This document shows positions 1 to 64,000 of a stretch of DNA of 64,000 bases, piece by piece. Made by a program: the position numbers and the translations under genes. The stretch's first letter is position 1. Each line of letters opens with the position of its first letter. This DNA comes from Leptobrachium leishanense (taxonomy: Eukaryota > Chordata > Amphibia > Anura > Megophryidae): contig CM019069.1 of NCBI GenBank assembly GCA_009667805.1, positions 58,397,422 through 58,461,421 of the forward strand, read 5' to 3'. The notes beneath the pieces were generated by a model. The model did not search any database, was not told where the DNA came from, and was given only the letters and a program-made list of their open reading frames with translations.

Positions 1-2050
1 GAATGATACATACTATCAGGAAAGGGAAAAGGTTGTGTAAGAGAATAGAAAAGTAATGGTTATATACGATCTTATGAGAAAGCCAAGTAAAGACAAAAGC
101 ATATTGTTAGATCATAGCGACACAACCTGGACAAGTCATCAAATCATTTTCTTTGGGCCCTGATTCCAACGGAGGTACAAACAGGGAGATGGCAAGGGAT
201 AAAATCTGCATGAGTGGATTTCCCTTACCGATGTCTTCTGACCCAGGCTATGTGCATCTGGGCTCAGAATAATTGTGAGACACAGACCAACGCTTGCAGC
301 GGCCCACAGCAATGCAGAGAGTATCAGCTCCCTGAGTCCATATGACTCCATGGAGCCCCGCGCAAGCCCACATCTGCAGGAGCCGCAGAGGGACATGGGA
401 ACTATCTGTTCCTATTTTCACGCTGCTTGTGGCCAGAGGAAGCATCCGATTGTGCCACCTACTGCATGCAGGATCTCAGGTGAGTATGAAATTCTATTTT
501 TTTTTGGGGGGGGTTAAATTAAGGTATTAAGTGATTTTGGAAAAGAAAAATCACTTAACACCAAGGTTTAAAAATCAGTATTCATTTAATACATACCATC
601 TCGGATGACGAACTAGGTTGGAATAGCTCGTTCTCCAGAGAAGTAAAAATTCTCATCTCCAAAGTAGGAGAAATAAATTTACAGTAAGCAGGGCTTGGGT
701 CTCAGTTGTAATAGCTTGGGACGATTTTAAGCCAATGACTGGGGCTGTCGCCACCTACGCTTCTAGAGGTTCGCTAATCGTCCTGGTTGGAATCAGGCCT
801 TTTATGATACATATGGCAATACCCATCACAACCGTAATATTTTAGATTACATTCTGTATGTTTTTACACCATTAACACCATTTCCTTCCCGACCAACCAG
901 CAAGATATTTGAAGAGAAATTACATTGCAGATTGTGAGCACCCTATATTCTACATGTATATGTGTGACTGAGACTATCCAAATTTTGCTAGTTGATGCAA
1001 TTTCTAGGATTTTTTTGAGGGTGGGTCCCCTTTTTGCAGGTTAGCATTGACAGGAAGTCACAAACAAGGAATTCTTGCCAAGATAATTGTAGTTCTATCT
1101 ACCGTCTCTTAAATCACACCACACTTATTTGTGTGATTGAAGACAAAAATCCTATTGTTGGGCCACATCCACAGCAACTGGACAAGCCAACAAACCTGTT
1201 TCTCTATATAGACTCGCACACATACAAAAAGCACAGTGTATTGTAAATTCCATTGAAATGTCTGAGAGGGGAGCGGCTGTTTGTAAAAAGAAAAAAAAAA
1301 AATGTGGCAAATGTTTATCCTAGCAGCCTAGATCCTTACACTCCGGCCAACATAGGTTAGCTGCAACCTTCATTTCTCCCTTCTTTTTTGATGCTCCTGA
1401 ACACATTTCCCACAATTAAAATGGATTTAAGGGGGTGCGGGTGTAAATAAATACAATTCCAGAAAAATACATGGAAAAAATAAATAAAAACCACTTTCAA
1501 AAACACGAGACTGTTAAATATAAAGGGCCCCTCTTGTTAACAGCTCACGTTAATAACAACTTTGCGGCTCAGCTCTAGCACCTGGTTACTGTTAGTTTGT
1601 GGCCAGCCTTAAAATAAAAGGAGTAATTCTGACGTCACGAAATGTTCGTTTAGGTTTATAAAAAATAGATTTAAAAAAAAAATAAAAAAAAAATATTAAC
1701 TTGCCTCTGGTGTCACAGTGCAGAGTCCAGCGCAATTCACCATCTCCTCTGGCCACTTCCAGGAAAACACTGAGAAGAAAATAGTTCTGTCCTTCTGCTT
1801 GTCTCCATGGAGTCTTGCACTGACCTTTATCTTAAGCAGCTCCCCATTACTGGCTAGATTGAACTAGGCACCATTCAGATTTCTAATATTATAACACCAG
1901 CTAACAAAATGCAATTTTTCGTAGTTTTTAAGCATGACTGGAAATTGAACATTTTTAAAATCTGTCAAATTTCTCCCCACCCACTTATCAAAGGGAAAAC
2001 AAAATGTATTTATTTAATATACAGTATGTATATTTTACTTCCTACTATAA
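1..2050. other. Unrecognised non-coding DNA
   Basis: No known gene or repeat could be recognised here. The stretch is AT-rich with short A and G runs (for example the G run near 507-516 and A-rich runs near 1293 and 1675). One possible exon edge near 479 is listed separately. No RNA gene or transposon terminus was identified. Confidence 0.5.
268..479 (+). other. Possible exon ending at a strong splice donor
   Basis: The stretch is GC-richer than its surroundings and stays open in one plus-strand frame. It ends in CAG followed by GTGAGT at 480-485, a full consensus 5' splice site. The encoded peptide resembles nothing I recognise. A matching acceptor is not clear, although a pyrimidine-poor CCCAG lies near 245. 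It could be a host exon, a non-coding exon or chance; I lean towards chance. Confidence 0.15.
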
Positions 2051-2666
2051 AGGTGTGCACAGCTGAAAAATTTGTTGTTTCGCTTGAAAATAATTTCGTC
2101 TTAATGCGATTCGAATTTTGGATCACAAAAAAAATAAAAAAATCCTGCTCAATTGCTAGAATAGGGTTAAAAATGAGGGTTAAAAGGCAAACTAGGGTCA
2201 AATATGGAGCTCTCTATTGGCCTGTGGTGCTGAAAACAACAGAATCAACACCAGCCAATTGACGTGGACGGGGTGGTTTGTGAAACCGTAAAATGAAATT
2301 AATTTGTTTTCATAACTTTGTTTTTAATTTGGGATTTGAATTTTAGGATCACAAAAATAAATAAATCCTGCTAAATTACTGTTAGATTAGGGTTAAACAT
2401 GAGGGCAAGCTAGGATTTTGGACGTTTTGCTGCGGTGTGCATAGAGGAATCAATCAATGGTTCTCTTGTGAAACAGTATAACGAATCAATTTTGTTATAT
2501 ACCAGGTGTCGGCAACCCGCGGCTCCAGAGCCGCATGCGGCTCTTTTTCACTTTTGCTGCGGCTCCCGCAGCTCCCTCCCTGTGGCGTAGCGTGGTGGGG
2601 GCTGGGGGGGCCGTGGACCCGGGCGCAGTTTTGTTAGGGGCGCATTTGCGCCCCTAAAACTGGCCC

Positions 2667-2934
2667 GGGGGTTGAGGGGACCCAGATGCCGGGCAGCGCG
2701 GGAGCGCCTGCCCGGTCTTGAATAGTCCGTCCTGTGAAGTGGTGCGGCTGTGTGCGTGCGCAGCCGGTCACGTGGTCCGGCTAATCAGGTGGTACTGAGT
2801 CTCTGTACCACCTGACTGGCCGGACCATGTGACCGGCTGCGCACGCACACAGCCGCATCCACTTCACAGGACGGACTGTTCAAGACCGGGCAGGCACTCC
2901 CGCGCTGCCCGGCATCTGGGTCCCCTCAACCCCC
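2667..2934. repeat. Large palindrome inside the hAT element
   Basis: The left arm 2667-2795 and right arm 2805-2934 are near-perfect reverse complements around a 9-base loop (2796-2804). Matching blocks include TCAGGTGGTAC with GTACCACCTGA next to the loop and GGGGTTGAGGGGA with TCCCCTCAACCCC at the outer edge. The arms are GC-rich and can extrude as a cruciform. Confidence 0.9.
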
Positions 2935-2963
2935 GCCGGAGCTGCCTGGGGCAAGTATCCAGG

Positions 2964-4409
2964 TGAGAGCTGGGGGCAAATCCATGAGCTGGGGGCAAAT
3001 CCATGTGTGAGCTGGGGGCAAATCCAGGACCTGGGGCAAATCCATGACCTGGGGCAAATCCATGAGTGAGCTGGGGCAAATCCATGAGCTAGCTGGGGCA
3101 AATCCATGAGCTGGGGGCAAATCCATGAGCTGGGGGGCAAATCCATGAGCTGGGGGGCAAATCCATGAGCTGGGGGCAAATCCATGTGTGAGCTGGGGGC
3201 AAATCCAGGACCTGGGGCAAATCCATGACCTGGGGCAAATCCATGAGTGAGCTGGGGCAAATCCATGAGCTGGGGGCAAATCCATGAGGGGGGCAAATCC
3301 ATGAGCGGGGCAAATCCATGAGCTGGGGGCAAATCCATGAGCTGGGGGGCAAATCCATGAGCTGGGGGCAAATCCATGAGTGAGCTGGGGCAAATCCATG
3401 AGTGAGCTGGGGGCAAATCCATGAGTGAGCTGGGGGCAAATCCATGAGTGAGCTGGGGCAAATCCATGAGCTGGGGCAAATCCATGTGTGAGCTGGGGCA
3501 AATCCATGAGCTGGGGGCAAATCCATGAGTGAGCTGGGGCAAATCCATGTGTGAGCTGGGGCAAATCCATGAGCTGGGGCAAATCCATGAGTGAGCGGGC
3601 AAATCCATGAGCTGGGGCAAATCCATGTGTGAGCTGGGGGCAAATCCAGGACCTGGGGCAAATCCATGAGCTGGGGGCAAATCCATGAGTGAGCTGGGGC
3701 AAATCATGAGTGAGCTGGGGGCAAATCCATGAGTGAGCTGGGGCAAATCCATGAGCTGGGGCAAATCCATGTGTGAGCTGGGGCAAATCCATGAGCTGGG
3801 GGCAAATCCATGAGTGAGCTGGGGCAAATCCATGTGTGAGCTGGGGCAAATCCATGAGCTGGGGGCAAATCCATGAGTGAGCTGGGGCAAATTCATGAGC
3901 TGGGGCAAATCCATGTGTGAGCTGGGGGCAAATCCAGGACCTGGGGCAAATCCATGAGCTGGGGGCAAATCCATGAGTGAGCTGGGGCAAATCCATGAGC
4001 TGGGGCAAATCCATGAGCTGGGGGCAAATCCATGAGCTAGCTGGGGCAAATCCATGAGCGAGCTGGGGCAAATCCATGAGCGAGCTGGGGCAAATCCATG
4101 AGCGAGCTGGGGCAAATCCATGAGCTGGGGGCAAATCCATGAGCTGGGGCAAATCCATGAGCTGGGGCAAATCCATGAGCTGGGGGCAAATCCATGAGCT
4201 GGGGGCAAATCCATGAGCTGGGGCAAATCCATGAGCTGGGGCAAATCCATGAGTGAGCTGGGGCAAATCCATGAGTGAGCTGGGGCAAATCCATGAGCTG
4301 GGGCAAATCCATGTGTGAGCTGGGGGCAAATCCATGAGCTGGGGCAAATCCATGTGTGAGCTGGGGGGCAAATCCATGAGCTGGGGCAAATCCATGTGTG
4401 AGCTGGGGT
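2964..4409. repeat. Minisatellite, unit GAGCTGGGGCAAATCCAT and variants
   Basis: About 70 tandem units, mostly 18-19 bp, with a GGGG/GGGGG/GGGGGG length polymorphism and longer variants with GAGT or GTGT inserted after CCAT. A variant with CAGGACCT in place of the usual CATGAGCT recurs at several places, which shows that blocks of units were amplified together. The units contain no stop codons in several minus-strand frames, so overlapping long open frames of 450-490 codons appear there. I treat those as by-products of the repeat. The reverse complement of the unit is clearly related to the minisatellite at 61224-62402. Confidence 0.95.
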
Positions 4410-4805
4410 TTTACATTGTTAAGTGAAAAAGTCTTTTTTTTCTTCAGATTGACAGCTGACTGCACGATCCTGTATATAGCATTAAGGTAAGAAACAATAT
4501 ATGCAGTGTTAGATTTGTTTTAAATGTCGCAATGGTTTTGCGGCTCCCAGTTTTTTTTTCCATTCGGAAACGGGTCCAAGTGGCTCTTTATGTCAAAAAG
4601 GTTGCAGACCCCTGTTTTATACCATTTCGTTTCAATTCGGATGAAACCAAATAGTTATTTCAGAAGTATTTGCGAAATAGGAATTAACGAATTGAGATTC
4701 ATTACGAAACGAATGCCCACCTCTACTTTCTGCTTAACTAAAAAGAACGCACTCTGGAATAAAGAATATACTAGAGAACCTTTAAAAATGCTTTATGGCA
4801 CTTAA

Positions 4806-6037
4806 CCACTTCGCTGCTGAGGACGCGCTCAGCGCGTCCTCAGCAGTCCCGCTGGTGTGCTGAGGACGCGCTGAGCGCGTCCTCCCATTGGGGTCAGCGT
4901 TCGGCCGGGTTCCGGCCGATCGCTGGCCCCTCCGGTGCGGGCTGACATCCTGGATGTCAGCCCGGCATCCGGACCAGCAGCCGCCAGAATTAGGTGTCAT
5001 CGCGGGGGCGCGATGACACCTAATTCAGGCGCCCCCCCGCATGTGCGGAGGAGGCGCCTGAAAGGGAGGGGGGGGGGGAGGTCCTTCGGACCTCTCTCCC
5101 TCCCGATCGGCGGCTCTGCAGGGGTTAACCCAGGCATCATTTGGAAGGGCACAGCCTGCCCTTCCAAATGATGCCTGGCATTAACCCCTGGGGAGCTGGA
5201 TCGCGAATCGGCGCTGAAAAGCGCCGGTTCGCGATCCTTTCCCGGAGCTGGCCGACATCTTGGATGTCGGCCAAGCCTCCGGGAACTCCCCCAGAGGACT
5301 GGCGTCATCGTGCGTAGCACGATGACGCCAGTCCTAGAGTTAACCCCTAACTGCCACCAACTGTGGAGATAGGGAGTTCCAATGAACTCCCTATCTCCCG
5401 ATCCGTGGCAGCTAGGGGTTAAATTTTGGTATGGTTGGATCGGCCAGAGCATGGCCGTTCCAACGATACCAAACATGAAAGTGAAAAATTTTGTAAAAAA
5501 AAAAACAAAAATGAAAAATAAAAATAAAAATTCTTTTTTTTTAAAAAAAAATAAACACTTTTTTTTATTTTTTTTGGTTTGTTAATGCAGCAATATTGTT
5601 CCCATTTCAATTATAATGTGAACAATGATGCTGCACTAACGATTTTTGTATGCGGTGCGTTTGTTAAAAATAGTGTAATTTTCCCCAAAAAAAAATGTAA
5701 CGAGACCCCATCTCTAATTATTTTAACAAGCGCACCCCATACAAAATATAACCGCAATTGCTCGCATGTTAAAATGTGGAAAAAAACACTTTACACATTG
5801 TAAATTATTGAAAATACATATTTTATTGCATTTTTTGTTATAATATACAGACGTGACACAACGTATACATATAATAATGACATATTATGAATCTACCAAG
5901 TATGACGGAAAGAACAATATATAATATGTCTGGGTCATATACTAAAATAAGCCTTCAAAACACGTTTAAACATGATGCGCAAAACAGGTAAAAATGACCT
6001 CAGCATAGGGGCGGGAAAAGCCTCAGCAGCGAAAGGG
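4806..6037 (+). mobile_element. piggyBac-type MITE, copy 1 (hairpin-chain family)
   Basis: It is flanked on both sides by TTAA (4802-4805, 6038-6041), the piggyBac target site. The ends CCACTTCGCTGCTGAGG and CCTCAGCAGCGAAAGGG form inverted repeats. The left 0.65 kb is GC-rich and made almost wholly of consecutive hairpins. The right half is AT-rich with no coding capacity. Copies 2, 3 and 4 lie at 22894-24106 (minus), 51458-52672 (plus) and 59387-60526 (minus). Copies 1 and 3 are the most alike. Confidence 0.88.
4813..5472. repeat. Chain of about 13 consecutive hairpins in piggyBac MITE copy 1
   Basis: Successive inverted repeats abut with little spacer. Examples are GAGGACGCGCTCAGCGCGTCCTC, split around its centre, at the left edge; ATTAGGTGTCATCGCG with its complement at 4988-5024; CAGGCATCATTTGGAAGGGC with its complement near 5131-5178; ACTGGCGTCATCGTGC with its complement near 5300-5334; and GGAGATAGGGAGTTC with its complement near 5364-5398, itself enclosed by TTAACCCCTAACTGCCAC. 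The last, TGGTATGGTTGGATCGG with its imperfect partner, ends near 5472. The same order is kept in the other copies. Confidence 0.85.
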
Positions 6038-6041
6038 TTAA

Positions 6042-6755
6042 GGTGCAAAAATTACAAGATGGGGGGACAAAAAAGGCATTCCACAGTCTCAAAAATGTTA
6101 TGGATAAAACGTTGTGCTGGAATAAAATGAGAAAAGCGTAAGTGCGATGAACACCTCTTAATTTACATTTCTACCTTTAACGCTAAGCCGTTTGACAGCA
6201 TACATTTACTCCTACACAGCAAGATGACAGCAGATCTAAATCTTGATTACAAATCTGTATCTAACATTAATATCCTAATGTTCCCATAATCATTATCTTC
6301 TGCCTACCCTGCAAGTTCTAGCAGCTGTATGTTTTTATTACAGTGTTAAGAAATAGTGAAATAGTATCAGTGCCTACATTGAATTTTATTTAGATAAATA
6401 TTTAAAAATATTAGATTATGGAAAAATACTATCAGCAAAACACATTTGTAACGTTTGTAATGTTCAGTTCACCCTAAATCGATGGACAATTGATTCAGGT
6501 TTGTCCGAAATTTGTACTAATTATTATTTGTTTCTTAAAATAATTTTTTGCCGGTAAGTGGGCCTGTGCGCAGGCCTGCTGAAAAACAAATATTAAACTT
6601 TCACAATGTCATACAGAAATCTACCACCTGCTCCTGAACCCCACTAGCCTGGAAAAATTCCTCTTGTCCCCCTTGTATCCTTCGTCTCATCACCAGAAGT
6701 TGTTGGGATAAACCAGAATAGGTCAAACAGCACAAATGCTCTGATTTTTGTAATT
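6042..6755. other. Unrecognised DNA between elements
   Basis: AT-rich sequence with no recognisable gene, RNA or terminus. It separates piggyBac MITE copy 1 from the hAT element that begins at 6764. Confidence 0.5.
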
Positions 6756-6763
6756 CTTTAGAG

Positions 6764-8386
6764 CAGTGGTTCTCAACCTCTGGACCCTCAGGACCCACAA
6801 TTGTCCTTGTTCATTAAGTCGCGACCCAAAAAAATTGAATTTCTGAAACATTATAATTTATTCCACAAACCGTGAGCAATATTCTACAATATATGCACTT
6901 TGATCAATTTTGTAAACAGGGATTCTCTCCAAAAAGGATAGTGCAGTAATCACAGCACTAGTGAAAATTAAAGTGTTTGCTGTAAAATAAACTAATTGAA
7001 ACATATGAAATGAAGTATAACTTATTGGAAAACTGGGGATGCTTCTTGCTCTTAATAAGGGTCTCAAAGTGTGAGGAGATGGCAGACAAAGCAACTAATT
7101 TAAATCACTACTGAATGAATAAAATATAAATTTATTTTTTTAGCAAACTCACCTGCTCCATGCTCCCCCGCCATCTGTCTCTGTGCACATTATTTTTTCG
7201 CAGCAGTCTGCCCTTCCAGAGCCTACGCAATTTGCGTAGCTAAACGCTACTCTACATCGCATAAGCTCAAGCTGGCCAAGAGATTGAGGTCTGCAGCACG
7301 CGTCTGGCGCTGCCTACTTCCTGAAGAACAATGGATGAATGGAAAAGCACCATATGTCCATGCCATTCAAAAAATGCCTCCATGGGAGGCTGGCCTCCCA
7401 TGCAATGATTGACGCAGGACAGTCATGTGACTGTCCTTGTCTCTCAAAGTCAGTGGGTGTGGGGCTGTGCTCGTGGTGTGACTTCATTGTGTCGGCACCT
7501 CCTCCCTGCAGGTGGAGGGGGCAGTGCACGGCTGCCTGGAGTGGATGATGCAGATCCTGGGGAGCACTGAGAGTAGCCACTTCCTGGGGAGCACTGAGAG
7601 CAGCAAGATCTTGGGAGCACTGAACCTATGCAACCTGTGTATATCTGGCTCTGATACTAGCCAGTGCCTCACAGCCACTGACCTCACCACACGTCCCTGA
7701 TATGCAGGAAGGCCAGTATCAGGAAGCCGTGTGTGATTCTGCTGAGAATTCTCAGTGTACAGTTTTCTGCAGGGATTATCACATCAGGAGGACGGAAGTA
7801 AAGGAAGAGGAGAGATTTATAGAGTAAAAGGGAGAGAGTGATAGAGGGAGAAATGAGAGAGAGAGATGAGGAGAAATGTTGAGTAAGACATAGCTACAAG
7901 GACAGATGGAAAAAAAAACACACAGAAGGACACACAGATATAGATGGTCAGACAGAATACCAGATATTCAGAAAGAAGGCTGCATAAATAGGTAAAAGGC
8001 CAGAGTAAAACATAATCAAATATACATAGGGAACCCCCCCCCCTTACCCAACAGCCTTTTGCTTCACTGAGATGTGCATTGTGCACAGTGGCTCATGGTG
8101 CTGGGAGTACAGAGCTGCTGCCAGGCACTGAGTCCCACCCCCATACCTTACCATTACAGATCCCCCCCTCCTTGCCATTACAGAGTATCTTACCTGATGC
8201 AGCGAGCCTCAGGTGGCACCTGGAAACATTCAGAGGTAGCCGCACTGCCTGGGACCCACTGCTGCAAGTAAGATGCATCAATGGGTCCCATGCATTAGAG
8301 AGGCCTGGAAGTACTTGCCCCGCGACCCAGTCCACCCCTGGTCGTGACCCACTTTTAGGTCACGACCCACCACTTGAGAAACACTT
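6764..8386. mobile_element. Non-autonomous hAT element (Charlie/SPIN-like ends)
   Basis: It begins CAGTGGTTCTCAACC and its complementary right end reads AAGTGTTTCTCAAGTGG. It is flanked by a perfect 8-bp duplication, CTTTAGAG (6756-6763 and 8387-8394). Subterminal GTCGCGACCC and GGTCACGACCCAC motifs match the style of Charlie/SPIN-type hAT ends. The interior of about 1.6 kb has no hAT transposase that I can recognise. It contains GA-rich tracts near 7800-7880 and small duplications such as GGGGAGCACTGAGAG near 7558 and 7588. Confidence 0.8.
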
Positions 8387-8394
8387 CTTTAGAG

Positions 8395-8800
8395 TATTGT
8401 CAAAAATACAACAAAAAGCATATGCGTCACCTGTGCAGTTCTCCCCCAAACCCAGAGGTAGTTATACCACACAACATGCAATCAGGAGTGATCCATCGGT
8501 CCTGGGGTAGCCAATCCAACAGCAATCACGAAGGAAAAAAAAAATTGAAAGGCACCTTTATTGTTTAAACCACGCAACGTTTCGGATAACAGGCAGCTTT
8601 ACTTGAGCCTTGAGAAAGGCTGTCAGTCAGCTGAAACATTGGATCAGAGAAAGGCTGCCAAGTCAGTTGAAACATTGCATCAGTAAAGGTGCCTGAACCC
8701 AGTGCAATTGTGTCCAGTGCTTTCAGTTTTTTTCTTCGCAATACATCAAAATCATATCACCCTAGCCATGCCAAGCAGTCCATCCACTCAAATATCAATG
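8395..8800. repeat. Unclassified repeat with duplicated GAGAAAGGCTG...GAAACATTG motif
   Basis: Two imperfect tandem copies of a unit of about 36 bp lie at 8607-8680, each running from GAGAAAGGCTG to GAAACATTG. The reverse-oriented CAACGTTTCGG lies just upstream near 8575. The layout of a small stem followed by GAAAC recalls the hammerhead-like motifs elsewhere in this window, but the core is too degenerate to call. No coding sequence is present. Confidence 0.4.
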
Positions 8801-8834
8801 TAATAGAAACATAGAAAAGGAGTGGCCTGACTGA

Positions 8835-9966
8835 GTGCCAAGATGGACGTATAGAACGAGAGCTCTGACAACAACGCCGTACATCTGCATCGAAAAGCGT
8901 AATTACCCGGTGGAAATGATGGGAAAAACAAAGCGACAGACACCCTCCGTCTCAGTCACGCCGAGACCGGTACAAACCGGCACTATGGACTCTTTCCTGA
9001 ACGCTACATCCGAACGCACACGAGGGCCTAGTCCACCGGCCTCTCCGGCGCGCACTGAAACCTCGTGGTCAGAGGACCATCCACGACTCAGGCGCATAGA
9101 GGAAATCCTGGCTGCATTACCAACCCACTCGGACCTCCAAGATTTGGCGACTACGCTGGGGGAATCATTGAGAGGTGAGGTAGCGGAGGTGAAAACCGGC
9201 TTACAAGCACTAGAGACTCGGGTCACTCGGTTGGAGTCTTCTGACCAGGCCCAGGCTGCCTCAGCTTCCACGTTAGCTGGCCCCCGGGTCCTCTCATTCC
9301 TGTTGCGCCACATGGACGACCTGGAAAACAGGTCCAGGAGGCAAAACATTTGCATACGGGGGTTGAATGAACAGGAGGAGGACCCGCGAGGCCTGTTGGT
9401 CAGGCTCTTTAACTTTATTTTACGGGAGGAGGTGGTCGCCCACACGGACATAGACCGGGCACATCGGGTGTTCCGTGCTGTTTCAGAGGGTTCCCAACAG
9501 GGGCCTGCGGGACAGGTTGTGCCACTTGCCGAACATCACTCTCAAGGAGAGAATTTTACAAGCGGCTAGGAAGAAACGGGCATGGAAATTTGAGGGTGAT
9601 GCGGTGGAACTGTATGCCGATCTCACGCGCTTTACTTTAACTGCGCGGAGAGCACTGCGCCCGATCACAGCAACACAGAGAGAGGGGGATCCCTTATAGA
9701 TGGGGTTACCCCTTCTCATTAAGCGTCAATCGCAACGGAATAACATACACCGTCAGATCACCGGAGGATGTGGTTCACTTTGTGCATGATCTTAGATTAC
9801 CGGAGGTGTCAATACCGGATTGGGAACAGCCGGCCCTGGAGAGCGCGGAGTTTACGACCCTCAACACCAGATCCCGCCCGCAGCGCTCGCCACGTCGCCC
9901 TCGATCACGAAGGAGACTTTCAACATCAGAACGCTCGGTGATAACGGAATCTGAAGCGCCCACCTG
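8835..9966 (+). pseudogene. L1 ORF1 protein (RNA-binding chaperone), frameshifted
   Basis: ORF1 proteins coat L1 RNA and act as nucleic-acid chaperones during target-primed reverse transcription. Here an N-terminal Ser/Pro/Thr-rich part is followed by a likely short coiled coil (LGESLRGEVAEVKTGLQALE region) and then by the RRM signature MDDLENRSRRQNICIRGL and the DRAHRV motif. The frame shifts near 9490 into the C-terminal domain (ITLKERILQAARKK, then DLTRFTLTARRALRPIT) and again near 9720 into VRSPEDVVHFVHDLRLPEVS. The residues match L1 ORF1 throughout, so the identification is secure. The start may be at 8843 or at the later Met near 8918. It is the upstream gene of the L1 at 8835-20100. 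Confidence 0.85.
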
Positions 9967-10114
9967 ATTTGCTACACATATTAGACAAGTATGAATATAC
10001 CACATTGCTGCGACCAATCTCGTTTACCTGAATGTAACTGTTATTGCTTAATAATCCTCAATAAGACTATCAAGGAACTGAGGGGATTCAGGACAATGGT
10101 GGCCTTCGAGGGCT

Positions 10115-10190
10115 TACACAGTCGATATCTCTATCTCTATATCTATCTCTATATCTATCTATAATATATATATATATATATATATATCCA
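10115..10190. repeat. TATC/TA microsatellite in the L1 spacer
   Basis: An interrupted TATCTC/TATC tract passes directly into a perfect TA run. It lies between ORF1 and the LTR-like insertion. Confidence 0.85.
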
Positions 10191-10395
10191 AGCGTAGTGC
10201 ACATGCTCGCTGCACCGCGATACCTAGGACATGCACTTACTAGCCCTGGACTGATACGGCATTTGTATGACTTCAGCTGGGGAGCCGCAGAGCTGTGCCA
10301 CTACGTCTTGAGGTTCAACTAAGTCAATTGAACGGGAAGGTGGGTGGGAGGGAGGGAATGGTAATTCTTTTTCAATGGGGCGATGAGGAAAATAT

Positions 10396-12593
10396 TGTCA
10401 GACCTTTTTAGATATGAAATTTCTATAACGCAGGAATGTTTAAATTTGGGGCCAGGAATTGCGTCACACAAACAACTTGTCTGCGTCGTTAATATATAAC
10501 AAGAATATGCGTTCTAAAGACAATGTAACAAGCGAGACTCGTTATCTATCAGCAAACATCCATTGTCCTTAATTAATTCTGGTTGTGTGAAACAAACAGA
10601 TGTTAGATCAAATGGTTTAAAAGTAAGGGAACACAATGACAACTAAGATACAAATCTCAGTATTGTGTTTATTTCGTCACATCGAAACTCTGAAAGACCA
10701 GGTAAACAGGGAACAAAGGGTTGCCCAATAAAGAAAAAAAAACCCGAGGTTAAATGGCTTGGATAAAACAGCTTGTAATGCTATTCGGCAATATGTACTA
10801 TATGGTATGAGAATATTTATTAGTTAGAACTGATAATTTTGGCATCTTATAAAAACAGAGGCCCTACCACATTTAGTTGATCATCACAAACGTCTGGTGT
10901 ACTAACCCGCATGAAGCCGATTAAGTCGGGTAACGTGTGAATGTTAAAAACGATACCACGAATGAATGAATGTATGTCCCCTCACATACACATCCCTGTG
11001 GATATAAGTAAAGGGGGATGAGATGCACACACGCTGTGGCGAAGTATGCTGGCGATGCCACAATAGAAATAAATTTTGATTTGTTAACAAAATCTATGGA
11101 GTCCCGGGATATAGGAATAAAAGACCCCAAACCAGTAAAAGATTGGCCAAACACATAAATTAATTCCTGCAGAAGGTTGATGGATGATCTGAGAGCGCCA
11201 TCTGCTGGCCAGGTAATATAACACCTGGACAGACCCCTGGAGTTGATGAATATATATATCCTCCAATCAAATGAGGCCACATAGTGATGGGCTAGATCTA
11301 AAACTGGGCGGAATACCACTATATAGAGGGGACACTCCAGAGCAGAAGGATCAACACACACTGAGAAAAGCTTGGGGAGAGACCTGAGGGACGCTTGGAG
11401 GGAAGAAAGGCAATTATCATCGGCCGCCCCTTTAAGACCGACCACACCCTAATCTTCCACCACTCTATCTTCACTAACCAGATGGTAAAGTATGCCTGAA
11501 TAATATGATATCTATTTTCTAATTGCATAGTCCTGATTTTAGATGTCCATCACAAACTAAAGGAATATAAATGAATTATTTTGCTGTTTGAGCCTAATAA
11601 TCAGAATAGTGATTCCACCTTCCAGTCCCCTGCAGAGGACTGCTAAGGGAGAAACTATTACCGGCTGCATACTTGAGCCATAATTTAGTGAAATTATTTA
11701 TATTCCAAGAATACTGTTTGTGGACATCTAAAAATATCAATTATATACCTATAGTGAGATACGCTGGGACCGTGAAATAGCTTTTAGATGTCAAGTGCCG
11801 TTCGCCCTATTCATAACATAGCATAACTCCTTCCATATCCATCTTGCAGCCCTTCCGAATGAATGCATGCACTGTAAGTCATTAAGGAGCGTTAGGTTAA
11901 CGTATATCGAATGAAGTGCTGTGATTGATCTGTGGAAGAGATAGTCTCCCTATCGAGTGTGTTATGTATCTCCCTGAAGGAAGTTGCAATTAGTGAATAG
12001 GCCCCCCACAATAATAAATTGTGCTGCAGGTGATGCCCAGTAACTGAGTGTTTATCTTAGCCAGGTGGAGGATTGGTTTATAAGGGGAAAGGTTTAAGTG
12101 AATAGAATAGAGCTTGGTGTTTAAGAGCTGAGGCGTGTATATCTGTGGTGCGGTCTATAAACCTAAAAGATCTGTCCATCAGATTATTGCGTGTCGCAGT
12201 ATCGCTACTAATCACGATCTATAATCACTTGTAAATTGTATCTTGCTAATCCGTCGATAACATATGATTGTATGAAACTTGACGTGTGAATAAATTTTGG
12301 TTTGAATTATTTTACCGTTACGCAGTCTCAGATCATCTTTATTGATTTTATTGTGTTTAAAAATATCTAGATAGCATCAAAAGAACTCGGGATAACGCGC
12401 CATATATTGGTTAAGACGTATATTCATTGATTGGTTATTAATCCCTACCTTAGGGGTTAAATACCAATTTATACCACTGGTATTGGAGGCACTGTCAATA
12501 ATATATATATATCTATATACATCTACGATAAGAAAAATATACGTCATAATTAATGTATCCCTGAAATATTAAAGAAGTCAATAATCTCTAACA
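10396..12593. mobile_element. Putative solo LTR or LTR-like insertion in the L1 spacer
   Basis: The segment starts TGTCAGACC and ends TCTAACA. It is flanked by ATAT on both sides (10392-10395 and 12594-12597), which would be a 4-bp target duplication. It separates two G-rich parts of the L1 inter-ORF spacer. TGTGAATAAATTTTGG near 12286 offers a polyadenylation signal, and CTATATAGAGG near 11320 a TATA-like site. At 2.2 kb it is long for an LTR, and an AT-rich 4-bp repeat can arise by chance. No coding sequence is visible. Confidence 0.4.
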
Positions 12594-12702
12594 ATATGGT
12601 TGCAAAGGTTCATACAGAAAGGCTGATACACGACCCAGTCCGGGATTGATAGGTGGGTAGGAGGAGAATCAAGGGTGGGGACGGTGACCATATGTATATG
12701 CT

Positions 12703-12935
12703 ACTGGGGAGGGGTGGGGACGGGGGGAGTGGAGGGGGGAGCGGGAAGGAGGGAAGGGGGGGAAGGGAGAAAAGAGAAAAGGAAGAGAAATGGAAAAAAG
12801 AAGAGAGGGGAAGGAGGGGGAACGAGAAAAAGGAAAGGGAAAAAGGAGAAAGAGGGGAAAGGAAGGGAAGGAAAAAAAGAAAAAAAGGAAAAAAAGGGGG
12901 GGGGAAGAGGGGAGGGTGGGGGGTGGGGAAGGGAA
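12703..12935 (+). repeat. Polypurine tract in the L1 inter-ORF spacer
   Basis: More than 200 bases are almost pure A and G, with many GGGG runs, and are open in several frames as Gly/Lys/Glu-rich nonsense. L1 spacers and UTRs often hold such tracts. It could form a triplex or G-quadruplex. Confidence 0.8.
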
Positions 12936-13507
12936 TGGTACTTTTTAATGGAAGAGAGGAGGTGGACGAAGGTTACGAATGTACTCATTGTCCGGCTGTT
13001 TCCATAACGAAGTGGTAGATTGATTTTGGGGACTATGAACTCTCACTCGGCAAATATAGGGGATGGTCCCATACTGACTTGAACCTCCCGTACTTTTCAG
13101 AAGTGCTCTCATAATTTTTTTTTAATTTTTTTTGTCTTGACCCTACGAAGGTATCTACTTGAGGAATATGTAGATTGCTAGACCTGAGGATTGAAGGGGA
13201 TTTCCCATTCTGGGGGGGGGATTGGTGGCAGTGGACGGAGGGATGTGTTCTGAAAAAAGTCTCTTCTACTGTGGGTTATATGCTATGTTCGCCGGCGTTG
13301 TTGTTTGCATGCTAATTGTATATACTTTTTGGTTACGGTTCGACGTTTTCTTTTTCTTACAAGTTTTTCTACTTCATTTACACTTGTCTCTCCCCAGAGG
13401 TTTTGCGTCCATTTACCTCACGAGCCATCTTAACGGAGGATTGCACGTTGTCCTTCCCTCCTTGATCGGTTTCCTGACGGGCACCTTCGCCTCACCGGTA
13501 ACCCCAA

Positions 13508-13622
13508 CCCCCCTTTTTTTTTTATTTCTCTTCCTTTCTCTCTCCTTTTCTTTACTCTTCCTCTCTCCTCTTTTCCTTTCTCTTGTCTTCTTCTCATTCC
13601 CCCTTCCCCTCCCCTCCCCCTG
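13508..13622 (+). repeat. Polypyrimidine tract before L1 ORF2
   Basis: A nearly pure C/T stretch lies just upstream of the ORF2 endonuclease. With the polypurine tract 0.6 kb upstream it forms a pair of opposite strand bias. Confidence 0.8.
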
Positions 13623-14131
13623 CTTGCGGAATGGACGGGGCAACTGACGGGCGTGGGGGGATAGATTGTTGTCCTGGGGCGTTTCGGGATCGGCCGCTGC
13701 ACTTCCTCACCTACAAACACCAAAGGCTTAATGCTCCGGAAAAAAGGAGTAGATTGATCAGGGAACTCTACACTCTCTAAGCATCAATAGTGTTTCTTCA
13801 AGAAACACATTTTCGTAAGGATATGCCTACTACACTGACCTCACGACAATATCCTGAGGGATACTATAGTAATTATATAGCCGTGATATCGCGAGGCACA
13901 GCAATCCTATTTTCACATGATGTGCCCTTTCAATTAGAGGAACAGCAGATTGATGACGACGGCCGCTATATTTTTCTGCGGGGAAAAATACTAGGCACTC
14001 AATATACCTTTGCATCAATTTACCTCCCTAATACGGGCCAACATAAATGTCTGGCACGTATTCTTAAGCGGCTCACCTCATTCTCATCTGGCATCTTGGT
14101 GCTCGCGGGAGATTTTAATGTCCCCCTTGAC

Positions 14132-14900
14132 TAGTAGGGATGTGCGTTTCGGAATTTCCACGAAATTTCCCGATTCGTGCATTCAGATTTGGCCGATTTT
14201 CCGAAAATTTTCAGATCTGAAAACTGCAGATACGAAAAAATTTCCGAAACGAAACGAAAATTTGTTCGGAATTTTCGAATGGACTAGAAAGGTGTAAAAA
14301 TCGAAAATCATTTTTGTTCCATTCGTAATTTCGGCTCCTTTCCTGATTTCGGTTCCATTTCAGTAATTTCGGACAACGTATTTTTTGGTTATATTGCTGA
14401 TTCTGTAATTTTGTATCATTCCCATCTCAATGTATCCTTGTAAAGCATGAGAAATCTCAATGTATCCTTCCTGGAAAACCAGAGAAATCTCAATGTATCC
14501 TTCTTGTAAAACCAGAGAAATCTCAATGTATCCTTCCTGGAAAACCAGAGAAATCTCAATGTATCCTTCCCGGGAAACCAGAGAAATCTCAATGTATCCT
14601 TCTTGTAAAACACGAGAAATCTCAATGGCAGAATTATCGTATCGACAGAAATATCGGATCCGAAAAACCATTAGTTTACGTCAAAACAAATAGACACTTT
14701 GAAACGAGGAGAACAGACGTTCCGAAAAACACGAAAATTTCCGAAATTACGAAAAAAAGTCGATACGAAAAACGAAACAAAAACGAATCAAAAACTAAAC
14801 AAACCGAAACGGAAATCGGCCGAAACGAGATGAAACCAAAATTTACAAAATCCGAACGAACCGGAAAAAAAAAAAAAAAAAGAAGCGGTGCACAAGTCTA
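14132..14900. mobile_element. TIR element inserted in the L1 endonuclease
   Basis: It is flanked by TTGAC on both sides (14127-14131 and 14901-14905). Its left end is TAGTAGGGATGTGCG and its complementary right end is TAGACTTGTGCACCGC, so the termini are short imperfect inverted repeats. The flanks of the interior are rich in CGAAA/TTTCG, and the two halves are loosely palindromic. The middle holds a 33-bp tandem array. There is no coding capacity. I cannot assign the superfamily: a 5-bp duplication fits several. Confidence 0.7.
14431..14625. repeat. 33-bp tandem array, unit core AATCTCAATGTATCCTTC
   Basis: Six units start at 14431, 14461, 14494, 14527, 14560 and 14593. All but the first are 33 bp. 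Because 33 is a multiple of three, short repetitive open frames appear on both strands; I do not regard them as genes. The same core occurs singly in an interspersed repeat near 38861-38900 and, inverted and degraded, near 50905-50945 and 54500-54540. Confidence 0.9.
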
Positions 14901-15067
14901 TTGACCAGGCGCATGGACACTTCTAGAACATGTTCCTCTATACCTCCCAGTACCCTGAGACACATTAAAAGATCATTGGATTCCCTGCACTTAGTTGACA
15001 TCTGGCGAGCGTTTAATGCGGGAACACGTATTATTCGACAGTTCATTCATCGTCTTCTCGCATAGAC

Positions 15068-16280
15068 TGTGGCAGATTAGACCTGTATTTCTATCTATAT
15101 AAGGGTCTGCCTGTATATATGTGTCTATCTGCCTGTTTATGCATATCTCCTCTCCTCCATATAGAGTTATATTCATATTTGTGTCTGACCATTTGGTAAG
15201 TTTATCCCCGTGTTCACAGCTGAAATGCAATCAGAAGGTTTAGCTTTCTCCCTTGGGGGGAGGATATAACACGTAGCTGTAAAAAAGGAAATTTCTTTGT
15301 ACACTAACAGAGAAAATCACACCTTGGTAGCCAGGTCGGCCCCAAGAGATGGGCACACAATCTTCCACGACAGGAAGCACATCCTTGATCTCTAAGGGGG
15401 GTCTGGAGGGAAGAGGGACGCCTTTAGGCAATTAAAGATTAATTGACAAGCTTACTGAGCATGAGCGAGAATTGCACCCTGGGAAATGAAGTCCAGGACA
15501 CTGGGCCATTTGTGGGTGGGGGTTGGAAGGATCAGGAAATGAATAAATTCTGAAAACTGGCCATGTGCTTTGGCTGATCACTTGGGATTCCTTCTAAAGA
15601 GGACTGATTTGTCCATGCTCTACCTCCAGATCCCAGGAGGCACCGATGCCAGTTACTGAGTATTCCGTCGTAAGTAAGGCTCTGTGATTAACACCTTTTT
15701 CTTTATATTTTGCTGTGTATTGTATAAGTAAATGATTTATTCTAGTTATGATTTTTTATGTAACTAAGCACTGATTTTTCTATCCTAAATAAACCAAAAA
15801 ATATTTAAGTTTTGACTCTGGCTGATGAAATTCACGCTAACTAAGAGATTGGGAGAATTGCTATTTGCCTTAAGCTCGGTTATATATATAAGAAATTGCG
15901 TGTTGCGGTAGTCAGGAAACGGCAGGGAATTGTGGGATTCGTAGTCACTGTCATAGTCTAGGATAGTCTGGCGGCTAAGCCCTGCGTCTCCTGTTGCGAC
16001 GCGTGTAGTGTCCGTGAGGACTGGTGGCAGCGTTACTAATAGAATAAGAAAGGGAGTTCCAGGATTGTGAGAGACGTAGTGAGTCCGCGCTTCAGGAGAA
16101 GACTTGTGCTACGTTGCAATCCTGGGATCAGTATATCGCGCTCTACATGCCTGTTGTGAGAGGTAGTGTGGCCGGGACGGGTAGAGAAGTGCGCCTAATT
16201 ATCTGGGTCTAGGATAGATAGATAGTGCGCGGCTTAACCCGGCGTCTTTGCGCAGCAGCGCGCGTAGTTTGGTCGTGACA
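15068..16280. mobile_element. Solo LTR inserted in L1 ORF2
   Basis: The segment begins TGTGGCAG and ends GTCGTGACA, the TG...CA pattern of LTRs. It is flanked by the 5-bp duplication TAGAC (15063-15067 and 16281-16285). Removing it with one TAGAC restores the L1 endonuclease reading frame across the site, which fixes the borders. CTATATAAGG near 15095 and CCTAAATAAACC near 15784 are possible TATA and polyadenylation signals. No internal retroviral genes remain. The family is unknown. Confidence 0.82.
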
Positions 16281-16375
16281 TAGACTACCTCTTTTTACAA
16301 CAACACCAATTGCATCTGGTTCTGAACACAGATATAGGAACACGTACGTGGTCAGATCACTCTCCGGTGTGGTTG

Positions 16376-19361
16376 GAGCTGACATCTCCCCTCACACGCC
16401 CACGGGAGCGTTCATGGCGCCTTAACCTGACCCTGTTAGAAGACCCAATGTTTATCACTGAATTGACGGATCACATCAGCCAATACATCCAAGATAACTT
16501 AGATGTGGGTGACGTACCGATGGCCACGGTCTGGGAGGCCCATAAGGCGGTGGTCAGGGGCATTCTCATTAGTAAGGCAACGGCACTTAAAAAGGAAAAG
16601 TCTCTAGAGGTCAAAGAACTATTAGAAAAAATCCGCCTGTTGGAATCGACCCAATGCCCCATGGATGAGCCCTCTTTTCTGGAGATGGCTTCTCTGAGAC
16701 GCCGACTTAACGATCTTCTAAACGAACGAATTCGATTGGACTCCATGAAAGCGCGATGCAGATTCGCACTTTTGGAAAATAAGCCGGGTCGGCTTCTCGC
16801 ACACCTACTACGAAAGCAACGACGCTCCACATACATCGCAAAGATTAGATTACGATCGGGCATTTGCTTATCTAGACCAGATGAGATTATGAAGGAATTT
16901 GCCTCCTACTAGCAAGACCTGTACCATTTAGAGTTGACAGAGGGAAATGGGCCGACTCTTGAATCCCTGCAGGAGTACCTCCAAGACCGTATCCACACAA
17001 CGCTATCATCGGCAGCCAGAGAGGCTCTAGCAATGCCTCTTACAGGTGGAGAATTACTGTCGGCACTGAAACTAATGAAAAATGGACTGAGCCCGGGACC
17101 TGATGGGCTCCCGCTAGAATACTATAAATGCTTCTCCGAGGAGTTCTCCCCTTATGCTGAAACTTTTCCAGTCCGTGGATGGAACGCATAAACTCCACCC
17201 GCAAACTCTGGCTGCCACTATTGCGGTCCTCCCCAAACCGGACAAGGACCATACAGAATGTAAAAACTATAGACCAATCTCGCTATTAAATTCAGATACG
17301 AAAATCTTGGCGAAACTCATGGCAGAACTGCTAAAGCCATATCTACCGGGTCTGGTTAAGCCGGATCAGGTGGGTTGCATCCCGGGTAGGGAGGCCAAAG
17401 ATGCCACAACCAGGGCTCTTAATGCGATCTCGATTGCGAAACACTCGAACACGGGCCTGCTGTTGCTATCGGCCGACGCCGAAAAGGCTTTTGATCGGGT
17501 CCGATGGCAATATCTGTTCGAAGTCCTGAAGGTAATGGGGTTTCCCGATACCTATCTGCAGTGGATATTTGCCCTTTATTCCTATCCGATGGCACGTATC
17601 AGGATTAACGGAGCACTCTCCCAGGGAATATTAATTCGCAATGGTACACGACAGGGGTGCCCGCTCTCGCCTTTACTGTTCGCCCTATCATTAGAACCAC
17701 TGCTGGAATCCATTCGACTTAGGGCGGACATTGAAGGTGTCAGGGGAAGATCAGCCTCCCATTTAGTATCAGCATATGCAGACGATCTGCTATTTATGCT
17801 AACGGATGCGGAGAGATCGCTGCCAGCTGTCCTACAGTTACGGAGTTTGGAAAATATTCCGGCTTCCGTATTAACCCAGATAAATCTGAGCTACTGGACA
17901 TCAATTTACCACAGACTATGACAAATCACTTGAAACAAAGTCTACCATTCAAATGGTGTAGAGACAAGATGAAGTACCTCGGAATATGGCTGACGTCGTC
18001 CCATACGCGACTCTTTGAACTTAACTACAAAACGCTCCTTGACTCTTTGGGCACTGATCTAGAGGGGTGGTCTGGGAAATTTATATCGTGGCTCGGAAGA
18101 ATAAATGTCATTAAAATGAATATTATGCCCCGCCTACTATACTTATACCAAACGGTGCCTATCCGGATACCGATCACCTTTTTCGCTATGTTACGAACGA
18201 AATGGTTGAAATTCATATGGCCAAAGGGAAGACCTAGGGTACGTGTTGGTACACTGTACCGAGCTAAAGCCCTCGGGGGCCTTGCACTACCAGATGCTAA
18301 GCTGTACTATCAGGCCGCACAATTGTCTCGCATCTTGGATTGGTCACTGACTACCTCGGAGAAACTGTGGTTGGATTTGGAGGAAAAGATCATGGGGATG
18401 CCGTTATGGACGTTGCCGTGGTTCCGTCCAAGAGACCTCCCGGAGCAACTACTACCATGGAGCTTACCTAGGGAAACGTTGCGATTGTGGCGGAGGATCA
18501 GAATGCCGACCGCACTGACCTCTGCGATTTCACAGCTCCTACCGCTTACTCACAACCCAGGATTTCCTCCTGGGGTGTGCAAAGCCTTGCGCCGCCGCTT
18601 AGATTTACCGGACAGGATCACGGTCCACTCTCTTCTGAACAATGGTCAGCTACCTCCAATCTTGGATGTCGATGGAATGCACCACCCACTGCACTGGAGC
18701 GTTTCAACTATCATCAACTTAAGTCTTATCTAGCTTCATTGAACGCCGGATAGTCTTACACTCCCGCTCACCCCCTTTGAAAACTTCTACCGGCTAGGAA
18801 TACCACTGGCAAGAAGCATCTCAGTGCTATATCGCTTGCTACAAATCAGCGGATAGGGAGGTACCTGGGTACCAAGACAGGTGGCAAGAGATTCTGAATT
18901 GTACCTTCTCCGAAGATGACTGGAATATGACTAATGCACTGATACATCGGGGATCCCCAGCTCTCAAATGTGCAGAAAATGCATACAAACTGGTCTCCTT
19001 TTGGTACTGGACGCCTGAGCGAGTACATAGAATACAGCCTACAGCTGACCCCACATGCTGGCGATGCAAAAGAGCTCGAGGCAGTTATCTCCATATTTGG
19101 TGGGACTGCTCGGTCCTTCGTCCTTTCTGGAGATTAGTACATGAGGGAGCGTGTCAAGTCACAGACCTAGATGTCTCATTCACCGCAGCAACATACCTCC
19201 TACTGCATTTCCCAGCATCCATCGAAAACATGCACCGGTCTGTGGCATTGCGTCTTTTATTTGCAGCAAGACTATTGATCCCCGTGCTGTGGGGATCCCA
19301 GACCGCTCCTACTCGACGCACGTGGATAACCGGAGTAGAGTCTCTGAGGGCTGTGGATTGA
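16376..19361 (+). pseudogene. L1 ORF2 reverse transcriptase and C-terminal domain, decayed
   Basis: The region encodes the linker after the endonuclease, with a stop near 16910, and then the RT fingers and palm: LSPGPDGLPLEYYK, a frameshift near 17150, VLPKPDKD, NYRPISLLNSDTKILAK, the motif A region LLLSADAEKAFDRVRW, TRQGCPLSPLLFAL and the catalytic YADD at about 17776-17787. A frameshift near 17855 leads into FKWCRDKMKYLGIWL and the thumb (WLGRINVIKMNIMPRLLYLYQ). Further breaks follow near 18730. The last part (18927-19361) keeps the cysteine-rich PTCWRCKRARGSYLHIWW typical of L1 ORF2 C-termini. All catalytic RT residues are readable, but the frame is broken at least four times. Confidence 0.9.
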
Positions 19362-20100
19362 CTGGTCGCACAAGACCGAGACCAAATAGATGTCTTCTGT
19401 AGAACATGGATTTACTGGGATGAATTTGTCTCGGGAGGTCAGTCGAATACTTGATCACTGGTGGAGTGAGAATGGTGCTGGTGAGTGTCGAGGTGGTGGC
19501 CGGCCCGGAGGTCTGTTGTGTCCCCTGCGCTCGTCGGCTGCATAGGTCATTGGAGTTAGTTCTGGAGTGCTCCTAACCTTCCACCTCCCTTGCCTCACCC
19601 TCCCCCGATGCCTATTACTCTTATTCTTTCACTTTTTCAGCTCTCCTTTTTCACGCTAACTCTCCACCCCCCCCTCTTTTTTTTTTCCCCTCTTCTATCT
19701 CTCTCTTATTCTCCTCATCTCCCTCTCCCTTTTTATTGTTAATTTGTTTTGTTTGGCTTGACCTATAAACACAATATGTCACATACTGAGGATTGACACA
19801 TATTTTACTGCAATGGCATGACGCGACTGCCGGATACCTATGTCCCTGAAAGGTGATTACCCTGATGGGAGACGTCATGTATAATCTTCTTGATATTGCA
19901 ATCCGGGACCTCCTAAACCATTTTTATTATGTATACCAACACTGAAACTGTGGGACCCAAAGACTTATCTCCCAAGATGCGGCTCGGCTGTACAATTGTT
20001 GTACACTCAGCACAGTCAGGAACATACATTATTGCCTTGTTTTGTGGTTTTATGTGATGCCATTCTTCATGTAATAAAAACATTTTTTATTTTTTTTATT
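19362..20100 (+). other. L1 3' untranslated region and tail
   Basis: Non-coding sequence follows the ORF2 remnant and includes a pyrimidine-rich tract at about 19630-19735. It ends with AATAAA near 20073 and a T/A-rich tail. A CR1-like fragment starts about 12 bases later. Confidence 0.65.
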
Positions 20101-20112
20101 TTTGAAATTCAA

Positions 20113-20412
20113 AAGGAAACATAGAAAAATGTCGGCAGATAAGAACCTGTCGGCCCATCTAGTCTGCCCAATTACATGGATAATTTACCTGTATTTATCT
20201 TTGGTTTAGGATAGCCTTATGCCTATCCCATGCCTGCTTAAATTAAATTACTGTTTTGGCCTCTACCACTTCAACTGGAAGACTGTTCCATGTATCCACC
20301 ACCCTCTCAGTAAAATAATGCTTCCTGATGTTATTTTTAAACCTTTGCCCCTCTATGTCCTCTTGTTTTGCTACTTTGTTTCCTTTTAAATATACTCCCT
20401 TCCTCTACCTTA
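20113..20412 (-). mobile_element. CR1-like LINE 3' fragment
   Basis: Read on the minus strand it encodes the end of a LINE reverse transcriptase (a TRGH...RFK block, then a TERVVDTWNSLPVEVVEAK-like block) followed by a short 3' UTR and a TTTCTATG tail. It is about 85-90 percent like the plus-strand copy at 55368-55685 by eye. It is 5'-truncated, as most LINE copies are. Confidence 0.8.
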
Positions 20413-20866
20413 TGGATTCCCTTTACGTGTTCACTGCATCCACAGTGTACAGACAAACCAAAACAAAAATAGTTTCCATGCAATTCTTTTTTCCCCCCCC
20501 CCCACTTGTTTGAAGTGTCCTTTCTTTGGTTTCCTACAAAAAAATAAAATAAAAATAAAACCCTGACTAATCTTGGCTGGATATAAAACAAAAACAAATG
20601 CACATATTAAGTGACATCTTTGTTTCCATGCCGGTTCTTTCTTGGTCATCATAGGTTGGCAATATCAAAACTGTCAAGCGATTTGGAACTATGAGTAACT
20701 GTTCAAAATGAAAGATTTTCACAAGGTACAGGAAGTGGATTTCAGTAGATAGAGTTTATTTGGGGTAGCAGTCCTAATGTCGATACGGTGCTGTATCATG
20801 AGGTCACTTGACCAAGCTTCTTTCAGTGCAACCTCTCACCTTAAGGCTTAGATGATTGGGAATGTT
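20413..20866. other. Unrecognised DNA
   Basis: AT-rich sequence with a C run near 20493. I see no gene or element. Confidence 0.5.
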
Positions 20867-20976
20867 CAGCCTCGGCCCTCCAGATGTTTTGGAACTACAT
20901 TTCCCACAAAGCTCCGATCTAATGAGTGGCTGTGCATCACTGGAGAGTCCCAAACATCTGAAGGGCCAAGGTTAAG
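20867..20976. mobile_element. Short palindromic MITE
   Basis: The left arm CAGCCTCGGCCCTCCAGATG and the complementary right arm TTAACCTTGGCCCTTCAGATG (19 of its bases align) are imperfect inverted repeats of a hairpin of about 110 bp. The inner part keeps the ACTACATTTCCCA motif seen in many vertebrate hairpin MITEs. No coding capacity. Confidence 0.65.
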
Positions 20977-21360
20977 CACCCTCGGCTTAGAGTTTTCATT
21001 TCTGTTCTGCTGTAGACACTGCTTGTGCCAACATACCAGCAGCTCCGTGACTCTGCAAAGTCCCCTCTTGGTAGACTGTAACAGAGAATTTAATTTGTCT
21101 ATAGGAATGCCATTTGAATATGGCGAATCCACACAACTTTAATCATGCATGGTTCCAGTCAGAGTGATGCCTTCGGCAACTGCCTTTTTTGTGTAGATAT
21201 AGGACCACTTCTGTCCATGCATTTTTTGGCAAGTGTGGAAGAGAGATAGTGATAGGTTTGTAAAACATTTATGTGGCGAGCTACAGGCTGGGAAATTATG
21301 GAATAACTAGTTCATGAGAATATTTCCCAATTGAAAACCTGGAGGTTAGTAGTTAACCAT

Positions 21361-22127
21361 TGTGACGGGAACACGCTCCTTCCGCCTGTTGTGGCTCTCC
21401 AGACACCCCCTTACCAAGATCAGCTCGGCCGCTGAGTTGCTCGGAACTCCATCGCTCGAGCAGCCTGATCTGTAGCTCCAGACCTGCTTGGTCTGATCCT
21501 CTGCCTCTCTGAATTTACAGAAGGCCGCTCTGCCTTCTGGGGGTGTTCGTGGGTACCCTGAATGAGACACCAGACAGACTGTATGTTCAAACAGGATTCT
21601 GAGACTTATTGAAAAAAGACACTATTTATGGCCAGGTCCAAAAGTTATAATTTGCATACCAACAGACGAACATTGACCTACTAATACTCTAATTACATTA
21701 TGTCAGTTAGATATTAACAGTAAACATTCCTTAGCCTTCATATCACACATCATTTACATAATCTATTGTTCCAATAGATCAGATTACCTCTGCAGTCAAA
21801 CACTGTTCCAGACTCATTACTCCATAACCAGATGACAAAGAGAAAGCCCTCTTGCATAATCACACATCACTCAAACCTGTTTACGTTCTACACAAAATAA
21901 AGGTCTGGACCTTCAAAACACATCTCTAAGTTCACTTTCACATTCAGCAATGAAATTACATTTAAAACTAAAGCTAAGCAATTTACAATACATTTAAAAC
22001 CACACCACGCAATATAAATGAACATAAAGTCTTTCCCAAGGCAAAGGTCTATGTCTTTTGGGGGTTTTGCCAGGAAAATAAAAGTCTTGGGGTTTGAAGC
22101 AGGGAGCGCTACGTCACTTCCATGACA
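21361..22127. mobile_element. Solo LTR
   Basis: It begins TGTGACGGGAAC and ends CTTCCATGACA, with the 5-bp duplication ACCAT on both sides (21356-21360 and 22128-22132). AATAAAAG near 22077 is a plausible polyadenylation signal. There are no internal genes, so this is a recombined solo LTR of 767 bp. The family is unknown and it shares no obvious sequence with the LTRs at 15068 or 49487. Confidence 0.75.
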
Positions 22128-22132
22128 ACCAT

Positions 22133-22631
22133 TTACTAAGTGACCTTAGAAGCCATTAAAGATCATTTAATTAAAACGATAAAGATCATGGGTAGCTCAG
22201 TGGGACTCGATCCCATCCCCTGGCAGTGGTCACAAAAGGTCTTCTGAATAGGGTTTTCACAAGTGAGTGTCCAGCCCCAACCACGTCATGGACAGGAAGT
22301 AGTCATGGCAGTCTGATCTGGAGCAGGGTCATTGGATTCCAGTGCTGGATTAAGGAGTGTGTAAAACTTTCTCTAGGGTTAAAATGAGAGAAAGGTGCAT
22401 GAGGAGGTCAAGAGGGGTTAATATTTAACTCCATTACTCTGCCTCCTGAATTCTAACCCTAGTGTATCCCTTTAAGCAAACGCTAAACAGTCATGTATAT
22501 GAAGCCGTACAACGAACACATATTTGTAACAACTGCCTCCTATCAATGAAAGAACTTTATTTATGTACAAAAAGAACAAAGAAAAAAAATCCAAACAAGA
22601 AGCAAAGCAGTTATACCCGTTTCACTTTACG
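22133..22631. other. Unrecognised DNA between the LTR and Tc1
   Basis: No gene or element border is recognisable here. The sequence leads straight to the TA target site of the Tc1 element. Confidence 0.5.
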
Positions 22632-22848
22632 TACAGTTGTGTTCAAAATTATTCAACCCCCACTGAAATTGAGTGTTTTGGCCAGTTTGACATTGATTTT
22701 GATCATTCAGTCATCTTGCTTACAATTAAATCAAAGAGGCACGTGTAGGTCAGACAAATATAACATAACATTTATAATGAAATAACCACAAATGTCGTTT
22801 CTGTGCTCACATTATCAGTTTTATTCAACCCCCAAGTGACATTCAATC

Positions 22849-25097
<2,249 letters not shown>

Positions 25098-25464
25098 ACC
25101 AGTAAATGTCTAGAAGGAGCTGAGTATCACAGTCATTTTAAAGCTGCCTAATTGGTGCTTATTATGCTTTATTGCTGCTCCGTGACATCCACAGGTGTTT
25201 TCAATACCTGATTGAAAACACTTGAATGAAGCTCTGTTCTTCAGAAGTGGTAGTCTTTAAGGGGTTGAATAATTGTGTCAATGAAGAATTCACAAAAGAA
25301 ACATTTACTACTGTATTACAAAACCAATTGATGTCATTTTAGTTGCATATGGTGCTTTAAAAAGTCCTTGTAGGATTTCATTCTGAATACAATTACAAAT
25401 GTACACTAAATTCCCTAAAACCCTTTACAGCATTGGGGGTTGAATAATTTTGAATACAACTGTA

Positions 25465-25879
25465 ACCCCAATTTAAGCATAATTCGGGATGGTCTTTTAG
25501 GCTTTCATATTTAATTTTCTAACTTTGAAGCCATTATCAGTTGCACAGAATTCTCCCATGACACATACCACATTTTATTTTCCTGTAAAGCATTTTACAT
25601 AAACGCTGCTATATTACAGTCTGCATACAGATGCCAGAAATGCAGTAAAATCCAAATCTAAGGTATAACCTAGGCTTTTTCACTGTAAGAAATTGACAAC
25701 TGCACAAATCTACTCATTAACCTGGTTACTTATTTAGAAGACACAAAGGTCAATCCAAGTCAGTAGCATCATGTGACTGTATCAGTGTACAGTGTGGCTT
25801 CATTAACCTTACTAGAACATGGGAAGGTTTACCCAGAATGTATCAAACTTACTTTTAACAGATTTTTGGAAAATATTGT
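25465..25879. other. Unrecognised DNA
   Basis: AT-rich sequence after the Tc1 element, with no recognisable feature. Confidence 0.5.
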
Positions 25880-26010
25880 ATCTACAGCACACATCTCAAA
25901 ATCCGGCTCCCCAGTTTATGGCCTACAATTCCCAGAATACTTTGAATTCAACAGATGGCCAGAGAATTATGGGAACTGTAGTTCAGAAACATCTGGCAGG
26001 GCTGGAGTTT
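25880..26010. mobile_element. Degraded palindromic MITE
   Basis: The inverted motifs CTACAATTCCCAGAATAC and ATTATGGGAACTGTAG flank a short spacer, and the right edge AACATCTGGCAGGGCTGG matches the style of common vertebrate hairpin MITEs. The left arm is decayed and the borders are approximate. Confidence 0.5.
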
Positions 26011-26369
26011 AAAATCCTGGATCTTCAGACTTTTAGAATAGTCAAAAATTTTAAAAAATGCCCTATCCCCTTGCAATTTTTCTATTCCATCACGCTTTGA
26101 GTTGATTTCAATTCCCAAGTCATCTTTGTCTATTGGCTTGTATTCAAGATTTGCTTGCACTGTTTTGTTAACTTTTGTTTTCCCAATAAAAGTTTTTCTT
26201 TCCTTCCAGATTTCAAAATTTTATTTTTCAATTAGATCAGCATTACAACAAGCCAGAGAGAATAAACGGACAAGCGGCCACGCAGGACCGACAAAGTCTC
26301 GGATACATAGAATACAGAAATATAAAATGGACATAATACAGAAATATCTGCAGTCAACAGAATGGGGTA

Positions 26370-27219
26370 AAGAGATAAACAACACCATACGGCGCATGAA
26401 TTGGTATAGCAGTAGTGAATAGTTGATTAATAGACAACTGGTTAATATTGAATAAAATGTAAAATTATGAATGAATAAAAGTGTCCTTTAAAAATGCTAA
26501 ATAGAAAAAGAGTAAAAATGTGCAAAAAATACGAATATAAAGATGAGTCAATTAGTGCAAATGAGTGTTCAAAAGTGCAGCAATTCAATACTCAAAAGAG
26601 TGTTGTTGATTGAAGACAAGTGTGTCAATCTTCTCTGTGGTATGTATACCAGATCTTCTCTTTAAAGGTGTCCCTCAAAAGGAATAAAACATAAAGGCAA
26701 TAATAGTGCAGATGGTCGTACTAAAAATGGAGTAATTCAATAGAATCGATGTATGTACCACTCACATTTACTGGAGCCTAAGGGAAATCCAGGCTCAAGG
26801 AAGATAGCTTGCGGCCAAATATAGGGTGGCACGTCCCTCCTTTCGTCTATGGTGGTTACTAGATAAAGCAGAGAGAATCGGGAGACGGCACTCCCATGGC
26901 GTAACTCTGTGCGTATATTTGGAAAATTGAAATAAAATTGGTCACACTCACCGAGTATAGAGCCTCTCAATACCAGGCTCAAGGGATACCGCCTTGGGCT
27001 CTCTTGAGGTGGAGGCCCAAACCCCTTTGGTGTAGCAGCAGTTGATCCAGATGTCCAAAAAAGTAGGGAGATGGAGAAAAAGTGGCGAATGCAAGATATA
27101 AAATAATAAATTTATTGGAAATAATAAAATCCTGGACAAGTTATACCGAGACGCGTTTCGGCTGAAAAGCCTTCCTCAGTCGGTGTATTTAGTGTCCATA
27201 AAGTGCAATAAAAAAGTAG
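26370..27219 (-). repeat. Left inverted arm of element A
   Basis: This is the reverse complement of 28348-29196, with about one indel (near 26666) and very few substitutions. The small open frames on the two arms encode identical peptides, which reflects the inversion and not a gene. The near-identity implies a recent insertion or gene conversion. Confidence 0.95.
27146..27184 (-). ncRNA. Hammerhead ribozyme-like motif, left arm of A
   Basis: This is the mirror copy of the motif at 28384-28421: core CTGAGGA, a 3-bp helix II, then GAAA and a minimal helix III ACGCGT. It is oriented opposite to the right-arm copy. Confidence 0.55.
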
Positions 27220-27220
27220 T

Positions 27221-27890
27221 ATCCAATAATATATCCCTGCTTTTTGGTTCATTTATATTCTTTGTTTTTTCGTTTCTTTTATACGAAAGAAGAACGCTAT
27301 ATACATCTTTTCGTTTCTTATATACGAAAGAAAAACGTTATCAACTACTAAGTCCCAAAACCGAATAAGCTTTAGGTTAACAGCTAAGTTCCATATATGA
27401 ACGAAAACGAAACTAAAAAGTTTTCGCAAGGTCTCTCTGGGTAAAACCCAGACTATGGATACGAACGAAAATGAAACCAAGAGAATTTTCGCAAAGCACT
27501 TCTGGGTAAAAAGGGCCTTTTCCGGTTCATGTACGGCGAAAACTAAAGAATACATGTATCCAACAATATATCCCTGCTTTTTGGTTCATATACATTTTTT
27601 CGTTTTTTCGTTTCTTTTATACGAAAGAAAAACGCTACATACACCTTTTCGTTTCTTATATACGAAAGAGAAACGCCATTAACCACCAAGTCTCAAAACC
27701 GAATAAGCTTTAGTTAAACAGCTAAATTTCATATACGAACGAAAACGGAACTAAAAAGTTTTCGCAAGGTCTCTCTGGGTAAAACCCCAGACTATGGATA
27801 CGAACGAAAATGAAACTAAGAGAATTTTCGCAAAGCACTTCTGGGTAAAAAGTGCCTTTTCCGGTTCATGTACGGTGAAAATTAAAGAAA
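27221..27890. repeat. Two tandem units of about 337 bp in element A
   Basis: Unit 1 (27221-27557) and unit 2 (27558-27890) both begin ATCCAAYAATATATCCCTGC and contain TATACGAAAG, TTTTCGCAAGGTCTCTCTGG and TTCTGGGTAAAAAG blocks in the same order. There is no coding potential. The region is rich in CGAAA/TTTCG. Confidence 0.88.
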
Positions 27891-28347
27891 GAAATTTCTA
27901 TTGCTTTATTTTTTTCGTATCGTATATAAATTATTTGACCTGCATTTTACCTCATTTCAACATGTAAGAACTATGTGTGCATTCCGATTACGATATAACT
28001 TTTACGAATATGCGTACAATTCTATTGGTCGATCCTTTTGTTTACTTCCGATGCGAAAAGTTGTTCGTTTTTCGAATCCCTGTACTTCATATAAGTTATA
28101 ATTTGGTTTTAAGCTTCGTTTTAAATCTTCCCCATAAAATAATTGTTCTAAAGATTCGTAATTGCCGCGATCGCCCATGCATTGCATTTATTTTCGTTTT
28201 TATTCCGAAACGACCGCAAAGCATCTCTGGGTAAATCCGAACGAACGGAAATCGACCAACAGGAAATAGGGAGTTAACAATCCCAATGTGGCAGGAAATG
28301 CTATTAGTATGTTATACTATATAAGAGGACACTTTCACTTTTCACTT

Positions 28348-29196
28348 CTACTTTTTTATTGCACTTTATGGACACTAAATACACCGACTGAGGAAGGCTT
28401 TTCAGCCGAAACGCGTCTCGGTATAACTTGTCCAGGATTTTATTATTTCCAATAAATTTATTATTTTATATCTTGCATTCGCCACTTTTTCTCCATCTCC
28501 CTACTTTTTTGGACATCTGGATCAACTGCTGCTACACCAAAGGGGTTTGGGCCTCCACCTCAAGAGAGCCCAAGGCGGTATCCCTTGAGCCTGGTATTGA
28601 GAGGCTCTATACTCGGTGAGTGTGACCAATTTTATTTCAATTTTCCAAATATACGCACAGAGTTACGCCATGGGAGTGCCGTCTCCCGATTCTCTCTGCT
28701 TTATCTAGTAACCACCATAGACGAAAGGAGGGACGTGCCACCCTATATTTGGCCGCAAGCTATCTTCCTTGAGCCTGGATTTCCCTTAGGCTCCAGTAAA
28801 TGTGAGTGGTACATACATCGATTCTATTGAATTACTCCATTTTTAGTACGACCATCTGCACTATTATTGCCTTTATGTTTTATTCCTTTTGAGGGACACC
28901 TTAAAGAGAAGATCTGGTATACATACCACAGAGAAGATTGACACACTTGTCTTCAATCAACAACACTCTTTTGAGTATTGAATTGCTGCACTTTTGAACA
29001 CTCATTTGCACTAATTGACTCATCTTTATATTCGTATTTTTTGCACATTTTTACTCTTTTTCTATTTGGCATTTTTAAAGGACACTTTTATTCATTCATA
29101 ATTTTACATTTTATTCAATATTAACCAGTTGTCTATTAATCAACTATTCACTACTGCTATACCAATTCATGCGCCGTATGGTGTTGTTTATCTCTT
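28348..29196 (+). repeat. Right arm of element A (presumed functional orientation)
   Basis: The arm holds the hammerhead-like motif, then CCAATAAATTTATTATTT, then two small hairpins GAGCCT...AGGCTC (28587-28607 and 28771-28793), each followed by GTGAGTG. Elements B and C have the same order of parts in the matching positions. Confidence 0.85.
28384..28421 (+). ncRNA. Hammerhead ribozyme-like motif, right arm of A
   Basis: Helix I pairs CCGA (28384-28387) with TCGG (28418-28421). The core CTGAGGA (28388-28394) fits CUGANGA. After one extra A, helix II pairs GGC with GCC around TTTTCA. GAAA (28408-28411) follows, then ACGCGT as a two-pair helix III with a GC loop, then the GUC cleavage triplet ending at 28417. 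The extra A before helix II departs from the textbook core, so activity is uncertain. Confidence 0.6.
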
Positions 29197-29456
29197 TGTC
29201 TTAGTCTTGACACATATTTTGGTTGTTTTTTATGTGTTTTTACCATACTTTAGGCTGCACTTAACTATTTATTAGTGATCCACATAGCACTTTAATCAAT
29301 TCCTAAACCAACAAGCGCCCACACTGTATAGTGTATATTCGTATACACATTTTCTAATCAACAGAATGGGGTAGACTATGCCAATCACGGCTCAGAGTCC
29401 TGATTGTGAGCCCATGATTGGGCAAAATTTGCCCAGAGCTAAGCCCCGCAGCACAC

Positions 29457-29466
29457 TATATAAGGC
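29457..29466 (+). promoter_or_regulatory. Possible TATA box of the hAT gene
   Basis: CTATATAAGG lies about 370 bases upstream of the likely start codon at 29829 and upstream of the repeated leader. Its position fits a transposase promoter, but nothing else supports transcription. Confidence 0.35.
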
Positions 29467-29504
29467 TTCAAACAGCCCCAGCACGTGTATTTTGAGAGGA
29501 GATT

Positions 29505-29775
29505 GTTCTGTTGGGGGGGGGGTCTCACTTCTACAAAGATATCTGGGAATTGTTGTAATCTGTGTGTTCTCACTGCCAGCAGCTATGGGGGAGGGGTCTC
29601 CCTTCTAGAGGATATCTGGGAATTGTAATCAGTGTCTTGTCACTGCCACCCATCAGGGGGGTCTCACTGATTTATAAGAGGTTTCTGGGAATTTTAATCT
29701 GTGTCTTGTCACTGGCTGCCAGCTATCAGGGTGTCTCACGGAGTTATACCAGAGTTCTGGAACTCTTTAATCTAG
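29505..29775 (+). repeat. Imperfect tandem repeats of about 75 bp in the hAT leader
   Basis: Four diverged units each contain a G run, GGTCTC, a TTCTAC/TATAAG-like stretch, ATCTGGGAATT and TGTCTTGTCACTG. They precede the transposase start and probably belong to its 5' leader. Confidence 0.75.
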
Positions 29776-32091
29776 ATAACACAATTGAATCAGAGTTCTG
29801 CATATCTTTACTCAATATATCACTCACCATGTCAGAAAGACCAAAAAGGACAGGCAGACGCTCCCAGACACAGATAAGAGGGCAAGCAGCCTCTGTGTTG
29901 GGAGGCTGTGGCTCTGGTCGTCGTGGACGTGGTGCATCCTCTGCCGGGGCACGCTTGTCCTTTCTAACTGGTGCTGGCCATCTTAAGCAGCAGCAACATA
30001 CAGAGAATTTGCAGGATTGGCTAACCAGGCCATCCTCATCCTCTGCCAGCCAGGCTTGTAGTGGTTTACAGTCCACCTCGGCTGCCAAAACATCTAATTC
30101 CGCCTCCATTTCCACAGCTACTCCTGCCGTAGCCTATCACACACGGAGGAGTCAGCTGAATTATTTGACTACAATGATAGTGACATGCTGCTTGAGGTTG
30201 TGCAGCAACTACAGTCCTCGGATTCAAACTCTGAGGTTGAGGAAGGGAGTATAATCAACCTGAAGGAAGGGGGTGCCAGCGACACACAAATAACTGGCAC
30301 TCATGTTGCCCCAGCAGCATACTGCCAAGTTGGCTCCAGAGACGAGGAGATAGGGGGTGATGACGATGATGAGGTCACTGACTCCACCTGGGTGCTTGAT
30401 CGAACAGAGGAGTCTAGGGAGGAGGAGGAGGCACAACAAAAACGAGGAAGAACGTCCTCTATGACCAACCATAGCCAGTCCAAGGCATCAGAATTCACAG
30501 CTGCTCAGGTGCAGAGTGCTGTTGTCTCAAAGCACATGTACAGGAAGTCTGCTGTCTGGGAGTTCTTTAAGAAATGTGCAGCAGACCGCACCGTTGCCAT
30601 TTGAAATCTATGTCAGATGAGGATCAAGCGTGGGAAAGACACCGGACGCTTGGGTACCACGTGCTTGAGGCGACATATGACCACCTGCCACGCATCCCGT
30701 TGGCACAACACTTTGCAAAGGTCCTCCTCATCTGCCTCTACCCCACTATATGTCCTGCAATGTCATTGCCTACAACCTCCACTGACAGGGAAGATGCTAC
30801 AGTAATGGGTGTACCAGGTCCTCAGAATGTGACAGCATCCCATCAGCTGAAGATTTACGCAGTCAGATTACATTGCCCCAGCTGCTGCAGCGTAAGAAAA
30901 AAATATAGTCCCAACCATTCCCAAGCACAGCGTCTAAATGCCAGCTTAGCAAAATTACTCGCATTACAGCTGCTGCCTTTCCATCTGGTGGACTCGGCTT
31001 CCTTCCGTGAATTTGCTGAATGTGCTGTACCACAGTGACAGGTTCCAAAACGTCATTTATATTCACGGAAGGCCATTCCAGCACTATACCAGCATGTGGA
31101 ACACAATGTTATGGAGTCATTGGGAAAGGCAGTCAGCAGCAAGGTGCACATGACTTTAGACACGTGGCCCAGCAAGCATGGACAGGACCGTTACATTTCC
31201 TTCACGGCACACTGGGTAACTCTGATTGCAGCTGGGAGGGATCCAAGACGGGGCTCTGTGCTGGAGCTTGTTCATCCACCACGCCTCCAGAAAGCTGCTT
31301 GTTTGAGGTCTGTCTGCTCCACCACCTCTTCCTCCTTCTCTGTCTCTGGCAAAGTGGCAGTTAAACCGACGCATGGAAGGGGCTATGCAATGGCTCAAGC
31401 AAAAAGATGCCATACTGTGCTTGAGCTGGTTTGTTTAGGGGACAGGAGCCACACCAGGACAGAAATTCTGTCAGCTCGGCAGGTGCAGAGATGGTTAACA
31501 CCACGCCAGCTTCAGCTGGGAATGGTCATCTGTGATAATGGCGGCAACCTTCTCTCCGCCCTACGCCAGAGTAAGTTGATACATGTACCATGCCTAGCAC
31601 ACGTCCTAAATCTGGTGGTACAGCGTTTCCTAAAGAGGTACCCAGGGCTGGCATAGCTTCTCAGCCAGGCCAGAAAAGTCTGCAGCCACTTCAGATGGTC
31701 ATTCCCAGCAAGTGTTCGCCTGGTAGAAATTCAAAGAAAATTCCACCTTCCCACAAACAGTCTGATCGGTGACATTCCCACCAGGTGGAACGCGACATTA
31801 GCAATGCTGCAGCATCTGCACAAACAGCAGAGGGCCATCAATGAGTACCTGGGTGAGAATGGCACAAGGACAGGTTCAGGTCAACTTGGTTCCCCCCCCG
31901 CAGTGGCTGATGATCAAGGATGCATGCACTGTACTGTCACCATTTGAGGAGGCAACGAGGATGGTGAGCAGGGACAGTGCATGCATCAGTGACAATTCCT
32001 TTAGTGTTCCTGCTGGAGCGCACTCTGCGGGGAATTATAGATGTGGCATTATTTCAGACTGGGTTTTTTTCCTTCTTTTGGATCAACAGCA

Positions 32092-32167
32092 GTAGGTTAT
32101 GTGGGAGAGGCTGAACCCGATGGATGCATGTCTTTTTTCAGCCTATATAACTATGTAACTATGTAAT
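32092..32167 (+). mobile_element. LINE 3' tail (TATGTAAC repeats)
   Basis: GGCTGAACCCGATGGATGCA and TTTTTTCAGCC lead to TATATAACTATGTAACTATG, the 3' end of a CR1-like family. It is inserted in the hAT transposase. The same tail appears reversed at 38968-39052 and in part at 58678-58708. Confidence 0.7.
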
Positions 32168-32679
32168 ATTAGAGGCAGAGCAGCGAGAGGAAGAGGAGGC
32201 CTTTCCTAGCTCTCAAGGCCTCAGTCTATATGCAGACAGCATTCCTGCGGGTCCTCAGATCAGACAGGAGGAGGATGAGGAGGAATATTTAAGTAGTGGG
32301 GGCATTGAAGGTGGGGATTCCTCAAGGGAGGGTTTTGTGTGCCCAGAAACCCAAGGACTAGTACGTGGCTGGGAGGAGGAAGTGCACGATGGGGGGTCAT
32401 CCTCATTGACCAGGAAGATTCGGAAGCTAATGCCACCTCCAACCTACGCTGCATGGGCTCCCTTATCCTGAAAAGCCTGGTAAAGGATCTCAGGATTTGT
32501 GCTATCAAGGAGAGGGATCATTACTGGTTGGCAAGCCTTCTTGATCCACGATACAAGGGTAAAGTTGCAGAGCTCATCCTGCCCACACAGAGGGAGCACA
32601 GGATGAAAAAACTTGAGGACGCTCTAAAGTGACACTTGTGTAACACCTTTCCAGGCACTGGTAGGTTACCAAAAGATGA

Positions 32680-34070
32680 TAGAAATTGACCTGAATCGGC
32701 GCAAATGTGCTTTCTGGGGTCCTGGGATCTCATATATACATAGAAGAGAATAAACAATAATAGTGTAACATCGTCGATGATAGATAATAGTCTCCCACTT
32801 ACAAATCTAGAGCCTTAACACTGGCTCTAAGTGGGTCCAGGCGTGTGGGTGATTTTTCTTCTAATTTCTCAGGTGGCCCCCACCTTATTTGGACTGGTGA
32901 TACCAGATTCATGCAGTGGAAGACAAAAAAAGAGAAGAACACTCCTTGCGCAGATCTATGAGAACTATAGCAAGGTAGATTTGAGATCTTCTACTCACAT
33001 TTCCTCTCCAGGTTAAGCGCCCATGGGTTTTAGGAGAACCCAAAGAAAACCACTTCTTATCCAGAGAAATGGCACAGCTGACACAGGAACAGAAATTCAA
33101 ATTAAAATTTAATTTTAAAAACAATAACTTCCAAAACGCGTTTCGCCGCTTAAAATCACGGCTTCATCAGTTGGTATGAGTACATTTATGCCTTAGGTCC
33201 TTATATAGTGACCCCTAATGTCCTTAAGGGTCTCCAGGTGTCCTGTTCTGTGCCTTGATGGTCCCGATATTCCCCCAAGCATCTAGCGATGGGCGCCGCC
33301 ATTTTGCGCATGCGCAATGGCACTTCCGCGTTCCACTGCGTTCCAACCAGAGTTCTCCACTTCCGGTTTCAATTTCAATCACTTTATGTGCGCTTTCCGG
33401 GGGTCTCTTTCGTTTATAACACAGCTCAAATCAAAAGAAAAATATATTTAGGGGTAAAAACACTTAAAATATCTTCCCTAAGAAGGAAAATCTATCTCCC
33501 TTCTTTTATTTCTATCACTATGCATCCCGCAAGACTCCTCTCTTCACCTTATGAAAAAAGGTCAAAAAAATCCCCAAAAAAAGGCTAATGGTTGATAATA
33601 TCGACTATACATAAAAACCTTATGTGTCTACTACATTATTATTCGGCTATTATATTGAGTGGTCCTATTTAAAGTGCTGTCTTATTTAATAATTTCCCTT
33701 GCTCCTTTATCCAATGTGCTTATGTATTTCCTTCAACATGTAAACTCTTTGTGAAGGTGCTTACTAAAATTTTTTTCCCCTTTCCCCTTCTTTTTTTTTT
33801 AAAAAACAAAAACAAAATATTTCCTAAAGGGTAATTATATTTTTCTAGTGCATCAGGTCTAAATGACTAATGTTTAAAGTGCTATGTGCCTTTCTTCTTT
33901 ATATCTTTATTGTTAACATTTAAAGTGCATGGTGTTTTTTATAGGGGTCCCCAAAATATGTGCAAACTTTATACATATCAAATATATGTATTAAAATAGT
34001 AGTAATAATAACATAGTAGCGCCGTGGTGGTGGATACATATAGTGTGGCGCTGCACCATCTCTTATCTGT
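32680..34070 (-). mobile_element. Hammerhead-bearing retroelement B inserted in the hAT gene
   Basis: It is flanked by the 12-bp target duplication ACCAAAAGATGA (32668-32679 and 34071-34082). On the minus strand it runs from a GCGCCACACTATATGTATCC start, through ACATAGCACTTTAAA and GCACATATTTTGG blocks, to the hammerhead-like motif (33131-33174) and then two hairpin plus GTRAGT modules. The start motifs match the 160-bp tail of element A, which follows A's right arm. That suggests the two copies are circular permutations of one repeat unit. No protein gene is visible. Confidence 0.75.
33131..33174 (-). ncRNA. Hammerhead ribozyme-like motif of element B
   Basis: Read on the minus strand, helix I pairs CCAA with TTGG. 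The core is CTGATGA, the canonical sequence. After one extra A, helix II pairs GCCG with CGGC around a 10-base loop. GAAA, then ACGCGT and the GUU cleavage triplet follow. Compared with elements A and C, both helices change by compensating substitutions. Confidence 0.62.
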
Positions 34071-34534
34071 ACCAAAAGATGACACAGGTGCTTCGGAGGC
34101 TGCGGATGATCAGAGGAAGAGCGGTGAAGGCCAGGCCGCTTGACGGATGCCTTTTTAAATTTTTTTAGTCCACGACGCTCAGGGACGTCAAATGTAGGCA
34201 CTCATTGCCAGCGTCTTCACCATATGGTGCAGGACTACCTAGAGGCAAGGGCAGACCTGGATACCTTTACAGCAGATGATCCACTAGCTTACTGGGTGTT
34301 GAGATTGGATCACTGGCCAGAACTTAGCCAATATGTTATGCAGCTACTAGGTTGCCCTTCATCCAGTGAGCTTTCTGAAAGGATGTTCAGTGCCGCTGGA
34401 GATTTTGTCACAGACAAAAGAGTGCGTCTGTCCCCCGACTCTGTAGACCGGCTGACATTTATAAAAATGAATCAGTCCTGGATCAGCAGCTATCAATCCC
34501 CTGATGCTGACGTAACGGAATAGATCGGGGATCT

Positions 34535-34790
34535 CTTCTGCATTACCAAAACCTCCACCCTCTTTCACAATACCTCAGAGGGGTTACTTTGTGAAGGCAC
34601 TATCTGGCACCAAAGGCCTACTATTTGGGTGCATTGCCACTGACGCCTATACCAGATTCCTATCATTTTAATATTGGACCACAGGGTCCAACCCTGCACT
34701 CTTCCACAATACCACAGAGGGGTTACGGTGTGACGGCACTGTTGCCGACACTAAAGGCCCAATTTTAAAGCACCTATTGATACTTTCATC
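34535..34790 (+). repeat. Duplicated segment in the hAT 3' region
   Basis: A block with TTYCACAATACC, CAGAGGGGTTAC, GTGAAGGCACT and AAAGGCC occurs at about 34560-34620 and again at about 34705-34770. It is non-coding and is probably part of the hAT 3' UTR. Confidence 0.7.
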
Positions 34791-35320
34791 CAAAGCCTGC
34801 ATAATTTTCACCATAATTTAGCGAAAATATCACTAAACTTGTTCTGCGTGTCGTAAAATGTCTCCTCTTTTCATACAGGCTGCCGCCCCAAGCAGTTTAT
34901 GAATAGATTAAAAGGAAAACCAATTTACTGTCATTTGAAATGTCATTTTTTTCTTTTTAAATGTTTCTATACATCCTACAAATCCGCCACTTCACAGGTA
35001 GGTTATGGAGACCTCCTAGGCACAATAATTGAAGGAATTTTTCGTTTTTATTCTTAACCTTTATTTCATGGAAGACTGTTCCTTTAAAAACATCCTTTTT
35101 TTTTTTTTACGTTTTGTCCTTGTTGCTGGTCACTACCCGGACCCCCATACACCTTTTATGGCAAATATCTTGCATATATGCCCTCTTGGAGGGCACTCTA
35201 AAAATCGAACTTGCGAGTCCCATTGACTTGCATTGAGTTCGGATCGTGTTCGAACTCGAACTTTTGAAATTGTTCGAGTTCGAATGCGAACCGAACACGG
35301 GGGTGTTCGGCTCATCACTA

Positions 35321-38300
35321 CATAGGACAAGAGTGCAGGCCATGGAAGAGTGCAAGAGTGCAGGTCACAAGGCCAGGGCACTCAAGGGCCAGGTATGGCG
35401 GTCAGAGCCATGGTGGCCACCACAATGACACACCTAGAGTCAGACCTGAAACGCCAAAAATAAAAAAGGGAAGGAGAAGGGGGACCCAAGAACGATTCAG
35501 AGCATGTGTTAATAGAAGTTTTCAATGCAAAAAACATGAATATTAAAATAAGATATTTAATGCTGGTTTTTATTGGTCTCTATCATATGTCCTTGCTTTC
35601 TTCACCAATCAGAATATGTTTAAATCTTCAGGTTCACAAGGATGTCCTTGGAGAATGATGCTCCATAAACTACTGTATATATTGATAGGCCACGATGAAA
35701 GTCTAGAAGGAATTCTGTCATATCTGCAACACCATGGAGGTATAACCATGTCAACTCTGCTGGGACTTGAAATTTCAGTCCTTAACAGAAAAGAAATGTA
35801 AGGTGAAGGTCACAAAGTATAGGAAGTGTTAGTTTACAGTAACCTGCCACAACAGTCAAACCACAAACTTGCTTTGAGGCTTAGCTGGAATAGAAGGGGA
35901 GTCGTTACGATTAACAAGTGCGAGGGTTATCATTAAAACGGCTATGTTTAACAGCTGGCGTGAAATATGGCCCAGTGTTCTTACTGGAGACTTTTTGAAA
36001 GGCTGGAGGCACAGAAAGACTTGGCAATTGGAGCTCTGATGGAACTACTTCATCAAAAATTGTGGGGCCCCTTACGGCACTGTTTGACGAATAGCCCTTC
36101 CCCCAGCTGCTCATTTCAGTTAACCAATTAAAAATAAAACTTTTTACCTCCTCTTGAGCAAAATCCTTGGTGGTACAGCAAGGAGGTCCAAGTCTTCCCT
36201 GTTAAAAGTGCCAAGTCTACACCTCTGTCTGGTGCAGACCATACGAATTCCTTCCTCAATGAAGAGTCAGAGAGTTCTTAACAACCCTGGATGACACAGC
36301 CTACAGGGAAATTTGTTCGCATCTTCTTGGTGGGCCAGTCGTAGTGACACTAAGACTCTTAAATCTGGGACAGTCTGACAAGCTACATAGCGTTTGGAAA
36401 GCTCCGGGACCACCTGAACATAGTCTGTCACCCCCTCCACTTGGTGGCCCTGAGATCTATACTTACCAGACTGAGTTAAAATCACAGATTGTTACCAGAA
36501 CCATCCTCTTTGTACCAGAATCTCAATATATGACCCTGTTGGAACATATTTGGTAGTATTGAAGATTTATGTAGGGGCATGTATATGGAGAGTTATGTAA
36601 AGACCTGTATTCTGAACTGAATTATAGAGAAACCAGTCAATGCAAAGAGTGACAGAGGGGTTGGGTGCGAGACGTATGTGATATGAAGTACCTTTAGCAG
36701 AGGCATTGATTAAAGCCTGTAGAAGATTAATCTGGGATCATTTAAGGCCAATAAGAAGGTTACATTAGTTGAAGTGAGACAAGTAAGAGCATAAATAAGC
36801 ATTTTACTAGTGTTCTGAGAAAGTGCCCCCCTCCCCCTTTAAAGTGAGAAGGAAAAGGAGTTGCTTATTTGCCTGGATGAATAATGCTCATAACGTTTCT
36901 GAATAACTTCCTGTACAGCACTCAATAGCTTCCGTGCAGACCGACACATCCACAACAATGTAACCGCAAGCAATAAAACGTTTTAAAAAAATAAGTGACA
37001 AAGATGGTTGCTTCTTTCGCAGAGAAAAAGCTTGTTTAGATAAAATGAATAGGAACAAAAAGAAGAATACAAACTATTATTGATGGCTCTTATTTCATGC
37101 CGAAAGTCAGTCCAGCACCTGAAGGAGCCACTCATTGATCTCAGTGAGAAATACATACACCCCCCTCCCCCAGTTTTGTGTAAAATTGAGCAGCTCTTTG
37201 TTAAACATTGATAAGTTGGAGCAGGTATGTGTTTTGAAGCACATCATAGTCACATATGGCTTTTATTGATGCTGCCAATGAAATTTTTTACATGACAACT
37301 AAAAACTTTACCCACATACATTCCACATACTTGGGTATTCATCAGGTCTTTATGAAATTTAGTTAGTAACTGAAACACTGTAACAGGACAACCTTGTCTG
37401 TTGTTGTTCTGCTCAAAGTCCCAAGAGTGCTGGAGTTTCTTGCTGGACCAGTCATACATCATGCCATTACGCGCACAGCGTAGAAACACGGGGCTTTATA
37501 CCAACCCTGGTGTAAACTTAACTTAGCAACTCCATAGATTTTAATGGTTCTGAAAAGTTTACAACAGCTCTGGCTAAATATACACACGGATTGTAATTGA
37601 GCCCATATTGTAGTGTAGGGATTACTCAGCAGACATAAATCAGAGAAGTTGAAGGGGAAAATCACCATTCATTTACTTACTCAAAATGTTAATATTCATT
37701 TCACAAATTGGAGCTTTTATGATGGGGGAAGGGGCGTCTTGATTAAAGTACTAACATGGCTTCATCTTGACAGTATCTCTGGCCATTATGCCTATTTTTT
37801 TAAGCTCTAAATTTTAACTCTGAAGCTGAATAGATTATTTTTAAGACAAACAATATAAAAATGAATAGAAATATAATTGTATGTTGGATCCAGGAGTGAT
37901 GGATATGGGGTTTACCAAGGTATGGCTCAGTTTACACAGTGTCTTCCATTTGATCTACCAGAACACACATACTATATTCTGATACCATAAACTTTGACCG
38001 AGGAGTTCCTATTCCTGTAGTTGTACGTAGATCATCTCACATACAGTTTTTCTCATGCAGATTTCACAACTTCTGAGTCAGGACTGTGCAAACGTCCAGT
38101 GGGATATCATCTGACAGACTGTGGATCTAAGGATCTCTCTAGCCTGCCCATTCAAGACCAGTGGGGTGACCAAACCATCCCCTTGACTAGCCCAGATCTA
38201 GCCTTTTAGAACGATTAAGGCAGGCATTCTGTTCCCAATCGCATGTCCCTCAACCAGCCAAGCCAATAGGTCCATACACAGATGACAACGAGGTATAAAT

Positions 38301-38860
38301 GCTCCGAAGGGCAAAATAAAACCACAACAACAGGCGAGGAACATATCTGACCAGGTTTCAGTTAAATAGGTAATGAATGGCACCTATTAGATGGCAACAG
38401 ATTGAATGCCAGAATGTGAACATGCATCGAGAAGGAGATGAGGTGTCACAACAGGAAACTGTATTGGATGCACATAAAAGATACACAATCACTTCCATGT
38501 CATTACGACTGGCAATAATGCTTAGTAGAGCCCATGGTCAAGCCAGGATGAAATGATGTGGCGGCTACATGCGATAGACATGGGGAATGAAGACCATTCA
38601 ATGGCAGAAAAATTCAAGGAGGACAAACGCCAAACTGACAGCACAGAGGCCCAGTACAGTCATGGAGCTGGTTGCATACTTTGAGCTGTGTTGAGCAAAA
38701 AAGCTGACCCTCACCAACCCTTTTGTACCTCCTATCATGCATGATACACCATTTTGGCACACCCATCTCTTGGAGGAGTTGTCAGAGAGAACTATTCGAT
38801 CACTTTTGACCAGTACTACAGCATGACCTAACGGTACATACTCACCCACCCAGGACATAC
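35321..38860. other. Mostly unrecognised DNA
   Basis: No gene or complete element was recognised in 3.5 kb. A short stretch at about 37503-37580 (GTGTAAACTTAACTTAGC, then ACAGCTCTGGCTAA) may be a decayed copy of the palindromic MITE at 56333-56430. Open frames here are short and look like no known protein. Confidence 0.45.
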
Positions 38861-38920
38861 TTGAAAACGAGAGAAATCTCAAATGTATCCTTAGGGGTAA
38901 AATACTTTCTCAAAATAAAA
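38861..38920 (-). repeat. Interspersed repeat with AATCTCAAATGTATCCTT core
   Basis: ACCCAGGACATACTTGAAAA leads into AGAGAAATCTCAAATG and GGTAAAATAC. Opposite-strand copies lie near 50895-50972 and 54500-54562. The core equals the 33-bp unit amplified at 14431-14625. Confidence 0.65.
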
Positions 38921-38967
38921 TAAAATAAAAAAAATGACCAAAAAAACCTGAGTCTGCCGTATAAAAT

Positions 38968-39052
38968 AGTTACATAGTTATATAGGCTGAAAAAAGACAT
39001 GCGTCCATCGGGTTCAGCCTCTCCCACATAACCTAATGCTAAATACATTTTA
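38968..39052 (-). mobile_element. LINE 3' tail, reversed
   Basis: AGTTACATAGTTATATAGGC, then AAAAAAGACATGCGTCC and GGTTCAGCCTCTCCCACATA, is the reverse complement of the tail at 32092-32167. Confidence 0.7.
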
Positions 39053-40265
39053 GACTTGACCTGAGCTTTCCTTCCTCGTGTATACTTTTAGTAACCCAAG
39101 TCTGCCTCGTCATTTCCATTGGCTATTAATGGAATGGACTCTTCCCCCCCCCCCCAAGGATCTGAGCCCTCCAGCCTACTGTTCACCTAACACTACAATT
39201 GCCTTACCCCGGTCGGAACGTCGTTTTTCAATTTCTCAGACACACCACCCAAAAGTTAACTGCAACGGTATGCATGTATGATTGCGCAAATGGGGATTTC
39301 AGTGTCCCTGCATTACGGTCCATCAGAGCCTCCATGCCACATGTTGCTGCTGTACCTCTGTTGGGCCTGCAAGCCTATACAATGTATTGTTCCGCCGGAC
39401 TTGCACATCCATCCTTTGCTAAGCTAATAGGACTGAAAGAAAATATTCCTGTTAAAGTAAAATTTAAAAAAATAAATATATATATATATATATATTATAA
39501 AAGGGATATTTTACAGTAAATCATTATAGAGGAATAATATAGTTTTCAAGCTACCGGTTCACAAGCCAGATCCTGTAAAGAATTTATAAAAAGGCAAACC
39601 TTTACACTGACCACTTAGAAGGAAAATATACAAATAACACAGATTATGTATATGCAGTCTTCAAAAGAATGAAAAATACACCTCTAAATCCCAGAAGTGT
39701 CGCAGTGAGTGGCAGCTACACATAAAAGAACGCTGTGCACCTCGTCTCTAGGAAACAAAATGCTTATTGTGTTATGTTATCTTTTCCTAAAGCTTTATGG
39801 AAAAAAAGAAAGGGTCAGAGGGTGACTTAAGGCATCTATTTCCTAAATGGCTCATTTCAAGCTGGAGCCACAATTAATCATATTAGCTAAAACTGGAATA
39901 ATAAAACAACATTATCTCTTCTCTCCTCCTGTTTCAAGCAGAAAAGGATCCATTGTCTGCACTTCACAAATATATTAAAAAGGGAAAGAAAAAGAGAATA
40001 AAAGACTCCGTAACCAAGGGAAATATTTAAATTATAATGTAACAGCACAATGGATTACAGAGAAAAGAAAGATGAACACAAATTACTATTTTGAAACAAG
40101 TGATAAACCAAAGATATTTGTATTTATTACACTAAGAGGTATCATTTATGGGTAGACACAGCGTGTTTAAAAATCTGAATAGAACTGATGGGTAGTATTT
40201 TCCCTATTGTAAATTAGAGTGTGTATCATTTTATATATACTTTCACTTTCCTACAGTTCTCCCTG
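39053..40265. other. Unrecognised DNA with a short TA microsatellite
   Basis: A TA run lies at about 39473-39495 and a C run near 39145. No coding or RNA gene was recognised. Confidence 0.5.
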
Positions 40266-40325
40266 GGGTGGATATTATTATTATTTAGAAAGCGCCAGCA
40301 TATTCCGCTGTGCTGTGGTTGCACT
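40266..40325 (-). mobile_element. L2-like LINE 3' tail fragment
   Basis: TATTATTATTATTTAGAAAG and CGCCAGCATATTCCGC are the reversed terminal sequence of the LINE family represented at 43405-43971. Confidence 0.65.
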
Positions 40326-40934
40326 TTACTGTTTATACACTACAGTGATACTAGCTTTATAAGCACCAGAAGTGTCCTCTGATAGTCTATATTCAAGTGA
40401 TGTATTGTAACGGTAATGCTACCACACGAGTAGCGGAGTTGAGATCCTTGAGGGCAAATGTATCTGCTTGAATAACACAAAAGGTTTATAAACTACAGAC
40501 CGTAACTTAATAGCCAAGGAGACACAAGGGCTAACTGAATTGCCTCTAGGCTCTGAAGGTTTCGAGACCAACAGATTACCTAGGACATGCTCAGAAACAC
40601 CATACGTGGAACGACAGTCCATGAAGAATTCAAGGTGCAGGGCAGTCAGATGCAGAAACCAATCGTTCTGATAAATACTTGAGATTAGTAGATACCTGGT
40701 GACTCTCGGAAGGTACTGGCTTGCATACAAGATTGTTATTGCTAATATGTACAGAGATGCGATTAGAAATAACATTAAAACAGAAATAAACCATTGTTTG
40801 TTATCGTGGTCTTTGTAAAAACATGAACATGAGTGGGAGCCTGGGTAAAGGGGCCCCAAAGGGTTACAAACGATACCCCTAAACGTGATGGGACAGGAAC
40901 CAAACAGTGAGTGATCAACCCAGCAACCAGCATG
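40326..40934. other. Unrecognised DNA
   Basis: No feature recognised before the GA-rich microsatellite. Confidence 0.5.
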
Positions 40935-40936
40935 GG

Positions 40937-41420
40937 GTTAAATCGAGAAGAGAGAGAAGAAAGAGAGAGAAGAAAGAGAGAGAAGAAAGAGAGAGAAGAA
41001 AGAGAGAGAAGAAAGAGAGAGAAGAAAGAGAGAGAAGAAAGAGAGAGAAGAAAGAGAGAGAAGAAAGAGAGAGAAGAAAGAGAGAGAAGAAAGAGAAGAA
41101 GAAAGAGAGAAGAAAGAGAGAGAAGAAAGAGAGAGAAGAAAGAGAGAAGAAAAGAAAGAGAGAAGAGAGAGAAGAAAGAAGAGAGAAGAAAGAAGAGAGA
41201 AGAAAGAAGAGAGAAGAAAGAAGAGAGAAGAAGAAGAGAGAGAGAAGAGAGAGAGAAGAGAGAGAGAAGAAAGAGAGAGAAGAAAGAGAGAGAAGAGAGA
41301 AGAAAGAGAGAGAAGAAAGAGAAGAAAGAGAGAGAAGAAAGAGAGAGAAGAAAGAGAGAGAAGAGAGAGAGAGAAGAAAGAGAGAAGAGAGAGAGAGAAG
41401 AGAGGAGAGAAGAGAGAGCG
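40937..41420. repeat. GAGAGAAGAAA microsatellite of about 480 bp
   Basis: A pure purine tract of AGAGAGAAGAA-type units with local variants (AAGAAGAGAG, GAGAGAGAAG). It is open in all forward frames as Arg/Glu/Lys repeats and on the reverse strand as Ser/Leu/Phe repeats. These long frames are simple consequences of the repeat. Confidence 0.97.
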
Positions 41421-43019
41421 TTAAACTCCACAACAGGGCGATGAGGCACCTCCTTGAGCCCTGTTTTAAAGCCTGCGGCTCCTGGTAACCATACCTGACC
41501 CCGCCCCTTCAGATGCCGATCTGCCACCAGAAAGTGCTGGCACCTGGCCATCCAGTGGTCCCCCTTCTTGCCCAGACCCCCCAGGGGGCACAGCGGGGGC
41601 TGAGGATGTAACATGTATAATCTGTTCAAAAATCCTTTATTTTATTAAATGGCAACAAAAAGTCTGTTAACTGCTACCTCATGCGCTTAACACCTATGGT
41701 TTTCCTTAGCGGTAGAGTGCTGGTGAAAATGCCCGTTTCTGGCATGCAATTTACAGGGACTGTACCGATATTTAAAGCACATGTGTCAAGGTCAGGAGTG
41801 AGAAGTCTTCGGACGAATCTTTTTAATTAATATTTAGATCTAGTATTACTGTGATTTTTTTATTTTTTTTTAAAAAAAGAAGCCGACTTGATTTAGGACA
41901 TATTCAAAATACAATGGAATACACCTTTAGGTTTGTCCACATATTCCTAAAAATGAAGCTTTGTACCAGTTGGCAAATGTGACAGTCATTGATGTGTATT
42001 GAAAAGACAGATACAGTTTCAAGCAGAAAAAAAAAAAAGGTTTGTGATAGTCTGCCAGTGGGATGCCAGCACATGACTGATGCTCGGGTTTGTTGGGGGG
42101 GGACGTTGAATCCCCAATAGTGCAACAAAATAAAAGGAACAGCAGGTTACACATGTCAAACAAAGCTATAAATATATTGACAAATGGAAAATCTCACAAA
42201 ATGTGACGTTTCAGCTACTAGAACCTTAAAGCATACAATTAAACACATAGGATTATGGCTAGTGGTAGCCAAAACGTCATTTTGGGATTTTTCTATTTTC
42301 CGATATGTTTATAGCAATTTCTGACGAGTATAGCCTGCCGTTAGATCTAGATTAAGCTCAAGCAAACTACAAAATGAACCAGCCTCTACAAATCGTATAT
42401 ATTTGTCCCGATTAGATCACAGCCAAAAAGGTGTAGGGACAGATTCTGCAGAGTGAAACCCTAATCGGAGAATCGGTCCTTGGAATGCTGGGTTACTATA
42501 CTTTACACTCGGATACCCTGACCACGACTTGTCTGGCTAACAGAAAAGAGGTCCAAGCCAGGAGAAATGGGGAGTCAGAGCAAGCCAGGGTCTGGAACAG
42601 AAGAACAATAGAGAACATACAGTGCGCTGAGGAGTATCCAATTGTCTCATTGCCCTGTTGAGGTTTTGAGAAACCAGGGCTACGCCTAGGTTAGCTGCTA
42701 TTGGTTGTGCAGCTAATTGAAGACAGATGCCGAGATGGTTTAAATACATTTGGTGGAAAAATGACACTCCATATCAATAGTAGCAACTCCAACAGACTGA
42801 AACCTAGAATGATGCCCAGAAGGACATAAGGAGTTTGGGATCGCAGTAACTACAGCCAAGGCATTAGGAGCAGGCATGGCAACACGGAGCCGGTTTCAGA
42901 TAAATAGGAGTACAAATAGAGTTTGCAGGTGGAAATCACTTTTAAGACGTGGCAACGGAAAAACATCATACCCGGAAAGAGTAACCTTCTGATTTGAGAT
43001 AAATAGTAGTGATTACATG
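41421..43019. other. Unrecognised DNA
   Basis: No gene or element recognised. A G run occurs near 42095-42102 and an A run near 42028. Confidence 0.5.
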
Positions 43020-43027
43020 GATTACAG

Positions 43028-43211
43028 CAGTGCTTCCCAAACCTGGTGCACAGGACCCTCTAACCGGCCAGATTGTAAGGATCACCTTGGGGAAACGCAG
43101 ACTGAATCCTGCAATCACTGAGTGGAAAATCATATCACCTGTGCTGTGCTTCAGAAATTTGGAGAACCTGGCCTGTTAGGGGGACCCAAGGACCAGGGTT
43201 GGGAACCACTG
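43028..43211. mobile_element. hAT-type MITE
   Basis: The ends CAGTGCTTCCCAAACCTGG and, complementary, CAGTGGTTCCCAACCCTGG are inverted repeats. The 8-bp flanks GATTACAG and TATTGGAG match at five positions, consistent with a decayed target duplication. A related copy is at 50599-50766. Confidence 0.72.
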
Positions 43212-43404
43212 TATTGGAGGGTGTGTAGTAAAGAATGTTTAGTGGGAGCTTGTCTAACTAATTTTTTGTCCATTGAGATATGGAACATTTTTTGATTACC
43301 TCTGACTGGCTGAAAAATTAGCTTTTTGTTGGGAGTTGCTCAACGATCTGGATGCTTATCATTTTACCCGGAATGAACTAAAGTGGGTCAATGACCAAGT
43401 AGGA

Positions 43405-43971
43405 TTATTATGCTTTATATAGCACCAGCATATTCTGCAGCGCTGACCAATGGGCACCATGTAGACAGGGTTTACAATGCATTGAACAACATTCGATAAA
43501 CCAGTAGGAGGAGGAAATGAGGGCCCTACTCCCGTGGGAATTTACAATCTAGAAGGATTGGGGTGGAAACAGGAGGAGAGGACTGCAGGGTGAGAGTGAT
43601 GGACTGGTTGGGGCAGTGAGGTGTATTAGTGAGTCTGGTGGTAGACTTGCCTGAATAGGAAGGTCTTTAGTGGAAAGTCTGACAGTATGAGGGAGAGCTT
43701 TCCAGAGGATGGTAGCTGTGCGTGAGAAATCCTGTAGTCTATCATGGGAAGAAGTGATGCAGGGAGAAGCTAGGCGTAGGTCACTTTGATCTTTGGTGAT
43801 TAATGAGGACAGGTAGTGGGCAGCGGAGTTAGTGAGAGCTTTGTAGGTCAGGGTAAGGATTTTGAATATTGTGAAGTTCATTCTTTGAGCCACTTTGAAG
43901 CTAGTAGGTGTATAATAAAGGTGCAATACATACCTCTGGTCCTTCAGTGGCTTAAAGCACATGTTGGACAA
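43405..43971 (-). mobile_element. L2-like LINE 3' end
   Basis: On the minus strand a reverse transcriptase C-terminus is followed by a 3' UTR with GGGCCCTCATTTCCTC, GTTTACAATGCATTG-like and GCGCTGCAGAATATGCTGG blocks, ending in TATATAAAGCATAATAAT. The copy is 5'-truncated, as usual for LINEs. Tails of the same family lie at 40266, 49345 and 49417. Confidence 0.75.
43549..43971 (-). pseudogene. LINE reverse transcriptase C-terminal remnant
   Basis: The peptide includes MNFTIFKILTLTYKALTNSA, HYLSSLITK and FSRTATILWKALPHTVRLS, the thumb-side signature (TYKAL...YL...LW..LP..IR) of L2/CR1-group LINE polymerases. The catalytic YADD part is missing, so this is the truncated 3' end of the gene. It is open for about 140 codons, which is surprisingly intact for a dead copy. 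Confidence 0.75.
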
Positions 43972-43979
43972 TACAGGTT

Positions 43980-46569
43980 ACAGAACAAAATAGCTCTGGT
44001 GTCCTTTGTTACTTTATTTGGCTCTCATTAAGACATGAAAATGGATAGAAAATTGATTATATATCTGACAAGAAGCAGTTAAATTGAAAGCGAGCAACTA
44101 CACGAGAATAAAGTGCAAACAACTCGCCACAAATCACTCAGATTTTTTTTTCTCCAGCCTTGTGACAGATTAATCATGGAACATTTATCTGACAGGATCC
44201 AGCTATCCACTTACAATATAACGGAAGACTTGGATGGGATAAGATGCTGCCGGAAGCCATGGGTGAATCTTGTAATACAAATCTCGCCTTAAAAATGACA
44301 GCTCAGAAGAACATATTAGCAGAACACGCAAGAAATCATGTTCACCAGACGATAGTGACAGGGGAGCCATATTGTCTCTCCCTGGGAGAATTAAGAGTTG
44401 CTATTAAAGCCTTTTGCTCTAAAGTACAGTCAAATCTTCACTTTGCATTGTTCCCATTTTATTGGTAAATAAATGCTATAGTAAAATGCACAGAGGACTG
44501 TACTGACCCCATGCAAACCCATATACTTTGCAGCTACATGTTCTATATGTTCAGTCCCTCACTTCGATGGTGCAATAAATAAACACCTTTACATGCATGT
44601 GATATCTCCTGTCCACCTATAGGGAGGGGAGAGTGGGACTCTGGACCACCAGAAGTAACCAGTTAGTCAACAAGTGGAGATAGTTGGCTACTGTGAGAAG
44701 TTGAGAGAATAGACCTATGTAGACCACCAGGAAAAAAAAAGGTGGGATGAGGAAACAACCTATTGCTCAAGGTTCCTCAAATTCTTGAGGTTAGCTTTTT
44801 AATAGAGCGAGGATACTACTACATGGGAATTTTAACCTTTGATCTGATTTTTTAAGTTCAGACGTGAGTGCCCAAGCTGCTGGTTGTGCACAATGCTGGA
44901 TTAAGATCTTAAATGGACCTTCAGGTAAAGATTTTGATGGGCTTTTATCACATCCCTACCACCCCCATAGCAGCATTGTTGTCCTGTCCATCTACCCCTC
45001 TCATCATTAAGAATGGTCAGTGTAATGTAGGAGTAGATTGGAATAGCTGGGTTGGTAAAGAACCATCAGCCATCATGTAGAAAGACTCCGTAAATAAGAG
45101 ATTAACAGGTTAGAAGGAAACTAAGCAGTAAATGATCACAGTGAAAATAGGGGAAGTAAAAAAGAGCTGCGACAAGGGTAAAAATCCTCAGCCCATGTCC
45201 AGGAACCAGACAGGGCTACCATTCTCATTAGGAGCTCTCTGTCTTCTGTGTACTCCACAGCCCCAGAGGCACTGGTCCAGGGAACAATAAAGTTCAGCAA
45301 AGAGGACAAGGCCAAAAATCAAACGATTATCAATATGGTCACCGAGCAGGGCTCACCTCATAAGAAAAACAGGTTGATGGTCACCCTTACCAATGGGAAC
45401 TCCCATTCTGAAGTGCAATGTGGGAGCTGAAGCGAGCACAAAATCCTCAGAGCTGGACCGCTAAGCAAAATGTGTCACGTGGAACGGGTTCACATCACAA
45501 CTGCTGACCTCAGCATCTGTCGTCTTTAGTGACATTAAGCATTGTCAGAAAGAACCCTGCTGAAGGTCTTTTGAAAAGATGTTGTAGAACGACAACTCCC
45601 AGAATCTCAAGATTTTCTGCCTGCCTTAAGTCTAGTGATGGGATATGGTGCCTGAGGTTTTACAAGACCCGAGGAAATATTTGGTACAGCCTTTAACGAC
45701 ATCAAAGGGTTGATGGGCAAAAAGCCTTTTGCTACATTGGGTCAATTCACTTTTACAGTCAGATTAGGAATTACAGTAGAAAGCGTGTGGGGGAGGGGGG
45801 AGATAAAAAGTCATACTGTCATTTTCAGCAGTTCTCAAAAGGTTAAAGAAAAATCGCAGCAACGACGACTGAATATGCAGCGGCAGAGCAAATTATTTAA
45901 TCAAATATTTAGGAACTTGATATAGCATCATTTAGTTCCAACCCATCAGGGATTCACTGGCAGGAATTCATTTGGACCTTCGTTAGAACAAAATTCAGAT
46001 TAATTGTAATATACAACCCTACTGAGTCCATCCTCTGATTAAGATAATATGCACTCTAGCTTAAAAAGATAAAGTGGCATTAATATCAGCTATTACATGG
46101 GTGTAGGAGAGAGCTTCGGGCTATTCTATTTGTTTTACTGCATCTGTTCTTCATGTCTTGAGTGTCATTAAAATACAGCTCTCCAGCTCCCATGGAGATT
46201 ACGGCTAAGAAGATGTCGGAGCAGTTCGCAGCAGCGGGACGCCTTTTACTTGACCTTTCATGCAGGCCGCAGTTTGTGACAATGAAGCAGACGAGGGGAG
46301 AGAAAATTAAATAGAAAAATAGAAAAAAAAAAAAGTCTTAATTTCTGTAGAGATATGTAGCAAAAGTCTTGCAAAAATAAATAAAATGATAATGTAGTTC
46401 ATGAACATCAAATGCCCATTAGTGCCTCATCAGGAGAAGCGTAGAATTGGATGTTTTGTTATGAAACACACTGATTGCATCCAACCGTGACTGGAGGGTA
46501 AAACCCAAAAAATAAACGCAAACATTGAGCAAACTATTATTTCTGTACGGTATGGAAAGAAACACACAC
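43980..46569. other. Unrecognised DNA
   Basis: About 2.6 kb with no recognised gene, RNA or complete element. ACAACTCCCAGAATCTC near 45591 may be a scrap of a hairpin MITE. Confidence 0.45.
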
Positions 46570-46572
46570 ATA

Positions 46573-47372
46573 CAGGGTTATTCAAAGAGAATCGAAAAGC
46601 TACCGCACGTTCGGTGACTTTTCGTTCAATTCAATTTGGCGATCCCATTTCGTCGACCCTGCGGTGTATTCAACAAGCACCACAGGGCGCTGAAATGCAG
46701 GGAAAAGTCACTGAAAACTCACCGCAAAACGAGAGGGGGGGGGGGAATGCACACCGAAACCTGCACAAAACATCTGGATTAACCCGCCGAACACACCGGA
46801 AAAACACGAGCAGGAGCCGATCACACGAAGCGCAGCCACCAGAAAAAGCCGACACCACAAATAAGTGGAGTGAATAAATTAAGAAAACCGTTTTGAATGT
46901 TTGAAAAGTGAAACGCTGTTTGCAAAGAAACTACTGAGCGAAAATGTCTGAAATTTACATATGATCCAGGGAATGATAATAAAAAGGGCTGTTAAAAGAA
47001 AAAAAAAAAAAAAAAGGAAAAAAAAAATCTATAAATATAGAGACTCTTTACTGCAGAATATTATGATGAATGGTGTATTAAAGATTGAAGCCTATGGGAT
47101 TCGCCTGAATAAACATGCCGAATTAAACCACCGAATGGCAAGGCATGTCGGGAACCTTTCACTGCTGTTTTTTGTTCTCTGAATAGCCGAAGCATTGCTT
47201 CTCTATGGGGATTTCACTGTCCTCGAACAGGCACCGTATGTGCAGGCAATTCGCCAGGATTTGGCGAATTGCCTGCTCTCGATAGCCGAATGGCCAAGAA
47301 AGGTAACCGAACGCCGATTTTCAGCGTTCGGTTCCCTTTCGGCAGCCATTCGGATCTCTTTGAATAACCCTG
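46573..47372. mobile_element. TIR transposon X (ends CAGGGTTATTCAAAG)
   Basis: The ends CAGGGTTATTCAAAGAGA and, complementary, CAGGGTTATTCAAAGAGAT are near-perfect inverted repeats, flanked by the 3-bp duplication ATA (46570-46572 and 47373-47375). Inside are shorter inverted repeats such as GCAATTCGCCA...TGGCGAATTGC and GAACGCCGA...TCAGCGTTC. No transposase is present. Element Y at 58977-60941 is a reversed copy with TTT flanks. A 3-bp duplication is seen in CACTA-type and Harbinger-type elements; I cannot decide between them. Confidence 0.85.
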
Positions 47373-47375
47373 ATA

Positions 47376-47868
47376 GCATACAAATACAGGGAATTACGTC
47401 ACGATATATAAAAGGAGTTTAGAAACTACACAAGTAACCACTGATTTATACAGAACGATACACACATACCGGTGAACACAGGTCTAGGAGTTATGGACAA
47501 AAATTTTTTTTTTTATTTGAACTTTTGGGTTTGCGCAAAATTTATGATTGCTTCATTATGTCTCAAACTCAGATTCTCTACATCCTTTATAACTGGAGAG
47601 GAATAATTAAAGTCCAAAATATCCGTTTTCTCTTCCTCTCAAATATTCCTCGGGTGATCAAACCATTAAAAGGCTAATCTGTAAGTAACATTAACTGGTT
47701 TGAATGAAGACATTTAATCTGGATTAGTGTGCAGTGAAACGATTAGGGGGCACCGCGCGATTATCTTTGCATTTTTCCCACATTCATTAGAAAGGGCTTC
47801 CCACCAGGATAAGCAGTATGGGAGATAAACATGTTTATATAGAAGAGGTATATGAAAACTGTTAAAGG
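47376..47868. other. Unrecognised DNA
   Basis: No feature recognised between elements X and Z. A T run lies near 47503. Confidence 0.5.
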
Positions 47869-48250
47869 AGTATTCAAAGAGCGCCAAACTTTCCACCGAA
47901 CGGTGTATTATGTGGCAGTTCGGCGATTTAGAAAGCTGTCAATTCGCTAAATACTGGCAAATTGACAGTGAAATTCAGTGCAGTTCGCCGCTGTTCGACA
48001 ACAGTGAATTGTCTCATTGAGAATTAATGGTCAATCTTTTCAGAGAATGAACTGCAAAGTGTTTGCAAAATGCCTTGGATTTTCGGCGGTTCAGTTCGAC
48101 AGATTTAAACAGGCAAATTCCCATAGAATTCAATGTAAAAAAAAAATCCTTTTTTTTTTCATAAGTTAATTCTTAACATTTTCAGCAAGCAGTCCGTTTT
48201 TTGGAATTAGACAAATTTGATTTTGTTCTTTTTTAAAGGCTTTATAAATT
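47869..48250. mobile_element. Diverged partial copy Z of the CAGGG element
   Basis: It begins AGGAGTATTCAAAGAG. It carries blocks matching element Y in order: GACAGTGAA, TTCGGCGGTTCAGTTCGACAG, split here as two parts, and AATTCCCATAGAATTC. The far end was not found. Confidence 0.55.
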
Positions 48251-48317
48251 TTGTAATTATTTCCACAAAATTTTCTTGCATTTTTGTTGTTTAAAACACC
48301 ATGTCAGGAGGAATAGA

Positions 48318-48520
48318 ACTGTAACCCTAACCCTAAAACGCAGAACCTACAACCCTAACCAATTGTTTCCATACAGAAACTGTAACTCTGGCCCTAACCA
48401 TTCCACAGCAGCTCTATCCCTATCCTCAATTTTTTGTAATACAGAGAAACTAAACTATCCCTAACCCAACCCTAATCTTAAATTCACAGCAACTGTAACT
48501 CTAAACATTATTCTAAATAC
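48318..48520 (+). repeat. Degenerate telomere-like CCCTAA tract
   Basis: AACCCTAACCCTAA begins the tract, and further CCCTAACC and ACCCTAATC words recur over 200 bases between unrelated spacers. It is too irregular for a true telomere repeat. It could be a decayed interstitial telomeric insertion, or an unrelated repeat with AACCCTAA words. Confidence 0.5.
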
Positions 48521-49344
48521 AAAAAGCTAACTAGCCCTATTTTTACATTGTCCGCAATGTGCTTTTGAGCATAGCATGAAAACTGCTGCCCCTGCACTTC
48601 ATGGGATACATTTGTTTAGTGGGATTGATCAGGCAGTGAACAAACAACTTTAACAAACCTGATCGGAACCATGGAAGACTGTCCAGTGGGAAAGGATTGA
48701 CAGCCTTCCTGACACAGGAATATCCCTTTAAAAACCCAAAGTTGTGGCTATCACAGCTGTGGATTTTGAGATAAATAAGCACTTATGCATACGGCAAAAT
48801 CAACAGCATTCTTAGAAGATCTGGTAGTGACTTGCAGTTATACATGTATAAGCGAGTGATCAAAGGTCATACGGAGAGACCAACAAAAACCTCCTCCCTA
48901 CATTGCAATGCTGAGTAAGGGTTTTCCCGCATCGCAGCATTGCAGAAATAAGAACTAGTTTAGCGGAATGTGTGTGGGGATGATGATCCCCAGCCCTAAT
49001 TACTTGTACATTAAAACCAAAACCACCTCATTACAGGAATTCCCTCCCACAAATTCCCCATAAGAAGGGTTATTCACCAAGCCGGGATCTGGAGCAGATC
49101 GAGAAAGGGATAGATAAAAATAAATATCTGGTGCCCTCTTCAATGCAGCATCGTTTCTGGCTTCCAGACCAACTAGTAAAATCGGTAATATGGTGTTTTG
49201 TATCGTATTAAAAAAAAAAGACAATTTGCAATGCAGTCTTTGCACGGATTGAACATTTCAGGAAAATAAAAAGAATTGTAATGATCTGTAAAGCATCAAA
49301 TACAACTTAACCCTTGGGTGCTTATTTTATAAACTCCTTGTACA
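48521..49344. other. Unrecognised DNA
   Basis: No gene or repeat border recognised. Confidence 0.5.
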
Positions 49345-49395
49345 CGGATCTTTTAAAGCACTGCGGAATTTGTGGCGATATATAAAGGATAATAA
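49345..49395 (+). mobile_element. L2-like LINE 3' tail, plus strand
   Basis: AGCACTGCGGAATTTGTGGC and TATATAAAGGATAATAAT form the family terminus. It lies head-to-head with the minus-strand tail starting at about 49417. Confidence 0.6.
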
Positions 49396-49486
49396 TGTGA
49401 GGGACTGCAGTTCTTCCACTATTATTAACATTTATTTATATAGCACCAACATATTCCGCAGCACTGAACAATGTTTACAATACAGT

Positions 49487-50149
49487 TGTAGCGCTGTTTA
49501 AAACTCTGTTGCTGTATTGCTCGGGTTTGGCCACCAGAGGGAGACAAGCGCAATGTAAACTATACTGGCCACAATGGGACTACGTTTTCCAGCATGCTTT
49601 GGGGCAGAGACAGAAAGTGGGTGGGAAAGGAGAAAAGGACATTTGAAGCCTCGTTCGAAGGAGAGCCAGTGTGAGCCGAGCGGTGAACAGAGTAAGACGC
49701 ACGTGAGACTGTGAGCGATTGTTACCAGGCTGGAGAGCAGGCGCTTCCTTGCCGACGCTGGGGATCGATAGTGACTTGCCAGAGACCTAGTAATCCACCG
49801 CTGAGAGGTTTTGCACAGACAGAGTTCCAGATTGGACCCCGAGTAAGGAGACCGCGATGATCCACTGGGAGTGCAGGCGGTAGGCCGTAGATCTTGTTGT
49901 AGAAGACGGACAAGCAGGAGAAGCGGATCCGGTGGCAGAGGGTCCTAGTATAATCCAGCGGAGAGACGTCCTTGATCGGGCAGCAGAACAGATTGTCTGA
50001 CGGATGGGTGAGAGGCCTTCCAGGCCACAGTCAAAGTTTAATGAAGCACGCTGCAGTATTGCTTAAATCTACAGGGCCCCAACGTGACTAGTCGAAGATT
50101 TATTAAATCCATTCACTGACCAGTCGAATATAGTACCCGGGTACCTGAG

Positions 50150-50196
<47 letters not shown>

Positions 50197-50454
50197 ACTT
50201 TTTGGGACATAACCTGCACGGGACTTACACTCCAGAGACGAAGGGGGTTAAACTTTTTTTACCGCTGTGTGTTTCTCGCATTACGACATCCTGTTTTCTA
50301 TATACCGTGTTTACATTATATATGCCGCTTTATTGAGACCAGTAAAGCATCTAATTTATAAAATCCACAACAGTGCTGGTGTATATTTATTCCCTAGTGC
50401 GGAGAGACTAACCCGAGGTTAAATTCAGCGGCTCCTCCGGGAGTGAGCGCTACA
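49487..50454. mobile_element. Solo LTR in an L2-like tail
   Basis: It begins TGTAGCGCT and ends AGCGCTACA, a perfect 9-bp inverted terminus of TG...CA type. It is flanked by CAGT (49483-49486 and 50455-50458), a 4-bp duplication. An AC microsatellite lies inside. No internal genes remain. The L2-like sequence resumes on both sides, which confirms the borders. Confidence 0.8.
50152..50194. repeat. AC dinucleotide microsatellite
   Basis: A perfect CA/AC run of about 43 bases inside the LTR. It should be polymorphic between individuals. Confidence 0.97.
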
Positions 50455-50598
50455 CAGTGTTAGAATACACTGAGCCCGAACAACATTTTACAAACCAACA
50501 CAGGAGAAACAAGAACACTATTCTCATGGGAACTTACAAATTGAGAAGTGCAAGCAGAAACGTTGGTCCTATTTGACCCACACACTGAAGCTTTAGAT

Positions 50599-50766
50599 CA
50601 GTGTTTCTCAAACATGTCCTCAGGACCCTCTGACAGGCCATGTGTGCAAGATATCTGAGCACAGGTGATAGGATTTCCTGCTCAGGGATTGCAGGATTCA
50701 CTCTGCATTTCCCCCAAGGTGATTGGGCATGTTAGAGGGTCCTGAGGACCGGTTTGGGAAACTGTG
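50599..50766. mobile_element. hAT-type MITE with CTTTAGA[T/G] flanks
   Basis: The left end is CAGTGTTTCTCAAAC and the complementary right end is CACAGTTTCCCAAACC. The 8-bp flanks CTTTAGAT (50591-50598) and CTTTAGAG (50767-50774) differ by one base. It is related to 43028-43211. The target resembles that of the hAT at 6764. Confidence 0.8.
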
Positions 50767-50887
50767 CTTTAGAGGATTAGCTTTCAGTTCTAGCTTTACT
50801 TTTATTCCACAGTAAATATGAGAATTCCCATAATGATTCCATAAAACTCAGTATGTAACCCTTATATCTGTTGGACCTTTTTTTTTT

Positions 50888-50972
50888 CCTCTCTCTCCAG
50901 CCTTCCCACAAAGTATTTTACCGGGAAGGATACTTTGAGAATTCTCTCGTTTTCAAGTATGTCCTGGGTACT
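50888..50972 (+). repeat. Interspersed repeat, GGAAGGATACTTTGAGA type
   Basis: AAAGTATTTTACCGGGAAGG to TTCAAGTATGTCCTGGGT matches the reverse of 38861-38920 and the copy at 54503-54562. Confidence 0.65.
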
Positions 50973-51000
50973 TTTTTATTATGACAATAAATCCTGTTTA

Positions 51001-51286
51001 GGGCAGTGTCAGACGAGCGTTCTGACGAGTGGAAGGAACGCCCATGAGAGTGGACGTTCCTTCCCCTCTGACGACCGTCTGGCCATCTCGCTGAGCGCAG
51101 TGAACCTCTTATGGAGGTTCGCGCTTTACAGCCCCAATGCACGTCGTAGCGCTTCGACGGGGGAGGCTTTCTAAACGGACGGTGCATGCCTGCTGTAGCA
51201 TGCGCAATTCGCAAGTGTGCTACAGCGTGTGGCCGGCCCTGTCGCAGCGTCACAACGGATGCCAGGAGGCACGTCTGACACCAGCC
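51001..51286. mobile_element. Harbinger-type MITE, copy a (diverged)
   Basis: It is flanked by TTA on both sides (50998-51000 and 51287-51289). The ends GGGCAGTGTCAGACG and, complementary, GGCTGGTGTCAGACG are inverted repeats. It is a diverged member of the family at 52996, 53761 and 62955. Confidence 0.7.
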
Positions 51287-51428
51287 TTACATGACAAATT
51301 TCCTCAAGGTATTACTGTAAACTTATTGCAAGAGCAACCATACCTTTAGCTTTTAAAATTATGCCCCCTCTTCCAAAAAACAAAAACCCTGAACAGTATT
51401 TAAAAGACATTGAGCAATATTCCAAAAG

Positions 51429-52721
51429 TTGGTGCTAATTAACCAGAGCTGTTTTAACCACTTGGATGCTGAGGACGCGCTCAGCGCGTCCTCAGCATTC
51501 TCGCTGGTATGCGGAGGACGCGCTGAGCGCGTCCTCCCATTGGGGTCAGCGTTCGGCCGGGTTCCGGCCGATCGCTGGCCCCCCCGGTGCGGGCTGACAT
51601 CCTGGATGTCAGCTGCGCATCCGGGACCACAGCCGCCGGTATTAGGTGTCATCGCGGCAGCGCGATGACCCCTAATTCAGGTGCCCCCCCCGCATGTGCG
51701 GAGGAGGCGCCTGAAAGGGAGGGGGGGGGAGGTCCTTCGGACCTCTCTCCCTCCCGATCGGCGGCTCTGCGGGGGTTAACCCAGGCATCATTTGGAAGGG
51801 CACAGCCTGCCCTTCCAAATGATGCCTGACATTAACCCCTGGGGAGCTGGATCGCGAATCGGCGCTGAAAAGCGCTGATTCGCGATCCTTTCCCGGAGCT
51901 GGCCGACATCTTGGATGTCGGCCAAGCCTCCGGGAACTCCCCCTGAGGACTGGCGTCATCGTGCGTAGCACGATGACGCCAGTCCTGGACTTAACCCTTA
52001 ACTGCCACCAACGGTGGAGATAGGGAGTTCATTGGAACTCCCTATCTCCCGATCCGTGGCAGTTAGGGGTTACATTTTGGTATGGTTGGATCGGCCAGAG
52101 CATGGCCGTTCCAACGATACCAAACATGAAAGTGAAAAATGTTGTAAAAAATAAAAAAAAAAATGAAAAAAAATTATAAAAAAAAAATAAACACTTTTTT
52201 TATTTTTTTTGGTTTGTTAATGCAGCAATATTGTTCCCATTTCAATTATAATGTGAACAATGATGCTGCACTAACGATTTTTGTATGCGGTGCGTTTGTT
52301 AAAAATCGCGTAATTTTCCCCCAAAAAAAATGTAACGAGACCCCATCTCTAATTTTTTTAACAAGCGCACCCCATACAAAATATAACCGCAATTGCTCGC
52401 ATGTTAAAATTTGAAAAAAAACACTTTACACGCTGTAAATTATTGAAAATACATATTTTATTGCATTTTTTGTTATAATATACAGACATGACATAACGTA
52501 TACATATAATAATGACATATTATGAATATACCGAGTCTGACGGAAAGAACGATATATAATATGTCTGGGTCATATACTAAAATAAGCCTTAAAAACACGT
52601 TTAAACATGATGAGCAAAACCGGTAAAAATGACCTCAGCACAGGGGCGGGAAAAGCCTCAGCAGCGAAAGGGTTAAACTTAACATCTCCATAGACTACAA
52701 TGGCTCTGGTAAGTTAGGGCC
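51429..52721. mobile_element. Palindromic MITE f, split by piggyBac copy 3
   Basis: TTGGTGCTAATTAACCAGAG (51429-51448) and the reverse-complementary GGCTCTGGTAAGTTAGGGCC (52702-52721) are the arms of the family seen intact at 56333-56430. The MITE was opened at a TTAA in its middle by piggyBac copy 3. Confidence 0.7.
51458..52672 (+). mobile_element. piggyBac-type MITE, copy 3
   Basis: It is flanked by TTAA (51454-51457 and 52673-52676). Same orientation as copy 1 and very close to it, with the full hairpin chain at about 51465-52125 and the AT-rich right half. The right end reads CCTCAGCAGCGAAAGGG. Confidence 0.9.
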
Positions 52722-52995
52722 CATTATGTAGAAAACGCAAACCTGGGCAAAAAAAGGCATCATTGTAATAAAGACACAGTATAAAGACTGTATTAAAAGA
52801 CAAAAAAACAAACACGACAATACTAAGCTTATAGAGACACAAATCACTATGGGGGATCACTTACCGTCTTGACCTTCTACTCTCCCTATTCTTCCTCACA
52901 TCTATTTTCCATACCCCCCCATCTCTCTTCTTCGCCTGCTTATCTTTTCCCCTCAGTAAGTTAGAATTCTCCTTTTCTACCCATCGAGACGCTTA

Positions 52996-53375
52996 GGCTG
53001 GGGTCAGACGAACAGAGTTTTTACGTCCGTGAAGCCGCACTTTAGTACGTCCGTGGTAGCAGATCATAACGTCCAATGAAGGACCACACACGAAGTATGG
53101 CCGCACGGAAGTGCGGTCGCACAAAGCAAGCGGCAAATGGAAGAAGGTTAGCAAGAACGTTGAACTGCTAGTACTATAGAGGCCTGTGTGCGTGATTAGC
53201 AGACATCAGGCGCTGCCCATGTCCGGCCTACATCACGTCCAGACACACAAAGTTGCGATCCGTAAAAAGAAAAAAAAAAATCACGGACGTTATTGTGCAC
53301 CGTGTGACCACTACCGCGTATTCCGTCAAAAATACGCGCACAGTTCGAGGAAAATGCGTTCGTTTGACCCTAGCC
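52996..53375. mobile_element. Harbinger-type MITE, copy b
   Basis: It is flanked by TTA (52993-52995 and 53376-53378). The ends are GGCTGGGGTCAGACGAAC and, complementary, GGCTAGGGTCAAACGAAC. The interior is loosely palindromic, with CCGCAC, CGTGCG and GTCCG words. Confidence 0.82.
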
Positions 53376-53760
53376 TTAAGGTACTAAATCGAACCAGGTG
53401 TGTGGGGACTGTTGCGCATAATTGTTATGATGTGCGCACAATTGCCCTCCCCAGGCATTTCTCTCTGTTCTACACTGTATGTGCTGGTATGATAGTTTTA
53501 TGCACTGAATGTTTTGGAAACAAGCAATAACAAAAAAAGGAAAAGAAAACAAATAGACTCGTCGTTCTTTATGATGATCAGACCTAAAATCTAGCCAAAT
53601 AGAAACAGTATGGTCCCACCAAGACACAAGTCGCCATAAAAAAAGTACAAGTTAAAATACATCTTAAAAACAAATGAACAACAAGAAAGGGCATACAATG
53701 TAGATCTCACAGACCGCCATTTAAAAATAATAAAGCCAGAACAAAAACTATTCCGCTTTA

Positions 53761-54176
53761 GGCTAGGGTCAAACGAACGCATTATTTGCAGCGACAGTCA
53801 AAACGTGCGTCTGAACGCAGAGACGTATTTTTTCACGGAATGCGCGAAAACGGTCAGACGACGTGTATTTTCGTGCGTGATTTTTTTACAGATCGTCAAT
53901 AAAACATTGTGTCTGGACGTTAGGCAGGCTGGACATTAACAGCGTCTGACATCTCCTAATCACGCCGCTATGCCGCCGCAGAGCACTCTGTACATCAGTA
54001 CTAGCGGTTCTGCGTTCTTGAAAAAATGCGTTCGTTTGCCGCTTGCGTTGTGCGGCCGGACTTTCGTGCGGCTGTACTTCATATATTGGCTGTCATTGCC
54101 CGTCATTTGCTGCTACTGCGGCCGTGATTAAGTGCGTCTAAACGCATGTTAAAAATGCGTTAGTCTGACCCCAGCC
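53761..54176. mobile_element. Harbinger-type MITE, copy c
   Basis: It is flanked by TTA (53758-53760 and 54177-54179). The ends are GGCTAGGGTCAAACGAACGC and, complementary, GGCTGGGGTCAGACTAACGC. It lies in reverse orientation to copy b, only 385 bases away. It is 416 bp with no coding capacity. Confidence 0.85.
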
Positions 54177-54478
54177 TTAAGGATTGAGGTTAAAAAAGAA
54201 ATGATATAGCATTACAGTAAGGAACAAACGTTAAGGCCAAAAGAAATGATCATTTCACACCCAGTTGTAATATCTAGAGGTGCTGTATCACTGCGTGCCG
54301 TGTTATGCATCAGTTCTACTTCTATAAAAAGATTGCAACAACTAAATGTCTGTAGATAATGCGCACACACCAATAGAAATACAAAAAGGACTTCCAAGTG
54401 TTTAAATCCCTGCATGAGTTGCGAATCCTCTGTTTGCAGCTATGACAGATCTCAGCCACTTCTAACTTCTTGTAGTTT

Positions 54479-54562
54479 TGGGGGGGGGGGGTTGGGGGGG
54501 AGAAAGTATTTTGCCAGGAAGGATACATTGAGATTTTGCGCGTTCAAGTATGTCCTGGGTGG
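54479..54562 (+). repeat. G-run followed by an interspersed repeat
   Basis: A run of about 12 G, then TT and 7 G (54480-54501), could form a G-quadruplex. AAGTATTTTGCCAGGAAGG to TTCAAGTATGTCCTGGGTGG follows, a copy of the repeat at 50888-50972. Confidence 0.65.
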
Positions 54563-55367
54563 AGAGTAGGTTTCTTGTTGGTGCATTAGAATTGCTTATT
54601 GACAATTTCTACAGTCCCAGAAAGCAGAAGAAAATGGGAATTGAGAACATACGTCGTCAGCTGGCAACGCACTATGCGCTTATCATGTTTTAGATGGTCA
54701 AGCTTCTCTGGAGCTTCAGGTCAGTGTATGTCACTTTGTGAGCTCAGAGTTTTACGGCATTATTTCTCAAACAAGAGATACATGTTGTAACCTTAAGAAA
54801 ATAAGAAAAAAAACACATTCTCTTTCTAGGGTAAATAATACACTTTTAGTTCATTGTAAAAGCTGATAAAAACAGGCCGGGAAAAATGCAAATTGGGGCA
54901 AAAACGACTTCTTGCCAGGTTATAGATAATATTGCATGTACAGATGCCAGTGCTATTTAAACATTCAAGGAATGTCAATGTAAAACTTAAAACCACACAA
55001 TTTGTCATGCTTGATTCTGGAATTCTCTGCATTACTCGTATTTGGGGTTTTTGTTGTTCTGATCTTTGAAATGTGGGCACATGAAGGAACCTTCCACTGA
55101 CACTTTTGGCTTTTAAAATATTTCTATTAGTATGATGTATGGATGAAAATTAGAGCCTCTTTAGGACTAATTTGTTTTTCATGCTTCTATCGTAACTCAG
55201 CCATTGAAGATTCTGTTTATAATGTCGTTTAAGACGCAAATCTGCACACCTCTATAAATCATATTGGCCCCCCCAGTCATTACAGAACTGAAACCACAAC
55301 GGATATTGAATGGGCCAGGACAATCAGATTATTGTGGATTAGCCCTGCAATTCTCCACAAATACAAA
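54563..55367. other. Unrecognised DNA
   Basis: No gene, RNA or element recognised. Confidence 0.5.
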
Positions 55368-55685
55368 AGGTAGAGGAAGGGAGTATATTTAAAAGGAAAC
55401 AAAGTAGCAAAACAAGAGGACATAGTCTTAGATTAGAGGGGCAAAGGTTTAAAAGTAACATCAGGAAGCATCATTTTACTGAGAGGGTGGTGGATACATG
55501 GAACAGCCTTCCAGTTGAAGTGGTAGAGGCCAAAACAGTAATTGAATGTAAGCAGGCATGGGATAAGCATAAAGCTGTCCTAAACAAAAGATAAATCCAG
55601 GTAAAGTATCCATGTAATTGGGCAGACTAGATGGGCCAAAAGGTTCTTATCTGCTGAAATTTTTCTATGTTTCTATGTTTCTAAT
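55368..55685 (+). mobile_element. CR1-like LINE 3' end with TTTCTATG tail
   Basis: The fragment encodes the end of the reverse transcriptase (a KQSSKTRGHSL-like part, RFKSNIRKHHFTERVVDTW, NSLPVEVVEAKTV) and then a 3' UTR with GGGCAGACTAGATGGGCC. It ends in two to three TTTCTATG repeats. It is 5'-truncated. The minus-strand copy at 20113-20412 covers the same interval. Confidence 0.82.
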
Positions 55686-56332
55686 ACACTTAGAAAATAC
55701 GTTTAACTTCCCCAATTAACAGGTCTGTTCACTAAAGGGTAAAGTAAGGAGAAATGAAAAATCTACATCAAAATAGCCAAATCAGAAAAATTTCTCCCAT
55801 TATCTTCCTTTCCAAATCGGCTATCTGGTCTAGAGATTGTTCTTTTCTGCCAATTCTCCTAACTTCACTATTTATTGAATAGACCTGTAGGAGTCATCTG
55901 CCGATACAGTATATGAGTAAGATAAATACTTTCTATTAAATTTGAATAATTTGTTTACCATATCATTGAATCCATCGTGTTTGAAAGAATAAAGGGTTGC
56001 ATCCACTGAACGAAATGAGAACTGGTGATTGTGCAGGTTGTCCTGACAATGCGTTGGTGCTCCCCCCAGACTGCGTAAGGGATTTTTTTTCACTCTTAGT
56101 GAGCAATTAGACATTTTGAAGTGTTTATCAATTGTGACCTCTACTCCAACCCCCCTTGTCATGCAATCAATGAACGCTACCATAGGGATCGCCAAGATCT
56201 CCTATCCACTTTTATAATACGCAAAATGAGGAAAACAATGTCAATTACATGCTCATATGGGGTAACAAAAAGGCGAGACCAGAATTGTAAGGCTGGCCAT
56301 CCACTGGGTACGTAGTCCGACAACTGACTTAG
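55686..56332. other. Unrecognised DNA
   Basis: No feature recognised before the palindromic MITE. Confidence 0.5.
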
Positions 56333-56430
56333 TTGGTGCTAACTTAACCAGAGCTGTTTTAAACTTCCCAGAGCCATTATAGCCTATGGAGGTTTTAAGT
56401 TTGCAACTGCTCTGGTTAAGTTAGCACCAA
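56333..56430. mobile_element. Palindromic MITE e (intact copy)
   Basis: The arms TTGGTGCTAACTTAACCAGA and the reverse complement ending TTAGCACCAA enclose a short loop in a hairpin of 98 bp. Split copies are at 51429-52721 and 62941-63471. Confidence 0.8.
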
Positions 56431-56436
56431 CATTGT

Positions 56437-57420
56437 AATACTGCAGAAATCGCCATTTTGCGCATGCGCTCTGTGGTGTTATGCGTTCCATTTTGCGTGT
56501 CACGTAGTGCCCGGTAATGACTACGTTTTTTCTGGTCTCAATTTCGTTCGAGGTTGACTGAGAGTGGCCACACACTGGCCCAAAGGAAATTTTAAGTCAA
56601 TCGATTAATGCGTCTGGAGATTCGGAAAGACCAACGGAGTGGAACGCACGCTACTTCCGGGATCTTTCGTGACACGCAAAATGGAACGCATAACACCACA
56701 GAGCGCATGCGCAAAATGGCGATTTCTGCCTCATGCGGTTTTAATCAGTGGATTCACGCTAATTGTCGGATTCGGAACATGTGGGGACTTTTTATTTGAC
56801 TTTTATGTATTGAACTATTTAAGAAACGAATGTCAACCAGCCTGCAAACCAGCTGAAGAAGCCAGTATTTCTGGCGAAACGCGTTCTGGTCTCCTGGCTG
56901 AGCCAGTATTTTATTTATGTTTAATAAATAATTTTAATACATGTTCCCCTGGTGTTCTGGATTCAAAGAGGTGTTCGGGCTTCACCGTATATAAGCCCTG
57001 AGGCGCACAAACCAAGAGCTTGGTCCATAGCTCCTGCAAATGTGAGTTGAACAACTATATTATACCTATGCTATTTGAATTTTAGAAGATCTGCAAAAGG
57101 AGGTTGTTTTGCTTTCTTTCCATATCCATTTTGCATGAGCTGCATTCCATCCAATATAAGGTGTGGGTCGCCTTAAAAGACGGAGAAGTGAAAGATACCC
57201 AAAAGCCTCGATCCACTTAGAGCCAGTGTCTGGGCTCTTTGATTTGTGAGTGTAACACCACATTTCAGTATTTGCATCTCTATGTGTTAGTACCATCTGC
57301 ACTATATATTGTTTATTATCTTTTCCATATGCTCTTTACGAACTAAGAGAACCACCACCTACCATTCAGCGACCATCATCGCGCCACCAGATACGTACCA
57401 CTATCTCTGTTATTTTCACT
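56437..57420 (+). mobile_element. Hammerhead-bearing retroelement C
   Basis: A short inverted segment on the left (about 56437-56520, AAATCGCCATTTTGCGCATG) is the reverse complement of 56640-56735. The hammerhead-like motif lies downstream at 56848-56890, then TTTAATAAATAATTTT, then two hairpin plus TGTGAGT modules (57016-57049 and 57220-57252). ACCATCTGCACTAT near 57291 also occurs in element A (near 28851). The CGCCATTTTGCGCATGCGC word is shared with element B (near 33297). No protein gene is visible. The outer borders and target duplication were not found. Confidence 0.65.
56848..56890 (+). ncRNA. Hammerhead ribozyme-like motif of element C
   Basis: Helix I pairs ACCAG (56848-56852) with CTGGT (56886-56890). 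The core CTGAAGA fits CUGANGA. After one extra A, helix II pairs GCCAG (56861-56865) with CTGGC (56871-56875). GAAA (56876-56879) follows, then ACGCGT as a minimal helix III and GUU as the cleavage triplet. Helices I and II differ from those of A and B yet still pair. Confidence 0.62.
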
Positions 57421-58677
57421 GGTTTGGGGGAAACCACTAAAAACTTGGTTGGCATTGGTTGTTGGTGGCGGTACAAGTTGTTGGCGCCTGTCCGCTTGTT
57501 TTCTCTTGTACTATTCCAACTGAGCCAGTAATGGGAATTCACCACTGGTAAATAGTCTTGCAAGCCATTAACAACTCCCTATTACTGGCTTTATTAGGAG
57601 GGATGCTCTTCTACAGCAGAAGTTTGACTCATAATAATTGGAAGTCACCAACACTTGCTACCTGTGGCAGCTCCACTACCAGCATCTCCTAGAGTTCATA
57701 GCGAGCCTTCCCAAGATTACAAGTACGCCGTTTTGCGCAGCTGGCAAGAGTACTATGGGTACTATTTGTTCTTAGTTTACATCTACCTCGCGGCAAGCCA
57801 TCCTGTGCATGGTGGGAGTAAAAAGTGTAAAAAGATCTGTGTCATTCTGGAAATATGGATAAGGTGGAATATAATAAAAAATATATAATAAAAGGGTGGG
57901 ATATAATAAAAGGTGTGAGCCTCTAAATATAAACAACTCTACTGACATAGCAAGGATACATCATTGGAACATTTGTTGGCATTGAATGCCCTTGTGTGTT
58001 TTAAGAATACAGATCCATAGAGCACTTCTGCACCTGGATAAGTTCATTGTATCAGGTTTTACCCTGTATATGTATCAAAGTAGGACGCTAGCAATTCCCA
58101 AACTGCTTGTACATACCGTTACATGGCATATAAATTCTTACCTTCCAGTTGAAGATGCCCAGACTGACAGGTTTGCATGTACACAGTGATCAACCTGACG
58201 ATTACATAACAGAACCAAGGACACGATTTTGTGAATGTAACTGCTGCCAAGTTGTAACACACATAACCCATAGATTGGCAGGTATTTCAAAAGGATAGGC
58301 CTGGTCCGTATTGATTCATGACTGGCTGATCCAATATTTACAGTGACCTTAAGAAGGCAGGTTTACCATTTAGTACATGTTAGGTTTTCTTCCTATACAG
58401 CCACAAATCCCCAGTAGTGACACTGGCATATTAATCATCAAGCCTTCTAATCCTCTGTACTACTTCTAGTTTCAGTTTGTATGCACACCGGTGTGCTCGC
58501 GGTGTAATAAGAAGTTTGAGATATCAACCTTGCAACACACGTACATGTATCTCTGAAATGGAATGCCTGAAGTATGTCTCAGTAGACTTGTATTTGTTAT
58601 TTTAAGGGTGTTAATCATTGACATCGTCAGTATAGGAGATGCTTCTGTATAGGAGTTCTGTCTATAGCAGGTATACC
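57421..58677. other. Unrecognised DNA
   Basis: About 1.25 kb with no recognised gene or repeat. CACACCGGTGTG near 58485 is a small palindrome. Confidence 0.45.
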
Positions 58678-58708
58678 TTGTTTCAGCCTATATTACTGTT
58701 ACTATGTA
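58678..58708 (+). mobile_element. Short LINE tail fragment
   Basis: TTTCAGCCTATATTACTG and TTACTATGTAAC match the tail at 32092-32167. Confidence 0.5.
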
Positions 58709-58976
58709 ACCAAGACCAGCGTCCAACACAAACACACATTGCGGTTTTAAAAGCAAAAAACAAACAAAATACGCTCTTTGGCTCAACAAGCTGTGTATAA
58801 AAAATATATTTTTTTCTACCAGGAAAACATCCAGACTTTATTAGAAAGTGATAATTTGAATTGGATAAAACTGTTTTAAGAAGAAACATTTTTAAATCGC
58901 TCCTTTGCGCCAGTCTCCGTGAATGACATTGTGCCCTTTTTCAATTCCCGTTTATGAACAGGTCAGAGAACGCTTT

Positions 58977-60941
58977 CAGGGTTATTCAAAGATCTGAATG
59001 GCTGGAGAAAGGTAACCGAACGCTGAAAATCAGCGTTCCGTTACCTTTCTTGGCCATCCAGAGAGCAGGCAATTCGCCAAATCCTGGCGAATTGCCTGCA
59101 CATACGGTACCTGTTCGAGGGAAGTGAAACCCCCATAAAAAAAGCACTGCTTCGGCTAGTCAGAGAACACAAACAGCAGTGAAAGGTTCCCGAAATGCCC
59201 TGACATTCGGTGGTTTCATGCGACAGGTTTATTCAGGCGAATCCCATAGGCTTCAGTGTTAAAAATATTCCCGCTTTAATTCAATATCTAATAAACCGTT
59301 CATTATACAATTCTGCAGTAAAGAGTCTCTTTAGTTAGATTTTTTTGGATATTTTAAGCATTTTTCTGGATTTTTATTTTATTTAACCCTTTCGCTGCTG
59401 AGGCATTTCACGCCTCTGTGCTGAGCTCATTTTTACCTGTTTCTCTCATCATGTTTAAACGGGTTTTGAAGCCTTATTTTAGTATATGACCCAGACATAT
59501 TATAGATCGTTCTTTCTGGCAGACTCGGCAGATTCATAATATAGCATTATTATAATATACAGAGAGGGCATGACGTATACATATGTAAGAAAATGCAATA
59601 AAATTTGAATTTTCAATAAATTTACAATGTGTAAAGTGTTTTCTTTCACATTTTAACATGCGTGCGTTTGCGGTTATATTTTGTATGGGGTGCGCTTGTT
59701 AAAAAAATTAGAAATGGGGTCTCGTTACATTTTTTGGGGGGGGAAAATTATGCGATTTTTAACAAACGCACCCCAAACAAAAATCTCTAGGGCAGCATCA
59801 TTGTTCACATTAAGATTTAAATGGGAACAATATTGCTGCATTAACAAAAATAAAATAAAAAATATATAAAAAAAAAAATTTAAATATTTTTTTATTTTAA
59901 AAATATTTTTTTGTTAAGTTTTAACATGGTCATGTTTGGTATTGTTGGAAAGGCCATGCTCTGGCCAATCCAACACGATCGAACATTAACCCCTAGCTGC
60001 CACGGATCGGGAGATAGGGGGTTCCATTGGTGGCAGCTAGGAGTTAACTCCAGGACGTGCTATGCACAATGGCGCCAGTCGTCAGGGGGAGTTCCCGGAG
60101 GCTTGGCCGACATCCAAGATGTCGGCCAGCTCTGGGAGAGGATCACGATACAGCGCCGAATCGTGATCCGGCTCCCCAGGGGTTAATGTCAGCCACCATT
60201 TGGAAGGGCAGGTTGTGCCCTTCCAAACGGTGCCTGCCTCAACCTTCTGGCCTCCGGCGATCGGGAGGGAGAGAGGTCTGGCCTCCGGCGATCGGGAGGG
60301 AGAGACCTCCCTTTCAGGCACCTCCTACGCACTCGCAGGGGGGGGGGGTGCCTGAATTAGATGTCATCGCGCCGCTGCGATGACCTCTAATGGCCCCGGA
60401 GTGCCGGACTGGCATCCAAGATGTCAGCCCACACCCGGGGGGGGGGGGCAGCAATCAGCCGGAATCCCAGGCGATTGCTTCCTCCTGTGCTAGGAAGCGC
60501 TGAGCGCGTCCTTAGCAGCCAAGCAGTTAAAAAAAGTCAGATTTTTTAAGTTTACTTATTTTTTCTGTAACAGCCCTTTTTATTATCATTCATTGGATCT
60601 TATATGTAAATTTCAGACATTTTCGCTCAGTAGTTTCTTTGCAAACAGCGTTTCACTTTTCAAACATTGTTTTTTCTAATTTATTCACGGCCTTCGACCT
60701 GCGCTGTCGGGTTTTTCCGGAGGCTGCGCTGCGTGTGATCGGCTCCTGCTCGGTTTTTTCCTGAGTCTTCGGCGGGTTAAACCAGATGTTTTTGCGTGTT
60801 TCGGCGTGCATTCGCCGGGTTTTTGCGGTGACTTTTCGTCGGGTTTGTGGCAGCGTTTCCCTGCACTTCGACGGCCCTGTGGTGCTTGCCGAATACACCG
60901 CAGTGTTGCCGAATCGGCCCGATTCTCTTTGAATAACCCTG
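58977..60941. mobile_element. TIR transposon Y (ends CAGGGTTATTCAAAG), split by piggyBac copy 4
   Basis: The ends are CAGGGTTATTCAAAGATC and, complementary, CAGGGTTATTCAAAGAGAATC. Both flanks are TTT (58974-58976 and 60942-60944). It is a reversed relative of element X: blocks such as GCAGGCAATTCGCCA, CAGACATTTTCGCTCAGTAG and AAACAGCGTTTCACTTTTC are shared. piggyBac MITE copy 4 interrupts it at a TTAA. Confidence 0.88.
59387..60526 (-). mobile_element. piggyBac-type MITE, copy 4 (most decayed)
   Basis: It is flanked by TTAA (59383-59386 and 60527-60530). It starts CCCTTTCGCTGCTGAGG. The other end has mutated to AAGCAG where the others have AAGTGG. Several hairpins have lost pairing or are shortened, so it is the oldest or least constrained copy. 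Confidence 0.85.
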
Positions 60942-60944
60942 TTT

Positions 60945-61223
60945 GTGTTTATCCTGTATGTATTTGAACCACTAAAATCCTATACAAAAGTATTGCGATG
61001 CACCTCTTAATTATTGAATTCAGGTTCATTGCCACAGGGGTATTAAATCACGGACCCCTAGCCCTGCAATCTACATTTACAAACATTTGTGTGGGGGGGG
61101 GGGACAGGTAGGTCTGAGAGCGCCTTTTCTATTCCAGCAAGACTGCGCCCCCACAAAGCAAGGTGCAAAAACATGAGGCAATATTTAAAACAAGGTGGAA
61201 AGCCTGCCCAGAGGGCAGTCTAT
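60945..61223. other. Unrecognised DNA before minisatellite 2
   Basis: No terminus of the element that presumably carries the minisatellite could be identified. A G run lies near 61094. Confidence 0.5.
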
Positions 61224-62402
61224 TGTGGATATACTGCCCCAGCTCATGGATATATGCCCCAGCTTGTGGATATACTGCCCCAGCTCGTGGATATACTGCC
61301 CCAGCACGTGGATATTGCCCCAGCACGTGGATATTGCCCCAGCTCGTGGATATTGCCCCAGCACGTGGATATACTGCCCCAGCTCGTGGATACTGCCCCA
61401 GCTCGTGGATACTGCCCCAGCTCGTGGATATATGCCCCAGCACGTGGATATACTGCCCCAGCACGTGGATATACTGCCCCAGCTCGTGGATACTGCCCCA
61501 GCTCGTGGATACTGCCCCAGCACGTGGATATATGCCCCAGCACGTGGATACTGTCCCAGCTCCTGGATATTGCCCCCCAGCTCCTGGATACTGCTCCAGC
61601 ACGTGGATATATGCCCCAGCACGTGGATATATGCCCCAGCACGTGGATATATGCCCCAGCACGTGGATATATGCCCCAGCACGTGGATATATGCCCCAGC
61701 TCGTGGATATTGCCCCAGCTCGTGGATATATTGCCCCAGCTCGTGGATACTGCCCCAGCTCGTGGATACTGCCCCAGCTCGTGGATATATGCCCCAGCAC
61801 GTGGATATATGCCCCAGCACGTGGATATATGCCCCAGCACGTGGATACTGTCCCCCAGCTCGTGGATACTGCCCCCAGCTCGTGGATACTGCCCCCCAGC
61901 TCGTGGATACTGCCCCCAGCTCGTGGATATTGCCCCCCAGCACTCATGGATATTGCCCCCCAGCTCATGGATATTGCCCCCCCAAGCTCTCATGGATATT
62001 GCCCCCCCAAGCTCTCATGGATATTGCCCCCCCAAGCTCTCATGGATATTGCCCCCCCAAGCTCTCATGGATATTGCCCCCCAGCTCATGGATATTGCCC
62101 CCCAGCTCATGGATATTGGCCCCCCAGCGCTCATGGATATTGCCCCCCAGCTCATGGATATTGCCCCCCAGCTCTCATGGATATTGCCCCCCAGCTCATG
62201 GATATTGCCCCCCAGCACTCATGGATATTGCCCCCCAGCTCATGGATATTGCCCCCCCAAGCTCTCATGAATATTGCCCCCCCAAGCTCTCATGGATATT
62301 GCCCCCCAGCTCATGGATATTGGCCCCCCCAAGCTCTCATGGATATTGCCCCCCCAAGCTCTCATGGATATTGCCCCCCAGCTCATGGATATGCCCCAGC
62401 TC
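61224..62402. repeat. Minisatellite 2, unit GTGGATATACTGCCCCAGCTC and variants
   Basis: About 60 units of 18-24 bp. The left half uses GTGGATAT(AC)TGCCCCAGC with CTC or CAC. The right half uses CATGGATATTGCCCCCCAGCT, with CAAGCTCTCATGG variants. The units lack stops, so open frames up to about 590 codons appear on both strands. I do not regard these as genes. The unit matches the reverse complement of minisatellite 1 (ATGGATTTGCCCCAGCTC). Confidence 0.95.
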
Positions 62403-62418
62403 AGACCCCAGACCAGAC

Positions 62419-62927
62419 ATGGGGCGGCTGTTCGAATGCTCTATCGGCATTCGGACAGCCGCCCCATGAGCTCGGCGCCATACTTACCTTTCCGAGCGGC
62501 GCCGGGGAAGTGAAAGTGTCCCCACTTCCGGTCTTTGAAGGACCCAAGCCGCGGTCACGTGACCGGGGCTTGGGTCCTTCAAAGAGCGGAAGTGGGGAAA
62601 CTTTCACTTCCCCGGCGCCGCTCGGATGCGCTCGGCAGCCGAGTAGAGGCTGCGAGCGCAGCCTCTACCCGGCTGCCGCGCGCATCCAAGCCCCGAGCGG
62701 CGGAGGGACCTTTCCCTTCGCCGCTCGGGGGTTGGATGCGCGCGGCAGCCGGGTAGAGGCTGCGAGCGCAGCCTCTACCTGGCTGCTGTGTGCATCTTGT
62801 AACCGCCGCGGCGAGCCGGCAGCCGGCTCGTGCCGCGGCGGTTGCATGCGCGCGCAACCAACCGCCGCTGGTTGCGCGCGCATGCGCAGAGTAAGGCTTG
62901 GCGACGGACACGCCAAGCCTTACTCTA
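62419..62927. repeat. Eight back-to-back hairpins next to minisatellite 2
   Basis: The sequence is tiled by inverted repeats: 62419-62466 (ATGGGGCGGCTGTTCGAATGC arm, first 20 bases shown in part), 62491-62628 (138 bp, centred on GGTCACGTGACC), about 62630-62685, about 62684-62739, about 62738-62793, 62800-62845 (AACCGCCGCGGCGAGCCGGC arm), about 62849-62884 and 62888-62927 (AGAGTAAGGCTTGGCG arm). The third and fifth are copies of one hairpin (GTAGAGGCTGCG with CGCAGCCTCTAC). The region is extremely GC-rich. Confidence 0.9.
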
Positions 62928-62940
62928 TTATAGTATAGAT

Positions 62941-63471
62941 TTGGTGCCAACTTAGGCTGGGGTCAGACTAACGCATTTTTAACGTGCGTTTAGGCGCACT
63001 TAATCACGACCGTAGTAGCAGCAAATGACGGGCAAGGATGTCCAATATACGAAGTAAGGCCGCACGAAAGTTCGGCCGCGCAACGCAAGCGACAAACGAA
63101 CGCATTTTTTCGAGAATGTCGAACCGCTAGTACGGACGTACAGAGTGCGCTGCGCCTGCATAGTGGCGTGTGTACGTGATTAGGAAACGTCAGACGCTGC
63201 TCATGTCCGGCCAACATAAACGTCCAGACACCCAAAGTTTCCTGGTTTGGATCCGTAACAAATCACGCACGAAAATGCGCATCGTATGACAGTTTTCACG
63301 CATTCCGTGAAAAAAATACGTCAATGCGTTCGGACGCACCTTTTTATGGACGACGTGAAAAAATGCGTTAGTTTGACCCTAGCCTAAGCCAGAGCTGTTG
63401 TAACCGTAACAACTCCATATACTATAAATGGCCCTGGCAAGTTTAAAACAGCTCTGGTTAAGTTAGCACCA
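62941..63471. mobile_element. Palindromic MITE g, split by a Harbinger MITE
   Basis: The left piece TTGGTGCCAACTTA (62941-62954) and the right piece from AAGCCAGAGCTGTTG to AGTTAGCACCA (63385-63471) rejoin to the family at 56333-56430. The Harbinger MITE d sits in its TTAA-rich arm. Confidence 0.75.
62955..63384. mobile_element. Harbinger-type MITE, copy d
   Basis: The ends are GGCTGGGGTCAGACTAACGC and, complementary, GGCTAGGGTCAAACTAACGC. It is flanked by TTA on the left and TAA on the right, a slight departure from the exact TTA duplication of the other copies. 430 bp, no coding capacity. Confidence 0.8.
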
Positions 63472-63499
63472 GCTTTGGAATACGGACCATGGTTGGAGG

Positions 63500-63760
63500 A
63501 GTCTGGTGTGGAAGAACTTGACTGGTTGCACACAGCACTGACCCTCAACCCCATCAAACACTGAGGTTACAAGCCAGATCCTCACGTCCAATATCAAAGC
63601 CTAACCTCACAAATGCTCTCCTGGATGAATGGGTAGACAGACCCACAGAAATGCGCCCAGGTTTTGTGGCAAGCCTTCCCAGAAGAACAGAAGCCATTAT
63701 AGCTGCATATGGGGCACCAACGCTATACGAAATACTTTGTATTTCCAACGCAAACGGTCA
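63500..63760 (+). pseudogene. Tc1-like transposase C-terminal fragment
   Basis: The sequence encodes the end of a Tc1/mariner transposase: a decayed TDPQPHQ-like region where DLNPIKH is expected, then PISKPNLTNALLDEW and FVASLPRRTEAIIAAYGAPT. The frames are shifted near the start. It differs from the Tc1 at 22634-25462 and belongs to another lineage. Upstream catalytic Asp residues are absent, so this is a 5'-truncated or decayed remnant. Confidence 0.72.
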
Positions 63761-64000
63761 TGAAAGTTGGTGTATGGTCAAGTGTCACAATACCTTTGTC
63801 CATATGGTGCATCTTCGATTAGGCACCTTTTCTCAGAGGCTGCAATTATTTTTAGTCTCTTCATAATTAAAATGTTCCCATTTTTCCTAGAGATAAAAGA
63901 TACTGAAACAGGTCTGTTCTGTTTTTAGGATTCCTTTCTGTTAAGATAAATATTTCCATACATTCCTACACATTCCCAGACCCTGCGGTTATAAGAGCAG
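63761..64000. other. Unrecognised DNA at the window end
   Basis: Possibly the 3' flank of the Tc1-like fragment. No terminus was identified. Confidence 0.4.

What the first reader, a model, noticed from the sequence alone, without database searches (positions are those of the whole stretch)
26370..57420. A retroelement family (A, B, C) whose copies keep a hammerhead-like core while its helices covary
Three separate insertions carry the same fold: CTGANGA, one extra A, helix II, GAAA, ACGCGT and a GUC/GUU triplet. Helix I is CCGA/TCGG in A, CCAA/TTGG in B and ACCAG/CTGGT in C. Helix II is GGC/GCC, GCCG/CGGC and GCCAG/CTGGC. Compensating changes in two helices around a fixed core are strong evidence of a selected RNA structure. 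Hammerhead ribozymes with very short helix III are known from Penelope-like elements and retrozymes. That these copies belong there is inference.
Basis: partly seen in the sequence, partly recalled or inferred. Interest (0 to 1): 0.9.

Follow-up and report, generated by a model that had tools for sequence, protein, structure and literature searches.

The report
Head-to-head ribozyme-bearing Penelope retroelements
Three elements in this piece of what is likely a frog genome carry the same small hammerhead-shaped RNA motif, whose core occurs about 28,000 times in that genome and whose stems change in matched pairs in the copies sampled; they are likely all parts of Penelope-type retroelements, the motif is predicted to be a self-cutting RNA of a kind already known, and many sampled copies lie head to head.

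Summary
A carries the motif twice, in head-to-head inverted arms; B and C carry it once. Among the three distinct copies 4 of 9 base pairs change on both sides. In the host genome (3.54 Gb) the core pattern occurs 28,218 times, against 11 for the reversed pattern. B resembles a pLTR beside such an ORF; C rests on similarity to B. Hammerheads in Penelope elements are known, so this is a new member of a known kind. Less expected: close same-motif pairs are head to head (13 of 13; 19 of 20 in the A family), nine abut, with 17 of 18 ends near the predicted transcription start, and none of 34 inverted-arm rows starts at the predicted cut. Cleavage was not tested.

The parts
26354..26369 (.). target-site duplication of A, left copy (16 bp)
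   Evidence: identical 16-mer at 29358-29373
26370..29357 (.). element A: head-to-head inverted Penelope-like insertion (inverted pLTR plus a 5'-truncated unit)
   Evidence: bounded by the 16-bp duplication; arms 850 nt with three differences; no Pfam match above a cut-off in six frames
26370..27219 (-). A minus arm (pLTR copy whose 5' end, 27219, pairs with 28348 of the plus arm)
27145..27184 (-). hammerhead motif A-
   Evidence: 61.7 bits
27219..27889 (+). 338-bp tandem repeat, two copies; matches DNA behind the ORF of the coding sibling
28318..28325 (+). TATATAAG, 30 nt upstream of the arm edge at 28348 (predicted transcription start about 28348-28350)
28348..29357 (+). A plus arm with a 160-nt extension ('tail') beyond the minus arm
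28383..28422 (+). hammerhead motif A+; predicted cut after 28417
28616..28621 (+). first GTGAGT of A (+228 from C3), behind a GAGCC/GGCTC hairpin
28802..28807 (+). second GTGAGT of A (+414 from C3), same layout
29358..29373 (.). target-site duplication of A, right copy
32667..32679 (.). target-site duplication of B, left copy (13 bp)
   Evidence: identical 13-mer at 34070-34082
32680..34069 (-). element B, inserted in an hAT relic
   Evidence: no Pfam match
32797..32802 (-). GTAAGT of B (+368 from C3)
32993..32998 (-). GTGAGT of B (+172 from C3)
33130..33175 (-). hammerhead motif B
   Evidence: 49.0 bits
33200..33207 (-). TATATAAG, 37 nt upstream of C3 of B
34070..34082 (.). target-site duplication of B, right copy
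56443..56504 (-). 62-nt perfect inverted partner of the C promoter segment
56668..56729 (+). C promoter segment with GCGCATGCGC (shared with B inside a 19-nt exact match)
56816..56823 (+). TATTTAAG, 37 nt upstream of C3 of C
56848..56890 (+). hammerhead motif C
   Evidence: 52.2 bits
57038..57252 (+). part of C homologous to B (71% over 221 columns), with GTGAGT at 57042-57047 (+189) and 57246-57251 (+393)

Best explanation
A is a piece of a Penelope-like retroelement, and B and C are likely pieces of related ones, whose terminal-repeat-like pLTR carries a minimal type I hammerhead motif that is predicted to cut its RNA mainly when two copies pair through the self-complementary ACGCGU. How it would work. 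(1) The pLTR holds a TATA-type box, and the predicted start of transcription lies about 30 nt behind it; C3 of the hammerhead is then about 7 nt (B, C) or 40 nt (A) behind that start, so the motif would sit at the 5' end of the RNA (box positions shown, transcription inferred). (2) Helices I and II form in one molecule (supported by covariation). Helix III alone would be 2 bp with a 2-nt loop, so the palindrome is predicted to pair with a second copy, in another RNA or in the other pLTR of the same RNA. (3) A GIY-YIG endonuclease and reverse transcriptase, encoded by siblings in the genome, would cut both target strands with a stagger of 13-16 nt, and both ends would prime at internal sites 0.5-1 kb behind the start (duplication lengths and insert ends shown, enzymology inferred from the anole element). 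(4) The two cDNAs run towards the RNA 5' end and are joined head to head (arrangement shown, process inferred). (5) In the inserts examined, no template end lies at the hammerhead cut; cutting would therefore act on other RNAs, such as tandem or read-through transcripts, or late in the cycle (inferred).
For: RNA structure. The base behind ACGCGT is T 33, C 25, A 2, G 0 of 60, the hammerhead cleavage-site rule (rule recalled). Extra A in 28,218 of 30,546 (the spacer ranges of the two patterns are shifted by one base); ACGCGT in 28,218 of 32,975 matches with the two middle bases free. Penelope link: exact core in 16 of 30 GIY-YIG loci, in 15 on the same strand and downstream; tandem hammerhead-ORF-hammerhead unit of 5,997 nt on C3; coding sibling of A; B-like pLTR beside a Penelope ORF end. 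Insertion: duplications of 16, 13, 15 and 13 bp; 13 of 13 same-motif neighbour pairs head to head, 19 of 20 in the A family; nine abutting joints with 17 of 18 ends within 10 nt of 28348; 0 of 34 inverted-arm rows start within 3 nt of the predicted cut. The anole element cuts and extends both strands, starts reverse transcription internally and uses unprocessed RNA (PMC11167929).
Against: No cleavage assay and no transcript data. No Rfam hammerhead model matches. The minimum-energy fold of A alone is not the hammerhead (-11.6 against -8.0 kcal/mol; B -11.8 against -10.4; C -11.3 against -11.0). 22 of 60 sampled copies miss the helix limits and 31 of 60 have no TATA-type box within 120 nt. 14 of 30 GIY-YIG loci lack the exact core nearby. 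C has no direct link to a coding element and no duplication; its genome search did not complete. 37 of 63 sites show no inverted arm in the DNA held, and arm starts scatter from -200 to +535. Only the best 40 of 1774 candidates were scored for the A arm, which favours long arms.
Confidence: 0.86

Rival explanations
1. The motif is a hammerhead fold kept for another reason: it does not cut in vivo to any effect but is retained as a folded 5' landmark, for example as a binding or dimer-forming site for the element's protein and RNA.
For: Insert ends show no cut templates; the anole hammerhead did not cut without protein and its mutants inserted normally in vitro (PMC11167929); ACGCGT stands in 85.6% of matches with the middle left free.
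Against: The base behind ACGCGT is never G in 60 copies, which is hard to explain without cutting. The core letters were fixed by the search pattern, so their constancy is no argument here.
Confidence: 0.22
2. The elements are retrozymes: small noncoding units spread as ribozyme-cut RNA circles.
For: Type I hammerhead in noncoding copies; amphibian retrozymes with dimer-acting hammerheads are known (PMC7229834, passages).
Against: A and B are 2,988 and 1,390 bp, not a few hundred; close same-motif pairs are head to head, not tandem; a coding sibling exists.
Confidence: 0.04
3. Element A is a DNA transposon with long terminal inverted repeats.
For: 850-nt inverted arms and a target-site duplication.
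Against: One arm has a 160-nt extension, duplications vary from 13 to 16 bp, the arms are pLTR copies of an RT-encoding sibling, and gaps between the arms of A-family pairs run from about 0 to 8,115 nt.
Confidence: 0.02
4. The conserved letters are a DNA site (for example for the endonuclease or a transcription factor), not an RNA fold.
For: ACGCGT is a palindrome.
Against: Both helices covary, helix I with four to six pair types at each of four positions, and pairing falls to chance at position 5.
Confidence: 0.02

Closest known systems
Minimal hammerheads of Penelope-like elements (Cervera and De la Pena 2014; Lunse, Weinberg and Breaker 2017; neither text is held or was read, known here from reference lists and reviews)
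   Same: Type I, helix III minimal or lacking, in the pLTR, may act as dimers (reviews PMC6155905, PMC7761336, passages)
   Different: Whether the extra A and the ACGCGT are described there could not be checked; here they stand in 92.4% and 85.6% of the counted matches
PAc (Poseidon) of Anolis carolinensis, PMC11167929
   Same: RT plus GIY-YIG ORF, pLTRs in tandem, hammerhead near the pLTR-ORF junction, optional tail
   Different: In PAc the hammerhead overlaps the ORF start; here the A-family pLTR runs 1010 nt from the predicted start, and that end maps 17 nt before the first open frame of the sibling
Pen2a_Av and other Adineta vaga Penelope copies, PMC3846280
   Same: Inverted pLTR head to head with pLTR-ORF-pLTR, duplications of 8-10 bp, optional tail, TATA box in the pLTR
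   Different: Duplications of 13-16 bp and longer pLTRs here; the passages seen do not mention a hammerhead
Axolotl and invertebrate retrozymes, PMC7229834
   Same: Type I hammerheads, the amphibian ones more active as dimers
   Different: Small tandem noncoding units; the copies here are larger, head to head and have a coding sibling

Membership tests
Penelope-like element | ORF with reverse transcriptase and GIY-YIG endonuclease | tested here: met
   Met in genome siblings, not in the window copies, which are noncoding. L156 has both domains over the Pfam cut-offs; L139 has GIY-YIG over and RT under (25.1 against 29.6 bits). The sibling of A has RT at 28.9 against 29.6 bits and no Pfam GIY-YIG hit, but aligns with L139 through its GIY-YIG part at 49% identity
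Penelope-like element | pLTRs in tandem or inverted arrangement | tested here: met
   C1: inverted, direct, direct; C3 tandem unit; A head to head. Not shown for B and C as whole elements
Penelope-like element | target-site duplication of variable length and optional tail | tested here: met
   A 16 bp with a 160-nt tail, B 13 bp; L164 15 bp, L209 13 bp. Not found for C; only 6-7 bp repeats for L182, L186, L194
Penelope-like element | place in an RT phylogeny | not tested
   No tree was built
Hammerhead ribozyme, type I | core CUGANGA, GAA, and a cleavage base that is not G | tested here: met
   an extra A follows the core. The core letters were part of the search pattern, the cleavage base was not
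Hammerhead ribozyme, type I | helices I and II supported by covariation | tested here: met
Hammerhead ribozyme, type I | helix III | tested here: inconclusive
   Only AC/GU with a 2-nt loop in one molecule; a 6-bp ACGCGU duplex is possible between two (-7.5 kcal/mol)
Hammerhead ribozyme, type I | match to a curated hammerhead model (Rfam 15) | tested here: not met
   No hammerhead hit at gathering or at E up to 10
Hammerhead ribozyme, type I | self-cleavage | not testable with these tools
   needs the bench
Retrozyme | noncoding unit of a few hundred nt with hammerheads in tandem | tested here: not met

The most novel reading that the evidence does not exclude
The palindrome at the 5' end of the transcript acts like a retroviral dimer-initiation site: it ties two template RNAs 5' to 5' as one two-ribozyme complex, so that the two cDNAs primed from the two cut target strands finish side by side and are joined head to head at the transcription start. 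The ribozyme would then be first a template-pairing device and only second a cutter.
Probability: 0.12. Interest if true: 0.82.

Novelty: new member of a known kind. Interest (0 to 1): 0.52.

Why it matters
[quoted passage not shown] This genome offers a natural experiment: about 28,000 exact cores whose stems drift in the copies sampled, and joints that record where template RNAs began. The joints examined show no template cut at the ribozyme, in line with the anole in vitro work, and put the ribozyme near the predicted 5' end of the transcript. That makes two roles (late cutting, or pairing of two templates) testable in an existing in vitro system. No Rfam 15 hammerhead model caught the window copies.

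Tried and rejected
Rfam: gathering scores over the whole window gave no match; E up to 10 over 26000-58000 gave 13 matches, all below their gathering scores and none a hammerhead; the single sites A+, B and C gave none either. Six-frame Pfam of A, B and C: nothing above a cut-off. Penelope proteins against the window by tblastn: nothing. Solved structures for the 802-residue ORF: no match at E up to 0.01. Viral and prokaryotic collections: matches used as controls. One search gave 100 of the 125 control loci to the model R1; the best score there is 28.6 bits against 49-61.7 in the window, but L139, L140, L144 and L224 score only 28.8 and L150 28.5, and two of the 19 GIY-YIG loci that R1 hits, L141 and L147, score 23.7 and 24.9, within the control range; so R1 near 29 bits or less does not separate real from chance, and the exact-core count (16 of 30) is the one relied on. 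A as a DNA transposon and the retrozyme reading were rejected as told above. Upstream similarity of A to B or C is at shuffle level (116 and 92 of 300 shuffles reach it), and A-B downstream is weak (8 of 300). A test of 5' ends by probe patterns either side of start and cut did not complete by the service, on DNA already held, is the substitute. An earlier count said 17 of 30 GIY-YIG loci; the listing gives 16, used here. The script did not recover the duplication of A found.
Full report
What was checked. The finding names three insertions, A, B and C, with one hammerhead-like fold. All are present. A covariance model built from the three finds four copies in the window and nothing else at E up to 10: 27145-27184 (minus), 28383-28422 (plus), 56848-56890 (plus) and 33130-33175 (minus); these sequences built the model, so this shows only that no fifth copy is near. 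Helix II of A is four pairs, not three.

Chance. On the three distinct copies 26 of 27 cells pair and 4 of 9 pairs change on both sides; 7 of 500 shuffles reach that count. Three related sequences are little by themselves, so the genome was used.

Genome. The window lies in a 3.54 Gb assembly, G000. The pattern CTGANGAAN{6,20}GAAACGCGT has 14,124 plus 14,094 matches, its reversed control 3 plus 8. From the start of contig C1, 60 regions around listed places were fetched, giving 68 sites, 60 distinct. Helix I pairs 1-4 are standard in 60, 56, 53 and 49 of 60, against 26.9, 25.3, 40.2 and 27.3 expected with independent columns; pair 5 is at 27 against 23.7, so on average the helix ends there. 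Helix II pairs 2-4 are standard in 59, 57 and 51 of 60 against 38.4, 34.8 and 24.1; pair 1 is nearly invariant. Helix I of 4 or more: 42 of 60, shuffled partners mean 8.2, maximum 18 in 1000. Helix II of 3 or more: 55 of 60, mean 20.9, maximum 30. Thirty-eight of 60 meet both limits, 22 do not. The base behind ACGCGT is T 33, C 25, A 2, G 0. In the 100 listed places 78 distinct cores show the same for helix II. The extra A stands in 28,218 of 30,546 matches when other bases are also allowed there (spacer ranges shifted by one base). GC stands between GAAAC and GT in 28,218 of 32,975 (reversed control 262). Stems have drifted through many pair types while these letters mostly did not; common descent explains part of that, but not the contrast.

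Penelope link. A GIY-YIG search returned 49 matches (150 of 1534 candidates scored), the first 30 with sequence. The exact core lies within about 1.5 kb in 16 of 30: in 15 on the same strand and downstream of the endonuclease, in L162 on the other strand. At the genome density about 0.75 would be expected (28,218 sites in 3.54 Gb, 95 kb searched), though some of the 30 loci are neighbours (L139 and L144, L160 and L161). The model R1 at E up to 0.001 hits 19 of 30, 18 of them same strand and downstream, two of these 19 at scores that controls also reach. On C3, hammerheads at 212032594 and 212038591, 5,997 nt apart, bracket ORF pieces and a GIY-YIG domain; the two pLTRs agree at 189 of 194 nt upstream and 129 of 137 nt downstream before the ungapped comparison stops. 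L156 carries RT and GIY-YIG in one ORF over the Pfam cut-offs; in L139 the RT score is under its cut-off.

Element A. A search with 28348-28905 gave 52 rows (40 of 1774 candidates scored). On C1 an inverted copy (206483177) and two direct copies (206485107, 206491031) form the classical Penelope arrangement. The DNA between the direct copies holds stop-to-stop ORFs of 395 and 802 residues. The 802-residue ORF matches RT just under the cut-off and has no Pfam GIY-YIG hit, but aligns from residue 199 to 800 with the RT and GIY-YIG ORF of L139 at 49% identity, through the endonuclease part. A 27219-28417, with its 338-bp repeats, is 94.9% identical to DNA behind that ORF and the start of the 3' pLTR, and A 28842-29357 is 98.1% identical to the end of its 5' pLTR. 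So A is a 5'-truncated unit with an inverted pLTR, not an independent noncoding family. It is bounded by a 16-bp duplication. Its arms differ by one substitution and two one-base indels in 850 nt, so it is young or homogenised.

Elements B and C. B is bounded by a 13-bp duplication inside an hAT relic (Pfam hAT dimerisation domain at 34128-34523). B 32689-33335 is 69.3% identical over 710 columns to L214, where a Penelope ORF end lies upstream of that pLTR on the same strand. In five of the 60 regions (L214, L215, L186, L209, L197) similarity to B stops at the same base, 32689, nine bases from the end that the duplication gives, as a fixed start of reverse transcription would leave. Penelope coding similarity lies in 7 of the 60 regions, whose flanks are short. 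C shares 221 columns at 71% and a 19-nt exact promoter block with B. No duplication was found for C, and its genome search did not complete. Outside the motif A is only weakly similar to B and C: A-C downstream exceeds all of 300 shuffles, A-B is reached by 8 of 300, upstream parts are at shuffle level.

Shared layout. TATA-type boxes lie 70 (A), 37 (B) and 37 (C) nt before C3. In 29 of 60 genome sites one or more are found within 120 nt, 31 of the 46 boxes 31-50 nt upstream; 31 sites have none. GTRAGT occurs twice behind the motif in A (+228, +414), B (+172, +368) and C (+189, +393). In the 60 genome sites it occurs in 43 (17 have none), mean 1.20 per 700 nt against 0.18 for its reverse complement, with a hairpin ending 5-8 nt before it in 43 of 72 cases; hairpins themselves are common in random 45-mers of the same DNA (72 of 120 reach the same score, against 63 of 72), so the spacing is the clearer signal. 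These could be splice donors of a leader intron; not tested.

Head-to-head insertion. Among the first 100 places, neighbours within 10 kb with the same motif (at most one difference) number 13 pairs, all head to head; the eight close pairs with different motifs are six tandem and two tail to tail. For the A family 49 long rows give, within 12 kb, 19 head-to-head pairs, element A itself among them, one tandem and no tail-to-tail pair; 10 rows are unpaired. Nine pairs abut with gaps of -2 to 14 nt, and 17 of their 18 arm ends lie 0-10 nt from 28348, which is 30 nt behind the TATA box; one lies at 63. That fits cDNAs that ran to the RNA 5' end. Scoring favours long arms, so a second test looked for any inverted partner arm around 63 sites (60 genome sites, A, B, C): 26 sites have 34 arm rows of 60 nt or more, some pairs seen from both sides; none starts within 3 nt of the predicted cut, the nearest being 7 nt before it (L210), and the rest scatter from -200, the limit of the query, to +535. 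In other families the inverted identity often runs past the predicted start into the promoter. The inserts examined thus show no template cut at the hammerhead. Head-to-head pLTRs with duplications are described for rotifer Penelope copies (PMC3846280, passages), and the anole protein cuts and extends both strands, starts internally and uses unprocessed RNA, while its hammerhead needed protein to cut (PMC11167929, main-text section read).

Literature and novelty. Minimal hammerheads in Penelope elements, which may act as dimers, are known from reviews and papers seen in passages (PMC6155905, PMC7761336, PMC7229834). Palindromic helix III sequences that allow dimers were noted for hammerheads in 2011 (PMC3088659, passages). 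The two key papers (Cervera and De la Pena 2014; Lunse and others 2017) are not held and were not read. Two searches, for Penelope, head-to-head and hammerhead (10 of 114 papers listed) and for hammerhead ribozyme, dimer initiation, palindrome and retrotransposon (10 of 21 listed), show no title or abstract that states the template-pairing idea (listings only). The host is likely a Leptobrachium frog or a near relative: the best of the 120 listed relatives of the sibling's ORF is from L. leishanense at 88% identity.

Verdict. The structure and its selection are well supported; the Penelope link is direct for A, good for B and indirect for C; the kind is known. The joints at the predicted transcription start and the absence of cut templates are the parts worth a specialist's time.

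Noticed in passing
window 29500-34560: Degraded hAT element (C-terminal dimerisation domain in 34128-34523) interrupted by element B; the outer limits are by eye
   Followed up: partly
window 24081-25109: Tc1/mariner-type transposase relic (DDE_3 and Tc3/Sleeping Beauty HTH domains)
   Followed up: partly
window 13781-18733: Broken LINE with endonuclease (13781-14134) and reverse transcriptase (17118-17921) domains by Pfam
   Followed up: partly
window 2946-4408 and 61225-62397: Two large satellite arrays with units of about 20-22 bp that stay open in several frames for hundreds of codons
   Followed up: no
window 56327-56436: Hairpin element next to C, with related stretches at 63379-63474, 37520-37577 and 52675-52715; Rfam miRNA names there are below threshold
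   Followed up: partly
window 56443-56504 and 56668-56729: Perfect 62-nt inverted repeat in the promoter part of C, around a GCGCATGCGC block
   Followed up: partly
L225:533-1720: 395-residue first ORF of the coding sibling of A with no Pfam family
   Followed up: no
window A, B, C and 60 genome sites: Recurrent hairpin followed 5-8 nt later by GTRAGT, twice about 190 nt apart behind the hammerhead in A, B and C; possible leader splice donors or protein-binding sites
   Followed up: partly
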